A DNA stretch of 64,000 nucleotides from a virus. A program made the translations under genes and the position numbers. Positions within the stretch are counted from its first letter, which is position 1. Each line of letters begins with the position of its first letter. Positions 1 to 64,000 of the stretch are shown one piece after another. The DNA lies in IMG/VR virus record IMGVR_UViG_3300017917_005384, positions 62,001 to 126,000 of that record; one strand, written 5' to 3'. The notes beneath the pieces were generated by a model, which saw only the letters and a program-made list of their open reading frames with translations, was not told where the DNA came from and did not search any database.

Positions 1-2
1 AA

Positions 3-1553
3 CAAGAATATATTAAATGTGCCATGGATCCGGTACATTTTTTTCGTAAATACTGTTACATTACCCACCCTGTAAAAGGAAGAGTATTATTCCATTTATA
101 CCCATTCCAAGAAGAAACATTAGGTAATTTTAGACAACATCGTTTCTCCATTATAAATAAATCCCGCCAGTTAGGTATTTCTACATTAGTAGCAGGATAT
201 GCTTTATGGACTATGTTGTTTAATAAAGATAAAACAGTATTATGTATAGCTACTAAACAAGAAACTGCTAAAGGTATGGTTGAAAAAGTACAGTTTATGT
301 ACAATAACTTACCTGCTTGGCTACGTGGAAATCAAAAACCATTATCTGATAATAAATTATCACTTAAATTAGCTAATAATTCTCAAATTGTAGCTACATC
401 TGCCGCTTCAGATGCTGGTCGTTCTTATGCAGTATCTTTATTACTAATAGATGAGGCTGCGTTTATTGAAGGTATTGATCGAATTTATACAAGTATTAAA
501 CCAACAATTGCTACTGGTGGAGGAATCATTGCATTGTCTTCTCCTAATGGTATTGGTAATTGGTTTCATAAAATGTATACTGAAGCCCAAATAGGAAAAA
601 ATGATTTTAAAGCTATAGAATTAAAATGGAATCTTCATCCTGATCGAGATGAAAAGTGGGAAGCAACAGAAAGAGCAAATATGTCACCACGTGAATTTGC
701 TCAAGAATATGATTGTGACTTCCTCGGCTCTGGGAATTCAGTAATTGAACCAGATAATTTATCTTTTTATGAACAAACCTTTATACAAGATCCTGTAGAA
801 CGTCGTTTTATGGGTGGTGATTTTTGGATTTGGCAGTACCCTGATTATACTAAATCTTATATTGTATGTGCTGACGTGGCTCGTGGTGATGGTAGTGACT
901 ATTCTGCGTTTCATGTCATTGATATTGAAGCATGTGAACAAGTTGCTGAGTATAAATCACAAATAGATACACGAACATACGGCAACATGCTTGTATCAGT
1001 AGCTAGTGAATATAACAATGCTCTACTAGTAGTAGAAAATGCAAATGTTGGTTGGGATGTAGTAAATACTATTATAGAAAAAGGATATCAAAATTTATAT
1101 TATTCACCTCGTGCATATGGTGAAATGCATATGGATAAATGGTTAGCTAAAATAGATAATGAACAAACTGTCCCTGGATTTACTACATCAGCTAAAACAA
1201 GACCTCTTGTTATCTCCAAAATGGAAGCGTATATTCGAGATAGAGTATTTACTTTTAGATCTAAACGATTATTAGAAGAATTAAGAGTATTCGTTTGGCA
1301 ACATGGTAAAGCTCAAGCACAAAGTGGATATAATGATGATTTAGTTATGTCATTAGGTATTGGATTATTTGCTAGAGATACAGGTGTTAAATTTCACCAA
1401 CAAGGTTTAGATTTAGCTCGTGCTTCTTTAGGTGGAATTTCTAATACTATTCATAATATGGGTAAAATGCCAATGTTATCAAATGGTCAATCTAATCCAT
1501 ATAAGATAGAAACACAACATGGTATTGAAGATATTACATGGTTGTTAGGTTAA
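3..1553 (+). CDS. terL: Large terminase subunit, T4 gp17-like (5' partial)
   Basis: Motor that pumps DNA into the prohead and cuts the concatemer. The ATPase domain shows Walker A KSRQLGIST (residues 46-54 counted from the ATG at 24), Walker B LLLIDEAAF (139-147) and the coupling motif SSPNGIGNW (172-180). The C-terminal RNase H-fold nuclease has acidic residues at D284/D289 (CADVARGDGSD), E338 and D439. The frame stays open to the left edge, and the residues before the ATG at 24 (QEYIKCA) continue the conserved start of this family, so the true start lies outside the window and that ATG is internal. A late-type promoter box follows the stop directly. Confidence 0.95.
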   Translation, partial: QEYIKCAMDPVHFFRKYCYITHPVKGRVLFHLYPFQEETLGNFRQHRFSIINKSRQLGISTLVAGYALWTMLFNKDKTVLCIATKQETAKGMVEKVQFMYNNLPAWLRGNQKPLSDNKLSLKLANNSQIVATSAASDAGRSYAVSLLLIDEAAFIEGIDRIYTSIKPTIATGGGIIALSSPNGIGNWFHKMYTEAQIGKNDFKAIELKWNLHPDRDEKWEATERANMSPREFAQEYDCDFLGSGNSVIEPDNLSFYEQTFIQDPVERRFMGGDFWIWQYPDYTKSYIVCADVARGDGSDYSAFHVIDIEACEQVAEYKSQIDTRTYGNMLVSVASEYNNALLVVENANVGWDVVNTIIEKGYQNLYYSPRAYGEMHMDKWLAKIDNEQTVPGFTTSAKTRPLVISKMEAYIRDRVFTFRSKRLLEELRVFVWQHGKAQAQSGYNDDLVMSLGIGLFARDTGVKFHQQGLDLARASLGGISNTIHNMGKMPMLSNGQSNPYKIETQHGIEDITWLLG

Positions 1554-1556
1554 TAA

Positions 1557-1564
1557 ATATTTAT
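1557..1564 (+). promoter_or_regulatory. Putative late promoter box ATATTTAT before portal gene
   Basis: The box ends 19 nt before the portal ATG. It sits in a perfect 18-bp palindrome (1550-1567) that begins two bases before the terminase stop ends. Confidence 0.55.
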
Positions 1565-1583
1565 TAATATAATAAAAATACAA

Positions 1584-3479
1584 ATGGCTGAACAAAATAC
1601 AGGCTTATTTAACAGATTAAAACGATTATTCTCTACAGATGTTATTATTAGAAATGTTGGAGGAAATCAATTAAAAACAATAGATGTTGATAGAATCCAA
1701 GCATACGGTAATGTTAAAACCAATGCTTTAATTGATAGATTCACCAAGTTACATCGCTATGGTGCTAACATGCCATACAACCCAACAATGAATTATCAAA
1801 CACTTCGCATTCAGTTATATACTGACTATGAAGCAATGGATACAGAATCAATTATTGCTTCTGCTCTTGATATTGTAGCTGATGAGTCTACTTTAAAAAA
1901 CGAAGCTGGAGAAATATTACAAATTAGAAGTGCTGATGAAAATACTCAACGTATTCTATATAATTTATTCTATGATGTGTTAAATATTGAATTTAACCTA
2001 TGGTTATGGATTCGAAATATGTGTAAATATGGTGATTTTTATTTACACCTTGAAATTGCTGAAAAATTTGGTGTTTACAATGTAACACCATTATCTGTTT
2101 ATGATATGGTACGTGAGGAAGGTGTAGATCCTCAAAATCCATCCTATGTGTGTTTTAGAATTGATCCTATGGTTATTGCAGCTGGTGGTATTAATTCACG
2201 TGTTAAGGATAGAGATGGTAAAATTAAATTTGAAAACTACGAGATAGCTCATTTTAGATTATTAACTGATGCTAACTATCTTCCTTATGGTAGATCATAT
2301 ATTGAACCTGCTCGTAAATCATACAAACAATATGTATTAATGAAAGATGCTATGTTATTACATCGCATCACTCGCGCCCCAGAAAAACGTATTTTCTACG
2401 TTGATATTGGAAATTTACCACCTAATGAGGTTGATGGATATATGGAAAGTTTAAAGCAAAAAATGCAAAAAACACCATTCATTGATCGCAATACAGGTGA
2501 ATATAATCTTCGTTATAACATGATGAATGTTATGGAAGACTTCTATATTCCACAACGTGGTGCTAACAGCAACACTAAAATAGACACATTAAAAGGTTTA
2601 GAATATAACGCTATTGATGATGTAAACTTTTTACGTGATGAAATGTTAGCTGCTCTTAAAGTACCTAAAGCATTCTTTGGTTTTGAAAAAGACTTGACTG
2701 GTAAGGCTACTTTAGCAGCTGAAGATATTCGTTTTGCTCGTACAGTAGAACGTATACAACGTATTGTTTTATCTGAACTATATAAAATAGCTTTAGTACA
2801 TTTATATACACAAGGATATGATGGTGTTTCATTAAGTAATTTTGAATTACATTTAACAACTCCTTCTATCATATATGAACAAGAAAAAATAGCATTATGG
2901 AAAGAAAAAATAGGATTAGCTAAAGATATCCAAGATTCTAAATTACTTCCTTCAGATTGGATTTATGATAATGTATTCCAATTTAGTGAAGATCAATATG
3001 ATGAATATCGTGACTTAATTATCGAAGACATGAAACGTACCTTCCGTTTATCTCAAATTGAAAACGAAGGTAATGACCCAGCTAAATCTGGTAAATCTTA
3101 TGGTACACCTCATGATTTAGCCTCATTGTATGGTAAAGGTAGAATGGGTACAGGTGAAATGGGAATTGTACCTCCAGGATATGATGAAAAAAATCCTGTT
3201 GGACGTCCTAAAGAAAAAACATCCATTATGGGTACACAACGTGACCCATTAGGTAAAGATAGATTAGGTAGTAATGAAATGGGTGCTTTATACACAGCTA
3301 ATATTCCTGGTAAAGGAGAAGAAAATGGTACACCAAAAGGAGGTTCACCTTTAGCATTAGCTGAATCTTTAAAATATAAAAATTTACTTAAAGAAATACG
3401 TACAGATATGGAAAAAAAACAAAACGTATTTGAACAGGAATCTTCATTATTAGACGAAAAAAATATTAAGAACATATAA
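1584..3479 (+). CDS. 20: Portal vertex protein, T4 gp20-like
   Basis: Forms the dodecameric portal at one head vertex, through which DNA enters and leaves and on which the prohead core assembles. Length (631 aa) and internal sequence fit the T4 gp20 group: an N-terminal wing region (GNVKTNALIDRFTKLHRYG, TDYEAMDTESIIASALDIVAD), a central stretch with WLWIRNMCKYGDFYLHLE, and the conserved segment EKRIFYVDIGNLPPNEVDGY followed by a clip/stem region. The C-terminal 130 residues are rich in Gly, Pro and Lys and probably disordered. It follows the terminase directly, as in T4, with a promoter box between them. No Shine-Dalgarno sequence precedes the ATG. Confidence 0.93.
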   Translation: MAEQNTGLFNRLKRLFSTDVIIRNVGGNQLKTIDVDRIQAYGNVKTNALIDRFTKLHRYGANMPYNPTMNYQTLRIQLYTDYEAMDTESIIASALDIVADESTLKNEAGEILQIRSADENTQRILYNLFYDVLNIEFNLWLWIRNMCKYGDFYLHLEIAEKFGVYNVTPLSVYDMVREEGVDPQNPSYVCFRIDPMVIAAGGINSRVKDRDGKIKFENYEIAHFRLLTDANYLPYGRSYIEPARKSYKQYVLMKDAMLLHRITRAPEKRIFYVDIGNLPPNEVDGYMESLKQKMQKTPFIDRNTGEYNLRYNMMNVMEDFYIPQRGANSNTKIDTLKGLEYNAIDDVNFLRDEMLAALKVPKAFFGFEKDLTGKATLAAEDIRFARTVERIQRIVLSELYKIALVHLYTQGYDGVSLSNFELHLTTPSIIYEQEKIALWKEKIGLAKDIQDSKLLPSDWIYDNVFQFSEDQYDEYRDLIIEDMKRTFRLSQIENEGNDPAKSGKSYGTPHDLASLYGKGRMGTGEMGIVPPGYDEKNPVGRPKEKTSIMGTQRDPLGKDRLGSNEMGALYTANIPGKGEENGTPKGGSPLALAESLKYKNLLKEIRTDMEKKQNVFEQESSLLDEKNIKNI

Positions 3480-3486
3480 TAACTAC

Positions 3487-3494
3487 ATATTTAT
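3487..3494 (+). promoter_or_regulatory. Putative late promoter box ATATTTAT
   Basis: Lies 21 nt before the ATG of the 283-aa head-region protein, in a 36-bp gap after the portal gene. Confidence 0.5.
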
Positions 3495-3515
3495 CGGTAG
3501 TGTATACTCATTCAT

Positions 3516-4367
3516 ATGAAAATCAAACATTCAAAATTCAAAAATACCGGTATATTATTTGAATTACTAGTACGCCAGATAGCATCGGATACTATATCCG
3601 GTAAAGATTCTGCTGCTATTAACTTAGTTAGAAAATATTTTTCTAAATCTGAATTAACTAAAGAACATAAGCTATATCAAGCTTTAATTAATACTAAAGT
3701 ATTAACTGAAAGTAAAGCAGAATCGTTAATTAATGCAACTTTAGAAATATCTTCTAGATTAAATCGTACTACTCTTCGTAAAGAAAAATACAATTTGATT
3801 AAAGATATTCGTGAAGCGTATGATATAGAAGAGTTTTTCAAAGCTAAAATTAACAATTATACACAATATGCGGCTGCATATAATTTAATTGAAACTCATA
3901 ATTCAACAGAATTTATTGATCCTTCTAATGTTATTGAAAATAAAATAACTTTACTTGAACATATTACTCGTAAAGAATTAAATAGAGATAATATTAAAGA
4001 TCGTGTATTAGAAGAATATGCTAGAATGGATAAAGGTACTCGTATTTTAGCATATAAAATATTGCTTGAAAAGTTCAATGAAAAGTATGGTAATATGTCA
4101 TCTGCTCAAAAAACAGTACTAAAAGAATATATTAACAATATATCTAATACAGTTAAATTACGTGAATTTGTTAACACTAACTATCTCAGTATTAAAAAAC
4201 GTTTAGTAGAATTAAACAAATCAGTAACAGATAAAACTACTCAAATTAAAATAAATGAAGTAATAAATTTGTTAAAACCATTGGATAAAAACCAAAACGT
4301 AAAGGACGACAATATTATAGCTTTACTTCAATTTCATCAGTTAATTGACGAATTAAACGCAGTATAA
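3516..4367 (+). CDS. Conserved head-region protein of unknown function
   Basis: A 283-aa, lysine-rich, mostly helical protein with no domain I can name. The start MKIKHSKFKNTGILFELLVRQ resembles conserved unknown proteins found next to the portal in marine T4-like phages (from memory, not searched). It has its own promoter box, and its stop overlaps the next ATG (TAATG), so the two are translationally coupled. By position between portal and protease it may be a prohead core or internal head component, the place taken by gp67/gp68 in T4. Confidence 0.6.
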   Translation: MKIKHSKFKNTGILFELLVRQIASDTISGKDSAAINLVRKYFSKSELTKEHKLYQALINTKVLTESKAESLINATLEISSRLNRTTLRKEKYNLIKDIREAYDIEEFFKAKINNYTQYAAAYNLIETHNSTEFIDPSNVIENKITLLEHITRKELNRDNIKDRVLEEYARMDKGTRILAYKILLEKFNEKYGNMSSAQKTVLKEYINNISNTVKLREFVNTNYLSIKKRLVELNKSVTDKTTQIKINEVINLLKPLDKNQNVKDDNIIALLQFHQLIDELNAV

Positions 4368-5062
4368 TGGGAAATTTGAAAGAATATATAAAATCATTAG
4401 TACGCAAAGAGTTAGAAGAACAATCTGCTACTGGTGCTATTGGTGTAGGTGCTGGTCCAATACAAACTCCAAAAGCTTTTGCTCCTAAAGGACAAAAGAA
4501 AAACAAAGCAACAAAATATGCTGAAAAAGAAGGATGGAAAGTAACTAAAGGTGAAACCACAATGCCTTCTGATTCTAAAGTAAGAGATTATAAATCACTT
4601 TGGCCTTCTGCTAAAAAGAAAAAAGTAAAAATTTATAATGAGCGTAGTAACTATGACCAAGCATCAAAATATGGTGCTGCTAGTGGATATACTGCTGCTA
4701 GTGGTTATACTGGTCCTAGTTTAGCTACTAAAGGTGGTGGATATTATGCAAGTGCTATAAAAGAAAATAATATGAATTTAAATAATATTGTTAAACAAGA
4801 ATTACTTAACGAAGTAACATACAACAAGTTCAAAAACGAAGTTAAATATAGAACTAAAGCTGAACAACTTCATAAAGCAATTCGTGAAGTAAAACGTAAA
4901 CTACAAGAAATAGATCGTATTGTTGAATACACACAACGTATGAAACAAGAATTAAGTGAAGGTGAAGGTATCCAATATTGGAACCGCACAAATAAAGCAG
5001 TAGCTACTATTTCAGAAATGGTAAATCATTTAAATAATAAAATTAAAAATTTAAATCAATAA
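4367..5062 (+). CDS. Basic head-region protein, possible internal or core protein
   Basis: A 231-aa Lys-rich protein, function not recognised. The N-terminus MGNLKEYIKSLVRKELEEQ is a charged helix with several L-x-E sites of the kind cut by T4-type prohead proteases, and a second site (LLNE) lies near residue 147. The middle is low complexity with a short tandem repeat (AASGYTAASGYT). The last 90 residues are predicted by eye to be coiled coil. Coupled by overlapping TAATG to genes on both sides, so it probably acts with them in prohead assembly. Confidence 0.55.
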   Translation: MGNLKEYIKSLVRKELEEQSATGAIGVGAGPIQTPKAFAPKGQKKNKATKYAEKEGWKVTKGETTMPSDSKVRDYKSLWPSAKKKKVKIYNERSNYDQASKYGAASGYTAASGYTGPSLATKGGGYYASAIKENNMNLNNIVKQELLNEVTYNKFKNEVKYRTKAEQLHKAIREVKRKLQEIDRIVEYTQRMKQELSEGEGIQYWNRTNKAVATISEMVNHLNNKIKNLNQ

Positions 5063-5190
5063 TGGCTAAAGCAAGAGGTTCAAACGATGTTAAAAAAGTA
5101 ACATTCGGTTCTCGTAAAAAAGGAAGTGCAAAAAAATCATATAATAAACATACACCTCGTCCTAAAAAATATCGTGGACAAGGTAGATAA
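5062..5190 (+). CDS. Small very basic protein (42 aa)
   Basis: Begins in a TAATG overlap with the upstream stop. The product, MAKARGSNDVKKVTFGSRKK and 22 further residues, is about one-third Lys/Arg with scattered Gly, which suggests nucleic-acid binding or a disordered head component. The tight coupling to neighbours and clean codon structure support a real gene. No family recognised; small head proteins are common at this place in T4-like phages. Confidence 0.6.
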   Translation: MAKARGSNDVKKVTFGSRKKGSAKKSYNKHTPRPKKYRGQGR

Positions 5191-5202
5191 AAATATATAA
5201 TA

Positions 5203-5667
5203 ATGACTGTTAAAGATCTACGTATATTAGTTAAAGAAGTATTAAAAGAAACAAAAACTTTAGGTGAAATAAGAATATCTCAACCTACTAAAAAACCCTA
5301 TGATCAAGTAATAGATATATCTTTAGAATATACAGGATGTAGTGAATATGGTGTTTTAATTGATGGTATGAAAAATAATGAAAACATAAGTGTACATATA
5401 TGCCTTGATGTTGAAGAATACTGGGAACCTGCTGAACCTCAAACACTATACTCACCCGGCACTGCAGGTGGTTTAACAGAATTAGAATTGGATATAATTA
5501 ATGGCACTATATATAATGAAACTAATACTCTTGACAGAACTTTAACTTCAGGAGAAATTGTAGCAATTAAAAGAGATAAAGCAGTAATGGATCATATTTA
5601 TCAACTTCTATTTGATGAAATATCAAATCGACCACAAGATGAACCTTATGATCCTTATGATTATTAA
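5203..5667 (+). CDS. Hypothetical head-region protein
   Basis: A 154-aa acidic protein of unknown function. The N-terminal helix MTVKDLRILVKEVLKETK resembles the leader-like helices of neighbouring genes and contains an L-K-E site at residues 14-16. The rest looks like a mixed alpha/beta globular domain ending in an Asp/Pro/Tyr-rich tail. It lies 12 nt after the small basic gene, inside the prohead cluster, and has no obvious ribosome binding site. Confidence 0.5.
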   Translation: MTVKDLRILVKEVLKETKTLGEIRISQPTKKPYDQVIDISLEYTGCSEYGVLIDGMKNNENISVHICLDVEEYWEPAEPQTLYSPGTAGGLTELELDIINGTIYNETNTLDRTLTSGEIVAIKRDKAVMDHIYQLLFDEISNRPQDEPYDPYDY

Positions 5668-5710
5668 ATATAATAAAAACATAATAACGTTAGACAATAA
5701 ATAAAATAAA

Positions 5711-6829
5711 ATGAAAAGCATTAAACAACAGTATATAGATTTAAAAGAAGGTAAAATGTCACAAGCAAACTTTATGCGTAATTTACGCATGACTTTACCT
5801 CAATATGTAACTAACGTAACTTCATATAATGATGCTGTTAAAATTCTTCGCAACAAAGGTATTTTAAATGAAAGTCTTATTAAGCAACTAGAACAAGGTA
5901 TTGAAGTAGAAAAAGAACACACTAGTGATGAAATTAAAGCTGCTGAAATTGCTTTAGATCATTTAAAAGAAAAACCTGACTATTATACTAAATTAAAAAA
6001 AGCCGGTTTAGAAGAAAATAAAAATTGGACTAACGCTAGCGGAAAAGAATTATATAGTCAATTTAAAGAAATTGATAACCTAAATAGCCAAGAAGTATTA
6101 ATTGGTATTGATTTTGAAATTGAACAAAATCATGAGTTATCTAAAGAAGAAGCTGTTAAGATTGTTATTAAAAATTTAAAGAAAAACCCATACTATTATA
6201 CTACTAGTTTAATGGCTGGTAAAAAATTTGAAGAAATACCCACTATTGGAAAATTAACACCTGGTTCTGATAAAATGAAAGAATTTAAAGGTGAAAACGA
6301 TGCTATTGATAAGGACAACATGATGAAACCTGTTAAAGGTATTGATAAACCTAAAAAAGACTCTGATAAAGGTGGTGAAAAAAATAAAATGGTTAAAAAT
6401 GTTTCTTCTATGTCTTTAGTTGCTAAAACATCTCGTGGTGTGCAAAAAATGGCTGCTACTGGTGAAAAAATGAAAACTATCAGAGAAGCAGAAGAAAAGA
6501 AAAATACAGATACATCTTCTAATACAAAAAGTGTACCTAGTACTATTTTTAGCAAAAATGCTAAGTTAAGTGCTAGTATTAGTAAATTAATGGATAAAGA
6601 TCCAAATGCTGTTAGTAAACAAAATAGACTTAAAGATATCATTCGTGAATTAATTAAGCAAGAAATGTATGATGGAATGGAACCAATGAGCCGTAAAGAA
6701 TTAGATGAAACTGATATATATGGTATTGCTGGTAATCCTGAAAAAGAAAAAGAAGCACGTCTTGCCTCTATAAAAAAATCTAAACCCTCTACAACAACAA
6801 CTAAAAGTACAAAAAAGCCTAAAAAATGA
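5711..6829 (+). CDS. Head-region protein with two DUF5661-like modules
   Basis: A 372-aa protein. Residues about 50-95 (GIEVEKEHTSDE, then ALDHLKEKPDYYTKL) look like the small helical family I know as DUF5661. A second, more diverged copy follows (GIDFEIEQNHELSKEEA, then NLKKNPYYYT), so the module appears duplicated. The remainder is Lys/Ser-rich and probably disordered. The N-terminus MKSIKQQYIDLKE fits a prohead protease site at L-K-E (11-13). The last codons overlap the protease gene (ATGA at 6826-6829), so the two are translationally coupled. A role as core or scaffold protein is inferred from position only. Confidence 0.55.
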   Translation: MKSIKQQYIDLKEGKMSQANFMRNLRMTLPQYVTNVTSYNDAVKILRNKGILNESLIKQLEQGIEVEKEHTSDEIKAAEIALDHLKEKPDYYTKLKKAGLEENKNWTNASGKELYSQFKEIDNLNSQEVLIGIDFEIEQNHELSKEEAVKIVIKNLKKNPYYYTTSLMAGKKFEEIPTIGKLTPGSDKMKEFKGENDAIDKDNMMKPVKGIDKPKKDSDKGGEKNKMVKNVSSMSLVAKTSRGVQKMAATGEKMKTIREAEEKKNTDTSSNTKSVPSTIFSKNAKLSASISKLMDKDPNAVSKQNRLKDIIRELIKQEMYDGMEPMSRKELDETDIYGIAGNPEKEKEARLASIKKSKPSTTTTKSTKKPKK

Positions 6830-7440
6830 AACAGCTTTTAATAGAACATATTCCCTTTAGTATAGCTAAACTTACTCTTACTGAAAGTAAGGGTGGTAGA
6901 ATGGTATTAGAAGGTAAACTGCAAGAAGCCGAACAAAAAAATGGTAACGGCCGTGTTTATCCTAGAGAAGTATTACAACGCGAAGTAGAAAAATATATTA
7001 AAGGGCCTATATCCCAAAACAATGCCCTAGGTGAACTAGACCATCCAGAATCATCTGTAATTAATTTATCTAACGTTTCTCATAATATTAAAAAAGTATG
7101 GTGGGATGATAATAATTTAATGGGTCGTTTAGAATTACTTAACACACCTTCTGGTAAAATTGCTATGGAATTAGTAAGCGCTGGTATTCCTTTAGGAATA
7201 TCATCTCGCGGTATGGGTAGCGTTAAGCAGCTAGGTGAAACAGTTGAAGTACAAGATGACTTTGAATTATTATGTTGGGATCTGGTATCTATACCCAGCA
7301 CACCAAATGCTTACATGCAACCTGTTGGTTCATTAAAAGAAGGCAAACAATTTAATACTATTACTAAAGACTATAGCAGAGTAAATTCACTTATTACAGA
7401 AATTATTTGCAGTCAAACTGGTATTTGTCCTTTATGTTAA
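6826..7440 (+). CDS. 21: Prohead core protease, T4 gp21-like
   Basis: Serine protease that matures the prohead by cutting scaffold, capsid protein and internal proteins after (L/I)-x-E. Recognised by GRVYP (43-47), GELDHP (69-74), the TPSGKI strand and GISSRGMGS (124-132). Candidate catalytic residues are H73, S126 or S127 and D152. At 204 aa it is close to T4 gp21 (212 aa). Its own N-terminus MKQLLIE offers an L-I-E self-cleavage site at residue 7. Its presence makes the (L/I)-x-E leaders of many small proteins in this window meaningful. It overlaps the upstream gene by 4 nt. Confidence 0.88.
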   Translation: MKQLLIEHIPFSIAKLTLTESKGGRMVLEGKLQEAEQKNGNGRVYPREVLQREVEKYIKGPISQNNALGELDHPESSVINLSNVSHNIKKVWWDDNNLMGRLELLNTPSGKIAMELVSAGIPLGISSRGMGSVKQLGETVEVQDDFELLCWDLVSIPSTPNAYMQPVGSLKEGKQFNTITKDYSRVNSLITEIICSQTGICPLC

Positions 7441-7510
7441 TGTAAAGACTTTGAAATATTTTATTGGCTTTTACTTCTATCATATATCTTATTAGGAAAT
7501 AGATCACATT

Positions 7511-8194
7511 GTGACACTACAGCAAATAAAACAGTTTTATAAAGCATATAAGCAACAAGTTCTTGATGAAATGCAAGAATACTATGATGCTCCTCTACAA
7601 CATATAGAAAGGATAGAATATAATAAGTGGATAGCCTATGAAAATAATATAAAAGTTAATTTTGTATTTATGCGGCGTTTTGGTAATGATTTATATAAGC
7701 TACCTAATATAATCGATAAAAATCAAATAAAAGAGTATTATGAACGTTCATGGAGTTGGGACGAAACAACTCCCGAAAATGAACGAAACGCTAAAAATTT
7801 CCTTAGAGTAATAGGTACTAGTTTTAAAATAACCCAACAATTTTTTCAAGATAAACCTAACTGTAAAATTTTACTATTTACCTCATTAACAAAAGGCCAT
7901 AATAGTATATATAGCAATCCATCTAGATATAGCAAAAAACTAATATCAATATTAGGAGACCAATATCATTATATATCAGACCCAGATAACTTTAGGTACT
8001 GGATTATAAATAAAGATGTAATAAACTATAAAAACCAAAATCATATAAATATACGAATGGAAATGTTAGGAGAAAATATGGATGAAGCTATCAAATATTG
8101 GTATTATCCTCTAAAATATTCCTCAACTTCTTTAAATGTAAAAATTAAAGCTAAAATAAAGCAAAAAATATTAAGAGAAATATACATAAAATAA
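7511..8194 (+). CDS. Hypothetical protein with GTG start
   Basis: A 227-aa, Tyr/Asn/Lys-rich protein that I do not recognise. The frame is closed upstream by TAG at 7493; the first good start is the GTG at 7511, since there is no early in-frame ATG. A 70-bp gap separates it from the protease gene, with no clear promoter box. It ends 60 nt before the next unit, which has its own box. Composition is more AT-rich than the neighbouring head genes, so it may be an inserted accessory gene. Confidence 0.5.
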   Translation: MTLQQIKQFYKAYKQQVLDEMQEYYDAPLQHIERIEYNKWIAYENNIKVNFVFMRRFGNDLYKLPNIIDKNQIKEYYERSWSWDETTPENERNAKNFLRVIGTSFKITQQFFQDKPNCKILLFTSLTKGHNSIYSNPSRYSKKLISILGDQYHYISDPDNFRYWIINKDVINYKNQNHINIRMEMLGENMDEAIKYWYYPLKYSSTSLNVKIKAKIKQKILREIYIK

Positions 8195-8231
8195 AATTAA
8201 TCGCGATTTTTAATATTTACATATATTTATA
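8193..8231 (+). repeat. 39-bp direct repeat, copy 1
   Basis: Matches 9266-9304 with a single A/G difference. It includes the 10-bp palindrome AATCGCGATT (8199-8208) and ends with the promoter box at 8223-8230. Starts inside the stop region of the GTG-start gene. Confidence 0.85.
8223..8230 (+). promoter_or_regulatory. Putative late promoter box ATATTTAT
   Basis: Lies 23 nt before the ATG at 8254, at the right end of repeat copy 1, and would drive the two leader-bearing paralogues. Confidence 0.55.
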
Positions 8232-8253
8232 TCAAACATATCAAAAAAATAAA

Positions 8254-8670
8254 ATGGCCCAATTAATTAACGAAGCAAAAAGAATGCAATTTTTAGCTGG
8301 AATTATTACTGAATCTCAAATAAATGAATTAAATGAACCTGAAAAGGAACTAGTTGATGTTATTTTAGGTGAAGGTATTAATGAAGGAAAATTTAATCCT
8401 AAAGAAATATTAGCTAAATTAATAGCTGTAGCTAAAAAAGGTTTACTTACTGCTACTATTTTATCTACTGTTTTAGCATCTTGTAATTTTGGTCCATCTG
8501 TTGATGAAACTATTAAGAATAGAGTAGAACAACATAAAATTATAAATAGTATGGAATTAGACCAATGGAAAAGAGATGAAACTTTTAAAAATAAAATGGA
8601 TAGCCTTAAACAAGATTTAAAAGCAATTGAATATCAATCTGGACTTTCTAATCCTAAAAATCCTTTCTAA
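8254..8670 (+). CDS. Leader-bearing protein with internal lipobox
   Basis: A 138-aa protein of unknown function. Its N-terminus, MAQLINEAKR followed by MQFLAGIITE, is shared in pattern with the next gene and holds candidate prohead-protease sites at I-N-E (residue 7) and I-T-E (20). Residues 57-77 form a basic then hydrophobic stretch ending LASC (74-77), a good lipobox, but far from the start; it would be N-terminal only after removal of the leader. The C-terminal 60 residues are charged and helical. Either a packaged protein that becomes a lipoprotein after processing, or the lipobox is coincidental. Confidence 0.6.
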   Translation: MAQLINEAKRMQFLAGIITESQINELNEPEKELVDVILGEGINEGKFNPKEILAKLIAVAKKGLLTATILSTVLASCNFGPSVDETIKNRVEQHKIINSMELDQWKRDETFKNKMDSLKQDLKAIEYQSGLSNPKNPF

Positions 8671-8672
8671 GT

Positions 8673-9266
8673 ATGTTAATAAAAGAAGCAAAACGATTAC
8701 AACAATTAGCTGGTATCATTACTGAAGCTGAGCAAGTTGATAGTGCTGAACAAGCCGCTGAAAAAGGATTAATAGATTTTTTAGGAGACATTAAATCAGC
8801 AGCATCAACTATCAAACCATCTCCTAAAGATGGAAAAATACAAGAAGGACTTTTAACATTATTTGCCATCACTGCTGGTGCTCCAGGTTTATTAAATTTA
8901 CTAGGTAAAGGAGCTGATTTAATAGGTCAATATTTTTCACAAGGTAATGTAACTTCTACTAAAGTAGGAGCAGCTTTACAAAAAGCAGGACATAGCTTAG
9001 AACATAAGTATATTGAAGCAATTGCCTTTCTATTAAAAAAAGCATATCCTAAAGATTATGGAAATCAAGATCCATTTGATAAATCATCTCCATTACACGA
9101 TACAGCTCATGGAATTTATGCTGCTATACTAGCAGCGGCCGCTGTGGGATCAGGAATAGAAGCAACTAATGCTGTTAATTTAATTGTAAAAGGATTAGAA
9201 GGAGGAGCAGCAGCTTTTAAAACAGCTGAAGTTGTACAATTAGTACAAAAAATAACAACCGTTTAA
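8673..9266 (+). CDS. Leader-bearing paralogue with hydrophobic segments
   Basis: A 197-aa protein beginning MLIKEAKRLQ then QLAGIITEAE, clearly related over the first 20 residues to the gene just upstream, with L/I-x-E sites at residues 5 and 18. After the leader the two proteins differ. This one has two hydrophobic Ala/Gly/Leu-rich segments (about residues 56-80 and 150-180) that could insert in membranes or pack as helices. It lies 2 nt after the upstream stop and is followed by repeat copy 2. Candidate internal head protein; a holin-like role is less likely given the leader. Confidence 0.55.
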   Translation: MLIKEAKRLQQLAGIITEAEQVDSAEQAAEKGLIDFLGDIKSAASTIKPSPKDGKIQEGLLTLFAITAGAPGLLNLLGKGADLIGQYFSQGNVTSTKVGAALQKAGHSLEHKYIEAIAFLLKKAYPKDYGNQDPFDKSSPLHDTAHGIYAAILAAAAVGSGIEATNAVNLIVKGLEGGAAAFKTAEVVQLVQKITTV

Positions 9267-9304
9267 AAATTAATCGCGGTTTTTAATATTTACATATATT
9301 TATA
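9266..9304 (+). repeat. 39-bp direct repeat, copy 2
   Basis: Second copy of the element at 8193-8231, one mismatch, again containing a promoter box (9296-9303). The two copies bracket the pair of leader-bearing paralogues. Confidence 0.85.
9296..9303 (+). promoter_or_regulatory. Putative late promoter box before scaffold/capsid unit
   Basis: ATATTTAT in repeat copy 2, 120 nt upstream of the scaffold ATG. A hairpin starts immediately downstream, so a transcript from here would carry it at its 5' end. Confidence 0.45.
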
Positions 9305-9331
9305 GGTAGCCTACAATAGCTACCTATTTTT
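9303..9331 (+). terminator. Hairpin with T-rich tail
   Basis: An 8-bp perfect stem (TAGGTAGC at 9303-9310 with GCTACCTA at 9319-9326), 8-nt loop, then TTTTTA. Either a terminator for the upstream paralogue pair or a 5' stabilising hairpin on the scaffold/capsid mRNA. Confidence 0.6.
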
Positions 9332-9407
9332 ATTTATGGTAGTTTGGTAACACAATAACCCCCATTAAGCTTCCCCTACAATAAGCTTATTTCCAAAAAA
9401 CAAATTT

Positions 9408-9413
9408 AAGGAG
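9408..9413 (+). promoter_or_regulatory. Shine-Dalgarno-like AAGGAG before scaffold gene
   Basis: AAGGAG sits 10 nt before the scaffold ATG. Notable because most genes here have only A/T upstream of the start. Confidence 0.5.
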
Positions 9414-9423
9414 AAAAAAACAA

Positions 9424-10503
9424 ATGAGTAACAAAAACTTATTCAAAGAGGCTATCGCCGACGCCAAAGCCGTTCGCGAAGCAGCGTTAGCAAACGCAAA
9501 AGCCGCTCTTGAAGAAGCTTTAACTCCCAAACTTCAGTCTATGTTAGCTGCAAAGCTTAATGAAATGGCTGATGAAGAAGAGCTTGAAGAAGCAAGAGAC
9601 GACGAAAATGAAATGGAAGAAGGAATGCATCCTGACATTACCGGAGACACTATTCAAGACAAATACCGTGCAACTGGTGCTGCTCTTGAAGAAATGGGGA
9701 TGGATATGGAAATAGATGAAGAAGACTTCGACTTATCTGAAATTTTAGCTGAACTTGAAGATGAAGAAGAAATTGAAGAAGATTTTGATTTATCTGAAAT
9801 CTTAGCTGAATTGAAAGAAGAAAAAGAAGAAGAGGAAGAGGAAGAAGAGGAAGAAGAAGAGAAAGAAGAGGAAGATGAAGAATTAGAGATCAAAGACATG
9901 AGTGTTGAAGATCTTAAAGATCTTATCCGCGACATCGTATCCCAAGAAATGGAAGAAGAAGCTCCTGCTGGTGAAATGGAAGCTGAACCTTCTATGGAAA
10001 TGGGTGGTGAAGAAATGACTAGCGATGATGAAGATGAGATTGATTTAGAAGAACTTTTAGCTGAATTAGATTCTTTAGACGGAACATCCGAGCTTGAAGA
10101 AGCTAAGAAGAAAAAAGCTAAGCAAGATGAAAAAGCTAAAAAAGAAAAAGAAAAAGAACTTGCTGAGGCTATTAGAACTATTAACACCCTTCGTAAAGAA
10201 TTAAACGAAGTTAACTTATTAAATGCTAAGTTAATTTATGTTAACAAAATCTTTAAAGCTAAGAATTTAACTGAATCACAAAAAGTAAAAGTAATTTCTT
10301 CGTTTGACCAAGCAACAACTGTAAAAGAAGCTAAAGTTGTATTTGAATCCTTAAATATGGCTTTAACAACAGCTCCTGCCAAAAAGCAAATTAAAGAATC
10401 TTTAGGATTTGCTTCTAAAGCTGCTGGTGTAGCTCCTAAAAAAGTAATTGTTGAGTCTAATGACGTAATTGCTCGTATGCAAAAACTTGCAAACATTAAA
10501 TAA
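9424..10503 (+). CDS. 22: Prohead core scaffold, T4 gp22-like
   Basis: Main internal scaffold on which the capsid assembles, later degraded by the gp21-type protease. Assigned from its position just before the major capsid gene, extreme acidity with long Glu runs (about residues 130-160), helical N-terminus (ANAKAALEEALTPKLQSML) and coiled-coil C-terminus. A 13-residue element EEDFDLSEILAEL occurs twice (about 100-125) with a third diverged copy (DEIDLEELLAELD near 210). Many L-x-E sites fit proteolytic destruction. Codon use is richer in G/C than in hypothetical neighbours, as in the capsid gene, suggesting high expression. Confidence 0.8.
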   Translation: MSNKNLFKEAIADAKAVREAALANAKAALEEALTPKLQSMLAAKLNEMADEEELEEARDDENEMEEGMHPDITGDTIQDKYRATGAALEEMGMDMEIDEEDFDLSEILAELEDEEEIEEDFDLSEILAELKEEKEEEEEEEEEEEEKEEEDEELEIKDMSVEDLKDLIRDIVSQEMEEEAPAGEMEAEPSMEMGGEEMTSDDEDEIDLEELLAELDSLDGTSELEEAKKKKAKQDEKAKKEKEKELAEAIRTINTLRKELNEVNLLNAKLIYVNKIFKAKNLTESQKVKVISSFDQATTVKEAKVVFESLNMALTTAPAKKQIKESLGFASKAAGVAPKKVIVESNDVIARMQKLANIK

Positions 10504-10540
10504 CCAAAACAATTAAAACAAAAACAAAAATTTAAACAAA

Positions 10541-12181
10541 ATGAACATCCAACAATTATTAGAGTCGTCTAACCAATATAAGGTTATTGCTGACGACGCA
10601 AGAAAACTTAACTCCAAGTGGGTTAAATCTGGCCTTTTAGAAGGTTTAAAGAATGAGAACGATCGCAACACTATGGCGATGTTACTCGAAAACCAAGCTA
10701 AGCAATTAGTAACTGAAGCTTCTCAAACTGGTACTGCTACCATCGGTGGTGGTGGATATGGTCAGGAAGCTTGGAATGGTGTAGCTTTACCATTAGTACG
10801 TCGTGTATTTGGTGAAATCGCCGCTAAAGAATTCGTTAGTGTACAGCCTATGAATTTACCTTCTGGTCTTGTATTCTATTTAGATTTCAAATACGGTAGC
10901 AACTTCCCCGATCCTTTCACCCAGAATGGTTCTTTATATGGTGCTAACGCTACTACTAACGTAACTGACATTGCTTCTCAGTCGCTTTATGGTGCTGGTC
11001 GCTTTGGTTACACTATCAACCAATTCTCTGCTTCTATTACCAATGCTGGTACTAGTTCAGCTACATGGGCTGATTTCAACTTTGATTCTGACTATTCAGC
11101 TTCTGCTGCTGCTGGTTCTTGGAAGAAAATCTTAGTTCCCCTTCCTTCTACTGCTGATCAGCTTGGCGTTCGTGCTTTCACTATCGCTTCTGGTTCTATC
11201 GGTGTAAGTGATGTATTACAAGCTTTCACTACTGTAACTAACAGTACTGCTTCGTTTATTGTTACTGGTTCGCTTGTAGCTGCTAATATGAGTCCTACTG
11301 CTGCTACTGTAACATTATATTTCAATGTTGCTCCTCTTTCTACTGCTCGTGGTGATTTTGAAGATGCTAGCGGTGCTGGTTATCCTTCATACAACAGCAC
11401 AGCTGCTGGTGCAGGTAGTGCAATTGCTATTCCTGAAATCAATGTTCAGTTAAAATCTGAGCCTATTGTTGCTAAAACTCGTAAGTTAAAAGCACAGTGG
11501 ACTCCAGAATTCGCTCAGGATCTTAACGCTTACCATAGTGTAGATGCTGAAGCTGAATTAACTGGTATTCTATCTCAGTACATCTCTATGGAAATCGACC
11601 TCGAAATTCTAGATATGTTAATCCAAAATGCTTTCACTAAAGATTACTGGAGTGCTGTCAACAACGTAACTATCGACTCTAACGGTGTTACTAATCCTGC
11701 TGCTTTAGCTTCTGGTTATTACAACACTCAGGGTGGTTGGTTCCAAACTTTAGGTACTAAACTTCAGAAAGTATCTAACAAAATTCATCAGTTAACTCTT
11801 CGTGGTGGCGCTAACTTCCTCGTAACTTCTCCCACTGTAGCTACTATCCTTGAATCTATTCCTGGATTTGCTGCTGATGGTGATGGTGAAAAGATGGAAT
11901 TCAACTTCGGTATTCAGAAGGTTGGTTCTCTCAATAGCCGTTACAAGGTTTATAAGAACCCATACATGACTGAAAACGTAATCTTAATGGGTTACAAAGG
12001 TGCTCAGTTCCTTGAGTGTGGTGCTGTATTTGCTCCATATGTGCCTTTAATCATGACTCCTCTTCTTTACGATCCTAATACCTTCACTCCACGTAAAGGT
12101 TTGATGACTCGTTACGCTAAGAAGATGATTAGACCGGACTATTATGGGAAGATTTATGTTAGTGGTTTAAATACTCTCTAA
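10541..12181 (+). CDS. 23: Major capsid protein, T4 gp23-like
   Basis: HK97-fold shell protein. The family signature is clear after the propeptide: LPLVRRVFGEIAAKEFVSVQPMNLPSGLVFYLDFKYG, matching the MVRR...VQPMN.P.G stretch of gp23 (shown here as separate short motifs VRRVF, VQPMN, PSGLVFYLD). Length 546 aa is near T4 gp23 (521). The maturation cut is predicted after E59 in QLVTE-A, comparable to E65 of T4. Expressed with the scaffold, 37 nt downstream of it, and followed by two hairpins ending in a strong terminator. Codon use is distinctly less AT-rich than in surrounding genes. Confidence 0.93.
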   Translation: MNIQQLLESSNQYKVIADDARKLNSKWVKSGLLEGLKNENDRNTMAMLLENQAKQLVTEASQTGTATIGGGGYGQEAWNGVALPLVRRVFGEIAAKEFVSVQPMNLPSGLVFYLDFKYGSNFPDPFTQNGSLYGANATTNVTDIASQSLYGAGRFGYTINQFSASITNAGTSSATWADFNFDSDYSASAAAGSWKKILVPLPSTADQLGVRAFTIASGSIGVSDVLQAFTTVTNSTASFIVTGSLVAANMSPTAATVTLYFNVAPLSTARGDFEDASGAGYPSYNSTAAGAGSAIAIPEINVQLKSEPIVAKTRKLKAQWTPEFAQDLNAYHSVDAEAELTGILSQYISMEIDLEILDMLIQNAFTKDYWSAVNNVTIDSNGVTNPAALASGYYNTQGGWFQTLGTKLQKVSNKIHQLTLRGGANFLVTSPTVATILESIPGFAADGDGEKMEFNFGIQKVGSLNSRYKVYKNPYMTENVILMGYKGAQFLECGAVFAPYVPLIMTPLLYDPNTFTPRKGLMTRYAKKMIRPDYYGKIYVSGLNTL

Positions 12182-12194
12182 TATATAACAAATA

Positions 12195-12214
12195 TTTAGT
12201 CCCGTAAGACTAAA
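12195..12214 (+). other. Hairpin with CCGTAA loop after capsid gene
   Basis: TTTAGTC (12195-12201) pairs with GACTAAA (12208-12214) around the loop CCGTAA. The same loop recurs at 12812 and 12841. Probably an mRNA 3'-end stabilising hairpin paired with the terminator that follows. Confidence 0.6.
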
Positions 12215-12220
12215 AAAACA

Positions 12221-12250
12221 AAAGGCTCGAGGTAATACTCGGGCCTTTTT
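12221..12250 (+). terminator. Rho-independent terminator of capsid unit
   Basis: An 11-bp stem (12221-12231 with 12238-12248, one T-G pair), 6-nt loop GTAATA, then a run of T. Strongest terminator of the head module. Confidence 0.85.
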
Positions 12251-12335
12251 ATATATTTAAAGGCGGTTCGTTTCATTATACTAATACACAACCTCTTACT
12301 GTAAATGAAAATAGAGTAAAATCTGATAAAATAAC

Positions 12336-12809
12336 ATGAAATTAATAGAAATTATACAACAATTAATTCAAGAAAATAAAGATTTTCCTTGGATAGAACA
12401 ACGTGAATATGAATTATTAGCTGAATTTAATTATAATTTAGAAGATACATATCCAATAACAAATGAATTACCATTTAATATTGAATTTAAAGATGAACAA
12501 AATGGATTAAATATTACTAAAGGTAAATTAAATAATGATTTTATTGAGATAAAATTATATTGGGTAGATAATCAAGGTAAAGTAAGAATGGATACACCTG
12601 AAGGTATTTTACCCAAAACAATGAATACTCATTTGAATAATATTTTAAATAAATTTTTACCTAATTATAATAAATTTTTAATAAGACCTAATGATGATGT
12701 AAGATATAGATTATTCCAATTATTACTAAACAAATATATTAATAAAAATCAATGGAATATGGAATTTAATCCTGAAAATAAATCAATATTTTTAGTTAAG
12801 TATACTTAG
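12336..12809 (+). CDS. Hypothetical protein with capsid-targeting-like leader
   Basis: A 157-aa protein of unknown function. It starts MKLIEIIQQLIQENK, which gives L/I-x-E sites at residues 5 and 13, like T4 internal-protein leaders. The rest is an Asn/Leu/Ile-rich mixed alpha/beta domain. It stands alone between the capsid terminator and a second hairpin-terminator pair of the same design (CCGTAA loops), so it looks like a self-contained late cassette. No ATATTTAT box is perfect here; ATATTTAA at 12252-12259 is the nearest match, about 75 nt upstream. Confidence 0.55.
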   Translation: MKLIEIIQQLIQENKDFPWIEQREYELLAEFNYNLEDTYPITNELPFNIEFKDEQNGLNITKGKLNNDFIEIKLYWVDNQGKVRMDTPEGILPKTMNTHLNNILNKFLPNYNKFLIRPNDDVRYRLFQLLLNKYINKNQWNMEFNPENKSIFLVKYT

Positions 12810-12823
12810 CCCCGTAAGGTTAA
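12806..12823 (+). other. Hairpin with CCGTAA loop overlapping stop codon
   Basis: TTAGCC (12806-12811) pairs with GGTTAA (12818-12823, one G-T pair) around CCGTAA. The TAG stop of the upstream gene lies in the left arm. Confidence 0.55.
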
Positions 12824-12829
12824 AAATTT

Positions 12830-12859
12830 AAAACCCGAGCCCGTAAGCTCGGGTTTTTT
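12830..12859 (+). terminator. Rho-independent terminator
   Basis: A perfect 11-bp stem (12830-12840 with 12847-12857), loop CCGTAA, T run to 12859. A promoter box begins only 4 nt later. Confidence 0.88.
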
Positions 12860-12862
12860 CTT

Positions 12863-12870
12863 ATATTTAT
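12863..12870 (+). promoter_or_regulatory. Putative late promoter box ATATTTAT
   Basis: Ends just 6 nt before the ATG at 12877, so the message would be leaderless or nearly so. Confidence 0.5.
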
Positions 12871-12876
12871 ACGAGA

Positions 12877-13152
12877 ATGAATATTAAAATTGACATATTC
12901 AATGAGATACCTTGGCCTCAATTTAGACAACTAAAAGAGGTAGCTCATTTATCTGAAAGAGATAAAATAAGACATTATAATTTTTATCTGGAACAACTAA
13001 ACACAGCTAGATTCCAAAATTGGTATAATGCTCAACCTAAAGGACCAAGAAAAGTAATAGTAGCTGAAGGTTTTCTCCAACAGGAAAATTTATTTTATAT
13101 ATTACAAGAAGATGGATCTAAAATTTACATAACAATAGAAAAAGAAATTTAA
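12877..13152 (+). CDS. Small hypothetical protein (91 aa)
   Basis: Begins MNIKIDIFNEIPWPQFRQ; no family recognised. Helical first half, short beta-rich second half ending in EKEI. It sits between a terminator plus promoter box upstream and a fibre-like gene 10 nt downstream, so it is probably a late gene and possibly a virion component. Confidence 0.5.
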   Translation: MNIKIDIFNEIPWPQFRQLKEVAHLSERDKIRHYNFYLEQLNTARFQNWYNAQPKGPRKVIVAEGFLQQENLFYILQEDGSKIYITIEKEI

Positions 13153-13162
13153 ACATACACCT

Positions 13163-13720
13163 ATGCCAGATTTACCAATATCACAATTACCAGTTGCAGG
13201 AACTCTAACTGGAACTGAATTATTTCCTTTAGTACAAGGAGGTGTTACAAAATATAGTACTTTAGATACTATAAACAAGTATGATAAAACGTATGGAGCC
13301 TTTCAAACTAACCAAACATTATCAGGTTCAGCCAACGTATCTCAGTCTTTTATAATAGATACTTTAGATGAAGCTATAGGAATAAGCATATCTGACAATT
13401 CTAAAATTGTGTTTAGTAAAACTGGAGTATACAACATACAATTTTCAGCACAAATAGCTCAAGGGCCATCTTCTGGCACTGTGTATATTTGGTTTAAACG
13501 TAATGGATCTAACATTATTGAATCTAATACAGCAGTAACTGTTCCTAGTAATCAGTTTTTAGTAGCAGCATGGAATTTTGTAAAAACATTTAACGCTGGG
13601 GACTATGCTGAAATAGCATGGTTAAGCACTAGTTCTAACACTACATTCCCATATACAAACCCAGGATTAGGAATGCCTGTAATTCCTGCTCTTATAGTTA
13701 CAGTAACTCAAATAAGATAA
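13163..13720 (+). CDS. Fibre or decoration protein with C1q-like domain
   Basis: A 185-aa structural-type protein. The start (ISQLPVAGTLTGTELFPLVQGG) is typical of phage fibre or attachment-protein N-termini. The C-terminal 125 residues (TGVYNIQFSAQI, VYIWFKRNGSNI, AGDYAEIAWLS) fit the beta-sandwich of C1q/TNF-like trimerising domains. It could be a head fibre or minor tail fibre; the nearest genes do not decide this. Likely cotranscribed with the 91-aa gene. Confidence 0.6.
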   Translation: MPDLPISQLPVAGTLTGTELFPLVQGGVTKYSTLDTINKYDKTYGAFQTNQTLSGSANVSQSFIIDTLDEAIGISISDNSKIVFSKTGVYNIQFSAQIAQGPSSGTVYIWFKRNGSNIIESNTAVTVPSNQFLVAAWNFVKTFNAGDYAEIAWLSTSSNTTFPYTNPGLGMPVIPALIVTVTQIR

Positions 13721-13727
13721 TATTTAT
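13720..13727 (+). promoter_or_regulatory. Putative late promoter box ATATTTAT before phoH
   Basis: Begins on the last base of the preceding stop codon and ends 15 nt before the ATG at 13743. Confidence 0.5.
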
Positions 13728-13742
13728 ATTAAATGATACAGT

Positions 13743-14411
13743 ATGAGAGAACCTAATCGTGAGCGTAAAACAGATATTAAATCTATTAACGCTATACAGT
13801 TAAATGAAGAACAGAAAGAAGCAAAAAAACTAATAGTTGATAATCAAATAGTAATAGTAACAGGAAGAGCAGGTTCGGGTAAATCATTAGTATGTGCCCA
13901 AGCTGCTCTTGATTTTTTAAAGAAAAAACAAATAGACTGTATATATAATACTAGAGCTGCAATTGAAGTAGGTAAAAGTTTAGGGTATTTACCTGGTAAT
14001 TTAGGTGAAAAATTTGATCCATACATGGAAGCTCTTGTTGAAAATTTAAATAAATGTTGTACAAATAAAAGAGAAATTCCTGATTTAGTTGCTGATGGGA
14101 AAATAAAAGCAATGCCTGTTCAATTTATTCGTGGTAAAACAATAGACGATATGTTAATTGTAGAAGAAGCACAAAATCTAACTAAAGGTGAAATGCTAGC
14201 AATATTAACTCGTTTAGGTAAAACAGGTAAAATTGTCATAAATGGAGATAATGAACAATCAGATATCAGAACTCCTGATGGACAAATGAATGGTTTGCAA
14301 TATGCAATTGAATTATCTAAAAAAATAGATGGAATTAAGTGGATTAAATTAAAAGAAAACCATAGAAGTGACCTAGTAGGTAAGATACTTGAGTATGAAT
14401 ATGGGAAGTAA
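13743..14411 (+). CDS. phoH: PhoH-like P-loop ATPase
   Basis: A 222-aa ATPase of the PhoH family, widespread in marine phages; its role in infection is unsettled (RNA or phosphate-stress functions have been proposed). Walker A GRAGSGKS is at 41-48 and Walker B DMLIVEEAQN at 136-145, followed by GDNEQSD and KENHRSDLV, the usual sensor and arginine regions. Shorter than many bacterial PhoH proteins because it lacks an N-terminal PIN or KH domain. Its own promoter box places it with late genes. Confidence 0.88.
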   Translation: MREPNRERKTDIKSINAIQLNEEQKEAKKLIVDNQIVIVTGRAGSGKSLVCAQAALDFLKKKQIDCIYNTRAAIEVGKSLGYLPGNLGEKFDPYMEALVENLNKCCTNKREIPDLVADGKIKAMPVQFIRGKTIDDMLIVEEAQNLTKGEMLAILTRLGKTGKIVINGDNEQSDIRTPDGQMNGLQYAIELSKKIDGIKWIKLKENHRSDLVGKILEYEYGK

Positions 14412-14413
14412 GT

Positions 14414-14421
14414 ATATTTAT
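14414..14421 (+). promoter_or_regulatory. Putative late promoter box ATATTTAT before neck genes
   Basis: Ends 21 nt before the ATG at 14443 and would drive the neck to tail-terminator run of overlapping genes. Confidence 0.55.
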
Positions 14422-14442
14422 ACGTGTTAAATACTAGGTATA

Positions 14443-16083
14443 ATGGCTGTAAACTTAAAAGATTTATACGATATTTACGGAGGTAACCCTTCATATCTTT
14501 CCCCAGTAAAAGGAAACACCCCGTTTGAATATTACACAAATGACCCTGAATTCACCACAGATGCACTCAGTGTGGCTCGTTTTGTTGCTCAAAGATTAGG
14601 TGTAGTAGGTAGTACTTTTAATAATATTACACAACAGTGTAATCCTTCTCCTAGTGTTTTAAGCATTACTGATTTAACAGTATATGCTGCTTTTGAAGAA
14701 GCAGTTACTACTTATGGTAATTTAGTTTACCAATATAAGATTAGAGATCAATACATTAATATGGAAGGTTCAGAAACATTACCTTTCTTCCATAATACTA
14801 TTACGTATGTTAATAGTAATGATGTAAATTCTCCTATAACTTGGTCTTCTGCTAGAGTAGCTCTTTGGAATGATATAGACAATGAACCCTCTTTATCTGC
14901 ATCCGTAGCTGCAGGAAACATATATGTTATTTCAGCATCGATAGCCGATTTTATTAATCCTGATTTAAATTTTATTAAATCATTTAATTTAGCTGATAAC
15001 TATACTAGTGGAAGTACAAACTATAATTTAAGTTCATTTGTTTATAACCAGTTTAATAAAGTAGCAGGTCCTACTTCAGCTTCTGTTATTACATCAGGTA
15101 AAGACTATGTGTACTTATTTACTACTAATCCTGATATAGCAGGTGGATCAACATTCTTTGGAGCTAATCCAATACCAACTGTTTATATACAGTCTAATTT
15201 AAAGAATGCTTTAAATAATAAATTACTAAATAATAATTTAGCCACTATTACTACTCGTATAGCAGAAGACTATGCTGCTGAAGCAGGTGTTGGTGGTTTT
15301 TATAATGTAAAAACAGGCTCGTTATATATGACAACGGGTCAACAAAATTACAATTTAAACGCTTGGGCTTCAGCTTCAGCATCATTAGCTGAAGGAGACT
15401 CAATTGAAATTAGAAGAGTATTTTACCAACAACAACCAGCAATTGTTCGTTATTTTGATCCATATGCTGGTACAGGTACAGGTATCCAATCATTACTTGA
15501 ATCATTTGGATTTGGTCAATTTTCTCCTGGTATTAATTTCTTATTAATGCCTATATATTTTGACGTTCAAAAAGTACAAGCGATTGAACTAAATGACCAA
15601 ATAAGAAAAGCAGATTATTCATTTGATTTAAGAAATAATCAGTTAAAAATATTCCCCATACCAACAGAGGATAGATTATTGTTTTTTGAATACGTTACTA
15701 CAAGTGATAAAAACAACATATTAAGGGATAAAAGAACAAATGTAGTAACAGATATAATGAATGTGCCTTATAAAAATCCCATTTATTCCAACATTAATAC
15801 CGTTGGTAGAACCTGGATATTTAGATACACATTAGCCATCTGTAAAGAAATTGAAGCACATATCCGTATCCAGTTTGCTAATATGCAAATTCAAGGAGTA
15901 GGACCGCTTCAAGGTAGTGAATTAATCACTGATGCTAGAACAGAAAAAGAAAACCTAATTACTGAACTAAAGGAAATGTTAAATGAAACATCACGTAAAG
16001 GTCAGCTTGAACGTAAACAACAAGAAGCTCAATTTACTCGTGATACATTAGCAAATGTTCCTTTACCAATCTATATAATGTAA
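14443..16083 (+). CDS. 13: Neck protein, gp13-like (tentative)
   Basis: A 546-aa virion protein that probably closes the head after packaging. The stretch LSVARFVAQRLG followed by FEEAVTTYGNLVYQYKIRDQYI resembles neck proteins of T4-like marine phages. The C-terminal part (MPIYFDVQKVQAIELNDQIRK; IFRYTLAICKEIEAHIR) also fits, and helical residues near the end suggest a ring interface. It is longer than T4 gp13 (309 aa), perhaps through the inserted Ser/Thr/Asn-rich region around residues 130-330. It is followed at 1 nt by the next connector gene. Assignment rests on remembered similarity and gene order. Confidence 0.55.
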   Translation: MAVNLKDLYDIYGGNPSYLSPVKGNTPFEYYTNDPEFTTDALSVARFVAQRLGVVGSTFNNITQQCNPSPSVLSITDLTVYAAFEEAVTTYGNLVYQYKIRDQYINMEGSETLPFFHNTITYVNSNDVNSPITWSSARVALWNDIDNEPSLSASVAAGNIYVISASIADFINPDLNFIKSFNLADNYTSGSTNYNLSSFVYNQFNKVAGPTSASVITSGKDYVYLFTTNPDIAGGSTFFGANPIPTVYIQSNLKNALNNKLLNNNLATITTRIAEDYAAEAGVGGFYNVKTGSLYMTTGQQNYNLNAWASASASLAEGDSIEIRRVFYQQQPAIVRYFDPYAGTGTGIQSLLESFGFGQFSPGINFLLMPIYFDVQKVQAIELNDQIRKADYSFDLRNNQLKIFPIPTEDRLLFFEYVTTSDKNNILRDKRTNVVTDIMNVPYKNPIYSNINTVGRTWIFRYTLAICKEIEAHIRIQFANMQIQGVGPLQGSELITDARTEKENLITELKEMLNETSRKGQLERKQQEAQFTRDTLANVPLPIYIM

Positions 16084-16084
16084 T

Positions 16085-16675
16085 ATGGCGTGGCCTAGAA
16101 CTGGATTAGTATATCTTAATAACACTAGTGTTCCCACACCTGGTGTTTGTTTATCAACAGCAGCAACAGGCTCTTGTGGTGGAGGACCTGGTGGTGGAGG
16201 TGGAACTGGTGGTGGAGGTGGAGGAGGATTAGATCCTATTTTGGTAGGTCAAATACTTAACACTAACCAAAACGTTATATATTACAAAATAAATCTAGAA
16301 CAAACAGTAACAAATATGTATGGTGAGTCACTAGAAAAGTGGTACTATACTGGAGTAGATGTACGTTGTAATATAAATAGAGGAGCAACTTCTAATCCAG
16401 ATGATGAGTTTGGTATAGGTATAGCTCAAAATATAACAGTAGACATACCTAGAGCTCTTATCCAAACATATAATTTTCTACCAGAAGTAGGAGATATATT
16501 AATGGACAGAGAAAGATATTATGAAGTAAATGCTGTGGATTCACAATTTGTAACTATACCAGGAACGGGAGCGTCAAATAGTGTACAAGGAACAACAGGA
16601 CAAATTGTAATGTTTTCCTTATCATGTTATTTAACAAGAATAACAAAACTTAATATTATACCATATTATCAATGA
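16085..16675 (+). CDS. Head-tail connector-like protein with polyglycine linker
   Basis: A 196-aa protein. Residues about 32-48 form a glycine-rich linker (GGGPGGGGGTGGGGGGG). The C-terminal domain ends with LPEVGDILMDRERYYEVNAVDSQF, a pattern common in head-completion or joining proteins. Placed between the gp13-like neck gene and the gp15-like tail terminator, it could be the gp14 equivalent, though I see no direct gp14 signature. The next gene starts inside its last codon region (ATGATG overlap at 16672). Confidence 0.5.
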   Translation: MAWPRTGLVYLNNTSVPTPGVCLSTAATGSCGGGPGGGGGTGGGGGGGLDPILVGQILNTNQNVIYYKINLEQTVTNMYGESLEKWYYTGVDVRCNINRGATSNPDDEFGIGIAQNITVDIPRALIQTYNFLPEVGDILMDRERYYEVNAVDSQFVTIPGTGASNSVQGTTGQIVMFSLSCYLTRITKLNIIPYYQ

Positions 16676-17010
16676 TGAAAATAGCAAATATATTACTTGA
16701 AGGAGCTACTTTATATAAAGTAGATATCTTGATTAAAACCAAGAAAGAAGCTAATAAAGTAGAAATATATAATCAAATTAGAGCATTAACAAATGTTGTA
16801 GTTGTTACTGTTGAGCAAAATGATTTCTTAATTAGTAAATCAACTGATCAGTTTGATTATGAATTATTACATATAAAATTCTTATCAACTAAAGAACCTA
16901 AAGAAACTATAGATGAAATTAAAAAAGATGCCATGATTACTAGACGTATTCCTGGTTTGCTTCAATTCATAGTAAGGTATAAAACAATTCAATCAAAAGG
17001 TAAATATTAA
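16672..17010 (+). CDS. Small protein with 10-residue leader
   Basis: A 112-aa protein starting MMKIANILLE-GAT, with L-L-E ending at residue 10, the same position as the cleavage site of T4 internal protein leaders. The remainder (YKVDILIKTKKEANKVEIYNQIRALTNVVVVTVE) looks like a ferredoxin-like beta-alpha-beta fold found in conserved small proteins of T4-like phages. Function unknown. Overlaps the connector gene by 4 nt. Confidence 0.55.
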   Translation: MMKIANILLEGATLYKVDILIKTKKEANKVEIYNQIRALTNVVVVTVEQNDFLISKSTDQFDYELLHIKFLSTKEPKETIDEIKKDAMITRRIPGLLQFIVRYKTIQSKGKY

Positions 17011-17014
17011 TATA

Positions 17015-17368
17015 ATGATAAAACTATTAAACATACTAAGCGAATTAGAAAAACCCCAACAAATATATAGTCCAGGATATGGACCTGGAAATGAACCTGA
17101 TCAATTAATTTCAAAAGGATTCACAACTACTCCTCCAGAAATAGATCCAGAAACTGGAAGATCAACTTCTTTCGTAAAATATTTACCTGCATTCAAACAA
17201 ATGCGTATTGATCTTGTAAAAAAAAGAAATGAAGTAAAACCATTTAAATTTTCTTCTAACCCTGATATAGCTAATACAGCTAAAGAAGTAGATAAAATAA
17301 TGGGTAAACTATCTCAATTAATATTTGTTTTAGATAAAATGGTTGAATTACAGCAAAAAAATAGATAA
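17015..17368 (+). CDS. Small protein with capsid-targeting-like leader
   Basis: A 117-aa protein starting MIKLLNILSE-LEKPQ; L-S-E ends exactly at residue 10. A Pro/Gly-rich region (YSPGYGPGNEPDQL) follows, then two charged helices. Unknown function. It is 4 nt after the previous leader-bearing gene and overlaps the next ATG (TAATG). Head internal protein or tail-completion factor are both possible; the leader favours the first. Confidence 0.55.
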   Translation: MIKLLNILSELEKPQQIYSPGYGPGNEPDQLISKGFTTTPPEIDPETGRSTSFVKYLPAFKQMRIDLVKKRNEVKPFKFSSNPDIANTAKEVDKIMGKLSQLIFVLDKMVELQQKNR

Positions 17369-18642
17369 TGGCTCGTCCTAGAAAACCAACACCTTTAAAT
17401 CAATCTCAAATTACTAATAAGGTTATCAACCCACCTTATTTAGATAATACTGCTAGAGATGTACAGGAGACTTTATTTTCTCAAAATAGAGGTGAAAATC
17501 TTTCTATGAGGGGGGATAAAGTAAAAACAGTCAGTGTTGGTATACAGGATATAGATGAGGCTGTAATTTATTATTTTAATAATATAATTAAACCTACTGT
17601 TATTCAAGATGGGAACAGAATAGCTGTAAAAGCTATATATGCTTCCCCTGAACGTTGGAAATCTGTTCAAGCTGATGGTTTTTATAGAGATGGTAATGGG
17701 CAAACTGCTGTACCTTTAATTGTATTTAAACGTGATAATATTGAAAAAGTTAGAACATTAGGTAATAAACTAGATGGTAACTTTGCTGCTTTATATCAAG
17801 TAATAGGAACTAAATATAATTCTAGAAACCAATACGATAAATTTTCCATATTAAATAATAGAATCCCATCAGAACAATATTATTTATCAGTAGTACCTGA
17901 CTATGTTACTGTAAGTTATAGTTGTATTGTATTTACTAATTTTGTAGAACAAAACAACAAAATAATAGAAGCAATTGAATACGCTTCTGATTCATATTGG
18001 GGTGATTTAAACAGATGGAGATTTAAAGCCACTATTGATTCATTTGCTACTACTACATTGATTGAAAATGGATTAGATAGAGCAGCCAAATCAACATTTA
18101 ATATTAAATTAAATGGATATCTAATTCCAGATACAGTAAACCGAGATTTAACAGATGCTCGTAATAAATTCTATACTAAATCTCAAGTTATATTTGATTT
18201 AGAAGTAGTAGATGCTGGTAGTACTACTAATGATATTGAAAGAATGAAATTTGCTAATAAAGCCCCTGCTGCAAATTCACTTGCAGCTACATCATTTATT
18301 GGAGGAGGAGTTAACGTGACAAACAATAATACATACATAAGTACAGCCACATCAGGTGATTTAACATACCTTAATACTAATAAAACATTACAAGCAACAT
18401 CTGTTACTGCACCTAACTCAGCAACATTTACAGGATCAATATTGCAACCTCCAGAAGGATCAACATTGCCTTCTACAACAGTAAATAACTTTACATTCTA
18501 TATTAATGGTCAATATGTACCGTCTTCATTAGTTACTTTTGGTATAGGTATGGGAACAGTAACAGCTGTTTTCGATACAACTAATTTAGGTTATACATTA
18601 GAAACAGATGATGAAATAATAGCAATAGGAAAATGGCAATAA
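17368..18642 (+). CDS. 15: Tail sheath stabiliser/terminator, T4 gp15-like
   Basis: Caps the tail tube and sheath and joins tail to head. Residues 50-270 fit the gp15 pattern: AVKAIYASPERWKSVQ, the strand VTVSYSCIVFTNFVEQNNKIIEAI, and KATIDSFATTTLIENGLDRAAKSTFNIKLNGYLIPD, which parallels the gp15 core. The C-terminal 130 residues are Thr/Asn/Ser-rich and look like an added beta domain. At 424 aa it is longer than T4 gp15 (272 aa). It starts in a TAATG overlap with the leader-bearing gene. Confidence 0.6.
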   Translation: MARPRKPTPLNQSQITNKVINPPYLDNTARDVQETLFSQNRGENLSMRGDKVKTVSVGIQDIDEAVIYYFNNIIKPTVIQDGNRIAVKAIYASPERWKSVQADGFYRDGNGQTAVPLIVFKRDNIEKVRTLGNKLDGNFAALYQVIGTKYNSRNQYDKFSILNNRIPSEQYYLSVVPDYVTVSYSCIVFTNFVEQNNKIIEAIEYASDSYWGDLNRWRFKATIDSFATTTLIENGLDRAAKSTFNIKLNGYLIPDTVNRDLTDARNKFYTKSQVIFDLEVVDAGSTTNDIERMKFANKAPAANSLAATSFIGGGVNVTNNNTYISTATSGDLTYLNTNKTLQATSVTAPNSATFTGSILQPPEGSTLPSTTVNNFTFYINGQYVPSSLVTFGIGMGTVTAVFDTTNLGYTLETDDEIIAIGKWQ

Positions 18643-18643
18643 T

Positions 18644-18859
18644 ATGGCACGATTAAAATTAAAACAAATATTGTCTAATATGAGCTATAATAGTAGTTCA
18701 AATCAACTTACTATTAAGGGTGAAGAAAATGCTTTAATAATATCTGGTTCAGTACAAGTTACTTCAACTCCAACAACAACAGGATCTCTTACAATCCAAA
18801 ATATAGACAGTTTTGGTGATTCAGGTAGCTTCTCTACATTAGATTTAGGGGAGTATTAA
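18644..18859 (+). CDS. Small fibre-like protein (71 aa)
   Basis: A 71-aa Ser/Thr-rich protein (ALIISGSVQVTSTPTTTGSL) resembling the beta-repeat stretches of the large fibre encoded next. Starts 1 nt after the gp15-like stop. It may be a fibre-associated subunit or a remnant of a longer fibre gene. Confidence 0.5.
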   Translation: MARLKLKQILSNMSYNSSSNQLTIKGEENALIISGSVQVTSTPTTTGSLTIQNIDSFGDSGSFSTLDLGEY

Positions 18860-18866
18860 TATTTAT
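18859..18866 (+). promoter_or_regulatory. Putative late promoter box ATATTTAT before fibre gene
   Basis: Begins on the last base of the upstream stop and ends 59 nt before the fibre ATG. The gap otherwise holds only the short palindrome AGCGCT. Confidence 0.45.
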
Positions 18867-18925
18867 TATAGCGCTACATAGCCTGTAATTTTATTTTAGT
18901 ACATACTAAACCCCTATAATGACAT

Positions 18926-21148
18926 ATGTCAAATCAATTTCTTAAACTACGCCGTAGTTCTATACCTGGTAAAACGCCTACTACATCTTCATTAGATTTT
19001 GGAGAATTAGCTCTTAATACCTACGATGGAAAGGTATTTATGAAAAAGAGTGGTAGTGGAGGTGAAGAAATAATTGCTATAGGAGCCATTGATACTGGCT
19101 CTTTCGTTACAACATCTAGCTTCAATAATTTCACCTCATCCTATAATACAGGTTCATTTACAGGATCCTTTACAGGTTCATTACAGGGAACTTCTAGTTG
19201 GGCTAACAATGCTATTTCATCTTCATTTGCTGCTACTGCTTCTAATGTTAATCAACTTAATCAAGCTGTAGTAATATCTGGTTCTCTAACAGTAAGTGGT
19301 TCAACTAATTTTGTGGGCACTTCAGGAACTACTTTATTTAACGCCAATGCTGATACTTTAATATTTACAGGTTCATTATTTACAAGTGGGTCTATTATAT
19401 CTACAGGTTCATTAAACATAACCAGTATAACTAGTTCTTTATTAGGAACGGCTTCATTTGCTTCTACAGCTTCATTTGTACAAACAGCCCAAACAGCATC
19501 ATATGTTTTACAAGCAGTGAGTGCTTCGTTTGCTACTAGTGCCTCCTTTGCAGTTAGTTCATCTAGAGCAGTTTCATCAAGTTTTTCAATAAGTTCTTCA
19601 TTTGCAACTAGTGCCTCATTTGCAATTAGTTCATCTAGAGCAGTTTCATCAAGTTTTTCAATAAGTTCTTCATTTGCAACTAGTGCATCTTTTGCTTCAA
19701 CATCTATATCATCAAATTTTGCAACTACTGCTGATAATTTAAATGGATTCGGGACACGTAATGGGTTATCTATTTATTCTACTAACGTAATACAATTAGG
19801 AGGAGAATTGCAAAATGAAAATACTATTTTATTTAAAAAAGATACAAGTACTCCTTCAAAACACAATATTATATTTCAACAATTAGATTTATATAATGAA
19901 GCTTATGAAACATCTTCTGGAATCATATTCAGACAAGCTTCAGGATCATATGACTTTCCTGCTCGAACTTTAAAAGATGATATAATAAGTATAATACAAA
20001 ATCAAGGATATAATGAAAGTGGATATTGGGACACATCAAGTGCTAACATTATTGTAAAATCATTGAATGACCATACATCAAATGGAGGTGATGCAGGAAA
20101 TGGAGCTGAAATCATATTTCAAACAACACCTCCTGGAAAAGATGGAAACAATAATAATTTTATAGCTCAAGATTCATTAATAATTAGAGGAAATGGGGAT
20201 TTAACATTTAATGCTTATACTTCATCTAGAGATGATGGATCAACTATAAGGGTTTTATATCCTGATTATAATGGAGATATAAAAGTAGGAAATGTTGATT
20301 TTAGTGGAGTTACAATCGACACAGGCTCATTAGTTACTACTGCTAGCTTTAATAACTTTACATCATCTTACAATACAGGTTCATTTACAGGATCATTTAC
20401 AGGATCGTTGCAAGGAACTTCTAGTTGGGCAGACAATGCTGTTTCATCTTCATTTGCTTCTACAGCTTCATTTGTGCAAACAGCTCAAACTGCTTCATAC
20501 GTTTTACAAGCAGTGAGTGCTTCATTTGCAACTAGTGCTTCATTTGCTTCTACAGCTTCATTTGTGCAAACAGCTCAAACTGCTTCATACGTTTTACAAG
20601 CAGTGAGTGCTTCATTTGCTTCTACGGCTTCATTTATATCTGAATCTGTAATAAGATCTGCTATTAGTTTAACTACTACCGGAACAAATGGAACTGCTTC
20701 TTATGATGCTTCTACTGGAATTATTAATATTCCTCGATATGATAATAACCGCCAAACAATTGCTGTATTTATGGGAAGTGGAAACGCAGGCACAGTAGGT
20801 GCCGGCGTTACTACATTTATATTCCCAAATGGTCAAATAACATACAATACACCTGAAACTGCTCGTAGTATTATATTTCCAACTAATGGTGTATTACGAC
20901 GCATGTATGTACGAATTACTACTCCACAACCAGCAACAGGTACACTTGTTTTTACGGTTCGCGTAAATGGTTCCAACACTGCACTTTCAATCACTATCCC
21001 TGCAGGTAGCAGTACATCTATCCATTCAGACCTAACAAACAGTGTAACAATTAATGCTGGTGATGTAGCATCAGTGCAAGTAGTTAATAATGCTTCTACT
21101 ACTAGTGCTGGTCTTATTTCTTTATCACTTGAATTTACAAATAATTAA
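18926..21148 (+). CDS. Large repeat-rich tail fibre protein
   Basis: A 740-aa fibre. The N-terminus carries a phage-fibre motif (SSLDFGELALNTYDGKVFMKK). Most of the rest is Ser/Ala/Phe/Thr repeats of the type SASFATSASFA. One 24-residue unit is tandemly duplicated (19538-19681), a longer block (TGSF.. to ..GTSSWA) occurs near residues 55-95 and again near 470-510, and the unit ending TASYVLQAVSASFA occurs three times. A globular insert spans about 265-450 and the last 120 residues (from about IAVFMGSGNAG) form a C-terminal beta domain that could bind the host. Repeats imply variation by recombination. Confidence 0.8.
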   Translation: MSNQFLKLRRSSIPGKTPTTSSLDFGELALNTYDGKVFMKKSGSGGEEIIAIGAIDTGSFVTTSSFNNFTSSYNTGSFTGSFTGSLQGTSSWANNAISSSFAATASNVNQLNQAVVISGSLTVSGSTNFVGTSGTTLFNANADTLIFTGSLFTSGSIISTGSLNITSITSSLLGTASFASTASFVQTAQTASYVLQAVSASFATSASFAVSSSRAVSSSFSISSSFATSASFAISSSRAVSSSFSISSSFATSASFASTSISSNFATTADNLNGFGTRNGLSIYSTNVIQLGGELQNENTILFKKDTSTPSKHNIIFQQLDLYNEAYETSSGIIFRQASGSYDFPARTLKDDIISIIQNQGYNESGYWDTSSANIIVKSLNDHTSNGGDAGNGAEIIFQTTPPGKDGNNNNFIAQDSLIIRGNGDLTFNAYTSSRDDGSTIRVLYPDYNGDIKVGNVDFSGVTIDTGSLVTTASFNNFTSSYNTGSFTGSFTGSLQGTSSWADNAVSSSFASTASFVQTAQTASYVLQAVSASFATSASFASTASFVQTAQTASYVLQAVSASFASTASFISESVIRSAISLTTTGTNGTASYDASTGIINIPRYDNNRQTIAVFMGSGNAGTVGAGVTTFIFPNGQITYNTPETARSIIFPTNGVLRRMYVRITTPQPATGTLVFTVRVNGSNTALSITIPAGSSTSIHSDLTNSVTINAGDVASVQVVNNASTTSAGLISLSLEFTNN
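19538..19681 (+). repeat. Tandem 72-bp repeat in fibre gene
   Basis: Two near-identical 72-bp units (19538-19609 and 19610-19681), each coding 24 residues, followed by a partial third start. Keeps the reading frame, so copy number can change without a frameshift. Confidence 0.85.
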
Positions 21149-21453
21149 TGTATATCATTACTCCACATATAAGTACATCACAACGCCCAATAATTGATAC
21201 TATATTTGGTATGGGTTCTTTTCGAGTAGAATCAGAACAAGATGTTTGGCAACTTAATACAGAACATGAAACTTATGAAGAACAAATTACTTGGCTTCGC
21301 AATCGTGTAAATTTTCTTGCTGAACGTATTGCTTCTCATGACCCAGAAATATTACCTTATCTTACCACAATTGATGTTGATGCATGCAATGAAGAATTAA
21401 ACAACGGGCAACTAACATTATGTGATATAACTATAACAATACGTAAAATTTAA
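21148..21453 (+). CDS. Hypothetical protein after fibre gene
   Basis: A 101-aa protein (MYIITPHISTSQRPIIDTIF...) of unknown function, overlapping the fibre stop (TAATG). The middle is a charged helix (QITWLRNRVNFLAERIA). Its coupling suggests a fibre chaperone or attachment partner, but this is only inference from position. Confidence 0.5.
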   Translation: MYIITPHISTSQRPIIDTIFGMGSFRVESEQDVWQLNTEHETYEEQITWLRNRVNFLAERIASHDPEILPYLTTIDVDACNEELNNGQLTLCDITITIRKI

Positions 21454-21486
21454 TTTAAAAGTTTGGTTGTTTCCTCCTTCTTGTAT

Positions 21487-21494
21487 ATATTTAT
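21487..21494 (+). promoter_or_regulatory. Putative late promoter box ATATTTAT
   Basis: Ends 17 nt before the ATG of the small membrane protein at 21512. Confidence 0.5.
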
Positions 21495-21511
21495 ATCAAA
21501 TATAAAAAAAC

Positions 21512-21799
21512 ATGTTAGCTATTACTACTTTAATTATTTTGAGTGTTATTATTGGTTTTTGGATTGTTTTTAAACATAACAAATTATCATCTGTTGACTC
21601 TGTTAGTGATATCAAAGAAACAGAAGAACCATTAGGATATGAAACAAGTTCCTTAGCTTCTATTTCTGAATCTATCCCTTCTACACCAGAGCAAACAGAA
21701 AAAACTACTCCTAAAACTGCTCCTAAAACACAGAAAAAAAGTACTACTAAAGCACCAAAAATGAATACTAAACCACAAACTAAAAAGAAAAATGGTTAA
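21512..21799 (+). CDS. Small single-span membrane protein
   Basis: A 95-aa protein with one N-terminal transmembrane segment (LAITTLIILSVIIGFWIVF, residues 2-20) and a soluble Thr/Pro/Lys-rich tail. The tail is presumably disordered. Late promoter and topology would fit a lysis accessory (spanin or pinholin type), but there is no specific signature. Its end overlaps the following gene by 8 nt. Confidence 0.55.
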   Translation: MLAITTLIILSVIIGFWIVFKHNKLSSVDSVSDIKETEEPLGYETSSLASISESIPSTPEQTEKTTPKTAPKTQKKSTTKAPKMNTKPQTKKKNG

Positions 21800-22025
21800 A
21801 TTAGTTGAAGTAGCTAAAGCGTGGATAGCAGCTGCTAATCCTACTCCTGAGCAAAAGGAAGTAGCTAATCATCGCGCTTCTGTATGTGAAGGATGCCCGC
21901 ATAAAAAGTTTATAGATATGCTTAATACATATGTTTGTGGATTATGTGGATGCCCTTTAAGTAAAAAAATATTCAGCCCTCTTCCAGGACAACAAGCTTG
22001 CCCTGATAAACGTTGGGAAAAATAA
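21792..22025 (+). CDS. Small zinc-ribbon protein (77 aa)
   Basis: Contains CEGCPHKKF, then YVCGLCGCPLSKK and a final CPDKRW, giving two or three Cys pairs that should bind zinc. This pattern is known in small phage and bacterial proteins (I associate it with DUF6171-like proteins). Function unknown; possible nucleic-acid or assembly-chaperone role. Confidence 0.6.
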   Translation: MVKLVEVAKAWIAAANPTPEQKEVANHRASVCEGCPHKKFIDMLNTYVCGLCGCPLSKKIFSPLPGQQACPDKRWEK

Positions 22026-22032
22026 AAAAGCT

Positions 22033-22305
22033 ATGACAGAAACAAAAAAACTTACAACTGAAGAATTAAATCAGATTAAAGAAATGCAACAACAATACAA
22101 CAAGTTTGTATTTGAACTTGGTAGTATTGAGGCACAACTTCAAAATGTTTTGGAAACTAAAAAAATGATTGAATCTGAAAAAGCAAATGCTTTAGAAGAT
22201 TTAAAAAAATTAGGTGAACGTGAAAAAGAAGTAATCAGTACCTTACAAGCAAAATATGGTGTAGGGAATATTGATATAGAAACTGGAACAATTACCCCCT
22301 TCTAA
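22033..22305 (+). CDS. Prefoldin-like coiled-coil protein
   Basis: A 90-aa protein that is one long coiled coil with a central turn (EMQQQYNKFVFELGSIEAQL, then KMIESEKANALEDLKKLGER), shaped like a beta-type prefoldin subunit. Ends with a short beta tail (GNIDIETGTITPF). Probably an assembly chaperone or tail-completion helper for the sheath and tube genes that follow. Identification is structural pattern only. Confidence 0.5.
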   Translation: MTETKKLTTEELNQIKEMQQQYNKFVFELGSIEAQLQNVLETKKMIESEKANALEDLKKLGEREKEVISTLQAKYGVGNIDIETGTITPF

Positions 22306-22339
22306 TATATAAACTTCTGCGTTTTATATATTTTTGTCA

Positions 22340-22347
22340 ATATTTAT
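22340..22347 (+). promoter_or_regulatory. Putative late promoter box ATATTTAT before sheath gene
   Basis: Ends 43 nt before the sheath ATG; the sequence between is A/T-rich with no Shine-Dalgarno site. Confidence 0.5.
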
Positions 22348-22390
22348 CATTAGGTAACCCCTAATTATAAATTAAAACAATCATAATAAA

Positions 22391-24544
22391 ATGTCAGAAG
22401 TAATTCTTTCCCCTGGTGTATTTCAGATTGAATCTGATCAAAGTCTATACACACAAGCACCTCCTGCGTTAGGTGCTGCTATAGTAGGTCCTACAGTAGG
22501 TGGTCGTCCATTCGTACCAACCTATGTTACCACCTATAATCAGTATTTATCAATATTTGGTGATGTATTTAAAAGTGGTAGTTACTACTATGAATACTTC
22601 ACATCACAAGCTGCTCGTGAATATTTCCAAAATGGTGGGCAATCACTATTAGTAACAAGAATCATTAGTGGTTCAACTAATATTGGAACTTACGCTCAAG
22701 CCACTGTACCTAGCTTTGTTCCTTCTACCGTTGGAGCTAAAGCTTCAGCTTCATTTACAGTTAACTCTGCCGTTACAGAAAGTTCTTTCTTTGTAAGATT
22801 GAGCATTCCTGGAGTAAATGATTATTTTATAACTAGAATTGAGGGTGGTTGGATGGCCGTAGGTGAAGGTTACTATGATACACTTCAAGATACTGTATAT
22901 ATAGAAATGGGTACTAACCCTAGTCTAGATCAATGGGCACATTATGTTACTGCTTCTATTAATAATAGTGCTAGTTTCTTTGACAATAACTTTACAGCCT
23001 CTTATAATACTAGTACTAAAGTATTAACTATTACTGCTGTTACAAATGAATCTGCAAATGCTACTCCTAATGGTAATTGGTCTATAGGCTATGGTTTATA
23101 TTGGCCTGGTGATTCCAACCCCAGCCGCAATACGAATTTTGGTGGTGGGTCCAATGGTTCTAATGCAAGTTCATTTACTCTTGAAACATTAGCTTGGGGT
23201 AGCCAAATGAACAACACTTCTAGTATGGTAAGTGGTGCTTTAGCTAGTGGTTCTGCTCAAAATGTTCGTTGGGAAGTAACTAACGTAAACACAGGTAGTG
23301 GTACATTTACTGTTGTAGTACGTCGTGGTGATGATAATGATGCTCAAAAGAATATTTTAGAAACATGGGCTAATGTAAGTTTAGACCCTCAACTACCAAA
23401 CTATATCTCTCGTGTAATTGGTGATTTAAAACCAGTATATAATACAACTACAAATCAAGTTGACTTTGTAGGTAGCTATCCTAACCAATCATTATATGTT
23501 CGTGTAGCTTCAGTAACTACTCCAAATATTGATTCAATTGATAATAATGGTAATTATAAAGCAACTATCTATAGCGGTAGCTTACCTCAAGTAGGTAGTG
23601 GTTCATATGGTGGTTCATTTAGTGGTGGTGTATCTGATACTAACCGTCCTAAACTAATGAACGAAAACATCACAACCAGCAATATTCAAGGTTTCTCACC
23701 TAATGACTATACAGAAGCTTTCCAATTATTGTCAAACAAAGATGAATATCGTTTCAATGTATTGTTAGCTCCTGGTTTGAGTTTAGACACATCTGCTGCT
23801 GATGATATGATTTCATGTGTTGAAGGTCGTGGTGATGCAATTGCAATTGTAGATAATGGTATTTATACTAATGCTACAGTAGCGGGAGCTGTACAAAATG
23901 CTGCTGGTCAATCTAGTAACTATGCTGCTACTTATTTCCCTTGGGTTCAAGTATTCTCTAATAATTTAGGTAAAACTGTATGGTGTCCTCCATCAACTGT
24001 AATAGGTGGTGTATTAGCATTTAACGACCAAGTAGGTGCTGAATGGTTTGCTCCTGCTGGTTTAAATCGTGGTGGTATTCCTTCAGTAGTAAGAGCTCAA
24101 TTCCGTCTATCTCAAACAGATCGCGACACATTATATACTGGAAATGTTAACCCATTAGCTACATTCCCTGGAACTGGAGTATGTGTATGGGGTCAGAAAA
24201 CATTACAGCGTAAGCCAACATCTCTTGATCGTGTGAATGTTCGTCGTTTGTTGATTGCATTAAAAGATTTCATCGGTGGTGTTGCTCGTAACTTAGTATT
24301 CGAACAAAACACAACTGTTACTCGTAACCGTTTCTTAAGCCAAGTAAACCCATATCTTGAATCTGTAGTTCAACGTCAAGGTTTATTTGCTTATAGAGTA
24401 GTAATGGATGATACTAATAACACACCTGATGTAATCGATAGAAATCAATTAGTAGGCCAAATCTACATCCAGCCTACTAAGACAGCTGAATATATCATCC
24501 TAAACTTTAACTTAACTCCAACTGGTGCTACATTCCCTGCATAA
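22391..24544 (+). CDS. 18: Contractile tail sheath protein, T4 gp18-like
   Basis: Sheath subunit whose contraction drives the tube into the host. The N-terminus SPGVFQIESDQS and the APPALGAAIVGPTVGGRPF strand, with REYFQNGGQSLLVTRI, are standard for gp18-type sheaths. The conserved C-terminal domain is seen in PAGLNRGGI, NVRRLLIALKDFI, LVFEQNTTVTRNRFLSQVNPYL and the final strand TAEYIILNFNLTPTGATF. At 717 aa it is a little longer than T4 gp18 (659), from a surface insertion around residues 110-400. Paired with the tube gene downstream. Confidence 0.93.
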   Translation: MSEVILSPGVFQIESDQSLYTQAPPALGAAIVGPTVGGRPFVPTYVTTYNQYLSIFGDVFKSGSYYYEYFTSQAAREYFQNGGQSLLVTRIISGSTNIGTYAQATVPSFVPSTVGAKASASFTVNSAVTESSFFVRLSIPGVNDYFITRIEGGWMAVGEGYYDTLQDTVYIEMGTNPSLDQWAHYVTASINNSASFFDNNFTASYNTSTKVLTITAVTNESANATPNGNWSIGYGLYWPGDSNPSRNTNFGGGSNGSNASSFTLETLAWGSQMNNTSSMVSGALASGSAQNVRWEVTNVNTGSGTFTVVVRRGDDNDAQKNILETWANVSLDPQLPNYISRVIGDLKPVYNTTTNQVDFVGSYPNQSLYVRVASVTTPNIDSIDNNGNYKATIYSGSLPQVGSGSYGGSFSGGVSDTNRPKLMNENITTSNIQGFSPNDYTEAFQLLSNKDEYRFNVLLAPGLSLDTSAADDMISCVEGRGDAIAIVDNGIYTNATVAGAVQNAAGQSSNYAATYFPWVQVFSNNLGKTVWCPPSTVIGGVLAFNDQVGAEWFAPAGLNRGGIPSVVRAQFRLSQTDRDTLYTGNVNPLATFPGTGVCVWGQKTLQRKPTSLDRVNVRRLLIALKDFIGGVARNLVFEQNTTVTRNRFLSQVNPYLESVVQRQGLFAYRVVMDDTNNTPDVIDRNQLVGQIYIQPTKTAEYIILNFNLTPTGATFPA

Positions 24545-24560
24545 GGGATTGTAGCCCCAT

Positions 24561-24568
24561 ATATTTAT
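24561..24568 (+). promoter_or_regulatory. Putative late promoter box ATATTTAT before tube gene
   Basis: Ends 24 nt before the tail tube ATG. Confidence 0.5.
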
Positions 24569-24592
24569 TAATAGACTAAATATAATATAAAA

Positions 24593-25078
24593 ATGCCTGT
24601 ATTAAATCCTAATGAAATAATGTTTACAGCGTTTGAACCAAAAGTTCAAAACCGCTTTATCATGTATATTGATGGTATCCCTGCATACCTAATTAAAAAA
24701 GCCAGTGCTCCTGGATTCGACGCTGGAGAAATCATATTAGATCACATTAACGTTTATCGTAAAGTTAAAGGTAAAGTTAAATGGAGTGATATGAATTTAG
24801 AACTATATGATCCCGTTACACCAAGTGGTGCTCAAGCAGTAATGGAATGGGCTCGTTTAGCACACGAATCCGTAACAGGTAGAGATGGATATTCTGATTT
24901 CTATAAAAAAGACATCACATTAAATATTTTAGGTCCTGTAGGTGATATTGTTGGTGAGTGGATTGTTAAAGGCGCTTATGTTAAAACAGCAAATTTTGGT
25001 GATTATGATTGGGCAGCAGATGCCGCAATTAACTTATCAGTAACATTAGCTATGGATTATTGCGTCCTCAATTTCTGA
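24593..25078 (+). CDS. 19: Tail tube protein, T4 gp19-like
   Basis: Inner tube subunit, 161 aa (T4 gp19 is 163 aa). The sequence FEPKVQNRFIMYIDGIPAYLIKKASAPGF is the typical N-terminus, followed by NVYRKVKGKVKWSDMNLELYDPV and a C-terminal ATLAMDY-like strand. Located directly after the sheath, as in T4, and followed by its own strong terminator. Confidence 0.93.
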   Translation: MPVLNPNEIMFTAFEPKVQNRFIMYIDGIPAYLIKKASAPGFDAGEIILDHINVYRKVKGKVKWSDMNLELYDPVTPSGAQAVMEWARLAHESVTGRDGYSDFYKKDITLNILGPVGDIVGEWIVKGAYVKTANFGDYDWAADAAINLSVTLAMDYCVLNF

Positions 25079-25173
25079 TCCTTAATTAAGAAAATAGCGA
25101 TCCAAATCATGTCTTTTAACCCTCTCGTATATTAATACACGTCTTCTATTCCCCTTCATATTTCTCAACTTCC

Positions 25174-25203
25174 GGCGTTTGCTTTTGCAAACGCCTTCTT
25201 TTT
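25174..25203 (+). terminator. Rho-independent terminator after tail tube gene
   Basis: A perfect 9-bp stem (GGCGTTTGC 25174-25182 with GCAAACGCC 25187-25195), TTTT loop and TTCTTTTT tail. The 90 bp between the tube stop and this stem holds nothing else I can identify. Confidence 0.88.
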
Positions 25204-25207
25204 ACAT

Positions 25208-25215
25208 ATATTTAT
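25208..25215 (+). promoter_or_regulatory. Putative late promoter box ATATTTAT before baseplate hub genes
   Basis: Starts 5 nt after the terminator's T tail and ends 31 nt before the ATG at 25247. Confidence 0.55.
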
Positions 25216-25246
25216 ATACACAAATAATATAAATAAAAACTAGTTT

Positions 25247-26005
25247 ATGGCTGAATTAAAATTACCCACAGAAATTGTTTCGTTACCTTCTAAAGGTTTA
25301 CTTTATCCAAAAGAATCACCTCTATCTAAAGGTGAAATAGAAATGAAGTATATGAGTGCACGCGAAGAAGACATTCTTACTAACACTAACTTCATTAAAA
25401 ATGGTACTGTTATTGACAAATTACTACAATCATTAATTGTAACTCCAATCAATTATGATGAGTTATTAATTGGTGACAAAAATGCCATCTTAATTGCAGC
25501 GCGTATCTTAGGATATGGTGCTGAATATTCGTTTAAATATACTGATGAACGAGGTAATGAAAGAGAAGCTACTGTTGATTTATCTAAATTAGATGAAAAG
25601 CAATTAGATGCATCTTTAATTAAAGATGGTGTAAATGAATTTACATTTACTTTGCCTAAATCAAACAACGTAGTTACATTTAAACTATTGACACACGGTG
25701 ATGAGAAAAAAATTGATGCTGAAATTAAAGGTTTACAAAAAATAAACCCAAATGGTTCATTTGATGTTACTACCCGTTTAAAGCATATTATCACTTCAAT
25801 CAACGGAGACCGTGAAATAAAATCTGTTCGTGATTTTGTAGATAATTATCTACTAGCAGTTGAAGCTAGAGCATTACGTGAATATTATGCTCAAGTACAA
25901 CCTGATATTAAACTCAAATTCACCCCAGATGACGAAAACTATACAGGGGAGGGTATAGATGTACCTATTTCTCTTAACTTTTTTTGGCCTGACTCCAGAG
26001 TATAG
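25247..26005 (+). CDS. 26: Baseplate hub assembly protein, gp26-like
   Basis: A 252-aa protein of the kind annotated gp26 in marine T4-like phages: LPSKGLLYP near residue 14, YMSAREEDILTN, DKLLQSLI, GDKNAILIAARILGYG, and the terminal SLNFFWPD motif. Thought to help assemble the central baseplate hub. The 3' end overlaps the next reading frame by 47 nt, across a run of seven T (25976-25983 region), where a frameshift could fuse the two products. No zinc cysteines. Confidence 0.65.
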   Translation: MAELKLPTEIVSLPSKGLLYPKESPLSKGEIEMKYMSAREEDILTNTNFIKNGTVIDKLLQSLIVTPINYDELLIGDKNAILIAARILGYGAEYSFKYTDERGNEREATVDLSKLDEKQLDASLIKDGVNEFTFTLPKSNNVVTFKLLTHGDEKKIDAEIKGLQKINPNGSFDVTTRLKHIITSINGDREIKSVRDFVDNYLLAVEARALREYYAQVQPDIKLKFTPDDENYTGEGIDVPISLNFFWPDSRV

Positions 26006-26258
26006 ACCCACATTATTTAAACAAATCCATGAAATAGTATTTCATGGAAACGGAGGATATGATTGGGATACTGTTTATAACATGCCTTTATGGTTACGTA
26101 GAACTACATTTAATTTATTAAAAGAATACTACGATAAACAAAATGAAGAGGCTGAAAAACAGCAAAATATGCTTAAAAACAAAACAAATGCTTCTAAAGA
26201 TATAGCAAGACCAAATATAGCTCCACCAAATTATGTTGCGAAGGCGCCTAAAAAATAG
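25959..26258 (+). CDS. 51: Baseplate hub assembly protein, gp51-like, or frameshift extension
   Basis: A 99-aa frame whose informative part starts after the overlap: EYRPTLFKQIHEIVFHGNGGYDWDTVYNMPLWLRRTTFNLLKEYYDK resembles small hub-assembly (gp51) proteins, in which MP-x-x-LR is conserved. The ATG at 25959 encodes a hydrophobic stretch (MYLFLLTFFGL) that only reflects the upstream gene read in another frame, so the native product may begin by frameshifting from the gp26-like gene at the T run rather than at this ATG. The stop lies in the terminator hairpin. Confidence 0.55.
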   Translation: MYLFLLTFFGLTPEYRPTLFKQIHEIVFHGNGGYDWDTVYNMPLWLRRTTFNLLKEYYDKQNEEAEKQQNMLKNKTNASKDIARPNIAPPNYVAKAPKK

Positions 26259-26265
26259 GTGCCTT
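26241..26265 (+). terminator. Hairpin overlapping stop codon
   Basis: A 10-bp stem (26241-26250 with 26256-26265, one G-T pair) and A5 loop; the TAG stop is in the right arm. There is no T run, and a promoter box starts 3 nt later. Confidence 0.6.
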
Positions 26266-26268
26266 CCA

Positions 26269-26276
26269 ATATTTAT
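26269..26276 (+). promoter_or_regulatory. Putative late promoter box ATATTTAT before tape measure gene
   Basis: Ends 18 nt before the ATG at 26295. Confidence 0.5.
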
Positions 26277-26294
26277 ATAATATAATACTATATT

Positions 26295-28505
26295 ATGGCA
26301 GAATTAACCCCAGAACAAATACGATTAGAACAGGAACGACTTGATCTTATTGAGAAACAGAATGCTGCTGCTAAAGAACTAGCTAGTACATATGAAAAAA
26401 TAGCCAAGAGTAAAATAAAACTTACTCAAGATGAAAAAAATATTTTAGGATTAACTAAACAAGTAGCAGACATGTCCTCTACTTTAGAAAAATCCATAAA
26501 TAAAAGACTATCAGGAAGTGCTTCAATTAAAGATTTAGAAAAATCAATTACTGCATTAAAAAATGATCAGGTTCGTAATGGAGGTGCTCTTAGAGATTAT
26601 GAAGAAAAAATAAATAAGCTTAAACAAAAAGCATTAGAAGGATTTAAAAAATCCTTTAAAGAAGAAAATTTACAAAAAGATCTTCTTAGAAAGGCTCATC
26701 TAGAAGAATTAAAGATTATGGATGAAATAGATGCCTTAAAAAAAGGAGATGGAGATTCTGAAAAAATAGCCGACGCAAGAAAACAATTAGTTCTTCAAAG
26801 AGATATTGTAAAGGATTATCAAGATCAACTTAGTAAAGCTACAAAATTAAAAGAAAACCAAAAAGAGATATTTAAACAACTAGAAGCATCTAAAAAAGCC
26901 CATGAAAAGATAAAAGAAGAACAACAAAAAGAAATTGAACTAGCAGAACAAACTTTAGCTGAAACTAAAAAAAGAGAAGCAAAAGAAGCGATAATAGGTA
27001 CTTTAAAAAAACAACTTAGAATAGATGAAATAAAAGACATGTTTACTATAGCAGGTCTTTTAAAAATAATAATAGATGCTGCTGTTCGCTTTAATAATAC
27101 TTCAGTACAAATAGGAAAAAATTTAGGATATGGAGCAGACCAAGCAGATAGAGTAACATCTAACTTAACTAGTATAGCTAATAGTTCTTCTAATCTTAAT
27201 GTTAATCTTAAGAATTTAGGAGAAGCAATGTCTCAATTAAATGAGGCAACAGGAGGAGTAGCTGAATATTCTGCTGATGCTCTTGAAACTCAAATATTAC
27301 TAACTAAACAATTTGGTTTAACAGGAGATGAAGCAGCAGGTATATATAAATTTTCTGTATTAACAGGTAAAGCATCTTCTACCATTAATAAAGAAATGGC
27401 AGGAGCATTTGCTAGTACTAGAAATTCTGTTAGAGGATCAGCCAATTTTAAAACAACAATGGCTGAGGTATCTAAAATATCTGGTCAATTAGCTGCTAAC
27501 TTCAAAAATAACCCTGCTGAATTAACTAAAGCAGTAGTACAGGCACAAGCATTAGGTACTACACTTGAAAAAGCAAAAAGCCAAGGTGAAGCATTACTTA
27601 ATTTTGAATCTTCAATTGAAAATGAATTAAAAGCAGAATTACTTACTGGTCAACAAATGAACTTAGAAAGAGCTAGAGCAGCTGCTTTAATGGGTGATCA
27701 AGTAACAGTAGCAAAGGAACTTGCAAATCAAGGTATGACACTTGAAAAGTTCCAAAATATGAATGTATTAGCACAAAAATCATTTGCTGAAGCACTAGGA
27801 TTAAGTGCAGATGAATTATCAGAGCAATTAAAAAAACAAAAAATAGCTCAAGAACAAGGAAAATCATTAGCTCAAATAACTGAAGAAGAAGCATTAGAAG
27901 CTCAAAAAAGACAAAACATACAAGATAAATTTAATGCTGCTATTGAAAAATTACAAGATTTAATTGGCAGTTTAGTAGCTGGACCTTTAGGAAAATTTCT
28001 AGAAATTATAACTGATATATTAAGTAATACTACATTATTGTCTGCTTTATTAGGTGGTGCTTTAATAGCTAATTTAAGGCGAGTTAAAAAGGCAAGTATT
28101 GGTAGTGCTATAGCAGATATTATAGGAGGTGCATGGAAAGCATTAGGTGGTTTATATGTTATTGGCCCCGCATTAGCAGGAGCCGCTATAGCAGGTGGAA
28201 TAGCATATCTAAACTCTAAAACCGCAGATGATATGATATCTCCAGGATATGGTAAGCGTACTATATTATCACCTGAGGGTTCTATTAGATTAAATGATAA
28301 TGATACTATAGTAGCAGGTACTAATTTAGGTGGTGATGGTAAAGGTGAATCTATATCACCAACAATAGATTTAACACCAATGATTGCTGCTATTAATCAA
28401 GTTAAAGCATCCGTTGATAGATTATATAATAAAGATACTTCCATTAATATGGATGGTAAAAAAGTAGGTACAACATTAACACAAGGTTCATATAAAGTAG
28501 CGTAA
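26295..28505 (+). CDS. Tail tape measure protein
   Basis: A 736-aa protein, by position and structure the tape measure that sets tail length (role of gp29 in T4). The first 240 residues are coiled coil. A helical core follows with phage tape-measure patterns (LGYGADQADRVTSNLTSIAN, FGLTGDEAAGIYKFS, ALGLSADELSEQLKK). Two hydrophobic segments lie near 555-590 and 610-640 (GLYVIGPALAGAAIAGGIAYL). The end has DMISPGYGKRTILSPEGSI and NDNDTIVAGTNL, typical of the C-terminus in this family. Confidence 0.8.
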   Translation: MAELTPEQIRLEQERLDLIEKQNAAAKELASTYEKIAKSKIKLTQDEKNILGLTKQVADMSSTLEKSINKRLSGSASIKDLEKSITALKNDQVRNGGALRDYEEKINKLKQKALEGFKKSFKEENLQKDLLRKAHLEELKIMDEIDALKKGDGDSEKIADARKQLVLQRDIVKDYQDQLSKATKLKENQKEIFKQLEASKKAHEKIKEEQQKEIELAEQTLAETKKREAKEAIIGTLKKQLRIDEIKDMFTIAGLLKIIIDAAVRFNNTSVQIGKNLGYGADQADRVTSNLTSIANSSSNLNVNLKNLGEAMSQLNEATGGVAEYSADALETQILLTKQFGLTGDEAAGIYKFSVLTGKASSTINKEMAGAFASTRNSVRGSANFKTTMAEVSKISGQLAANFKNNPAELTKAVVQAQALGTTLEKAKSQGEALLNFESSIENELKAELLTGQQMNLERARAAALMGDQVTVAKELANQGMTLEKFQNMNVLAQKSFAEALGLSADELSEQLKKQKIAQEQGKSLAQITEEEALEAQKRQNIQDKFNAAIEKLQDLIGSLVAGPLGKFLEIITDILSNTTLLSALLGGALIANLRRVKKASIGSAIADIIGGAWKALGGLYVIGPALAGAAIAGGIAYLNSKTADDMISPGYGKRTILSPEGSIRLNDNDTIVAGTNLGGDGKGESISPTIDLTPMIAAINQVKASVDRLYNKDTSINMDGKKVGTTLTQGSYKVA

Positions 28506-28512
28506 AAGCTCA

Positions 28513-28520
28513 ATATTTAT
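28513..28520 (+). promoter_or_regulatory. Putative late promoter box ATATTTAT before baseplate genes
   Basis: Ends 23 nt before the ATG at 28544; appears to serve the run of closely spaced genes from 28544 to 35230. Confidence 0.5.
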
Positions 28521-28543
28521 ACCAAATAATAAAACAATAAATC

Positions 28544-28888
28544 ATGGCATCAGTATTAAACCAATTACCAAACAGTTCATTAAGCCTACAAGGCAATGGA
28601 TTTGACCCACAACAAAACCAACCAGCTTGGGGTTATATTGATTCTACAGCTAACCTAGATCCTGCAGCTAGTAGACTACAATACACATATTCTGTGGATT
28701 CTATTCCTCCTGTTAGAATAAAAAACTTTAATAGAAACGGAGTAACATCAGTAACAGCAGAATCTAGATTAGACGAATTAGATACCAGAGCCCCTAACTT
28801 ACAACCTTTAGGTGTTGTATCTCAAAACTACAAATCTAAAGTAGGACGCCAATATAAGCAATTAGGACCTCAGCCTGGACGTTACTAA
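28544..28888 (+). CDS. Hypothetical tail/baseplate protein
   Basis: A 114-aa Gln/Pro/Asn-rich protein lacking a recognisable domain (SSLSLQGNGFDPQQNQPAWG; VTAESRLDELDTRAPN). First gene of the post-tape-measure baseplate run, 11 nt before the next. Probably a minor baseplate or tube-end protein. Confidence 0.5.
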   Translation: MASVLNQLPNSSLSLQGNGFDPQQNQPAWGYIDSTANLDPAASRLQYTYSVDSIPPVRIKNFNRNGVTSVTAESRLDELDTRAPNLQPLGVVSQNYKSKVGRQYKQLGPQPGRY

Positions 28889-28899
28889 TAAAATATTAA

Positions 28900-30879
28900 A
28901 TGTCGCTTTTAAACCTACGCACAGATTTAAAATCACTTAAATACGGTTCTGACCGCCCTGGTGGTGGGGATAGTGGTTTGCCTTATATTAAAACTGATAT
29001 CAATACTATTGATAGTGGTTTTAATAGGTTACGTTTAACTAAATTTGATGATGGTTTAATTAGAGGAGGAACAATAGGAGCATTAAATGCTTCTGTTACG
29101 GATACTTTACGTATTAGTAAATTTTTAATTGATCCTCCTAAAGGACCTCTATTCATTGCCAAACAAGTTGGATTACAATTATCCAATCCTCGTTTAGAAG
29201 TACCTAAAAACCCTGCTAATATAGTTTTAGGAGCATCAGATAACGCATTAGCAGTAGGAACAAATGGTTTATTAGAACCAACTCGCATTTATAATCTAGG
29301 AATTAATACAATTGCCCAGATACCAGTAAATGCTTTTGGAGGCCATTTTAATAGACATGGTATATTGCCTGTTCAAACCGATGCTAGTAAATACGAAGCT
29401 GTAGTTACTGCTAATAATAATGTATTAGGATCTTCTGAATTTAACAGACTAGTAAGTTTAGCTAATAAATTTAAATTAGGAGATAGAACTCCTAATTCGA
29501 CTACTAATAGACAAGCAATAAGTATATTTAATACATTAAGCCAAGCCGCCAGTATTATTACAGGGATTTCTACTCCACCATTAGGAATCAGTCCTCAAGA
29601 TCTTATTATTGATGATTATGTTGCTGGTCCTGGATCAACATATGGAATTGGTCGCACCACAATTAATAGAATTTCTAATACTGAGGATGGATATAAAATA
29701 GGTTTATCTCTTGATCAAAGTAAACAATATGCTGGTAAAACCAGAAATCAAACAACAAGTGCCCCTGAACTAGTAGATTTTTCTAAAGATAAAAATACAG
29801 GAAATAATGCTATATCTGCATACCCCATAATATCTCAAATAGAAGCAAGTATTATAAATAAAGCTATAAATCAATCTGTAGTAAATTACAGCAACATTAA
29901 TTCAAAAACATATGCTGAGTTACAAAAACAAATAGAACAACAACAGCAATTAAAAAATGATAGTAAACTTTCTGGATCTATATATTATAACCAATTTGGA
30001 ATTTATAATGTTACTGGATCTAATCCTAATGGCTCAACTAACGGTAGTTATTCTTCTATAGGTATAGAAAAAATAGGTTATAAAAATTCTTATGGTGACG
30101 TTGTAATTATTAATAAATCTAATTGGAAAGATGCTTCTCGTGAAGTAAGAGTAGGAAGTGGAAGACAAGACCGAATTAACTTAACTCCTTTATTTAATGC
30201 AGATGAAGGAAAAGATAGTCTAAACGTAAAAATAGGTAAAGACAATTACAATATAAATGACCTAGTTAAATTTAGAATACAAGCCATAAACACAAACAAC
30301 CCCAGCAAAGGTGTATATATGGTATTTAGAGCATACCTTACAGACTTATCAGATGATGTACAAGCCAACTGGAATGATATAAAATATGCTGGAAGAGGTG
30401 ATAAATTTTATATATATGATGGGTTTAGTAGGAAAATGTCAATCGGATTTAAAGTAGCAGCATTATCTTCTAAAGAAATGCAACCTATGTATCAGAAACT
30501 AAATTATTTGATGAGTAATCTAATGCCTGATTATGGTGAAGGTAAGGTAATGAGAGGCCCCTTAGTAAGAATGACTGTAGGTAATTACATTGATAGTCAA
30601 TTAGGTGTTTTAAATTCATTAACATATAAAATATCTAATGATACACCTTGGGAAATAGCATTAAATGAACCTACAGTACAAGGAGGAATAAGAGAAATGG
30701 TTTTACCTCACATAATTGAAGTATCATTAGGATTTACTCCTATTGGTTCTCAAACATGGAATCAAAACGAATTACCTAGAAAGGCTAATAATGTAACAAA
30801 TATAGCTCAAAATTATAATGGAAAAAATGAATCTTCTAATTACATTAGACCAGATGATGTAATAGAAGAAGGAGTTTAA
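28900..30879 (+). CDS. Baseplate tube-initiator-like protein (gp48/gp54-type C-terminus)
   Basis: A 659-aa structural protein. The N-terminal 300 residues contain FLIDPPKGPLFIAKQVGLQL, a conserved stretch in such tail proteins. The C-terminal third (VFRAYLTDLSDDVQANWNDI, GRGDKFYIYDGFSRKMSIGF, SSKEMQPMYQKLNYLMSNLM, then GPLVRMTVGNYI) resembles the tube-fold domain of gp48/gp54, which caps the baseplate and starts tube polymerisation. Lies between tape measure and hub. Assignment is from fold-like pattern and order, not a search. Confidence 0.5.
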   Translation: MSLLNLRTDLKSLKYGSDRPGGGDSGLPYIKTDINTIDSGFNRLRLTKFDDGLIRGGTIGALNASVTDTLRISKFLIDPPKGPLFIAKQVGLQLSNPRLEVPKNPANIVLGASDNALAVGTNGLLEPTRIYNLGINTIAQIPVNAFGGHFNRHGILPVQTDASKYEAVVTANNNVLGSSEFNRLVSLANKFKLGDRTPNSTTNRQAISIFNTLSQAASIITGISTPPLGISPQDLIIDDYVAGPGSTYGIGRTTINRISNTEDGYKIGLSLDQSKQYAGKTRNQTTSAPELVDFSKDKNTGNNAISAYPIISQIEASIINKAINQSVVNYSNINSKTYAELQKQIEQQQQLKNDSKLSGSIYYNQFGIYNVTGSNPNGSTNGSYSSIGIEKIGYKNSYGDVVIINKSNWKDASREVRVGSGRQDRINLTPLFNADEGKDSLNVKIGKDNYNINDLVKFRIQAINTNNPSKGVYMVFRAYLTDLSDDVQANWNDIKYAGRGDKFYIYDGFSRKMSIGFKVAALSSKEMQPMYQKLNYLMSNLMPDYGEGKVMRGPLVRMTVGNYIDSQLGVLNSLTYKISNDTPWEIALNEPTVQGGIREMVLPHIIEVSLGFTPIGSQTWNQNELPRKANNVTNIAQNYNGKNESSNYIRPDDVIEEGV

Positions 30880-30888
30880 TAAGTAATT

Positions 30889-31197
30889 ATGGCATCAAGA
30901 TACGATAACGGAACAATACTAACTACTACACAGAGTAGACCATATTATAAAGGTAAACAATATCCTAATATACCTTTATCTGAAACAGATGTATATGTTA
31001 TTACAACTGTTGGAGATAGACTTGATTTATTAGCATATTCTTATTATAATGATGTAAACCTATGGTGGATAATAGCAGCAGCAAACAACAATATAACTAA
31101 AGGTTCTATGTTTCCTATACCTGGTACTCAATTAAGAATACCAGCAAATGCTGCTAATGTAATTAATTTATTTAATCAATTTAATCAAGCTAGATAA
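30889..31197 (+). CDS. 53: Baseplate wedge protein, gp53-like with LysM-type fold
   Basis: A 102-aa protein with the LysM-like pattern DRLDLLAYSYYNDVNLWWIIAAANN followed by PIPGTQLRIP, as found in gp53-type wedge proteins. Its role would be to hold wedge to hub. Spacing of 9 nt after and 5 nt before its neighbours fits one transcript. Confidence 0.7.
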   Translation: MASRYDNGTILTTTQSRPYYKGKQYPNIPLSETDVYVITTVGDRLDLLAYSYYNDVNLWWIIAAANNNITKGSMFPIPGTQLRIPANAANVINLFNQFNQAR

Positions 31198-31202
31198 ATG
31201 TT

Positions 31203-34200
31203 ATGTCAATTTTTAAAGATACATTTCACCCAAGTATAAAAGATCAATTAAAGGTTCGTCAAGACGCAATGACAAACCGTACTTCTCAAAATCTTCAATA
31301 TTTAAATTCTCGTAATGCTTGGATTAGAATATCCTCAGCAGTTAACGTGTATAAAAAAGGTATTCCTATTACATCTGCTTCCTTAGTTGATCCGGCAAGT
31401 TATGATAATACCTTAGCTAAACAGTACATCTTACAAGGAGGAACTTTATATAATGGTAATTTAAGATCAGGATTAACACCTGGCTATACTCAAGGAGGAG
31501 CATACAGTATTTCAGGATCATTAGGTGAACCTTATCGTTTAGGTATTAGACCAATGCCTGGTATAACATCAGTAGATGTTAAATCTAAAAGTGCATACGG
31601 TTCATTAAGAGAGGCAACTGTGAATTTCCAATGTTGGGATATTAAACAACTAGAAGATTTAGAGTTACTTTATATGAGACCTGGTTATACTGTATTGTTA
31701 GAGTGGGGATGGTCTCCATATTTAAATAATAAAAATGAATATATAACTTCTGTTGATTACACTGACATTATTGATAAAACATGGGATAAAGAAGAATTAT
31801 TTAAACGCCAGTATGCTAGATCAACAGATGGAGTTTATTATAAAGATGATGGAACACAAATATCAGTAACTGGATATCAAGGTAATTCCGAATCAATGTT
31901 TGGTTATGTTAAAAATTATAGTTGGAAAGCTAGAATGGATGGTGGATATGATTGTACTGTAAATATAATTTCGATAGGTGAAGTTATAGAATCATTAAAA
32001 GTAAATTATTCTCCTTTAAATACTAAACTCCCCATAACAACTAAAGGATTATTATCTCCTAATATAGGAATAGATGCTACTGGCATGACTGAACTATCTA
32101 GTTCATATTCGCAAAATATATTAGCAGGTATATTTTATGAATTAAGAGAAATAGTACGTAAAAAAGCAGGAGGATTTGGTGCTGATTCATTAGGAGCAGC
32201 AGCAACTATTGCTACAACTCCAATAGCAGGTACTCTTGGGGGTGTTATTGCTGGAGCAATAACAGCCACTAATACTGAACAAGGTGCAGAAGACGTTAAT
32301 GGAACAAGTTATTTATTTTATGATAATCAATATAAATTTTATTATGATGTATATCGTAGAACATTAAATATAGCTGGAGGAGAACACCCAACAAGCAGAA
32401 CAAACAAAATAGGAGAATCAGATGAACAGATATACATTACATTAGAAACATTAACTAATATACTTAACAATTACGTTCTATTACAAGACACCACTAATAA
32501 AAAACCATTTGCTTCTATTTCAGTATTAGAACCACAAATTGGTCCTCCAATACAACCCGATCCTATATCAGGTTCAGGTTATTTATTAGCTCTTGCTCAT
32601 CCATTAGAAATATCAGTAGATCCTACAGTATGTCTTATCAAAAATAGATTATGGATAGATGGACTTAATATACAATTGGACCGGGATATTGATGCTAATA
32701 GTGGTCTTCCTGTAGCTCCTCCTAGATATGGTACAGCAACAATTGATAGAAAATGGTGGGAAGATATAGCTAAATTAGTAAACGATGCTAATAATGGAAA
32801 TGAACAACCCTTAATTAAAAAAGTAAGAGAAACCGTAGGAACTGGAGATCAAGCTATTGAAAATTTAAAAGAAATCCAAAGGTGGTTTACAGTTAATGAA
32901 GGTAAAATAAGAAATATCCCTGTAATAAAAGATAGAATATCAATTAATAATACAATAATTGGTAATACAACAATTGGTAGTTATGAACATTTTTACGATC
33001 TTTTAAATGAAGGATTAACACAAAGTACTATTAATGATATTTTAGGAATAAGAAGACCTAATGAAGATGATCCCAAATATAGTGCTGCAACTAAAAACCC
33101 ATATTCACTTGATGTAGAAAGACTAGAAGAAGCAAAACAAAAATTAAAAGAATATAAAGAAAAAGGAAGTCAAGGAAGTAAATATTTAGATAATTTAACT
33201 CGTCCTTATTTTATAGATAACGGTGATTATACTAAAGAATTAGGTATTATAGGTAACATTTATGTTAATATAAACATGTTATATAATTTAAGTGTTGATA
33301 AAACCTTAGCTTCACAAGATAAAAAAGAAAAAAATGAAATCAACTTATATGATTTCTTAAAAAACATTCTATCTAAAATATCCACATCAATAGGAAACGT
33401 AAATAATTTTGATATTCATGTTGACCCTAATGGAAGCACAGCAAGAATTATTGATGTTAATTATGTAGACAAAATGTCTTCAGATCAAGCCTACGATAAT
33501 GCTGTTGAATTACAAGTCCATAATTTAAATTCAATTGTAAGATCATATTCATTAGAATCAAAAATATTCCCTGAACAAGCAACACAGGTTGCCATAGGTG
33601 CTCAAGTTGGTGGAGGAGCATTAGGAATTGATAGCACAACATTAGTAGACTACAATAGACTTATACGCGACAGGATAATACCAATAAAAAACGCTCCTAC
33701 AGACCCTACAGAATCAGAAAATAAAACTACTTTAAGTACATTAACTAATGCTTTGAGTACATTAATTCCCTTCTTTGATGAATCTATACCTGGAAGTGCT
33801 TTGGGGGTAAACCTAACTGATGGAACATATAATGTAGATGAAACCGGAAAATATACTGGAGCATTAAGAGATATTATACAATTCTTTACTAGTATAAGTA
33901 AATCTAAAATTAGAGGAAAAGCCATAATTCCTACAACATTATCTCTTGAAATGGATGGTATTGGAGGAATAATAATAGGAAATATATTCAAAATTAATAC
34001 AGACATATTGCCTAGAGGATATAAAGATATAGATGGGGTTAGATTAGGTTATGTAGTAACAGGAATAGGACATTCTTTAAATAATAATGATTGGGTAACA
34101 AAACTAGATTCTCAATTTATTTTATTAGATGAACCTATACAAGGAAAAACAATTAATTTTGGTAAAGATCTAATTTTAAATGTCACACCAGGAACAGGTG

Positions 34201-34718
34201 GAGAATTAACAGTCAATAATGTTGTAAGAGCATATAGTGGGAATTATAACACTAATTTTGTATCTGATAACTTAACTGCTAAAAAAGCAGCTGAAACTTA
34301 TATAGGTAGAGTATTATCTGATCAAGAATGGAATGAATTAGTAGCAGCAACATTTGCTGAAGCAAGTGCTAACCAAGAAGAAAGAGCACATGTTATGGGA
34401 GTAATATTAAATAGAGCTCGCATACGAAAGAAAACTATTAGTTTCATACTTAGAGAACGTAATCAGTTTCAAGCTGTTACTGGTACTTCTAACAATGGAA
34501 GATCTCCAAGTTTAAATTATGTAAATGGCCCTGATAAAAAATCAGCAAATTCTATTTACACTGCTACTATTAATATATTAAATAGAGTCCCTAAAAACTA
34601 TACAAAATTTACTTCTAATAACCCAAAAGCTTATAAAGAACCAGGTACTAATATAGGTTACTTAGATGAACTTAAAAAAACAGGTAAAGTAATAGGACAA
34701 ACTATATTTTCAAGTTAA
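31203..34718 (+). CDS. Large baseplate hub protein with C-terminal SleB-like hydrolase
   Basis: A 1171-aa protein that combines roles T4 splits between gp27 (hub) and gp5 (lysozyme). The N-terminal half (VDVKSKSAYGSLREATVNFQ, YMRPGYTVLLEWGWSPYL) fits a hub domain that binds the tube. Around residues 1030-1110 is a cell-wall hydrolase of the SleB type: WNELVAATFAEAS, with Glu near 1050, then VMGVILNRARIRK and RNQFQAVTG. This enzyme would cut peptidoglycan during injection. Long disordered and beta-rich linkers lie between. The ATG at 31203 is used; an ATG 5 nt upstream is out of frame. Confidence 0.72.
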   Translation: MSIFKDTFHPSIKDQLKVRQDAMTNRTSQNLQYLNSRNAWIRISSAVNVYKKGIPITSASLVDPASYDNTLAKQYILQGGTLYNGNLRSGLTPGYTQGGAYSISGSLGEPYRLGIRPMPGITSVDVKSKSAYGSLREATVNFQCWDIKQLEDLELLYMRPGYTVLLEWGWSPYLNNKNEYITSVDYTDIIDKTWDKEELFKRQYARSTDGVYYKDDGTQISVTGYQGNSESMFGYVKNYSWKARMDGGYDCTVNIISIGEVIESLKVNYSPLNTKLPITTKGLLSPNIGIDATGMTELSSSYSQNILAGIFYELREIVRKKAGGFGADSLGAAATIATTPIAGTLGGVIAGAITATNTEQGAEDVNGTSYLFYDNQYKFYYDVYRRTLNIAGGEHPTSRTNKIGESDEQIYITLETLTNILNNYVLLQDTTNKKPFASISVLEPQIGPPIQPDPISGSGYLLALAHPLEISVDPTVCLIKNRLWIDGLNIQLDRDIDANSGLPVAPPRYGTATIDRKWWEDIAKLVNDANNGNEQPLIKKVRETVGTGDQAIENLKEIQRWFTVNEGKIRNIPVIKDRISINNTIIGNTTIGSYEHFYDLLNEGLTQSTINDILGIRRPNEDDPKYSAATKNPYSLDVERLEEAKQKLKEYKEKGSQGSKYLDNLTRPYFIDNGDYTKELGIIGNIYVNINMLYNLSVDKTLASQDKKEKNEINLYDFLKNILSKISTSIGNVNNFDIHVDPNGSTARIIDVNYVDKMSSDQAYDNAVELQVHNLNSIVRSYSLESKIFPEQATQVAIGAQVGGGALGIDSTTLVDYNRLIRDRIIPIKNAPTDPTESENKTTLSTLTNALSTLIPFFDESIPGSALGVNLTDGTYNVDETGKYTGALRDIIQFFTSISKSKIRGKAIIPTTLSLEMDGIGGIIIGNIFKINTDILPRGYKDIDGVRLGYVVTGIGHSLNNNDWVTKLDSQFILLDEPIQGKTINFGKDLILNVTPGTGGELTVNNVVRAYSGNYNTNFVSDNLTAKKAAETYIGRVLSDQEWNELVAATFAEASANQEERAHVMGVILNRARIRKKTISFILRERNQFQAVTGTSNNGRSPSLNYVNGPDKKSANSIYTATINILNRVPKNYTKFTSNNPKAYKEPGTNIGYLDELKKTGKVIGQTIFSS

Positions 34719-34729
34719 TATATATTAAT

Positions 34730-35230
34730 ATGGGATTAAGAATACCACAAAACCAAATAATAAAGAGCCAATATACTGCGGGAGGAGAGTATATGTTTGC
34801 TAATACCCAAAATGAATATCAAGGATACTATTATGAACTTAATGGGAAAAAATTTGCCGGTAAAGAATTTAACATTAATAACCCTGAAATAATAAGAATA
34901 AACCCTAATAATTATAATAAACTATTAGGAAATGCATCTACTTATGTATATGGAACATTATCTAGAATAAAAATATCAGGTACTGATAGAATATTTTCTC
35001 TTCCTGTTAATAATTCTAATGCAACTTTAAACACTAAAGTTGATTTTTATTGTTGTAAAATAAATCAAAATCCCCTTATTATAAAAGCAATAAATGAAGA
35101 AACTTACATTTCACTTCAAAAAAACACACTATATAAAACAACATATGTAGGAACCTATAATAATATATATCAATCACTAGAAGATGCAGAAAAACAAATT
35201 CCAGGCATGATATCTTTTCTAAGTTTATAG
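34730..35230 (+). CDS. Hypothetical baseplate-region protein
   Basis: A 166-aa protein starting MGLRIPQNQIIKSQYTAGGEYMF, then YQGYYYELNGKKFAGKEF. I have seen this opening in structural-region proteins of related phages but know no function. It is the last gene of the baseplate transcript; no terminator is obvious before the promoter box that follows. Confidence 0.55.
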   Translation: MGLRIPQNQIIKSQYTAGGEYMFANTQNEYQGYYYELNGKKFAGKEFNINNPEIIRINPNNYNKLLGNASTYVYGTLSRIKISGTDRIFSLPVNNSNATLNTKVDFYCCKINQNPLIIKAINEETYISLQKNTLYKTTYVGTYNNIYQSLEDAEKQIPGMISFLSL

Positions 35231-35247
35231 GTCAAAATATTTTTATT

Positions 35248-35255
35248 ATATTTAT
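35248..35255 (+). promoter_or_regulatory. Putative promoter box ATATTTAT before polymerase-like gene
   Basis: Ends 19 nt before the ATG at 35275. Unusual in preceding a DNA-metabolism-type gene. Confidence 0.4.
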
Positions 35256-35274
35256 CTTATAAAGGTTATAAAAT

Positions 35275-36576
35275 ATGTTTTATGTAATTGAAAAACAAGA
35301 ACAGTTATCACAACTGGGTTCTTTTAAGGATTGTTTTATTCGTTTTATTTCTCAAAATAATAATTTTCACCCTTATTTAAGTTTTCTTAGTTTAATTTAT
35401 ATTCGTGATTTAAATGATCATAAAGGATACATTCTGTGTTTAGATCACAATGAATCATTTTCATTAGATAAACAACAAGTATTTGATTGGATTAATAACA
35501 ACACAGATAAACTGTGGGTGTTAAATAAAAAAGAAGCCATGTATTGGTTTTCTAATGAAAATAAATTATATGATATTAATTTTATTGAACAACCCAATTT
35601 AAATGAAGCTTTAGATATACCTGCTATATCATTTTATTATAAACATCATATTAACAATCCAATAGTAAATAAACTAATTCCAATTAGTAAACATTATGAA
35701 GAAAGCGAAAACATATTTAACATTGTATTACCCATAATACAAAAGTACCGAGCAAATAACGTTATTTATGCATTTAATAACGGTCCTTTAACACGAGTTT
35801 TCCACGCAATTGAATCAAATGGTATTAAAGTAGACAAACAATGTTTTATTGATTGTTATGCTAATGAAATAAGATATCCTGAATTTAATCTTAAAAAAGG
35901 TAAAATATATAGTCAATATAATTTATACAACATAACTGGTAGACCTTCAAATACTTACAATAGCATTAATTTTGCAGCATTGAATAAGAATAATGGTGAA
36001 AGATTATGCTATAGACCAAATAATGAATCTTTCATAGAAATAGATATCCAGGGTTATCATCCCCGATTAATTGGTGAATTAGTTAATTTTAATTTTCCTA
36101 AAGATATAAATTGTTATGAATATTTAGGTAAATTATTAAATGTATCGCAACAAGAAGCTAAAGAATTAACTTTTAAACAACTATATGGTGGTGTTTGGAA
36201 TGAATATAAAAATAAACCGTTTTTCAGAGATGTAGCAATGTATGTTGATGATTTATGGGATACTTTTCAACATCAAGGTTATATTGATACACAAAATAGA
36301 CATTTTAAATGTTCTGAATTGCATGATATGACACCTGCTAAATTGTTAAATTATGTTATTCAAAGTTATGAAACTTCAAAAAATATTATAATAATTGATA
36401 AAATATTGGATTTATTAAAAAATAAACAAACAAAATTAATATTATATACGTACGATGCATTTCTGTTTGATTATGCTAATAAAGATAAAAATATACTACA
36501 TCAAATACAAAACATCATACATTACCCAGTAAATATTAAACAAGGTACATCTTATCATGGTTTGAAAAAAATTTAA
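35275..36576 (+). CDS. Divergent family A DNA polymerase-like protein
   Basis: A 433-aa protein with a family A polymerase palm/fingers but no complete 3'-5' exonuclease. Visible in order: RVFHAIESNGIKVD (175-187, pre-palm), ITGRPSNTYNSINFAALN (220-237, the TGR-LS...NLQNIP motif), motif A IDIQGYHPRLIGEL with D257, motif B KELTFKQLYGG with K296 and Y304, and motif C TYDAFLFD with D394 where HDE is usual. Both metal-binding Asp residues remain, but the Glu of HDE is replaced by Ala395. A family B replicative polymerase lies 18 kb away, so this is a second, possibly specialised polymerase or a non-catalytic derivative. Confidence 0.7.
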   Translation: MFYVIEKQEQLSQLGSFKDCFIRFISQNNNFHPYLSFLSLIYIRDLNDHKGYILCLDHNESFSLDKQQVFDWINNNTDKLWVLNKKEAMYWFSNENKLYDINFIEQPNLNEALDIPAISFYYKHHINNPIVNKLIPISKHYEESENIFNIVLPIIQKYRANNVIYAFNNGPLTRVFHAIESNGIKVDKQCFIDCYANEIRYPEFNLKKGKIYSQYNLYNITGRPSNTYNSINFAALNKNNGERLCYRPNNESFIEIDIQGYHPRLIGELVNFNFPKDINCYEYLGKLLNVSQQEAKELTFKQLYGGVWNEYKNKPFFRDVAMYVDDLWDTFQHQGYIDTQNRHFKCSELHDMTPAKLLNYVIQSYETSKNIIIIDKILDLLKNKQTKLILYTYDAFLFDYANKDKNILHQIQNIIHYPVNIKQGTSYHGLKKI

Positions 36577-36582
36577 ATATTT

Positions 36583-37005
36583 ATGGCTGAACTACTAAAT
36601 GACTTTTTAGACTTGAACAAACTATTTGCTACATTTACATCTCCTACTATGTTAGAAGAAACAGTAGTAGCCATTAATCGTAAATATTCAATATTATTCA
36701 ATAAGATATTTATATTAGAATCACCACAAAGTGATGAACTAATATGCACCTATAATATTGACACAGGTAATATGGTTGCATCTCCTATGGCTAATACTAT
36801 ATTATTACATCGTAAAAAAGACAGTAACACATTGTATACTATTAATGCATTAAACACATTAATTAAATCATTAAATAATGGTGTGTTAAATAAAAATTAT
36901 ATAGTAAACTGGAATGATTATAAAAATTGTATATTATTAACCAGTGGTCCTGAGTTGCGCCGTTTGGATACAGCAATACATAAAATTATAGACTTTTCAA
37001 GATAA
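36583..37005 (+). CDS. Conserved hypothetical upstream of SSB gene
   Basis: A 140-aa protein of unknown function (TILLHRKKDSNTLYTINALNTLIK; NWNDYKNCILLTSGPELRRL). In T4 the genes before gene 32 are 33 and 59 (late co-activator and helicase loader); this protein is in that position but shows no clear match to either. The ATG overlaps an ATATTTAT string (36577-36584), so if that is a promoter it serves something else. Confidence 0.5.
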   Translation: MAELLNDFLDLNKLFATFTSPTMLEETVVAINRKYSILFNKIFILESPQSDELICTYNIDTGNMVASPMANTILLHRKKDSNTLYTINALNTLIKSLNNGVLNKNYIVNWNDYKNCILLTSGPELRRLDTAIHKIIDFSR

Positions 37006-37035
37006 CTTAAAATAAGTTTTGCTTCTCAAGAAAAG

Positions 37036-37079
37036 AATCATAGATTCACAATTATTATTATAATCATAGATTAACAATT
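37036..37079 (+). repeat. Direct repeats in leader of SSB gene
   Basis: Two 18-bp copies (37036-37053 and 37062-37079, one mismatch, 26-bp period) in the 89-bp gap before the gp32-like gene. Candidate site for autogenous control or a transcription factor. Confidence 0.7.
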
Positions 37080-37094
37080 TAAAACTCAATTATT

Positions 37095-37910
37095 ATGGAT
37101 CTTTCATTGATCAAACAGAAACTGGCTATGAGCCAAAACAAAGGTGTTAAACGCGAAAAAGTAGATTACTCTAAAATTTTCTGGAAACCTAAACCTGGAA
37201 AATACCAAATTCGCATTCTTCCTTCAAAATTCGACAAAGCAAACCCATTCCGTGAAGTTTATTTCCATTACGGTTTCTCTAAGGGCCCAATTCTTGCTCT
37301 TACTAACTGGAATGAAAAAGACCCAATTGTAGAGTTTGCAAAAAATCTTCGTAAATCTTCAGATAAAGAAGATTGGCAGTTAGCTAAAAAAATTGAACCT
37401 AAACTTCGCTATTTTGTTCCTGTATTAGTACGTGGTGAAGAATCACAAGGTGCTCGTTTATGGGAATTTGGTAAGCTAATTTATGAACAATTGTTAGGTA
37501 TTGCTGCTGATGAAGATTATGGTGACTTTACAGACATTACTGATGGTCGTGATTTTACAATCGATGCTGTTGAAGATACAGTAGCAGGTAGAAAAGGAAT
37601 CAAATGTAATATTCGTATTAAACCAAAAACATCCCCTGTTTCCGAAGATGCTAGTTTAGTAACTAAAGCTCTAGAAGAACAACCCGACATTCTTACTATT
37701 AATAAACATTATTCATTTGATGAATTAAAAGATTTATTAGATAAGTGGTTAAATCCTGAAGATGATACTGAAGAACCAATTGCATCTAAAGATGAAGATG
37801 AAGAAGATGATTTCTTAGCTGACATCAATAAACCAGTAAAACAAACTTATAAACTTGATACATCTGCAGCTAAAACATCTGATGCTGATAAGTTTGATGA
37901 TTTATTCTAA
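37095..37910 (+). CDS. 32: Single-stranded DNA-binding protein, T4 gp32-like
   Basis: Coats ssDNA in replication and recombination. Residues 1-20 give a basic LAST-like region (KLAMSQNKGVKREK). The core has IFWKPKPGKYQIRILPSKFD and FREVYFHYGFSKGP, the usual OB-fold strands, then KLRYFVPVLVRGEE. The C-terminal 50 residues are very acidic (DEDEEDDFLAD) and end KFDDLF, the tail that recruits partners. Unlike T4 gp32 it has no zinc-binding Cys/His cluster, with a single Cys (IKCNI). Length 271 aa is near T4 (301). A repeat-bearing leader precedes it. Confidence 0.9.
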   Translation: MDLSLIKQKLAMSQNKGVKREKVDYSKIFWKPKPGKYQIRILPSKFDKANPFREVYFHYGFSKGPILALTNWNEKDPIVEFAKNLRKSSDKEDWQLAKKIEPKLRYFVPVLVRGEESQGARLWEFGKLIYEQLLGIAADEDYGDFTDITDGRDFTIDAVEDTVAGRKGIKCNIRIKPKTSPVSEDASLVTKALEEQPDILTINKHYSFDELKDLLDKWLNPEDDTEEPIASKDEDEEDDFLADINKPVKQTYKLDTSAAKTSDADKFDDLF

Positions 37911-37926
37911 TAAATAAAATTAGTTT

Positions 37927-39030
37927 ATGGCGAAAAAAAATTCACTTAGTGAGGTAGTAAGTTCCTCATTAAAAGGGGGATTTGATTTAGATAAGTTTAA
38001 AAAATCTAAATTTCTAGATCAATCTTCTAAATTTAAAAAACAACGTTGGTTACCATTTTCACCAGCAATGCGCGATGCTCTTTCTATTCCTGGTGTTCCT
38101 CTAGGACATGTATTTGTAGCTCGTGGTGGTTCTGATACAGGTAAAACTACATTATTGATTGAAACAGCAGTAGAAGCCCAGAAAATGGGCATTCTACCTG
38201 TATTCATTATCACTGAAATGAAATGGGACTTTGCTCATGCTCAGAAAATGGGTTTTCAATGCGATGCAGTTCCAGATGAAAATACAGGAGAAGTAGTAAA
38301 TTATACTGGTTTCTTCATTTATGCTGATAGAAGCAGTCTAAATACAATTGAAGATGTATCTGCGTTCATTGCTGATTTATTAAGCGAACAGAAAGCTGGT
38401 AAACTTCCTTTTGACTTATTGTTCCTTTGGGATTCTATTGGTTCTATACCATGTGAAATGAGTGTAAAACAAGGAAATAATAACCCAATGTGGAATGCTG
38501 GAGCAATGGCAACCCAATTTGGTAACTTTATCAATCAACAATTTCCTCTATCACGTAAAGAAACATCACCTTACACTAATACATTGTTTGTAATTAACAA
38601 AACCGGTGTACAACCAGCATTAACTCCTATGAGTCAACCTCGTATGACTAATAAAGGTGGTAATACTATGTATTGGGATGCTACAATAGTAGCTACATTT
38701 GGTAATGTAACTAATAGTGGTACTAGTAAAATTAGTGTACAACATAAGGGTAAAAAGGTTGAATTTGCTAAACGCACTAAGATTGCCATTGATAAAATAC
38801 ATGCCGATTATGGTATTGCTACTACATCAACAGTAATTGTTACACCTCATGGTTTCATTCCAGATACACCTGAAGCTATTAAAGAGTACAAGAAGAAATA
38901 TGCTCATGAATGGTTTAATGAACAAGTAGATGTAGCTGACTTAGTACAAATTGAAGACAATTCAGAATGGGAAGAAAGTAGTAAAATATCACCAATAGTA
39001 GAAATCGATAATGAAGGAAATGAAGAATAA
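37927..39030 (+). CDS. uvsX: RecA-like recombinase, UvsX
   Basis: Forms filaments on ssDNA and catalyses strand invasion for recombination-dependent replication. Walker A GGSDTGKTT is at 67-75, Walker B lies in LLFLWDSIGSIP, and GGNTMYWDATIVATFG resembles the L2 region. Length 367 aa (T4 UvsX 391). It is 16 nt after gp32, matching their joint role, and its end overlaps the start of the flap nuclease gene. Confidence 0.93.
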   Translation: MAKKNSLSEVVSSSLKGGFDLDKFKKSKFLDQSSKFKKQRWLPFSPAMRDALSIPGVPLGHVFVARGGSDTGKTTLLIETAVEAQKMGILPVFIITEMKWDFAHAQKMGFQCDAVPDENTGEVVNYTGFFIYADRSSLNTIEDVSAFIADLLSEQKAGKLPFDLLFLWDSIGSIPCEMSVKQGNNNPMWNAGAMATQFGNFINQQFPLSRKETSPYTNTLFVINKTGVQPALTPMSQPRMTNKGGNTMYWDATIVATFGNVTNSGTSKISVQHKGKKVEFAKRTKIAIDKIHADYGIATTSTVIVTPHGFIPDTPEAIKEYKKKYAHEWFNEQVDVADLVQIEDNSEWEESSKISPIVEIDNEGNEE

Positions 39031-40045
39031 ATACGCCTATCTATTATCTAAAGTCAACAATGATCAGCGTGGAGTCTTAGACTCCATTCTGATCATTGAC
39101 GGCTTAAATACATTTTTAAGGAGTTTCACAATGATTAATCATATTAATCCTGATGGAGCTCATATAGGTGGACTTACTGGTTTCCTTAAATCAGTTGGAT
39201 ATGCTATTAAAATGATAGAACCAACTAAAGTAGTTATTGTATTTGATGGAGCAGGAGGATCAAACGCTAAGCGAAATTTATATCCTGAATATAAAGCAAA
39301 TAGAAATAAAAGTCGTATGACTAACTATTCTATATTCAGCTCTAAAGATGAAGAAAACGAATCCATCAACAACCAAATGGCAAGGCTAATTCAATATCTT
39401 CAATGTATGCCCGTATCAATGATATGCGTAGATGGAATTGAAGCTGATGATGTTATAGGTTATCTAACAAATAAGTTAGAAAATTTTAAGACTACTAAGA
39501 AAGTCACTATAATGTCTGCAGACAAGGATTTCCTTCAGTTAGTATCTGATAAAGTTCAAGTATATTCTCCTGTCAAAAAGAAAATATACACACCAAATGA
39601 TGTACTAAATGAATTCGGAGTAAGCAGCAATAATTTTATTATATATAAAACATTAATGGGGGACAGTTCAGATAATTTGCCTGGAGTAAACGGTTTAGGG
39701 CCTAAAAAACTACTCAAATTATTCCCAACATTATCAACAAACACTCCTATAAGCTTATCCGATATAATTGCAAAATCAGAAAATAAAAAATCAGAACATG
39801 ATTTATATGCTCGCATAATTGAAAGAAAACAGCAATTAATAATTAATGATAAATTAATGAATTTAAAAAATATGCCTCTATCTGATGAGAATATGGAACA
39901 AATTCAAAATGGTTTTAAAAATAGTTATGAGTTGAATTCATATGTGTTTATGCAAATGTATATCAATGACCATTTAGGTGAATCCATACCTAACACACCA
40001 ACATGGATAAATCAAGTTTTTGGACCTTTAAGTACTTTTAAGTAA
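39011..40045 (+). CDS. rnh: RNase H / 5'-3' flap exonuclease, T4 Rnh-like
   Basis: Removes RNA primers and flaps on the lagging strand. Motifs: SILIIDGLNTFLRS near residue 26, VVIVFDGAGGSNAKRNLYPEYKANR, VDGIEADDVIGYL, IMSADKDFLQL, and the helix-hairpin-helix region MGDSSDNLPGVNGLGPKK. All the acidic metal ligands of the FEN family appear present. Two starts overlap the UvsX end (39011 and 39020); both have weak upstream sites, and the first is shown. 344 aa versus 305 in T4. Confidence 0.9.
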   Translation: MKEMKNKYAYLLSKVNNDQRGVLDSILIIDGLNTFLRSFTMINHINPDGAHIGGLTGFLKSVGYAIKMIEPTKVVIVFDGAGGSNAKRNLYPEYKANRNKSRMTNYSIFSSKDEENESINNQMARLIQYLQCMPVSMICVDGIEADDVIGYLTNKLENFKTTKKVTIMSADKDFLQLVSDKVQVYSPVKKKIYTPNDVLNEFGVSSNNFIIYKTLMGDSSDNLPGVNGLGPKKLLKLFPTLSTNTPISLSDIIAKSENKKSEHDLYARIIERKQQLIINDKLMNLKNMPLSDENMEQIQNGFKNSYELNSYVFMQMYINDHLGESIPNTPTWINQVFGPLSTFK

Positions 40046-40055
40046 ATTTATAAAA

Positions 40056-40062
40056 AAGGAGG
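40056..40062 (+). promoter_or_regulatory. Strong Shine-Dalgarno AAGGAGG before helicase gene
   Basis: A near-perfect site 5 nt before a TTG start. It fixes the start of the helicase, which has no nearby in-frame ATG, and is rare in this genome. Confidence 0.85.
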
Positions 40063-40067
40063 ATAAA

Positions 40068-41456
40068 TTGACTACTCTCTCAAAACTAAACGCATACGGC
40101 AATGCGTTTCAGGTTAAGGTATTAGGAGCATTATTAACACAACGTGAATTTCTTCTTAATATAGTAGATTCATTAGATAGTGAATACTTTGAATCTAGTG
40201 CTCATAAATGGGTAGTAGACTATATCATAAAATATTTCACTCAGTATCATACCTACCCTACTATTGAAACATTATCTATTGAAATTAAAAAAATTGAAAA
40301 TGAAGTATTAAAAATATCTCTTACTGATGCTCTTCGTGAAGCATATAAGACTGCAGATGCAAGTGATCTAGAATGGGTTGAAAGAGAATTTAGTGATTTC
40401 TGTCGTAACCAACAGATGAAAAAAGCCATTATGACTTCAGTTGATCTACTTAATGTAGGTGATTATGATGGTATCCGTTCATTGATTAATGATGCAATGA
40501 AAGCAGGTGAAGATAAAAATGTTGGTTTAGATTATAACGTAGATATCGAAACAAGATACCGTGATGATGATCGTCGTACTATTCCATTTCCTTGGAAAAC
40601 ATTTAATGATCTTACACAAGGGGGATATGGTAAAGGTGATTTAGTATTATTGTTTGGAAATCCTGGCGGTGGTAAATCATGGGGAGTAATGGCTATGGGA
40701 GCATATGCTGCTGCTCTAGGATATAATGTAGTACATTACACATTAGAACTAGCAGAAGGATATGTAGGTAAACGATATGATGCTATTTTCTCAGGAATAG
40801 ATGTTGATAAATTAAAAGACCATCGTATTGAAGTAGAAGAAGCAGTTGCTAAAATAAAAGGTAAAATTGTAATTAAAGAATATCCTCCAAAACGAGCATC
40901 TTTAGATACAATCGAATCTCATTTACAACAATTACAACATCAAAATGAATTCAAACCAGATTTAATTATAATTGATTATTTAGATCTATTACGTACTAAA
41001 GGTAGAAAAGAACGTAAAGATGAAATTGATGATGTTTACACTGATGCTAAGGGATTAGCTAAAGAATTAGGTATTCCTATTGTTTCTCCTTCACAAGCTA
41101 ATAGAACAGGTGCTGATGAAGATATTTTACAAGCTAAAAATGCAGCTGGTTCATATGATAAAATTATGATTGGTGATATCATTATATCATTAGCTCGTGG
41201 ACGTAAAGATAAAGTAAATGGAACGGGCAATTGGCATTTTATTAAAAACAGATATGGAGCTGATGGGCTAACATTTGGTTCTAAAATCAACACAGCAAAC
41301 GGATATATAGACATATATGAACAACCATTAGATGATGAAGCATTTGAAACCTCTACAAAAGGTAAAAATAAAAAAATAAATGACTACTCAGAAATAGGAG
41401 TAGAAGATAAATATATTCTTAGAAACAAATTTGCAAAATTTGAAGAGGGATCGTAA
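40068..41456 (+). CDS. 41: Replicative DNA helicase, DnaB/gp41-like
   Basis: Hexameric 5'-3' helicase that unwinds DNA at the fork. The N-terminal helical domain is followed by the RecA-type domain with FPWKTFNDLTQGGYGKGDL, Walker A GNPGGGKS (197-204), Walker B LIIIDYLDLLR, SQANRTGADE (H3-like region) and ARGRKDKVNGTGNWHFIKNRYG. Length 462 aa (T4 gp41 475). Starts at TTG with a strong Shine-Dalgarno site, so translation is set differently from its SD-less neighbours. No primase is recognised in the window. Confidence 0.92.
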   Translation: MTTLSKLNAYGNAFQVKVLGALLTQREFLLNIVDSLDSEYFESSAHKWVVDYIIKYFTQYHTYPTIETLSIEIKKIENEVLKISLTDALREAYKTADASDLEWVEREFSDFCRNQQMKKAIMTSVDLLNVGDYDGIRSLINDAMKAGEDKNVGLDYNVDIETRYRDDDRRTIPFPWKTFNDLTQGGYGKGDLVLLFGNPGGGKSWGVMAMGAYAAALGYNVVHYTLELAEGYVGKRYDAIFSGIDVDKLKDHRIEVEEAVAKIKGKIVIKEYPPKRASLDTIESHLQQLQHQNEFKPDLIIIDYLDLLRTKGRKERKDEIDDVYTDAKGLAKELGIPIVSPSQANRTGADEDILQAKNAAGSYDKIMIGDIIISLARGRKDKVNGTGNWHFIKNRYGADGLTFGSKINTANGYIDIYEQPLDDEAFETSTKGKNKKINDYSEIGVEDKYILRNKFAKFEEGS

Positions 41457-41464
41457 ATTTCACC

Positions 41465-41472
41465 ATATTTAT
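41465..41472 (+). promoter_or_regulatory. Putative late promoter box ATATTTAT
   Basis: Ends 21 nt before the ATG at 41494. It overlaps TATAAATAC (41470-41478), the only exact T4-type late promoter string I saw in a gap. Confidence 0.45.
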
Positions 41473-41493
41473 AAATACAAAAATAAATAAATT

Positions 41494-42024
41494 ATGAAGT
41501 CTCTATCTATGTTGGCAGTGCCTATTTATCAAAAATTAGCACAAGGGTATCCTAACCTAGCTGAACGTAGAGAAGCTACTAAACAATATTTGTTAAAAGA
41601 AATAACACACTGGGGTATAAAGGAACTAGAGCAAAATAACAGTTATTTCTTTAAACCTATTGAATTTGAAAAAACAGAAAATAGTAAACCATTTCAAGTT
41701 AGGTTACTATTAGAAGATAATGGATTTCATAGTTTGAAATTTGGTGATTTGAATGCTCAAACAGATAAAGAAAGATTTGAATGGGATGAAAATGATCCTT
41801 TCAAATTAAATAAAGCCTTGTTCTTATATGATGTTATAAATAAAAAAATTATTCCATTATTACAGAAAAATAAAATAAAGGGAATACAATTTGAACCATA
41901 TGATGGAGATGGATTAGAAAGTGAAAGACTAAGCTATTTCAATAATATGTACAATAAATTAGGAAAAGATTTTACTTGGTATCAAAAAGAAAACACATTT
42001 TATATAACAAAAAAAAACAAATAA
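41494..42024 (+). CDS. Hypothetical protein (176 aa)
   Basis: Unknown function. Charged and mixed alpha/beta, with the C-terminal pattern GIQFEPYDGDGLESERLSYFNNMYNKLG reminiscent of the ends of small acetyltransferase-like or effector proteins, but no motif is decisive. It has its own promoter box although it is surrounded by replication genes, which suggests late expression. Confidence 0.5.
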   Translation: MKSLSMLAVPIYQKLAQGYPNLAERREATKQYLLKEITHWGIKELEQNNSYFFKPIEFEKTENSKPFQVRLLLEDNGFHSLKFGDLNAQTDKERFEWDENDPFKLNKALFLYDVINKKIIPLLQKNKIKGIQFEPYDGDGLESERLSYFNNMYNKLGKDFTWYQKENTFYITKKNK

Positions 42025-42027
42025 ATA

Positions 42028-42300
42028 ATGTTGACAATAAAACGTTACACAGCCGCGTGGTGCCAACCTTGTAAGCAATTAGCACCTATTTTTGAAGAGT
42101 TAAAGAATGAATTAAATAATGAAATTGATAAAATTACTTTTGAAGTTATAGATGTTGATATTAATAGAGAATCAGCATTAGAAAAAGGAATAACCTCTGT
42201 TCCTACTGTTATTTTGGAAAAAAACGGAACTCAAGTGTATCGTTTTAGTGGAGTATTACCTAAATCTACTATAGCCGGTATTATTAAGAATCATTTGTAA
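42028..42300 (+). CDS. Thioredoxin
   Basis: A 90-aa thioredoxin-fold protein with active site WCQPCKQ (W11, C12, C15) and cis-Pro in SVPTVILEKNG. Together with the following ribonucleotide reductase gene it would provide electrons for dNTP synthesis by reducing the reductase's C-terminal cysteines. Starts 3 nt after the upstream stop. The Gln-Pro in place of Gly-Pro is common in phage glutaredoxin/thioredoxin-type proteins. Confidence 0.88.
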   Translation: MLTIKRYTAAWCQPCKQLAPIFEELKNELNNEIDKITFEVIDVDINRESALEKGITSVPTVILEKNGTQVYRFSGVLPKSTIAGIIKNHL

Positions 42301-42389
42301 ATTAATTAAAATAAAACTTAAACGATTTGATTTTAAAGATCGAATGACATAACCATCTTTTTACAAATATAACTAAAAAATAAATAAAT

Positions 42390-44240
42390 ATGGATGTAAC
42401 ACAAGAGATTTTATCGGAAATTACTACTTATATGAAATATTCTAAGTATGTACCCGATTTGAAGAGAAGAGAAACATGGTATGAGTTAGTAACTCGAAAC
42501 AAAGAAATGCACCTAGAAAAATTCCCACAATTAAAAAATGAAATCGAGGAAGCTTATAAATTGGTATATGATAAAAAAGTTCTACCATCGATGCGTTCAT
42601 TACAATTCGCAGGTAAACCCATTGAACTTAATAATGCTCGTATATTTAATTGTTCTTTTTTGCCTATTGATGATTGGCGTTCATTCTCAGAAATAATGTT
42701 TTTATTACTTTCAGGATGTGGAGTAGGCTATTCAATACAAAACCATCATATTGAAAAACTTCCTGAAATTAAAATTCCTACAAAAACAAAACGTTATTTA
42801 GTAGGGGACAGTATTGAAGGATGGGCAGATGCTGTTAGGATGCTCTGTAAAGCTTATTTTCAAGGTACTCCTTTACCTCTATTTGATTTTAGAGATATTC
42901 GCCCTAAAGGTGCTCAATTAATTACAGTAGGTGGTAAAGCTCCTGGTCCTGAACCTCTTAAAGAATGTTTGTTTAACCTTCAAAAAATATTTGATCGTAA
43001 AAAAACAGGCGATAAATTAAGTTCACTAGAAGCACATGATATGGCTTGTTATATTGCTGATGCTGTATTAAGTGGTGGTATTCGTCGAGCTGCTCTAATT
43101 GCTTTATTTGATGTAGATGATGAAGAAATGCTAACATGTAAATTTGGCAATTGGTGGGAACAAAATCCTCAACGTGGGCGTGCTAACAACTCAGCAGTAG
43201 TATTGCGCCACAAAATTAATGAAGAAGAATTCTTCAAACTATGGAAAAAAATTGAACTAAGCAATTCAGGAGAACCAGGTATTTACTTTTCAAATGATAA
43301 AGACTGGGGAACTAACCCATGCTGTGAAATTGCTTTACGTCCATATCAGTTTTGTAATTTATGTGAAGTAAATGTTTCAAATATTGAATCACAAGAAGAT
43401 TTAAATGAAAGAGTACGTGTAGGTGCTTTTATTGGTACTTTACAAGCAGCATATACTGATTTTCATTATCTAAGAGATATTTGGAAAAAAACAACCGAAA
43501 AAGATGCTTTATTGGGTGTTGGTATGACCGGTATTGGTAGTGGTGTTATTTTAAAATATGATTTGAAAAAAGCAGCCGAATTAGCTAAAGAAGAAAATGC
43601 TCGTGTTGCTGAAATTATTGGTATTAATAAAGCAGCTCGCGTAACAACAGTTAAACCAAGTGGAACTAGCTCATTAGTGTTAGGTACTAGCTCTGGCATA
43701 CATAGTTGGCATAATGATTATTATATTCGTAGAATCAGAGTAGGTAAAAATGAAACCATTTATACTTACCTATCAATCCACCACCCAGAATTGGTTGAAG
43801 ATGATTTCTTTAAACCAACAATCCAAGCAGTAATTTCAGTACCACAAAAAGCACCTGAAAATTCTATTTTAAGAAACGAAGATGTAATTGATATGCTTGA
43901 ACGTGTTAGAAAGTTTAATGTAGAATGGGTTAAAAAAGGACACCGTAAAGGAGCCAATACTAATAACGTATCCGCTACAGTATCTATTAAAGAAAATGAA
44001 TGGGAAAAAGTAGGTAAGTGGATGTGGGAAAATAAAGAAACATTTAATGGACTATCAGTACTACCTTATTTTGGAGGTTCGTATACTCAAGCACCATTTG
44101 AAGATATTACTAAAGAACAATTTGAAGAAATGGTAAAACACCTCCATCAAGTTGACTTAAGTAAAGTAGTTGAATTTGATGATAATACAGCATTGATGGA
44201 TCAAGCCGCATGTGCTGGAGGTGCGTGTGAAATAGTGTAA
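42390..44240 (+). CDS. nrdJ: Class II (B12-dependent) ribonucleotide reductase
   Basis: Reduces ribonucleotides to deoxyribonucleotides with adenosylcobalamin. The 616-aa length and layout fit the monomeric RTPR type. Catalytic set by comparison with the Lactobacillus enzyme: C311 (NPCCEIA, thiyl radical) with E313, redox pair C88 (FNCSF) and C322, and C-terminal shuttle cysteines C608/C613 (CAGGACEIV). VKPSGTSSLVLGTSSGIH matches the phosphate-binding PSGT loop. It needs host cobalamin but no oxygen and no small subunit. The 89-bp leader is too short for, and shows no, B12 riboswitch. Thioredoxin is directly upstream. Confidence 0.92.
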   Translation: MDVTQEILSEITTYMKYSKYVPDLKRRETWYELVTRNKEMHLEKFPQLKNEIEEAYKLVYDKKVLPSMRSLQFAGKPIELNNARIFNCSFLPIDDWRSFSEIMFLLLSGCGVGYSIQNHHIEKLPEIKIPTKTKRYLVGDSIEGWADAVRMLCKAYFQGTPLPLFDFRDIRPKGAQLITVGGKAPGPEPLKECLFNLQKIFDRKKTGDKLSSLEAHDMACYIADAVLSGGIRRAALIALFDVDDEEMLTCKFGNWWEQNPQRGRANNSAVVLRHKINEEEFFKLWKKIELSNSGEPGIYFSNDKDWGTNPCCEIALRPYQFCNLCEVNVSNIESQEDLNERVRVGAFIGTLQAAYTDFHYLRDIWKKTTEKDALLGVGMTGIGSGVILKYDLKKAAELAKEENARVAEIIGINKAARVTTVKPSGTSSLVLGTSSGIHSWHNDYYIRRIRVGKNETIYTYLSIHHPELVEDDFFKPTIQAVISVPQKAPENSILRNEDVIDMLERVRKFNVEWVKKGHRKGANTNNVSATVSIKENEWEKVGKWMWENKETFNGLSVLPYFGGSYTQAPFEDITKEQFEEMVKHLHQVDLSKVVEFDDNTALMDQAACAGGACEIV

Positions 44241-44247
44241 TATTTAT
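44240..44247 (+). promoter_or_regulatory. Putative late promoter box ATATTTAT
   Basis: Begins on the last base of the reductase stop and ends 4 nt before the next ATG; the message would be leaderless. Confidence 0.5.
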
Positions 44248-44251
44248 TGAT

Positions 44252-44893
44252 ATGATAAAACTAATAGATATATTAAATGAAGCTATAAATAAAGATATTG
44301 TTTATATCTACAGAAGTCAAAAAAGTTTACCCGATATTGAAGCCAATGGTATAAAAATGTCAGATAAAAATAAACAAAATTCTGAAGATTATAATATTCC
44401 TGATTATGGGTATACTTATTATACCTCTACTAGTAAAAATTCTAACTGGATTGATAGAAATCCATATGGAAATGCTGATAATCCGTATACTGTAAGAGTA
44501 TCTATAGACTTAAATAAAATAAAAAACGATAAAAATTATAGTTTTAAAGATTTAAATGATGTAGAAGGATGGAACTACCCAGAGTATCAAGAAGTAAGAA
44601 TATATTCTAATACAAAAGATAGAATACCCCCAGAATATATTAGTTCTATTGATATTCTTAGAAGAAAATCGGGAGATGAATATGGATGGGATTTTATTGG
44701 TAAACTTGACCTAGAACCAGAAGTAAAAGCATACATTGATAATACTTTTAAAGAAAACCCAGACTTAGATGAAGATTCGTTCCCATACGATGAAATGTAT
44801 GATTATTTTACAGAATTTTGGAATCATGAAGATGAGTCTTATGATGATGTTTCTCGAGAAGTTATAGATTATATAAGATCTAAAGTTAGTTAA
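44252..44893 (+). CDS. Putative packaged effector with capsid-targeting-like leader
   Basis: A 213-aa protein starting MIKLIDILNE-AIN, with L-N-E ending at residue 10 as in T4 internal proteins. The body has the order of elements seen in ADP-ribosyltransferase-like proteins: an early Arg strand (VYIYRSQ, R21), YTSTS (57-61) and a later EVRIYSN...RIPPEYIS strand with E114. The third motif is not a clean E-x-E, so enzymatic identity is uncertain. T4 packages the ADP-ribosyltransferase Alt in its head, which makes the combination suggestive. Its own promoter box separates it from the early genes around it, and it overlaps the next gene (TAATG). Confidence 0.5.
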   Translation: MIKLIDILNEAINKDIVYIYRSQKSLPDIEANGIKMSDKNKQNSEDYNIPDYGYTYYTSTSKNSNWIDRNPYGNADNPYTVRVSIDLNKIKNDKNYSFKDLNDVEGWNYPEYQEVRIYSNTKDRIPPEYISSIDILRRKSGDEYGWDFIGKLDLEPEVKAYIDNTFKENPDLDEDSFPYDEMYDYFTEFWNHEDESYDDVSREVIDYIRSKVS

Positions 44894-45249
44894 TGAGTAA
44901 ATTAATAGAAAATATTCATTATGTAATTGAAAAGAATAGGGCGGTATTTACTGCCCTATATCTTATTCAACAAGGAAAATGTTGTGGTAACGGTTGTAGA
45001 AATTGTCCTTATGATCCTAAACACCAAAAAGAAAATGTGGTGTTGGCAAAAAAAATTCTTAATTTTGAAATTATGAGATTAGAAGAAATACAAAAACAAC
45101 TTGAACAGATTCAATCAGTAAATTTTGAATCTACTCCTCCAGAACAATTAGAAAAAATAATTGAACAATTAGTATCAATGGTTGATACTGGAGAAGAATT
45201 ATTAAATAATGAAATACAAAAAATCAATACAGATGAACCAGACAATTGA
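44893..45249 (+). CDS. Small Cys-cluster protein, DUF5522-like N-terminus
   Basis: A 118-aa protein. Residues about 29-41 (KCCGNGCRNCPYD) match a short cysteine cluster I know from Bacteroidota DUF5522 proteins, probably metal-binding. The second half is a helical, Glu/Gln-rich extension (EIMRLEEIQKQLEQIQ) likely forming a coiled coil. Function unknown. Supports a Bacteroidota host. Overlaps its neighbours at both ends. Confidence 0.6.
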   Translation: MSKLIENIHYVIEKNRAVFTALYLIQQGKCCGNGCRNCPYDPKHQKENVVLAKKILNFEIMRLEEIQKQLEQIQSVNFESTPPEQLEKIIEQLVSMVDTGEELLNNEIQKINTDEPDN

Positions 45250-45442
45250 AGATGTTTTAATGGTAGTAGGATTATTAATACTAGCATGTTTATTATTTGG
45301 AGGCCCACTAATGTTATTATGGAATTGGCTTATGCCTGAAATATTTGGTTTGCCTTATATTACATTTTGGCAAGCATTTGGATTACAACTTATGTCTGTT
45401 TTACTATTTAAATCATCTAATGCTAAATTAAAAAAAGATTAA
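45233..45442 (+). CDS. Small membrane protein, host-like
   Basis: A 69-aa protein if started at the ATG 45233 (MNQTIEDVLMVVGLL); an upstream in-frame ATG at 45209 is deeper in the previous gene and less likely. Two hydrophobic spans (VGLLILACLLFGGPLMLLW and FWQAFGLQLMSVLLF) flank WNWLMPEIFGLPYI, a pattern of small inner-membrane proteins common in Bacteroidota genomes. Possibly acquired from a host; function unknown. Confidence 0.6.
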   Translation: MNQTIEDVLMVVGLLILACLLFGGPLMLLWNWLMPEIFGLPYITFWQAFGLQLMSVLLFKSSNAKLKKD

Positions 45443-45443
45443 A

Positions 45444-46127
45444 ATGAAAAAAGGTTATATTTTAGCAGTAATTATTCTACTCTTAGTATTTACTGGTTGT
45501 AAAAAAATTCTTCAACTTAGAGATGATCCGTATCCTTTTGAAAATGGCAAACGATCAAAGCTAGTCATGTTGTATCCTAAAGATACTAGAGGATATTATT
45601 TAGTTCCATTAGATACAACAACCAATTCAAATTCATATAGCATCTATGTTGAAGCAACTAAATTAATTCCTTTCTATTGGTATAATGGAGTATCAGTAAT
45701 GAGTGTTAAATTTGATTGTAATTCACACTGGGTATTAGGAACAACATCAGGAGATTTAGCTGTTACATTACCATTATATAATCCGTTTACTAGTTTATAT
45801 AGTAATCCTTATTTTAACACTCCGTTACCTGTTAGAGATACAGTTATAGTATTAAACCATTATAGAAATAGTATTGTGCCTGTAGTACAAGAATCAAATA
45901 TATATTTAAAAGAATACTTTGCTGGTAATATGTATCAACCTGCTGATGAGTATCAACCTGAAGCAGGAATGTATTGGGGTAAACGTATTATAGGTCCTAT
46001 TCCAAAGTATTTTAAAGATGATACAATAACAGTATACTCTAAAATATTTTGGGATGCGGGAAATTATACTTATCTTCACCCAAATGAAACAACAAAAATT
46101 GATAGTGTAAAAATAATCTTTAAATAA
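45444..46127 (+). CDS. Putative lipoprotein
   Basis: A 227-aa protein with a clear lipoprotein signal: basic start MKKGY, hydrophobic core, and lipobox VFTGC at residues 15-19, followed by KKILQLRDD. The mature part is beta-rich and Tyr/Pro-rich without a recognised domain. A phage-encoded surface lipoprotein could block receptors against superinfection, as the T5 lipoprotein does; this is inference. It lies 1 nt after the membrane-protein gene. Confidence 0.65.
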   Translation: MKKGYILAVIILLLVFTGCKKILQLRDDPYPFENGKRSKLVMLYPKDTRGYYLVPLDTTTNSNSYSIYVEATKLIPFYWYNGVSVMSVKFDCNSHWVLGTTSGDLAVTLPLYNPFTSLYSNPYFNTPLPVRDTVIVLNHYRNSIVPVVQESNIYLKEYFAGNMYQPADEYQPEAGMYWGKRIIGPIPKYFKDDTITVYSKIFWDAGNYTYLHPNETTKIDSVKIIFK

Positions 46128-46132
46128 AGTAT

Positions 46133-46597
46133 ATGAGTAAATTTCAATCAACAAAAGTATTTGATGGGTACAGTACAGTATTTCGTCAATGGAAAGCAGA
46201 AGGTACACATTGTAAATACCTTCATGGCTATGGAGTGTCGTTTAAAGTATGGTTTGAAGGTGAATTAGATGAGAAAAATTGGGTTTGGGATTTTGGAGGA
46301 GCGAAACGTGCTAAAGGTAAAATTGATGATATGAACCCTAAAGAATGGATGGATTACATGTTTGACCATACTATGATTATTTCTGAAGATGATCCTTTCA
46401 TTAATGCTTTTAAAGAAATGGATAAAGCAGGTGTGGCACAAATCCGTATTTTACCGGCAGTAGGTGCAGAGCAATTTGCTAAGTTTATTTTTGAAAAATT
46501 AAATACATTTATTCAAGAAGAAACAAATAATCGAGTTAAAGTAGTTAGAGTAGAATTTATGGAACACAATAAAAATACAGCTATTTATGAAGGTTAG
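46133..46597 (+). CDS. queD: QueD-like 6-carboxytetrahydropterin synthase
   Basis: Second step from GTP towards preQ0: makes 6-carboxy-5,6,7,8-tetrahydropterin. 154 aa. Key residues align well with E. coli numbering: C27 (THCKYLHGY), H31, D78/H79 (FDHT) and a late Glu (RVEFMEH). However the zinc His33 is Tyr33 and there is no His at the first zinc position (FDGYST), so metal binding must differ or activity be altered; this looks like a variant found in phages. It overlaps the following dpdA-like gene by 11 nt. Confidence 0.8.
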   Translation: MSKFQSTKVFDGYSTVFRQWKAEGTHCKYLHGYGVSFKVWFEGELDEKNWVWDFGGAKRAKGKIDDMNPKEWMDYMFDHTMIISEDDPFINAFKEMDKAGVAQIRILPAVGAEQFAKFIFEKLNTFIQEETNNRVKVVRVEFMEHNKNTAIYEG

Positions 46598-47372
46598 TCA
46601 TGAACTCCCTCTTTCATTGATGCATTATAGTTATGAATTTAATGACTATGAATATTGTTTACCAATATTTTTAGATAAATATGAACAATATCGTTTGTTC
46701 TTTCAACGAGCTAGATTAGACAAGAGATTCATAATTATGGATAATTCTCTCTTTGAAGGTTATACCCATACAGTAGAAGATTTATTTGACAAAATATACT
46801 TAATTCATCCTAGCATATTCATTGTACCTGATGAATGGAATAATTCAGCTGCTACTCTTAAAAATGCTAAACATTGGATGATAAATTACAAACAACATCT
46901 GCCTAAAGAAACAGAATTAATGGCAGTATGTCAAGGTAATACCATGGGTGAATTGATCACAACATACCAAACATTAGTAGATTTAGGTTACAAACATATT
47001 GCTTTCAACCATGCTAGCGCAGCATATACTAACTATTATCCTAATCATAGTAAATTATATGCTCAAATGTATGGTAGAATTGAATTAATCAGACAATTAG
47101 TTGAAACTAATACTGTTAGAAAAGATATATGGCATCATATGTTAGGAGCAAGTGATTGGCGTGAATTTCAAGCATATACTGAATTCGATTGGGTTAAATC
47201 GATTGATACATCTGCTCCTATAATTAATGGGGCTTTAGGTGTAAAACTTAACCATGATGAACCATATGTTAAACCAGAAGCTAAATTAGAAAGCATTATG
47301 GAAGTAGATCTTACAGATAAAATGGATATTATACAACATAATGTAGAATTATTTAGAAAAAGTATTAAATAA
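46587..47372 (+). CDS. dpdA: DpdA-like transglycosylase for DNA 7-deazaguanine (probable)
   Basis: A 261-aa protein resembling phage TGT-family enzymes that swap guanine in DNA for preQ0 or a derivative. Motifs: IIMDNSLFEGY (D52), FIVPDEWN (D82), VCQGNTMGEL (114-122), IAFNHASA, and SIDTSAP with D207, a candidate nucleophile. Zinc cysteines of bacterial TGT are absent. Genomic context is strong: queD overlaps it, and queC, queE and folE lie within 5 kb. DNA rather than tRNA as target is inferred from the phage dpdA precedent. Confidence 0.68.
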   Translation: MKVSHELPLSLMHYSYEFNDYEYCLPIFLDKYEQYRLFFQRARLDKRFIIMDNSLFEGYTHTVEDLFDKIYLIHPSIFIVPDEWNNSAATLKNAKHWMINYKQHLPKETELMAVCQGNTMGELITTYQTLVDLGYKHIAFNHASAAYTNYYPNHSKLYAQMYGRIELIRQLVETNTVRKDIWHHMLGASDWREFQAYTEFDWVKSIDTSAPIINGALGVKLNHDEPYVKPEAKLESIMEVDLTDKMDIIQHNVELFRKSIK

Positions 47373-47379
47373 TATTAGT

Positions 47380-47499
47380 ATGAGTAAATACGAACAATTA
47401 ATTAAAGAAAAAGAAGAAAAAAAACGTTTACAAGAATTAGCAAATGCAAAAGATGAACAAAAAGAAATAAGATCTGATATAAAAGGAATGATAGACTAA
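47380..47499 (+). CDS. Tiny helical protein (39 aa)
   Basis: ATG 7 nt after the dpdA-like stop; product MSKYEQLIKEKEEKKRLQEL plus 19 residues is a single highly charged helix. No function recognised. Followed by a 117-bp gap whose only clear feature is the promoter box at 47590. Confidence 0.45.
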   Translation: MSKYEQLIKEKEEKKRLQELANAKDEQKEIRSDIKGMID

Positions 47500-47589
47500 C
47501 TAGCTCAAAACTTTAAAAAAATTACAAATGAGTTATCAAAAAGAAGAAATGTATGAAACTTCATTTTGATAAGGCAAAATATCTTTAAT

Positions 47590-47597
47590 ATATTTAT
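47590..47597 (+). promoter_or_regulatory. Putative promoter box ATATTTAT
   Basis: Ends 19 nt before the ATG at 47617. Confidence 0.45.
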
Positions 47598-47616
47598 ATA
47601 AATTAAAATAAAAATT

Positions 47617-47898
47617 ATGTTATCGCTTTATGATTATCTAGGTCAAGCCGCTGGTAAGGAATTAGGACAACAAGTAGCAGAATATGCTAAAATTAGAAAA
47701 ACAAAATGCAGTATGCGTTATGTTTCTAATCCTAAATATAAAGGAAATGTAATATTATACACTAAAGAATTCTTGGATGAGTATTTCGAAGTAAAAAAAC
47801 TATTTACAAAACCATATAATATTGACTATACTGAAATTAATACTCAGTTAATGGAAGATAGTATTAAACAACAACAAAATGAATTAGAAAATGCATAA
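47617..47898 (+). CDS. Hypothetical protein before queC
   Basis: A 93-aa protein (MLSLYDYLGQAAGKELGQQV; RYVSNPKYKGNVILYTKEFLDEYF) of a type I have seen in related phages but cannot name. Alpha/beta with a charged C-terminal helix. Overlaps queC by 8 nt, so it may be needed at the same time or simply share its transcript. Confidence 0.55.
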   Translation: MLSLYDYLGQAAGKELGQQVAEYAKIRKTKCSMRYVSNPKYKGNVILYTKEFLDEYFEVKKLFTKPYNIDYTEINTQLMEDSIKQQQNELENA

Positions 47899-48742
47899 TA
47901 AAAAACAAGCAGTACTTAGTCTTTCTGGTGGTATGGATTCAAGTACTTTACTACTCCATCTACTTGCTAATGGTTATGAAGTTACAGCATTATCATTTGA
48001 TTATGGGCAAAAACATAAAGTTGAACTAGAACGAGCAAAAGATCTAGTAATGTATCTTAACCAACAATCAGGACCTAATGCCCTTATTAAACCTATAACT
48101 CACCAAATAATTAAAATTGATGGTTTACAACAATTACTTAATTCAGCATTAGTTGAAGGTGGTAAAGATGTTCCTGAAGGACATTACGAACAAAATAATA
48201 TGAAAGAAACTGTTGTTCCTAATCGTAATAAGATTTTTAGTTCTATTATTCAAGCAGTAGCATTATCAATTGCTACTAAAGATGAAAAACAAGAAGTAGA
48301 TATTGCGTTAGGTATTCATGCTGGTGACCATGCAATTTATCCTGACTGTAGACAAGAATTTAGAGATGCTGATATGGAAGCATTTAGAATTGGTAACTGG
48401 GATTCTGAACTAATTAAATTCTATACTCCTTATTTACATGCTGATAAATTTGGTATTTTAGAAGATGGTTTAAAAGCATGTGAGAAATTAAATTTAGACT
48501 TTAATGAAGTATATAAACGTACTAATACATCTTATAAGCCAATTCAATTACAAGTAGGAAATTATTTAAATAATCTACAATGGTTTTCTGATTATAAATC
48601 AGCAGCATCAGTAGAACGTATTGAAGCATTTATTAAACTAGGACGTCCTGATCCTGTAGCATACGCTGATGAAACAGGACCTGTGAGTTGGGAAGTAGCT
48701 AAAGCACACGTAGAAAAAGTTTTAGCTGAACATCAAAAGTAA
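47891..48742 (+). CDS. queC: QueC-like 7-cyano-7-deazaguanine synthase
   Basis: ATP-dependent step giving preQ0 from 7-carboxy-7-deazaguanine. PP-loop SGGMDSST at 12-19, then LSFDYGQKHKVEL and VVPNRNKIFSSI, all typical. Unlike most bacterial QueC proteins, the four zinc cysteines near the C-terminus are missing: the usual TxSCY is TNTSYKP, and the C-x2-C-x2-C region is DYKSAASVERIEAF. The flanking VERIEAF and LGRPDPV are kept, so this is a coherent phage subtype rather than decay. 283 aa. Not fused to a glutamine amidotransferase domain. Confidence 0.85.
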   Translation: MHNKKQAVLSLSGGMDSSTLLLHLLANGYEVTALSFDYGQKHKVELERAKDLVMYLNQQSGPNALIKPITHQIIKIDGLQQLLNSALVEGGKDVPEGHYEQNNMKETVVPNRNKIFSSIIQAVALSIATKDEKQEVDIALGIHAGDHAIYPDCRQEFRDADMEAFRIGNWDSELIKFYTPYLHADKFGILEDGLKACEKLNLDFNEVYKRTNTSYKPIQLQVGNYLNNLQWFSDYKSAASVERIEAFIKLGRPDPVAYADETGPVSWEVAKAHVEKVLAEHQK

Positions 48743-48794
48743 GAAGGCAAAATAAAGATATTATCTTTAAGTAAACAAAAAACAATATATAGTT

Positions 48795-49031
48795 ATGAGT
48801 TATCAAACAAACGTTCGTGCAAATTACATGAACAAGACAGCAAAATTGGCATTTTACAATGCTCGCAAGCGTGAAGGTGATACTGCTCGCCTTGCAGAAG
48901 AAACAGGTTACACCACCCGTTTTATTAATTATGTGAAGCGTGGTGAACGTAGTGTAAATGATACTGTTGCTAATGCAATGTATAATCTCGCTCGTCGCCG
49001 CACTAAAATGAACAAATTAGCTAATGCCTAA
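48795..49031 (+). CDS. Small HTH DNA-binding protein
   Basis: A 78-aa basic protein with a helix-turn-helix (DTARLAEETGYTTRFINYVKRGERSVN) like small host-type regulators of Bacteroidota. A second in-frame ATG is at 48828. Could be a transcription regulator of the queC-queE region. A strong terminator follows. Codon use is less AT-rich than in its neighbours. Confidence 0.6.
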   Translation: MSYQTNVRANYMNKTAKLAFYNARKREGDTARLAEETGYTTRFINYVKRGERSVNDTVANAMYNLARRRTKMNKLANA

Positions 49032-49038
49032 TTTATTG

Positions 49039-49070
49039 ACATCCCCCGAAAGGGGGATGTTTTACTTTTT
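49039..49070 (+). terminator. Rho-independent terminator with GAAA loop
   Basis: A perfect 9-bp GC-rich stem (49039-49047 with 49052-49060), GAAA tetraloop and TTTACTTTTT tail. Separates the HTH gene from the next unit. Confidence 0.9.
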
Positions 49071-49082
49071 AAAACTAAAAAC

Positions 49083-49307
49083 ATGAAGTGTATTAAAAAT
49101 ATAAAAACTGGAGAAATTGTTAGGGTTGAAGATAAATTGGCTCACCAAACTGTAGGTATTACTTGGCAATATATTTCTAAATCTGAATGGAAAGCAGCCA
49201 CTAGAGTAGTAACTGAAAAACAAGAAGTAGAAGCTGAAAAGAAAGAAAAAACTGTGAGTGAAAAGGCTGTTAAACGTTCTAAACTTAAATCAAAACAAAG
49301 AAAATAA
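49083..49307 (+). CDS. Small basic hypothetical protein (74 aa)
   Basis: MKCIKNIKTGEIVRVEDKLA then a Lys/Glu-rich tail ending KRSKLKSKQRK. The first 40 residues look like a small beta-barrel (SH3-like); the tail is disordered and basic. Unknown function; ends 1 nt before the ClpP-like start. Confidence 0.5.
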   Translation: MKCIKNIKTGEIVRVEDKLAHQTVGITWQYISKSEWKAATRVVTEKQEVEAEKKEKTVSEKAVKRSKLKSKQRK

Positions 49308-49308
49308 T

Positions 49309-49872
49309 ATGATTCAGTTACCTATAGCTAAAGAAAGAAACTTATACTTAGCTAAACAAGTCGATCAAGCATCCATTAATGAAATCAGTAAGGAGATTAT
49401 TGATATAAATCAAAACGATGATTATTTAGGAAAACTAGCTGAACTTCACGGAATGAAATATACGCCGAAACCGATTAAACTCTATATCGATTCATACGGT
49501 GGTTATGTATATCAGTGCTTAGGACTGTTAGGGATTATTGATAAGTCGGTAGTACCCGTTCATACGATCGTAACAGGTGCTGCTATGAGCTGTGGATTTC
49601 TTATAGCAATTACCGGGCATAGACGTTTTGCATATGACAATGCAACACACATGTATCACCAAGTTAGTTCTGTTATGTGGGGTAAGTTAAAAGATATGGA
49701 AGAAGATCTTGAAGAAACCAAACGCCTACAGTCTCTAATTGAAGAACATACTTTATCCCGTACTAAGATGACTAGAGAAATGCTTGAAAAAAATTATAAG
49801 AGTAAGAAAGATTGGTTTATTAATACCAAGCAAGCTTTGAAACTAGGTATTATAGATGAAATTATAAAATAA
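49309..49872 (+). CDS. ClpP-like serine protease
   Basis: A 187-aa protein with the ClpP fold: IKLYIDSYGGYVYQCLGLL, catalytic Ser94 in GAAMSCG, His117 in HMYHQV, and the C-terminal KLGIIDEI. The start at 49309 gives a normal N-terminus (MIQLPIAKER); an upstream in-frame ATG lies inside the previous gene. No ATPase partner is in the window, so it may work with host ClpX/A or alone. A prohead-protease role is unlikely because a gp21-type protease is present. Might alter host proteolysis during infection. Confidence 0.8.
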   Translation: MIQLPIAKERNLYLAKQVDQASINEISKEIIDINQNDDYLGKLAELHGMKYTPKPIKLYIDSYGGYVYQCLGLLGIIDKSVVPVHTIVTGAAMSCGFLIAITGHRRFAYDNATHMYHQVSSVMWGKLKDMEEDLEETKRLQSLIEEHTLSRTKMTREMLEKNYKSKKDWFINTKQALKLGIIDEIIK

Positions 49873-49877
49873 ATAAT

Positions 49878-50759
49878 ATGAGTAAAATAGATCCAAACAA
49901 GTTATTAATTAGTAGTGATTTCTACAGCATCCAAGGTGAAGGAAAAAGTAGTGGTATTCCATCATACTTTGTACGCCTTGGCATCTGCAATCTTACTTGC
50001 GGTATGAGTAGAGTATTTGCTAATAAATTAGCTAAAGAACAAACATTAGAAGACGGGGAAATATTTGTAGGTGATTTACATGCTGAAGGTAAAGCAACTT
50101 GGACTTGTGATTCTACAAGTCAGTGGTTATGGAGAGGTGAAGATAAAGAGTTTCAATATTTGATTGATCGTTGGAAAGAACAAGGTATCTATGAAGATAT
50201 TAGAGATGGTATAATCCATATCATTTGGACTGGTGGTGAACCTACAATTAAAGGACACCAGGAAGCAATTGTGAATTTCCATAAGTATTGGAAGTCAGTA
50301 GATCCAGAAATTGATTTATATGATTTTGATGATCCTGAATATAATCCATTAAATGCTCATGGAATGTTTTATAATGAAATAGAAACTAATGGTACTGTTC
50401 ATATTGAGGATAGTTTATTTTTATTGTTAAATCAAATTAACTGCTCACCAAAGCTATCCAACTCAGGTATGACTGAAAAACAACGTATTGTACCTGCTGC
50501 TATTAAGCGCATTATGGAACATAGTAATTACCAATTCAAATTTGTTATCAGTACAGAAGATGATGTTAAAGAATTATTCCGTGACTTTGTAGAACCATTT
50601 AATATCCCACTCAAAAACGTTGTTTGCATGCCAGGATTAGATGATGTAGCTAATTTTGAAGAACGTACTCAATTCTGTCTTGAAATGGGGAAGAAATATA
50701 AGTTTAGGGCCCTTACACGGCTGCACATAGCAGCGTGGAATAAAACATTAAACGTATAA
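49878..50759 (+). CDS. queE: QueE-like 7-carboxy-7-deazaguanine synthase (radical SAM)
   Basis: Ring-contracting radical SAM enzyme of the preQ0 route. IQGEGKSSGIPSYFVRLGICNL is the standard opening. The [4Fe-4S] cysteines are C37 and C41 (CNLTC) and, after a 35-residue insertion, C77 (TWTCDS), so the usual C-x3-C-x2-C spacing is broken open. IIWTGGEPTIKG provides the GGEP SAM-binding motif, and FKFVIST and VVCMPGLDD fit the C-terminal half. At 293 aa it is longer than typical QueE (about 220). The spacing is a real deviation visible in sequence. Confidence 0.82.
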   Translation: MSKIDPNKLLISSDFYSIQGEGKSSGIPSYFVRLGICNLTCGMSRVFANKLAKEQTLEDGEIFVGDLHAEGKATWTCDSTSQWLWRGEDKEFQYLIDRWKEQGIYEDIRDGIIHIIWTGGEPTIKGHQEAIVNFHKYWKSVDPEIDLYDFDDPEYNPLNAHGMFYNEIETNGTVHIEDSLFLLLNQINCSPKLSNSGMTEKQRIVPAAIKRIMEHSNYQFKFVISTEDDVKELFRDFVEPFNIPLKNVVCMPGLDDVANFEERTQFCLEMGKKYKFRALTRLHIAAWNKTLNV

Positions 50760-50765
50760 GTTATG
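50739..50765 (+). repeat. 27-bp direct repeat, copy 1
   Basis: Spans the queE C-terminus and the next ATG. Repeats at 50929-50955 with one C/T difference, 190 bp on. Confidence 0.8.
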
Positions 50766-50933
50766 AGTAAAGAAGAAAAAGAAGAAATACTAAGAATATC
50801 TAAACATTTACAAGAACTAAAAGATTGGTTAGATGACCAACCTGGACATCCTACTCATTTAAGTAACTTACCAACTTGGTTTTGGGAAACATGGGGTGAA
50901 TGTATTGAAGACTTAAAATACTTAACTAAATAA
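50763..50933 (+). CDS. Small acidic protein (56 aa)
   Basis: ATG 3 nt after queE; product begins MSKEEKEEILRISKHLQELK and ends in a Trp-rich segment (LPTWFWETWGECIEDL). Clean frame and tight spacing support it. No function recognised. Confidence 0.5.
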   Translation: MSKEEKEEILRISKHLQELKDWLDDQPGHPTHLSNLPTWFWETWGECIEDLKYLTK

Positions 50934-50955
50934 AACATTAAATGTATAAGTTATG
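50929..50955 (+). repeat. 27-bp direct repeat, copy 2
   Basis: Second copy of 50739-50765; again ends at an ATG (50953) that opens only a 20-codon frame. Suggests duplication or a shared start/promoter element. Confidence 0.8.
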
Positions 50956-51026
50956 GCTGAAATATGGTATAGAATAGTTTACATTCCCTTTATATATAAA
51001 TTAATAAAGCATTAATTATATAGAAT

Positions 51027-51206
51027 ATGTTAGATCTTTTAGAAAAACGTATTATTAAAATACTTAAAAACAATAAAGTAAGTAATAACCACATAGAGAT
51101 GTATATAGATGATATCTTTTCATTTAATAATAAAGAACTATATGAACAAGTAGACGACGAAGATATCGTATATGGATTTAATAAATGGTTAGGAGAGCAA
51201 AAATAA
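51027..51206 (+). CDS. Small hypothetical protein (59 aa)
   Basis: MLDLLEKRIIKILKNNKVSN followed by an acidic helical part (ELYEQVDDEDIVYGF). Unknown function. Lies 18 nt before folE in the same orientation. The stretch 50934-51026 before it holds the second repeat and a 20-codon frame only. Confidence 0.45.
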   Translation: MLDLLEKRIIKILKNNKVSNNHIEMYIDDIFSFNNKELYEQVDDEDIVYGFNKWLGEQK

Positions 51207-51224
51207 AAATCGTATATTTAAAAT

Positions 51225-51950
51225 ATGGAAAATAAACGTAGAAAAATAACAAATGCTGAAACACTAGAAACAGCACAACCTGGATTTGCAAATGGAATTT
51301 CAATCCAGCTCCAAACATTACTAAATAATGGAGAACACCGTTCATTAAATCATCAGGAAAAACTAATGATTATTGAAAATGCTGAGAAAGCATATGGTGA
51401 TTTCCTTACAGCATTGGGTGTTGATTGGCGAAATGATCCCAACAGTATGGAAACACCTCGTCGTGTAGCTAAGGCCTATGTTTTAGATTTATGGAAAGGA
51501 AGATATGAACTACCAAGTGATATTACAGCATTTCCATCTGATGGTTATAAGGGAATTGTATTAGAAAGAGATATTCCTATTGTTAGTATGTGTTCACATC
51601 ACCATCAATCTATTTTAGGTAAAACACATATTGCTTATATACCTGGTGAAGATGGTAAAGTAGTAGGTTTAAGTAAATTAAATCGTATTGTAGAACACTT
51701 TGCTCGTAGAGGTGCTATCCAAGAACAACTTACAGTTGCTATTCATAATGCTATTCAAGCTGTAGCTGAAACTGAAAATGTAATGGTAGTAGTACATTCA
51801 TACCATAACTGTGTATCATGTAGAGGTGTAAAACACTTTGGTGCTAGTATGGTAACAAGTGAAGTATCAGGTGTATTTGCTGATCATACTAAAACAGCTA
51901 AAATGGAAGTAATTGAAATGTTAAAATTAAATATGGAGGGATATAAATAA
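51225..51950 (+). CDS. folE: GTP cyclohydrolase I, FolE
   Basis: First step from GTP, giving dihydroneopterin triphosphate for the preQ0 pathway. Zinc ligands C123 and H126 (SMCSHHH) and C196 (HNCVSCRG) are present, with TPRRVAKAY, GLSKLNRIVEHFARR and QEQLTVAI matching the family. The N-terminal 60 residues extend past a minimal FolE. 241 aa. Overlaps the next gene by 1 nt. Linked to queD/queC/queE, so its role is base modification, not folate. Confidence 0.92.
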   Translation: MENKRRKITNAETLETAQPGFANGISIQLQTLLNNGEHRSLNHQEKLMIIENAEKAYGDFLTALGVDWRNDPNSMETPRRVAKAYVLDLWKGRYELPSDITAFPSDGYKGIVLERDIPIVSMCSHHHQSILGKTHIAYIPGEDGKVVGLSKLNRIVEHFARRGAIQEQLTVAIHNAIQAVAETENVMVVVHSYHNCVSCRGVKHFGASMVTSEVSGVFADHTKTAKMEVIEMLKLNMEGYK

Positions 51951-52468
51951 TGTTAAACGCACAACAAATTTTAGATGAAGGACTTTTATTACTAGAACAC
52001 ACCCAAGGCAAACCAGCTCAAGTAGGCTATGATCTTAGTATTAAACAAGTGAATATCGTAGGTGGTAAAAAGAATATGGCTGGGTTTCGTATTGGTAAAG
52101 TATTAAAAGATAAGACTGAATTGACTAATTATGACCCTTATGGTTTAATGAATTTAGATGGAGTCAATGGTTGGTTACTTTATGAAGGAGTATACGATAT
52201 TACTTTTAATGAAGGATGTAAAATCCCTAATAATAGAGTAGCTTTTATTAAACAACGATCTTCCCTATATCGTAATGGCGCCATCATTAATAGTCCAGTA
52301 TTTGATCCTGGTTTTGAAACTCAATTTATGGGAACCTTAATGTATATTCATTGTCCTATCTTTATTGAAGAAAATGCTCGAGTAGCTCAAATTTATTTTC
52401 ACGAATGTCAATCAGCAGAAATGTATAATGGACAGTGGCAAAATGATAAACAACGATCATCATTGTAA
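51950..52468 (+). CDS. dCTP deaminase/dUTPase-superfamily protein
   Basis: A 172-aa protein of the trimeric dUTPase/Dcd fold: FIKQRSSLYRNGAIINSPVFDPGFETQFMGTL and ARVAQIYFHEC are family motifs. It should provide dUMP for dTTP synthesis. The Glu that is catalytic in E. coli Dcd, ten residues after the Asp of DPG, appears as Thr here in a simple alignment, so the exact reaction is uncertain. Begins at the folE stop (TAATG). Followed by a hairpin. Confidence 0.65.
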   Translation: MLNAQQILDEGLLLLEHTQGKPAQVGYDLSIKQVNIVGGKKNMAGFRIGKVLKDKTELTNYDPYGLMNLDGVNGWLLYEGVYDITFNEGCKIPNNRVAFIKQRSSLYRNGAIINSPVFDPGFETQFMGTLMYIHCPIFIEENARVAQIYFHECQSAEMYNGQWQNDKQRSSL

Positions 52469-52484
52469 AATTTGATATAAACTA

Positions 52485-52507
52485 ATGCCCCTCATTGTGA
52501 GGGGCAT
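52485..52507 (+). terminator. Hairpin at end of folE-dcd unit
   Basis: A perfect 10-bp stem (ATGCCCCTCA 52485-52494 with TGAGGGGCAT 52498-52507) and TTG loop. No T run; its right arm merges into a promoter box. Confidence 0.65.
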
Positions 52508-52513
52508 ATTTAT
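52506..52513 (+). promoter_or_regulatory. Putative late promoter box ATATTTAT
   Basis: Overlaps the hairpin's last two bases and ends 4 nt before the chosen ATG at 52518. Confidence 0.5.
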
Positions 52514-52517
52514 GTAT

Positions 52518-53144
52518 ATGCCAATAACACTATTGAATACAAACGGAACAGGTAAAGTTACTTTAATAAATAATAATAATATAGGAAATATTATATTAAA
52601 TGTAGCAAGCAGTGTTACTTCTAGTTCTGAATTTTATTCTAATTTTGAATCTTATATCATAAATGGTGTAAGGCAAGCAACTACATATGACTTAGTTAGA
52701 ACTAATATATCAACAAATAGAAGATTAGTTGTAGCTGAAACGATAACTATAACTGGATTTAAATTTATAAGAATACCTCCTGATAACTGGTCATCCATAT
52801 CAGGATATACTGTTACTGGAACTTTATCTATAGTGTCAGGGACGGGAGCTACAATTGATGGTGGAGTTTCAAGTAAAAGTTTTAATACAAAATCAACAAT
52901 AGCTACTCCCTCCGTATCTGCACAAAGAGCAAATAATACATCACAGTATGATATATATGATGTAAGGCCAGTTAATAATACTACTACAACATTAACAGCC
53001 GGGCAATATACTATTACGTTATTTGGAACAGGAGCTAATATGGACATAGCTACTTTAACAAATTCTTTATTTCCTATTGATACAACTAAAAAAATATACC
53101 CTGCAAGTAATGTTTCAACTCATTTTGCCATGCAAGTTTTTTAA
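52518..53144 (+). CDS. Isolated structural-type protein in replication region
   Basis: A 208-aa beta-rich, Ser/Thr/Asn-rich protein (MPITLLNTNGTGKVTLINNN; TTTLTAGQYTITLFGTGANM) that resembles phage fibre or decoration proteins. An upstream in-frame ATG at 52485 lies in a terminator hairpin and one at 52512 overlaps the promoter box, so 52518 is preferred. Surrounded by nucleotide and replication genes but with its own late-type promoter, so probably made late. Confidence 0.55.
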   Translation: MPITLLNTNGTGKVTLINNNNIGNIILNVASSVTSSSEFYSNFESYIINGVRQATTYDLVRTNISTNRRLVVAETITITGFKFIRIPPDNWSSISGYTVTGTLSIVSGTGATIDGGVSSKSFNTKSTIATPSVSAQRANNTSQYDIYDVRPVNNTTTTLTAGQYTITLFGTGANMDIATLTNSLFPIDTTKKIYPASNVSTHFAMQVF

Positions 53145-53183
53145 TTTGATTTTGTCAAAACAATTTAATATATTAAAAAAGTT

Positions 53184-55760
53184 ATGTACCAAGCAATTTA
53201 TTATGATCGCTCTACTTATACTTATCATCTTCGTGATGATGAAAAAGGTTGGTTAGACTTTAAATACACTCCAGAATTATATCAAATAGTACCTAATGGT
53301 CCTTTAGAAACATTAGATGGTAAACGTGCTATTCCCGTTGAAAAATATAATTGGAAAGATACTTCATTATATGAACAAGATGTAGATAAATGTACTCGCG
53401 TATTAATTGACCTATATAAAGATGGTGATGATACTCCCAAACATCATAATATAGTTTATTTCGATATTGAGTGTGAAATTGGTGGAACACTAACTACTGA
53501 ATACATTAAGTCAGCTCCTATGAAAATGACTTCAGTAGCAGTGTATGATAATACAACTCAAAAATATTACTGTTTAATTCTAGATGAAAAACAACAAATT
53601 AAACCAGTAAATGGAGATAAGGAAATTAGACCATATAAGACAGAAGCGGAAATGCTATCTGCTTTTCTTGATTTATGGGAAGAATTAGACCCAACTATCA
53701 TTACAGGATGGAATAGTGGGTTCTTCGATATACCTTACATGTATTATAGATTATGTAATGTGTTAGGTAGAACACAAGCAGAACGTTTATCTCCTCTTCG
53801 TAAATTTAATTTTACCGAATGGGATCAATCACAACCAATAGAAATAGGTGGTATAAATCATTTAGATTACATGTTGCTGTTTAAGAAATATGTAATGAAA
53901 CAAGAACCATCTTACCGTTTAGGTGATATCGGTGAAAAATATGTTAAGTTAGGTAAGATAGAATATGATGGTTCGTTAGATACATTATTTAAAAACGATA
54001 TAAAAACGTTTATAGAATATAACTTGCGAGATGTAGAAATTATTATTGAGTTAGAAAAGAAACTAAAATTTATTGATCTAACAGTTGCTATTTGTCACTT
54101 ATGTCATGTGCCTTATGAACAAATATACCAATCAACTGTATTGAATGATGGAGCTATATTAACATATCTTAAACGCCAAAATATAGTTTCACCTAATAAA
54201 CCAACCACTTATAACCCAGCCTTAAAAGAACGTACAGAAAATGATTATGCTGGAGGTTATCTTAAAGATCCAATACCGGGGCTATATCAATGGGTTATTG
54301 ATTTAGATTTTACTTCACTATATCCTTCAATTATACGTTCACTCAATATTGGTATTGAAACCTTTATAGGTAGAGTAGTTAATAACGGTAAATATGATAA
54401 TCAGTGGACATATAATGAAATGAAAAATATGGATCCAAATGATTTAGTAACAATTGAAAAATTAAATGAAGATTATACTACATCTAGAACACAAGTACAT
54501 ATTGGTAAATTAGTTAAATTAATTGAAAATAATAATTGGATTACTGCAGCATCTGGTGCTATATTTCGAACAGATAAATCATCTGTAGTATGTGAAGTAT
54601 TAACTGATTGGTTTAATAAACGTGTTGAATATAAAAGTCTAATGAAAAAAGCATATAAAGCTGGTGATAAAGTTAAAGGCGAATTTTATGATAGACGACA
54701 ACATGCGTATAAAATTAAATTAAATGACGTTTATGGTTGCTATGCTATTAATGGTTGGAGATATACAGACGGTCATAAAATAATATCATCTGCTATTACA
54801 CTTACGGGCCAACGTTTGCTACAAGAAAGTATAGCTAATATGAATAAACATATAAACAAATTATTAAACACTAAAGATAAAGACTACATTATCACATCAG
54901 ATACTGATTCATTGTTCATTCAAGTAAAAGACATATTAATAGCTAGAGGAGTTGATTTAACTAATAAAAAAGAATGCGTTAAAACAACACTAGAAATAGC
55001 ATCAGAATTACAAAAAGTAGCTAATGAATTTATAGGTCAATTTGCAATGAATTCACTTCATATTCCTCATAATCGTCAACATTATTTTGAATTAAAACAA
55101 GAAGTAGTAATTGAAAGAAGTTACCATTCAGGTAAACGTCGATATGCTATGATGATTGTGAATAAAGAAGGAGTTGATACTGAAGAGATGATTATGATGG
55201 GATTAGATTTGATGAAATCAAATATGCCCCCTTTGTATAAAAACTTTGGACAAAATCTATTAGTAGAAATAATGTCCGGTAAATCTAAAGCAGAAATTGA
55301 TAAACAAATAATAGATTTTAAATTATTATTAAATAATATAGATTGGACAGAATTAGCCAAACCAACAGGAGTTAAACAAATAAATTCATACATTGCTAAA
55401 CGCCCAGCACCTGGTGAAATATTTAGTGAATTTAAATTAAAAGCACCAGTCAATACTAAAGCAGCAGTATATTATAATGATTTACTCAAATTTAAAAAAC
55501 TTGATAAAAAATATTCAATGTTTACAGAAGGTAGTAAAATGAAATATGTTTCATTAAAGCCTAATCCTTACAACATTGACGTATTAGGATTTACAGGGTA
55601 CGAAGACCCAGAGTATATTAAAGAATTTATTGAAAAATATATAGATAGAGACGAAGCCTTTAATTCAATATTGCTAAATAAATTACAAGGTATGTATGAA
55701 GATATAGGATGGGAATTTCCAGTATTGAATGCAAAAATAAACAAATTTTTTCGGTTTTGA
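53184..55760 (+). CDS. 43: Family B DNA polymerase, T4 gp43-like
   Basis: Replicative polymerase with proofreading. Exo I D94/E96 (YFDIECE), Exo II in ITGWNSGFFDIPYM, then polymerase motif A DLDFTSLYPSIIRS, motif B KIKLNDVYGCYAINGW and motif C ITSDTDSLFI. 858 aa, close to T4 gp43 (898). The C-terminus ends NKFFRF, likely the clamp-binding tail as in T4. The start context (AAAAAAGTTATG) and an upstream TTTGTCAAAA string are shared with the clamp loader gene. Confidence 0.95.
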   Translation: MYQAIYYDRSTYTYHLRDDEKGWLDFKYTPELYQIVPNGPLETLDGKRAIPVEKYNWKDTSLYEQDVDKCTRVLIDLYKDGDDTPKHHNIVYFDIECEIGGTLTTEYIKSAPMKMTSVAVYDNTTQKYYCLILDEKQQIKPVNGDKEIRPYKTEAEMLSAFLDLWEELDPTIITGWNSGFFDIPYMYYRLCNVLGRTQAERLSPLRKFNFTEWDQSQPIEIGGINHLDYMLLFKKYVMKQEPSYRLGDIGEKYVKLGKIEYDGSLDTLFKNDIKTFIEYNLRDVEIIIELEKKLKFIDLTVAICHLCHVPYEQIYQSTVLNDGAILTYLKRQNIVSPNKPTTYNPALKERTENDYAGGYLKDPIPGLYQWVIDLDFTSLYPSIIRSLNIGIETFIGRVVNNGKYDNQWTYNEMKNMDPNDLVTIEKLNEDYTTSRTQVHIGKLVKLIENNNWITAASGAIFRTDKSSVVCEVLTDWFNKRVEYKSLMKKAYKAGDKVKGEFYDRRQHAYKIKLNDVYGCYAINGWRYTDGHKIISSAITLTGQRLLQESIANMNKHINKLLNTKDKDYIITSDTDSLFIQVKDILIARGVDLTNKKECVKTTLEIASELQKVANEFIGQFAMNSLHIPHNRQHYFELKQEVVIERSYHSGKRRYAMMIVNKEGVDTEEMIMMGLDLMKSNMPPLYKNFGQNLLVEIMSGKSKAEIDKQIIDFKLLLNNIDWTELAKPTGVKQINSYIAKRPAPGEIFSEFKLKAPVNTKAAVYYNDLLKFKKLDKKYSMFTEGSKMKYVSLKPNPYNIDVLGFTGYEDPEYIKEFIEKYIDRDEAFNSILLNKLQGMYEDIGWEFPVLNAKINKFFRF

Positions 55761-55790
55761 TGGTTATTTAATATATGGCGAGAAAAATAA

Positions 55791-55798
55791 ATATTTAT
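55791..55798 (+). promoter_or_regulatory. Putative late promoter box ATATTTAT
   Basis: Inside the palindrome ATAAATATTTAT, ending 4 nt before the ATG at 55803. Confidence 0.5.
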
Positions 55799-55802
55799 AA
55801 CC

Positions 55803-56348
55803 ATGATTAAATTAATAGATATACTAAAAGAAAATAAAAGAAACATTTATTTAACAATGTATGCTCTTTTTACTGAAAAAAACGGCAGTTGGAAAACAGA
55901 AAATGATTGGTCTTTTAACCCCACATTTAAAACACAAGGTTTAATAGCAACATATGGAAAAGGAGCTAATGGGCAAAGTTGGGGTAAACCATCAATTTTA
56001 TGTACAGAATATAATGGAGAAAATCCATTTGAAGGATCACATTCTGGTTGGAAATATGCTATTATTTTTAAAAAAAATATTGATGAAATTTATATAGATG
56101 ATGAAATTTTTTATTATGGAGATTATCCTTCTGAAGAACAAGAGAAAGAAGCAATAGAATATATATATAAAACAACAGATAATAAACAAGATGTTTCTTT
56201 AGGTGTATTACATACTAAATTTGGATCTATTATAATTCAAGATAATTTTCCACAAGGAAATTATGTTTTAAATATAAAACCTAATGAGATAATCAAAATT
56301 GTTAAAGGAGAAGGAAATATAAAAATAAAGTTTGGTAAGTCAAATTAA
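55803..56348 (+). CDS. Putative packaged protein with capsid-targeting-like leader
   Basis: A 181-aa protein starting MIKLIDILKE-NKR, nearly the same leader as the gene at 44252 although the bodies are unrelated. Cleavage after L-K-E would be at residue 10. The body is a mixed beta domain (FKTQGLIATYGKGANGQSWG; YAIIFKKNIDEIYIDDEIFY) that I do not recognise. It lies between DNA polymerase and sliding clamp genes but carries its own late-type box, so expression is probably late and the location accidental. Confidence 0.55.
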   Translation: MIKLIDILKENKRNIYLTMYALFTEKNGSWKTENDWSFNPTFKTQGLIATYGKGANGQSWGKPSILCTEYNGENPFEGSHSGWKYAIIFKKNIDEIYIDDEIFYYGDYPSEEQEKEAIEYIYKTTDNKQDVSLGVLHTKFGSIIIQDNFPQGNYVLNIKPNEIIKIVKGEGNIKIKFGKSN

Positions 56349-56366
56349 AAAAATTAAATTTAAGTT

Positions 56367-57092
56367 ATGAAAAAATTATATTTCAAAGACGTTATTGAAA
56401 AATACCATCTTGGTGGTTTAGTAGAGCGTGTTAAAATCAATATTGTTGATAAAACACTTATTACTAAATTTATTTCAAGTCAAAAAAATCTAGTAGGTGT
56501 ACTTGAAGCTCCTAATATTGAATTAGATGATTGTGAATTTGGTATATATGATACAACTCAACTTCTTAAATTAATTAATATTACTGATAATTTCTTAATA
56601 TTGGGAATTGAAAAACGAGGTAATATAGCTAACAAACTTACTATCGCAGATAATGAATATAATTTAGAATACGCTTTAGCAGACATAATGCTAACACCAG
56701 CAGTACCAAATATCGATGAACCAAACTATCAAATGGTTGCTAATATCAGCTCAGAATTTATTAATAAATTTCTCAAAGCAGGTAAAGCACTAGGTACTGA
56801 TGTATTTACTATTGAACAATCTCGTGATGTAGATGATAATCAAGCTATTAAATTTACATTAGGTGGTACTGAAGGGCATACAAATAAAATTAACTTTACA
56901 TTACAAACAACATTATCTAGCATTCCCGGCCATGTTGTTAAATTTCCATTACAAGAATTTAGTGAAATATTAGCAGCTAATAAAACATTTAAATCAGGAA
57001 TGTTAAGTGTTAATGAAGAAGGGTTACTTAAAATCGACTTTGAAAATGAAGAAGGTGTTAAAGTAACATATTTATTAGTAGGTAAAGAATAA
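56367..57092 (+). CDS. 45: Sliding clamp, T4 gp45-like
   Basis: Trimeric processivity ring for the polymerase; in T4 also the mobile activator of late transcription. 241 aa (T4 gp45 228). Recognised by MKKLYFKDVI, NLVGVLEAPNIELDDCEFGIYDTTQLLKLI, LADIMLTPAVP and the C-terminal strands GLLKIDFENEEGVKVTYLL. Starts in the shared AAGTTATG context. If late genes here use gp45-dependent transcription, this gene also matters for the ATATTTAT promoters. Confidence 0.85.
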   Translation: MKKLYFKDVIEKYHLGGLVERVKINIVDKTLITKFISSQKNLVGVLEAPNIELDDCEFGIYDTTQLLKLINITDNFLILGIEKRGNIANKLTIADNEYNLEYALADIMLTPAVPNIDEPNYQMVANISSEFINKFLKAGKALGTDVFTIEQSRDVDDNQAIKFTLGGTEGHTNKINFTLQTTLSSIPGHVVKFPLQEFSEILAANKTFKSGMLSVNEEGLLKIDFENEEGVKVTYLLVGKE

Positions 57093-57101
57093 AATATAAG
57101 G

Positions 57102-57111
57102 TACGACAGGC
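57102..57111 (+). repeat. Inverted repeat, left of hsp20
   Basis: TACGACAGGC; its reverse complement is at 57609-57618, so the hsp20 gene is flanked by a 10-bp inverted repeat about 500 bp apart. Confidence 0.7.
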
Positions 57112-57162
57112 CTAGTTATATTAAATTAATTAACCGCTCACCTTAGGGGAGCATAAAAAAAC

Positions 57163-57169
57163 AGGAGGT
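57163..57169 (+). promoter_or_regulatory. Strong Shine-Dalgarno AGGAGGT before hsp20
   Basis: 5 nt before the hsp20 ATG; one of few strong sites in the window. A small imperfect hairpin (about 57136-57152) lies just upstream. Confidence 0.8.
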
Positions 57170-57174
57170 TTAAA

Positions 57175-57588
57175 ATGACACTTACAACACCGTGGACATA
57201 TAGTCACGATCCATTTGACATCGTTTGGAAAAATTTCTTTGACACTAATTCAAGTTTCAACACAATTCAACACAAAATCAACTACCCAGTTGATATCTAT
57301 GAAATAGAAAACGGGTTACGATTTGAACTTGCAGTAGTAGGTCTTGATAAAGAAGACATACAGATTCTAGTAGAATCAAATATATTAAGAGTAACACATG
57401 ATCGAAAAGAAGAACAAGAACGTACCTATCTTCAAAAAGGTATTGCTCGTCGTTCATTTGATTTAGCTTGGAAAGTAGCAGCTAAATTTGATTTAACTAA
57501 GCTAGAAGCTAAGTTAGATAAAGGACTGCTTATTATTGATATTCCTTATTCTGAATCAAAAGCACCAAAGCAAATTAAAATCAAATAA
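57175..57588 (+). CDS. Small heat shock protein, Hsp20
   Basis: A 137-aa alpha-crystallin-domain chaperone that holds unfolded proteins. The domain runs from YPVDIYEIENGLRFELAVVG through LRVTHDRKEE and FDLAWKVAAKFDLTKLEAKLDKGLLIIDIP, ending with an I-K-I motif for oligomer contacts. Preceded by a strong Shine-Dalgarno sequence and flanked by short inverted repeats, unlike neighbouring genes, which suggests an acquired cassette. First member of a chaperone island with GroES and GroEL. Confidence 0.88.
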   Translation: MTLTTPWTYSHDPFDIVWKNFFDTNSSFNTIQHKINYPVDIYEIENGLRFELAVVGLDKEDIQILVESNILRVTHDRKEEQERTYLQKGIARRSFDLAWKVAAKFDLTKLEAKLDKGLLIIDIPYSESKAPKQIKIK

Positions 57589-57608
57589 TAGATTTTGAAA
57601 TCTTAAAA

Positions 57609-57618
57609 GCCTGTCGTA
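57609..57618 (+). repeat. Inverted repeat, right of hsp20
   Basis: GCCTGTCGTA, the reverse complement of 57102-57111, 20 nt after the hsp20 stop. Confidence 0.7.
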
Positions 57619-57634
57619 TCTTATTATTATTGTT

Positions 57635-57832
57635 ATGAAAGAAACATTAGTTATTAAGCAAGAAGTTAAATGGGGAAGAAATGCTTACTTAAAGATAGAA
57701 GACGATAGAGTCATATTTGATACATCAGATGGAGAATATGGTCCTGTTGTATTTCACTTAGAAATATTAGATGAAGCACTTTTAACTCATAAAACAAAAT
57801 GCATTCAAAGTATCTTAGACAAAAATATTTAG
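57635..57832 (+). CDS. Small hypothetical protein (65 aa)
   Basis: MKETLVIKQEVKWGRNAYLK... a beta-rich protein (DDRVIFDTSDGEYGPVVFHL) with a short C-terminal helix. Unknown function. It lies between hsp20 and groES on the same transcript. Confidence 0.5.
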   Translation: MKETLVIKQEVKWGRNAYLKIEDDRVIFDTSDGEYGPVVFHLEILDEALLTHKTKCIQSILDKNI

Positions 57833-57852
57833 AACATTTAAAAACATTTTAT

Positions 57853-58143
57853 ATGAATATTAAACCGTTACATAACCATGTTGTTATTAAACAACAAGAT
57901 GAAACAGAAACAATGTATGGAAACATTATCATACCAGATGCTGGTAAAGAAAAACCTCTTATGGGTGAAGTAGTAGCAACAGGTCCTGGATTGATTAATA
58001 TTAATGGAGTTTTGATTCCTAATGAAGTACCAGTAGGTGCAGTTGTAGTATTTCCTGCATTTGGTGGACAACGCGTTACAATTAAAGGTGAAGAATATAT
58101 TGTAATGAAAGAACAAGATTTACTAGCCATAATTGAAGAATAA
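57853..58143 (+). CDS. groS: GroES-type co-chaperonin
   Basis: A 96-aa cpn10: LHNHVVIKQQDETETMYGNIIIP contains the mobile loop that binds GroEL, followed by GEVVATGPG and the EYIVMKEQDLLAII end. The start at 57853 gives a standard N-terminus (MNIKPLHNHV); an upstream in-frame ATG at 57799 lies in the previous gene. T4 uses its own co-chaperonin gp31 to fold capsid protein; here a canonical GroES is paired with a phage GroEL. Confidence 0.93.
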   Translation: MNIKPLHNHVVIKQQDETETMYGNIIIPDAGKEKPLMGEVVATGPGLININGVLIPNEVPVGAVVVFPAFGGQRVTIKGEEYIVMKEQDLLAIIEE

Positions 58144-58175
58144 ATTTTAAAAAAATTTCAGAATAATAATAAACT

Positions 58176-59807
58176 ATGAGTAAAATAATTAAATTTGATC
58201 GTGAAGCTAAAGAAAAACTTCAAGCCGGTATTGACAAAGTCAATAAAGCAGTTTCAGTAACAATGGGTCCATTTGGACGTAACGTGCTAATTGAAAAAGA
58301 ATATGGGCAAGTATCTAGTACTAAAGATGGTGTTAGTGTAGCCAAAACAATTGTATTAGAAGACCCAATTGAGAATATGGCAGCTACTGTTATTAAGCAA
58401 GCTGCTCAAAAAACTGTTGATGCTGCGGGTGATGGCACTACTACTTCAACTGTATTAGCATATGCTATCGCTTCTCAAGCATTACAAGCTACTGCTTATG
58501 CCTCAACTAATGCTACTCAAGTAAAACGTGGTATTGAAGAAGCTGTTAAAACAGTAGTTGCTGAACTAAAAGCAATGTCTACTCCTATTACTGATGAAAA
58601 GCAGATTAAACAAATTGCTACTTTATCTGCTAATGGAGATGAAGAAATTGGCAATTTAGTAGCCACAGCTATTGATAAAGTAGGAAGAGACGGAGTAGTT
58701 ACAGTTGAAGAATCTCGTACAGGTGAAACATCACTTGAAATAGTAGAAGGTATGCAATTTGATCGTGGTTATAAGTCACCTTATATGGTAACTGATAATA
58801 ACACAATGCAAGCTGTATTAAATGATCCTTTATTGTTGATTGTTGATGGTAAAATTACAACCGTAAAGGATTTACTTCCTATTCTTGAATCAGTATCTCA
58901 ACAAAACAAATCTTTATTCATTGTAGCTGAAGATATTGACGGTGAAGCGCTTGCTACACTTGTTGTAAATAAAATGAGAGGTATTTTAAAAGTAGCTGCT
59001 GTTAAAGCTCCTGATTTCGGAGAACGTAGAACACTTATCCTTGAAGATATTGCTACGCTTACTGGAGGTACAGTAGTATCAAATCAAAAAGGTATGCGTT
59101 TAGATAAATTCAACAAAGATTGGTTTGGTGAAGCGCGTACTATTACTGTAGGTAAAGAAACAACTACAATTGTTGATGGTAAAGGAGATGTTGATAAAAT
59201 TGAAGCACGCATTGTAGAATTAAAAGCACAAATTGATGCTTCTACTTCACCTTATGAAATTGAAAAACTGCAAGAACGTTTATCTAAGATGATTGGTGGT
59301 GTAGCTATCATCAATGTAGGTGGTGGTACTGAAATTGAAATGAAAGAAAAGAAAGATCGTCTTGATGATGCTTTACAAGCAACTAAAGCCGCTCTTGATG
59401 AAGGTATTTTACCTGGTGCTGGTGTAGCATTATTAAAAGCAAGAAATGCATTCCATGTGGGTGATCTTGATGGTAAAGATGATTTTAGTAAAGGAAAACA
59501 AATTGTATATCATGCTTGTAAAGCCCCATTTGATCAAATATTAAATAATGCCGGAGTTGACGCTACTAGATTTTACATGACATTAAATTCTTCTAATACA
59601 CCTAATCTAGTACCTAACATTACAGAAAATGAATTAACAGACGCTTATGATTCAGGTATTATTGACCCAACTAAAGTAGTACGTTCAGCACTTGAAAATG
59701 CAGCGGCGGCCGCTGTAACATTACTCATGACAGAATGTGTAATTCATGATAAACCAACAGATAAGAAAAAAGATAATCCTATGGATATGATGGAAGGAAT
59801 GATGTAA
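58176..59807 (+). CDS. groL: GroEL chaperonin
   Basis: A complete 543-aa chaperonin, rare in phages. ATP-binding elements VTMGPFGRNV and DGTTTSTVLA with the catalytic Asp (GDGTTT) are intact, as is DDALQATKAALDEGILPGAGVAL. Apical-domain hydrophobics appear present. The C-terminus is short, DNPMDMMEGMM, in place of the long GGM tail of bacterial GroEL. Sits 32 nt after groES. Probably folds the major capsid protein or other virion proteins without depending on the host chaperonin. Confidence 0.96.
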   Translation: MSKIIKFDREAKEKLQAGIDKVNKAVSVTMGPFGRNVLIEKEYGQVSSTKDGVSVAKTIVLEDPIENMAATVIKQAAQKTVDAAGDGTTTSTVLAYAIASQALQATAYASTNATQVKRGIEEAVKTVVAELKAMSTPITDEKQIKQIATLSANGDEEIGNLVATAIDKVGRDGVVTVEESRTGETSLEIVEGMQFDRGYKSPYMVTDNNTMQAVLNDPLLLIVDGKITTVKDLLPILESVSQQNKSLFIVAEDIDGEALATLVVNKMRGILKVAAVKAPDFGERRTLILEDIATLTGGTVVSNQKGMRLDKFNKDWFGEARTITVGKETTTIVDGKGDVDKIEARIVELKAQIDASTSPYEIEKLQERLSKMIGGVAIINVGGGTEIEMKEKKDRLDDALQATKAALDEGILPGAGVALLKARNAFHVGDLDGKDDFSKGKQIVYHACKAPFDQILNNAGVDATRFYMTLNSSNTPNLVPNITENELTDAYDSGIIDPTKVVRSALENAAAAAVTLLMTECVIHDKPTDKKKDNPMDMMEGMM

Positions 59808-59810
59808 TAA

Positions 59811-59818
59811 ATATTTAT
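59811..59818 (+). promoter_or_regulatory. Putative late promoter box ATATTTAT
   Basis: Starts 3 nt after the groEL stop and ends 19 nt before the structural-type gene at 59838. Confidence 0.5.
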
Positions 59819-59837
59819 CAATACAAATAATAACTAA

Positions 59838-60194
59838 ATGGCAACATATACCCCATCGCAGCTACAAGGATTAGGTTCACTTGGAGAAAATATAAATAGC
59901 GGTGTTACTAAAACATTTACTTTTAATAATAACGCTCCTACAACAAATTATTTTACTCTTGAAACTATACCTAACGCTAGTGGATTTTATGTTAGTGGCT
60001 CAACGCCACGAAACATAGAAGGTAGTTGGATAGTATCCGCTTCTATGCTTCCAGGATTCATAACATCTTCTTATGTAGCATCTGTTGTAGTTCCTCCTGG
60101 TAACTCATCATTAACTTTTACTCCTACAAATAATGTAGTTGGTGCTACATATTATTTAAAAGGAACAGGAAATTTAACTTTAACGATATCTTAA
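59838..60194 (+). CDS. Isolated structural-type protein (118 aa)
   Basis: A Ser/Thr/Asn/Gly-rich beta protein (SGVTKTFTFNNNAPTTNYF; STPRNIEGSWIVSASMLPGF; VVVPPGNSSLTFTPTNN) like small fibre or head-decoration proteins. Placed between groEL and clamp loader genes with its own late-type promoter box. Role in the virion is inferred. Confidence 0.55.
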   Translation: MATYTPSQLQGLGSLGENINSGVTKTFTFNNNAPTTNYFTLETIPNASGFYVSGSTPRNIEGSWIVSASMLPGFITSSYVASVVVPPGNSSLTFTPTNNVVGATYYLKGTGNLTLTIS

Positions 60195-60231
60195 ATTTGG
60201 ATTGTCAAAAAAGTTATTTTAAATTTAAGTT

Positions 60232-61164
60232 ATGAAAAAGCAACACACACTCTGGATTGAAAAATATCGTAGCCAAACTTTAGAACAATACATCGGAAAC
60301 GATGCGGTTAAAAACCGCATCTCCGATTGTATTGTTAAAAATGACATACCACATTTTATATTTAGTGGAACAGCAGGAACAGGTAAAACAACTTTAGCTA
60401 AACTAATAGTTAATAATATTAAATGTGATTATCTTTACCTTAATGCTTCTGATGAGAATGGCATTGATATGATTCGAGAAAAAGTAAAAGGATTTGCATC
60501 TTCTGCTACATTTAATCCTATTAAAGTAGTAATATTAGATGAAGCTGATTTTCTTACTCAGCCTGCTCAGGCCGCTCTTCGCAACATTATTGAAGAATAT
60601 TCAGCTACTACACGTTTTGTTTTAACATGTAACTATGTTGAGCGTTTAATTGAACCACTTACTTCACGTTGTGAAACTCATATTTTAAAACCACCATCAA
60701 TGCCTGATGTAGCAAGACATATTTGTACAAATATATTAGATGTTGAAGGTGTAAAATATGATATTAAAAACATAGCGTTATTAATTAAAGAATATTATCC
60801 TGATATTCGATCAATCATTAAATATCTTCAAGCAGGAGTTAAAGATGGTGAGTTTAAATGGATTGAACTTGACACTAATTGGTTTGTTAAAATTATTGAA
60901 GTATTAAAAAAACCAACTAAAAACAGTTGGGTAGAAATGCGACAAATAATTGCTGATGCTCAAGTAGATGACTATCAACCTCTAATAGAATACTTATTTG
61001 AAAATGTAGATAAATATGGCAAAGGAAATGAAGCAGAAATAATTATAGAATTAGATGAAGCTCAATATCGTTCTCGAGTAGTACCTGATAAAGAAATTAA
61101 TATATCTTCTCTATTAGTTAAAATTCTACGAATATTAGAAAACAAAACATTAATAAAAGGATAA
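60232..61164 (+). CDS. 44: Clamp loader large subunit, T4 gp44-like
   Basis: AAA+ ATPase that opens and loads the sliding clamp. LWIEKYRSQTLEQYIGN opens the protein; Walker A GTAGTGKTT (46-54), Walker B VVILDEADF, sensor 1 RFVLTCNYVERLI and the SRC motif (LTSRCE). 310 aa (T4 gp44 319). A 21-bp stretch around its start (60219-60239) is identical to the start of the clamp gene (56354-56374). Confidence 0.92.
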   Translation: MKKQHTLWIEKYRSQTLEQYIGNDAVKNRISDCIVKNDIPHFIFSGTAGTGKTTLAKLIVNNIKCDYLYLNASDENGIDMIREKVKGFASSATFNPIKVVILDEADFLTQPAQAALRNIIEEYSATTRFVLTCNYVERLIEPLTSRCETHILKPPSMPDVARHICTNILDVEGVKYDIKNIALLIKEYYPDIRSIIKYLQAGVKDGEFKWIELDTNWFVKIIEVLKKPTKNSWVEMRQIIADAQVDDYQPLIEYLFENVDKYGKGNEAEIIIELDEAQYRSRVVPDKEINISSLLVKILRILENKTLIKG

Positions 61165-61170
61165 AATAAT

Positions 61171-61407
61171 ATGAGCCAAGAACAAATGAATCTAAACATT
61201 AGTTTAGATAAAACAATTGAATTAAAATGTGACGAATGTGGTAATTCTGCTTTTCAAGAAGTAGTATTACTTCGTAAAGCATCTCGCTTTATTACAGGTA
61301 CATCTCAAGATGCTATGATTCCTATTCCTGTATTTGCATGTAGTAAGTGTGGGCATGTAAATGAAGAATTTCTTCCTATGCAACTTAGAAATAACAGTAA
61401 TGCTTAA
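61171..61407 (+). CDS. Small zinc-ribbon protein (78 aa)
   Basis: Two C-x2-C pairs (KCDECG near residue 20; ACSKCG near 57) separated by a strand-rich segment (VVLLRKASRFITGTSQDAMI). A conserved small protein in T4-like marine phages located with clamp loader genes; its function is unknown. Might be a transcription or replication accessory. Confidence 0.6.
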   Translation: MSQEQMNLNISLDKTIELKCDECGNSAFQEVVLLRKASRFITGTSQDAMIPIPVFACSKCGHVNEEFLPMQLRNNSNA

Positions 61408-61429
61408 AACAATTAAAAAAATACTTAAA

Positions 61430-61672
61430 ATGGCAACTAAACAAGAACTAGAACAGCAACTAGCAGAAGCTGTAGCAACTGCTCAAAGATTAAATGATGA
61501 ACTTAAATTAACAAGAGCAGAAAACAATCATTTAAAGGAAGAAAACAATTCATTAAATAATAATCTAATTGAGGCTATCGAACGAGTAAGATATTTAGAT
61601 GGCCAAATAAGAATGTTAGAATCACAAAGAACAGCATCAACTAAATATTCTGATAAAGATAAAAACTATTAA
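61430..61672 (+). CDS. Small coiled-coil protein (80 aa)
   Basis: MATKQELEQQLAEAVATAQR and onward is a continuous coiled coil with heptads (LTRAENNHLKEENNSLNNNL). ATG at 61430 chosen; an in-frame ATG at 61400 overlaps the upstream stop and would add ten residues. Overlaps the next start (TAATG). Function unknown. Confidence 0.55.
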   Translation: MATKQELEQQLAEAVATAQRLNDELKLTRAENNHLKEENNSLNNNLIEAIERVRYLDGQIRMLESQRTASTKYSDKDKNY

Positions 61673-62046
61673 TGTCAAATATATTTGATCATCTTAAAAA
61701 CATCACAGTAACAAAGGGACCATACTTAGGTGATGAAGGTTGGAATAATCGAATGATTAATCGTTATTTAAGTATGGATCCTGAATATTGTGAAGTAGTT
61801 AACTATATTCAAAAAAATACTTGGCAAATGAAGGGAGAACATTTATATAATTTATATAAAGATCTCATTCCTCAACAATATAAATTTTTAAAATATATTA
61901 AAGCATCTAAAAAATTAGACTATAAAAAAGAAGAAATAGATGCTATTAAAAAATATTTTGAAATATCTGAAAAACAAGCCAAGGAATATATGAATCTTCT
62001 TCCTAAAGAAGAAATAGAAAATATAACATCTCAAATCATTGGGTAA
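61672..62046 (+). CDS. 62: Clamp loader small subunit, gp62-like
   Basis: A 124-aa protein with the pattern NRMINRYLSMDPEYCEVVNYIQKN followed by LYNLYKDLIPQQYKFLKYIKASKK, found in clamp loader subunit A of T4-like marine phages, where it is shorter than T4 gp62 (187 aa). Would complete the 4:1 loader with the gp44-like ATPase encoded 1.4 kb upstream. In T4 the two genes are adjacent; here two small genes intervene. Confidence 0.7.
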   Translation: MSNIFDHLKNITVTKGPYLGDEGWNNRMINRYLSMDPEYCEVVNYIQKNTWQMKGEHLYNLYKDLIPQQYKFLKYIKASKKLDYKKEEIDAIKKYFEISEKQAKEYMNLLPKEEIENITSQIIG

Positions 62047-62057
62047 CATTGGCAAAT

Positions 62058-62294
62058 ATGATAAAAACCAACAATACACATAAATTAGACTCAGTAGTAA
62101 CATCAATTATAGACCAATTTGTTGAACGTTCTAAAAAAGGTAAAGCTAAGTATGGTGTTGATTTAGATCGTACTGATTTAACTTTACTAGAATGGATTGA
62201 ACATGCTAAACAAGAGCATATGGATGCTATTCTATATTTAGAAAAAATAAAACAAGAATATACAACAAGTGGCAACCAAGAAGAAGTTATCTGA
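62058..62294 (+). CDS. Small conserved protein, MazG/pyrophosphohydrolase-like helical pattern
   Basis: A 78-aa protein: FVERSKKGKAKYGVDLDRTDLTLLEWIEHAKQEHMDAILYLEKI. The EW..H...E..D motif is common in small phage proteins related by pattern to helical nucleotide pyrophosphohydrolases. ATG at 62058 chosen over a TTG three codons earlier. Overlaps the nuclease gene by 26 nt. Confidence 0.55.
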   Translation: MIKTNNTHKLDSVVTSIIDQFVERSKKGKAKYGVDLDRTDLTLLEWIEHAKQEHMDAILYLEKIKQEYTTSGNQEEVI

Positions 62295-63210
62295 AATTGA
62301 ATTAAAGATAAAAAAACATACTTTACCTGAAATAAACTATTCATTTCAACGTACTGTATCTTATTCTCAATATTCAATATATTCTACATGTCCTCATCAA
62401 TGGTATTTAACCTATGTAGAAAATAAATCACCATATCAAGCTTCTATTCATACTGTATTTGGTACAGCATTTCATGAAACTCTTCAGCAGTATATTGAAG
62501 TAATGTATAACCAAAGTGGAGCAGCAGCCGATAGGCTAGATTTAGAAAATATATTTACAGAGAGATTTAGAGAAACATACAAAACAGAATACGAAAAAAC
62601 AAAACAACATTTTAGCAATGCCACAGAAATGAGAGAATTTTATGATGATGGTGTTGCTATTTTAAAATGGATTAAATCTAAAAGAAATAGATTATTTACA
62701 ATTCGTAAAGTAAAGTTATTAGGTATTGAGTTACCTTTACTAATAGGGTTAACTAAAAATATATACTTAAAAGGATACATTGATTTTATTTTATATGATA
62801 CTGAATTAGATAAAGTTTATATTTATGACATCAAAACCTCAACAAGGGGGTGGAGCGAAAGAGAAAAGAAGGACGATACTAAACTCTCTCAAATCCTCCT
62901 TTATAAAGAATACTTTGCAAAACAATTCGGATTTGATGTTGATCGAATCGAAGTTGAATTCTTTATTGTCAGACGAAAAATTTGGGAAGAAGCTGAATAT
63001 CCAATTCCCCGGGTTCAATCCTTCAAGCCCGCTAGTGGAAAATCCAAAAGAAAACAAGCCGTAGATAATTTTACTAACTTTATACAAGATTGTTTTGATG
63101 AAGTTGGTAAACCTAAAATAAAATCATATATTAAAAATGTAGGTGAAGCTAGCTGTAAATGGTGTCCATACGCTGACAAACCTGATCTTTGCAATAAAAA
63201 AATTAATTAA
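62269..63210 (+). CDS. PD-(D/E)XK nuclease, Cas4/RecB-like with Fe-S cysteines
   Basis: A 313-aa nuclease. YSTCPHQWYLTY (C41), FGTAFHETL (H69), GYIDFILYD and YIYDIKTS give the core, and CKWCPYADKPDLC supplies C296, C299 and C308, so four cysteines can hold a 4Fe-4S cluster as in Cas4 and AddB. Likely processes DNA ends in recombination or replication. GTG start at 62269, since no early in-frame ATG exists. Confidence 0.82.
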   Translation: MATKKKLSEIELKIKKHTLPEINYSFQRTVSYSQYSIYSTCPHQWYLTYVENKSPYQASIHTVFGTAFHETLQQYIEVMYNQSGAAADRLDLENIFTERFRETYKTEYEKTKQHFSNATEMREFYDDGVAILKWIKSKRNRLFTIRKVKLLGIELPLLIGLTKNIYLKGYIDFILYDTELDKVYIYDIKTSTRGWSEREKKDDTKLSQILLYKEYFAKQFGFDVDRIEVEFFIVRRKIWEEAEYPIPRVQSFKPASGKSKRKQAVDNFTNFIQDCFDEVGKPKIKSYIKNVGEASCKWCPYADKPDLCNKKIN

Positions 63211-63211
63211 A

Positions 63212-64000
63212 ATGATTAATTACGCTCATGTAATTGTTGATCTTCAAGCAGGAGATACTGGTAAAGGTAAAGTAGCTCATTCCTTATTGAAAACAAATCA
63301 ATATACCCATGTTATTAGATATAACGGTGGTGGTAATGCTGGTCATACTGTTTACCACAATGGTAAAAAAGTAGTAACACATTTTGTTCCTATGGGGGTA
63401 TTATATAATGTTAAATCCATTATAGGACCAGGATGTGTAGTTGATCCTGTTAAATTAAAACAAGAAATTAAAGAATTAGAATCTTTAGGATTTAATATCA
63501 AAGAAAATCTTTTTATTGATAAAAGAACCCACATTATCACAGAAGAATATAAAATTGAAGATTCACAAGATACTACTATTGGTACTACAAAAACAGGTAA
63601 TGGTCCCACATACAGGAACAAATATAATAGAACAGGAATTAGAGCAGAAAATTGTGAAGAATTAAAAGAATTAATTATCGACATATATGAAGAACTTCAT
63701 GGTTTAGATCAAACTAGAATATTATTCGAAGGTGCTCAAGGATTTGAATTAGATGTTGATTGGGGTGATTACCCATATGTTACTTCTTCTCATTGTACTG
63801 TAGGTAGCGCCATTATGAATGGTGTACCTCCTCAGAAAATTTTAAAAATATATGGTACAGCAAAAGCGTATAAAACATATGTAGGTAATAAAAAATTTGA
63901 AATACCTTCAGAAATTTTTAGTAAAATGAGAGAAATAGGTCAAGAATATGGAGCAACAACTGGTAGGCCAAGACAAATTGGTTGGATGAACATTAATGAT
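63212..64000 (+). CDS. purA: Adenylosuccinate synthetase, PurA/PurZ family (3' partial)
   Basis: Joins aspartate to a purine monophosphate with GTP. 263 codons are visible and the frame runs off the right edge. VIVDLQAGDTGKGKVAH is the P-loop with D15 at the position of E. coli Asp13; GGNAGHTVYHNGKKVVTHFVPMG, DTTIGTTKTGNGPTYRNK, LFEGAQGFELDVDWGDYPYVTSS and GRPRQIGWMN are all family blocks. The DLQ-x-G-x-TGKG context is closer to PurZ (phage enzyme for diaminopurine) than to bacterial PurA, but PurZ replaces this Asp, so IMP is the likelier substrate. Starts 1 nt after the nuclease stop. Confidence 0.85.
   Translation, partial: MINYAHVIVDLQAGDTGKGKVAHSLLKTNQYTHVIRYNGGGNAGHTVYHNGKKVVTHFVPMGVLYNVKSIIGPGCVVDPVKLKQEIKELESLGFNIKENLFIDKRTHIITEEYKIEDSQDTTIGTTKTGNGPTYRNKYNRTGIRAENCEELKELIIDIYEELHGLDQTRILFEGAQGFELDVDWGDYPYVTSSHCTVGSAIMNGVPPQKILKIYGTAKAYKTYVGNKKFEIPSEIFSKMREIGQEYGATTGRPRQIGWMNIND

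What the first reader, a model, noticed from the sequence alone, without database searches (positions are those of the whole stretch)
5711..56348. Scattered family of proteins with T4-like capsid-targeting leaders
Unrelated small proteins start with near-identical leaders ending in (L/I)-x-E: MIKLIDILNE (44252), MIKLIDILKE (55803), MIKLLNILSE (17015) and MMKIANILLE (16672), all with Glu at residue 10. Shorter or longer variants occur at 5711, 8254, 8673 and 12336. T4 internal proteins carry a 10-residue leader that gp21 removes after (L/I)-x-E once the protein is inside the prohead, and a gp21-type protease is encoded at 6826. The pattern predicts a dispersed set of packaged, injected proteins, most of unknown function: a candidate effector system not visible from annotation alone.
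Basis: partly seen in the sequence, partly recalled or inferred. Interest (0 to 1): 0.78.

Follow-up and report, generated by a model that had tools for sequence, protein, structure and literature searches.

The report
Modular capsid-targeting leaders on phage cargo
A T4-like phage, probably of Flavobacterium-type bacteria, tags more than twenty of its otherwise unrelated proteins with short removable address labels that very probably send them into the virus head to be injected into the host, which gives a sequence rule for finding hidden pre-loaded phage weapons.

Summary
Four window proteins start with a 10-residue leader ending (L/I)-x-E, and the genome encodes a gp21-type (S77) protease. 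With the rest of the genome and relatives, the pattern is much larger than reported. At least 24 proteins carry one of three leader classes: A MIKLxDILxE, B ..RMQxLAGIxxE, C MKKSELRxIIKEE... They cluster at genome 37-60 kb (outside the window) and around the head genes. Class A sits on at least 51 unrelated bodies in IMG/VR; a codon-scrambled control finds only short chance ORFs. Class B sits on about 34 unrelated bodies, 30 with (L/I)xE just after the tag. The same peptide forms the C-terminus of the scaffold protein, where the cleavage site lies just before it. Homologous bodies carry different leaders in different phages, with the junction at or near the predicted cut. Leader residues 4, 7, 8 and 10 match the targeting and processing positions mapped in T4 IPIII. 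Cargo includes an ART, PNK-like kinases, a GNAT, and weak Acb1-like and PBECR RNase matches. Best reading: interchangeable capsid-targeting propeptides on pre-packaged, injected proteins. Packaging, cleavage and injection are inferred, not shown. Type: new variant of a known kind (T4 CTS).

The parts
16672..17010 (+). Class A leader protein MMKIANILLE|GATLYKVD..., 112 aa, ferredoxin-like body conserved next to head/neck genes
   Evidence: 29 orthologues: E10 invariant, L8 nearly so, neighbours vary; AF2: residues 1-10 pLDDT 51, folded domain from residue 11 on, mostly pLDDT >90
17015..17368 (+). Class A leader protein MIKLLNILSE|LEKPQQIY..., 117 aa
44252..44893 (+). Class A leader protein MIKLIDILNE|AINKDIVYIYRSQ..., 213 aa, possibly ADP-ribosyltransferase-like by eye (unconfirmed)
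   Evidence: leader kept in 5 homologous loci; no Pfam or PDB match; AF2 model poor
55803..56348 (+). Class A leader protein MIKLIDILKE|NKRNIYLT..., 181 aa, orphan body
8254..8670 (+). Class B leader protein MAQLINEAKRMQFLAGIITE|SQINELNE..., 138 aa
   Evidence: in several relatives the similarity is confined to about residues 1-25 (65-92% identical) on a different body
8673..9266 (+). Class B leader protein MLIKEAKRLQQLAGIITE|AEQVDSAE..., 197 aa
9424..10503 (+). Prohead core/scaffold protein (gp22 position) whose C-terminus (about 10447-10500: IVESNDVIARMQKLANIK*) is the class B tag
6826..7440 (+). S77 prohead protease (gp21 type)
   Evidence: PF03420 3e-30, PHROG 207 1e-56; GELDHP and GISSRGMGS aligned with T4 gp21
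10541..12181 (+). Major capsid protein gp23; predicted cut QLVTE59|A60 aligned with T4 LTE65|A66
4367..5062 (+). Class C-like N-terminus MGNLKEYIKSLVRKELEEQS..., gp67/gp68 position
5203..5667 (+). Class C leader protein MTVKDLRILVKEVLKE|TKTLGE..., 154 aa
5711..6829 (+). Conserved head-cluster protein (PF18905 domain), N-terminus MKSIKQQYIDLKEGKM; not clearly a cargo leader
12336..12809 (+). Weak leader candidate MKLIEIIQQLIQE|NKDF..., 157 aa
   Evidence: not assigned to a class

Best explanation
The leaders are capsid-targeting propeptides of the T4 IP/Alt kind. During head assembly they bind the scaffold/core, carry whatever is fused to them into the prohead, and are cut off after (L/I)-x-E by the phage's S77 protease. 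The freed bodies stay with the DNA and are injected at infection. Three or more leader classes are interchangeable modules on one cargo pool. Class B looks like an N-terminal copy of the scaffold's own C-terminal peptide, so it probably reaches the capsid by the scaffold's own contact. Cargoes would act at time zero, many plausibly as host-takeover or anti-defence enzymes. Shown by sequence: leader sharing, site conservation, swapping, scaffold identity, protease presence. Inferred: packaging, cutting, injection, cargo function.
For: Shared leaders between non-homologous ORFs: 71 pairs against 2 in the internal-Met control. Defined by residues 1-7 only, residue 8 is L/I in 48 of 50 and residue 10 is E in 42 of 50, most others having E9, while residue 9 is free; L/I8-x-E10 occurs in 2.4% of other ORFs. 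Codon position 2 mismatch 0.07 against 0.64 upstream. Class B site in 30 of 34 body families; C-terminal tags with the site before them in 92 of 99, expected about 30%. Leader swaps. S77 protease and a gp23 site aligned with T4. T4 mapping: targeting at residues 4 and 7, processing at 8 and 10 (PMC9026906).
Against: No virion proteomics for any of these phages was found. Two S77-bearing phages, RM378 and Microcystis phage Mel-JY01, show no clear shared leader, so S77 does not imply this system. Of 45 leader contigs 21 carry S77; many of the rest are short fragments, and one of 102 kb (G018) remains unexplained. Class C is loose and also occurs on a gene beside the baseplate genes (17974 in G000). 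T4 gp22 does not end in the class B peptide. Swap junctions are exact in only some pairs.
Confidence: 0.85

Rival explanations
1. The leaders are core- or scaffold-binding peptides only: the proteins are temporary prohead core components that are cut and expelled, not injected effectors.
For: T4 gp67, gp68 and gp22 are core proteins destroyed by gp21 (PMC9026906). Several leader proteins lie in the head cluster (window 4367-9266).
Against: Class B bodies have few (L/I)xE sites (density 0.011 per residue). Many leader bodies are, where recognisable, enzymes (GNAT, ART, kinases), vary between relatives, and are encoded away from the head genes.
Confidence: 0.1
2. The N-terminal similarity reflects a shared regulatory or recombination DNA element at gene starts, without protein function.
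For: Leaders lie in gene clusters; some upstream sequences recur.
Against: Codon position 2 is conserved while position 3 and upstream DNA vary. The class B tag also sits at protein C-termini, far from any start codon.
Confidence: 0.02
3. The leaders are another intracellular address or stability signal, for example a degron, membrane anchor or replication-site signal, unrelated to the head.
For: None direct; short amphipathic N-termini can do many things.
Against: Class B equals the scaffold C-terminus; (L/I)xE is kept; class A aligns with the T4 CTS functional positions.
Confidence: 0.03

Closest known systems
T4 capsid targeting sequence of IPI/IPII/IPIII and Alt, cut by gp21 (Mullaney and Black 1996, as reviewed in PMC9026906)
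   Same: Ten-residue N-terminal leader, hydrophobic or aromatic residues 4 and 7, (L/I)8-x-E10, S77 protease encoded, unrelated bodies
   Different: Sequence differs (MIKLxDILxE against MKTYQEFIAE); at least 24 proteins in this genome; three or more interchangeable classes; a class shared with the scaffold C-terminus; much wider cargo
Propeptides of giant phage head and ejection proteins (SPN3US, phiKZ; PMC5694885)
   Same: Prohead protease removes propeptides; C-terminal propeptides occur (SPN3US protease; T4 Alt)
   Different: Those propeptides are mostly long, with cleavage motif S/A/G-x-E; no family of short swapped leaders is described in the passages read
Polyvalent proteins of phages and plasmids (Iyer et al. 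2017, PMC5512222)
   Same: Overlapping domain repertoire (ART-PolyVal, PBECR) proposed to be injected with DNA
   Different: There many domains share one chain; here mostly single domains each carry a leader
Head-packaged ARTs inferred from gene context (PMC9503650)
   Same: Predicts ARTs packaged in myovirus heads
   Different: That inference rests on domain fusions and gene neighbourhood; here a leader sequence marks cargo directly

Membership tests
T4-type capsid-targeting leader (CTS) proteins | Short N-terminal leader shared by otherwise unrelated proteins | tested here: met
T4-type capsid-targeting leader (CTS) proteins | Leader ends in (L/I)-x-E | tested here: met
T4-type capsid-targeting leader (CTS) proteins | Conserved residues at 4 and 7 (targeting) and 8 and 10 (processing) | tested here: met
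   class A L4, I/L7, L/I8, E10; positions 8 and 10 tested without selecting for them, positions 4 and 7 were part of the search pattern but L4 and L8 are also near-invariant in the orthologues of 16672; T4 positions from PMC9026906
T4-type capsid-targeting leader (CTS) proteins | gp21-type (S77) protease in the same genome | tested here: met
T4-type capsid-targeting leader (CTS) proteins | Protein is packaged and its leader removed in the virion | not testable with these tools
   needs virion proteomics
T4-type capsid-targeting leader (CTS) proteins | Protein is injected into the host | not testable with these tools
   needs infection experiments
Polyvalent proteins | Two or more effector domains in one polypeptide | tested here: not met
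   the representatives scanned show mostly single domains or none; L174 (kinase plus nucleotidase) is an exception
T4 Alt-type ADP-ribosyltransferase (window 44252) | Recognisable ART domain | tested here: inconclusive
   no Pfam or PDB match, poor model; another leader protein, L143, is a clear ART-PolyVal (2e-10)

The most novel reading that the evidence does not exclude
A general cargo-loading code: T4-like phages of this lineage copy the scaffold's terminal capsid-docking peptide, and other docking peptides, onto any gene to load it into the head. Swappable leaders let them exchange a pre-emptive arsenal of anti-defence and takeover enzymes that works from the moment of injection, before any phage gene is expressed.
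Probability: 0.6. Interest if true: 0.88.

Novelty: new variant of a known kind. Interest (0 to 1): 0.78.

Why it matters
Most phage proteins have no assigned role. If these leaders mark virion cargo, a simple sequence rule sorts many unknown proteins into 'packaged and injected', including candidates against CBASS-type and RNA-targeting defences, and makes T4-style cargo loading testable in a cultured phage (immuto). The scaffold-tail copy suggests how targeting signals arise. Interchangeable leaders could also serve as parts for phage protein delivery into bacteria.

Tried and rejected
AF2 of window 44252 was poor (pLDDT 41, 4 sequences), so no fold search was made and the ART idea stays by eye. 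Relatives of 55803: none found. T4 gp22 C-terminus does not match class B. Foldseek of 16672 gave no PDB match at E<=0.001, only unannotated viral relatives. No virion proteome found for immuto or Molly. Class A in 257 Gb of bacterial and archaeal genomes: 29 matches, most in short or internal frames, so it is not a common bacterial protein start.

Full report
WHAT IS THERE. The window is bases 62001-126000 of a 155,189-base IMG/VR virus record. It encodes a T4-like head module in T4 order (portal 1584, core proteins 3516-5711, S77 protease 6826, scaffold 9424, capsid protein 10541). The nearest cultured relative found is Flavobacterium phage immuto (capsid protein 58% identical).

THE PATTERN IS BIGGER. 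The other 91 kb shows that most leader proteins lie outside the window at genome 37-60 kb. Three classes can be written. Class A, MIKL[ILT][DNH][IM]LxE: genome 37161, 38698, 39415, 40073, 41369 (E9), 43842 (E9), 45947, 78672, 79015, 106252, 117803, and a longer form at 49897. Class B, RMQxLAGI then (I/L)xE: 43425, 46852, 47968, 48317, 53992, 70254, 70673. Class C, MKKSELRxIIKEE and similar: 39828, 51147, 51662, 59485, 67203, with weaker cases at 17974, 58300 and 66367. That is at least 24 of about 217 ORFs of 60 aa or more. Some starts are internal to the longest ORF and were chosen by the leader itself.

NOT CHANCE. A search without any motif, comparing N-termini of non-homologous ORFs, gives 71 pairs in this genome against 2 for internal-Met windows. 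The strict class A pattern is at 20 of 1312 ORF starts and 0 of 4324 internal Met positions in six genomes. Its 138 hits nearly all start real ORFs, on at least 51 body clusters (BLAST E 1e-4), whereas a codon-scrambled pattern gives 14 hits in the whole collection, all in frames of 39 aa or less. Because the first scan was truncated, the ratio is a lower bound.

THE CLEAVAGE SITE IS WHAT IS KEPT. When ORFs are chosen only by residues 1-7, residue 8 is L/I in 48 of 50, residue 9 is free, and residue 10 is E in 42 of 50; most exceptions have E9 with I/L at 7. In 29 orthologues of window 16672 E10 is invariant while the leader drifts. AF2 places the folded domain straight after it (pLDDT 51 for residues 1-10, above 90 for most of the rest). 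Codon position 2 is conserved while position 3 and upstream DNA vary.

THE SCAFFOLD LINK. The class B core peptide occurs 149 times in held relatives: 99 at the very C-terminus, 46 near the N-terminus, 4 elsewhere. The C-terminal cases are mainly two families: the scaffold (window 9424 ends IVESNDVIARMQKLANIK) and a protein with a class C leader at the other end (59485). N-terminal copies have (L/I)xE just after the tag in 30 of 34 body families; C-terminal copies have it just before the tag in 92 of 99 (expected about 30%; members are related, so not independent). The site thus lies between tag and body in both orientations, which fits a removable docking peptide. Many N-terminal copies also keep an I-x-E before the core.

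LEADER SWAPS. Homologous bodies carry different leaders: MIKLIDILNE|AFFIGEDD (L165) and MKLSELRHLVKETLKE|AFFIGEDD (L099); MIKLLDILE|NLDPVGKED (41369) and MKKQLINEAFRLQQLAGIMPINSLNE|KLDAVGHED (L128); MIKLSDLIEE|QDCGCNGP (L114) and MKLSQIRVLIKETLKNTLNE|DCGCNGP (L153). Other pairs show swaps with looser junctions. This is strong evidence that classes A, B and C do one job.

MATCH TO T4. T4 IPIII mutants put targeting mainly at leader residues 4 and 7 and processing at 8 and 10 (PMC9026906). Class A conserves L4, I/L7, L/I8 and E10. The capsid protein's VTE|A aligns with T4 gp23 LTE65|A. Terminal propeptides at both ends are known for T4 Alt (PMC5694885). The T4 scaffold does not end in the class B peptide.

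CARGO. Recognisable bodies are a minority: ART-PolyVal (L143, 2e-10), PBECR3 RNase (L212, 4e-5, below cut-off), 2H phosphoesterase/Acb1-like (L197, 1e-4 to 4e-4, below cut-off), a P-loop kinase plus 5'-nucleotidase resembling polynucleotide kinase (L174, PHROG 2643 1e-28), an RNA-ligase-like PHROG, alpha/beta hydrolase, HAD, and in this genome a GNAT acetyltransferase (49897, 3e-11). Several overlap with domains of polyvalent proteins proposed to be injected (PMC5512222). ARTs were proposed to be head-packaged from gene context (PMC9503650). Window 44252 looks ART-like by eye only.

BREADTH AND LIMITS. Maribacter phage Molly (S77, 1.6e-7) has its own leader family, M..IKSLIESxxxVxxI...LTEA (44 pairs against 1). 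Immuto has classes A, B, C and a further one (FDLKKFLVENKLT). SPO1 (no S77) has none evident. RM378 and Mel-JY01 (S77) also have none evident. S77 is in 21 of 45 leader contigs and 2 of 12 control contigs; three S77-negative contigs carry close relatives of this phage's sheath and recombinase and look like fragments; one of 102 kb is unexplained. A papers search for 'capsid targeting sequence' gave 15 papers, chiefly on T4, P1 and SPN3US, and no title on leaders in Bacteroidota phages; the library is partial, so absence is not proof of novelty.

VERDICT. The leaders are very probably capsid-targeting propeptides of the T4 kind, expanded, diversified and partly derived from or converged on the scaffold tail. 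Packaging, cleavage and injection are inferred and are directly testable in immuto.

Noticed in passing
L223 (IMG/VR 3300024256_000051): A kinase-like ORF appears to carry an intein C-terminal part (..NHNYYVGKSEVNVHN|SGKTYV) inside its P-loop.
   Followed up: no
window 46133-51950: Cluster that looks like preQ0/queuosine genes (QueC-, QueD-, QueE-, FolE-like by eye), suggesting deazaguanine DNA modification as annotated in immuto.
   Followed up: no
genome 130-378, 1521-1844, 3646-3888, 52891-53136 (L002, L004): Small paralogues resembling MORN-type repeat proteins (..GYWE.YY..G.L..KGHY).
   Followed up: no
window 57799-59807: Phage-encoded GroES- and GroEL-like pair.
   Followed up: no
immuto 1803, 103806, 117631, 118632: A fourth leader family FDLKKFLVENKLTxNSxLLxE on different proteins.
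   Followed up: partly
genome 43842-45881: 679-aa class A leader protein that also ends in a class-B-like tail (IKRILKLAGILR).
   Followed up: partly
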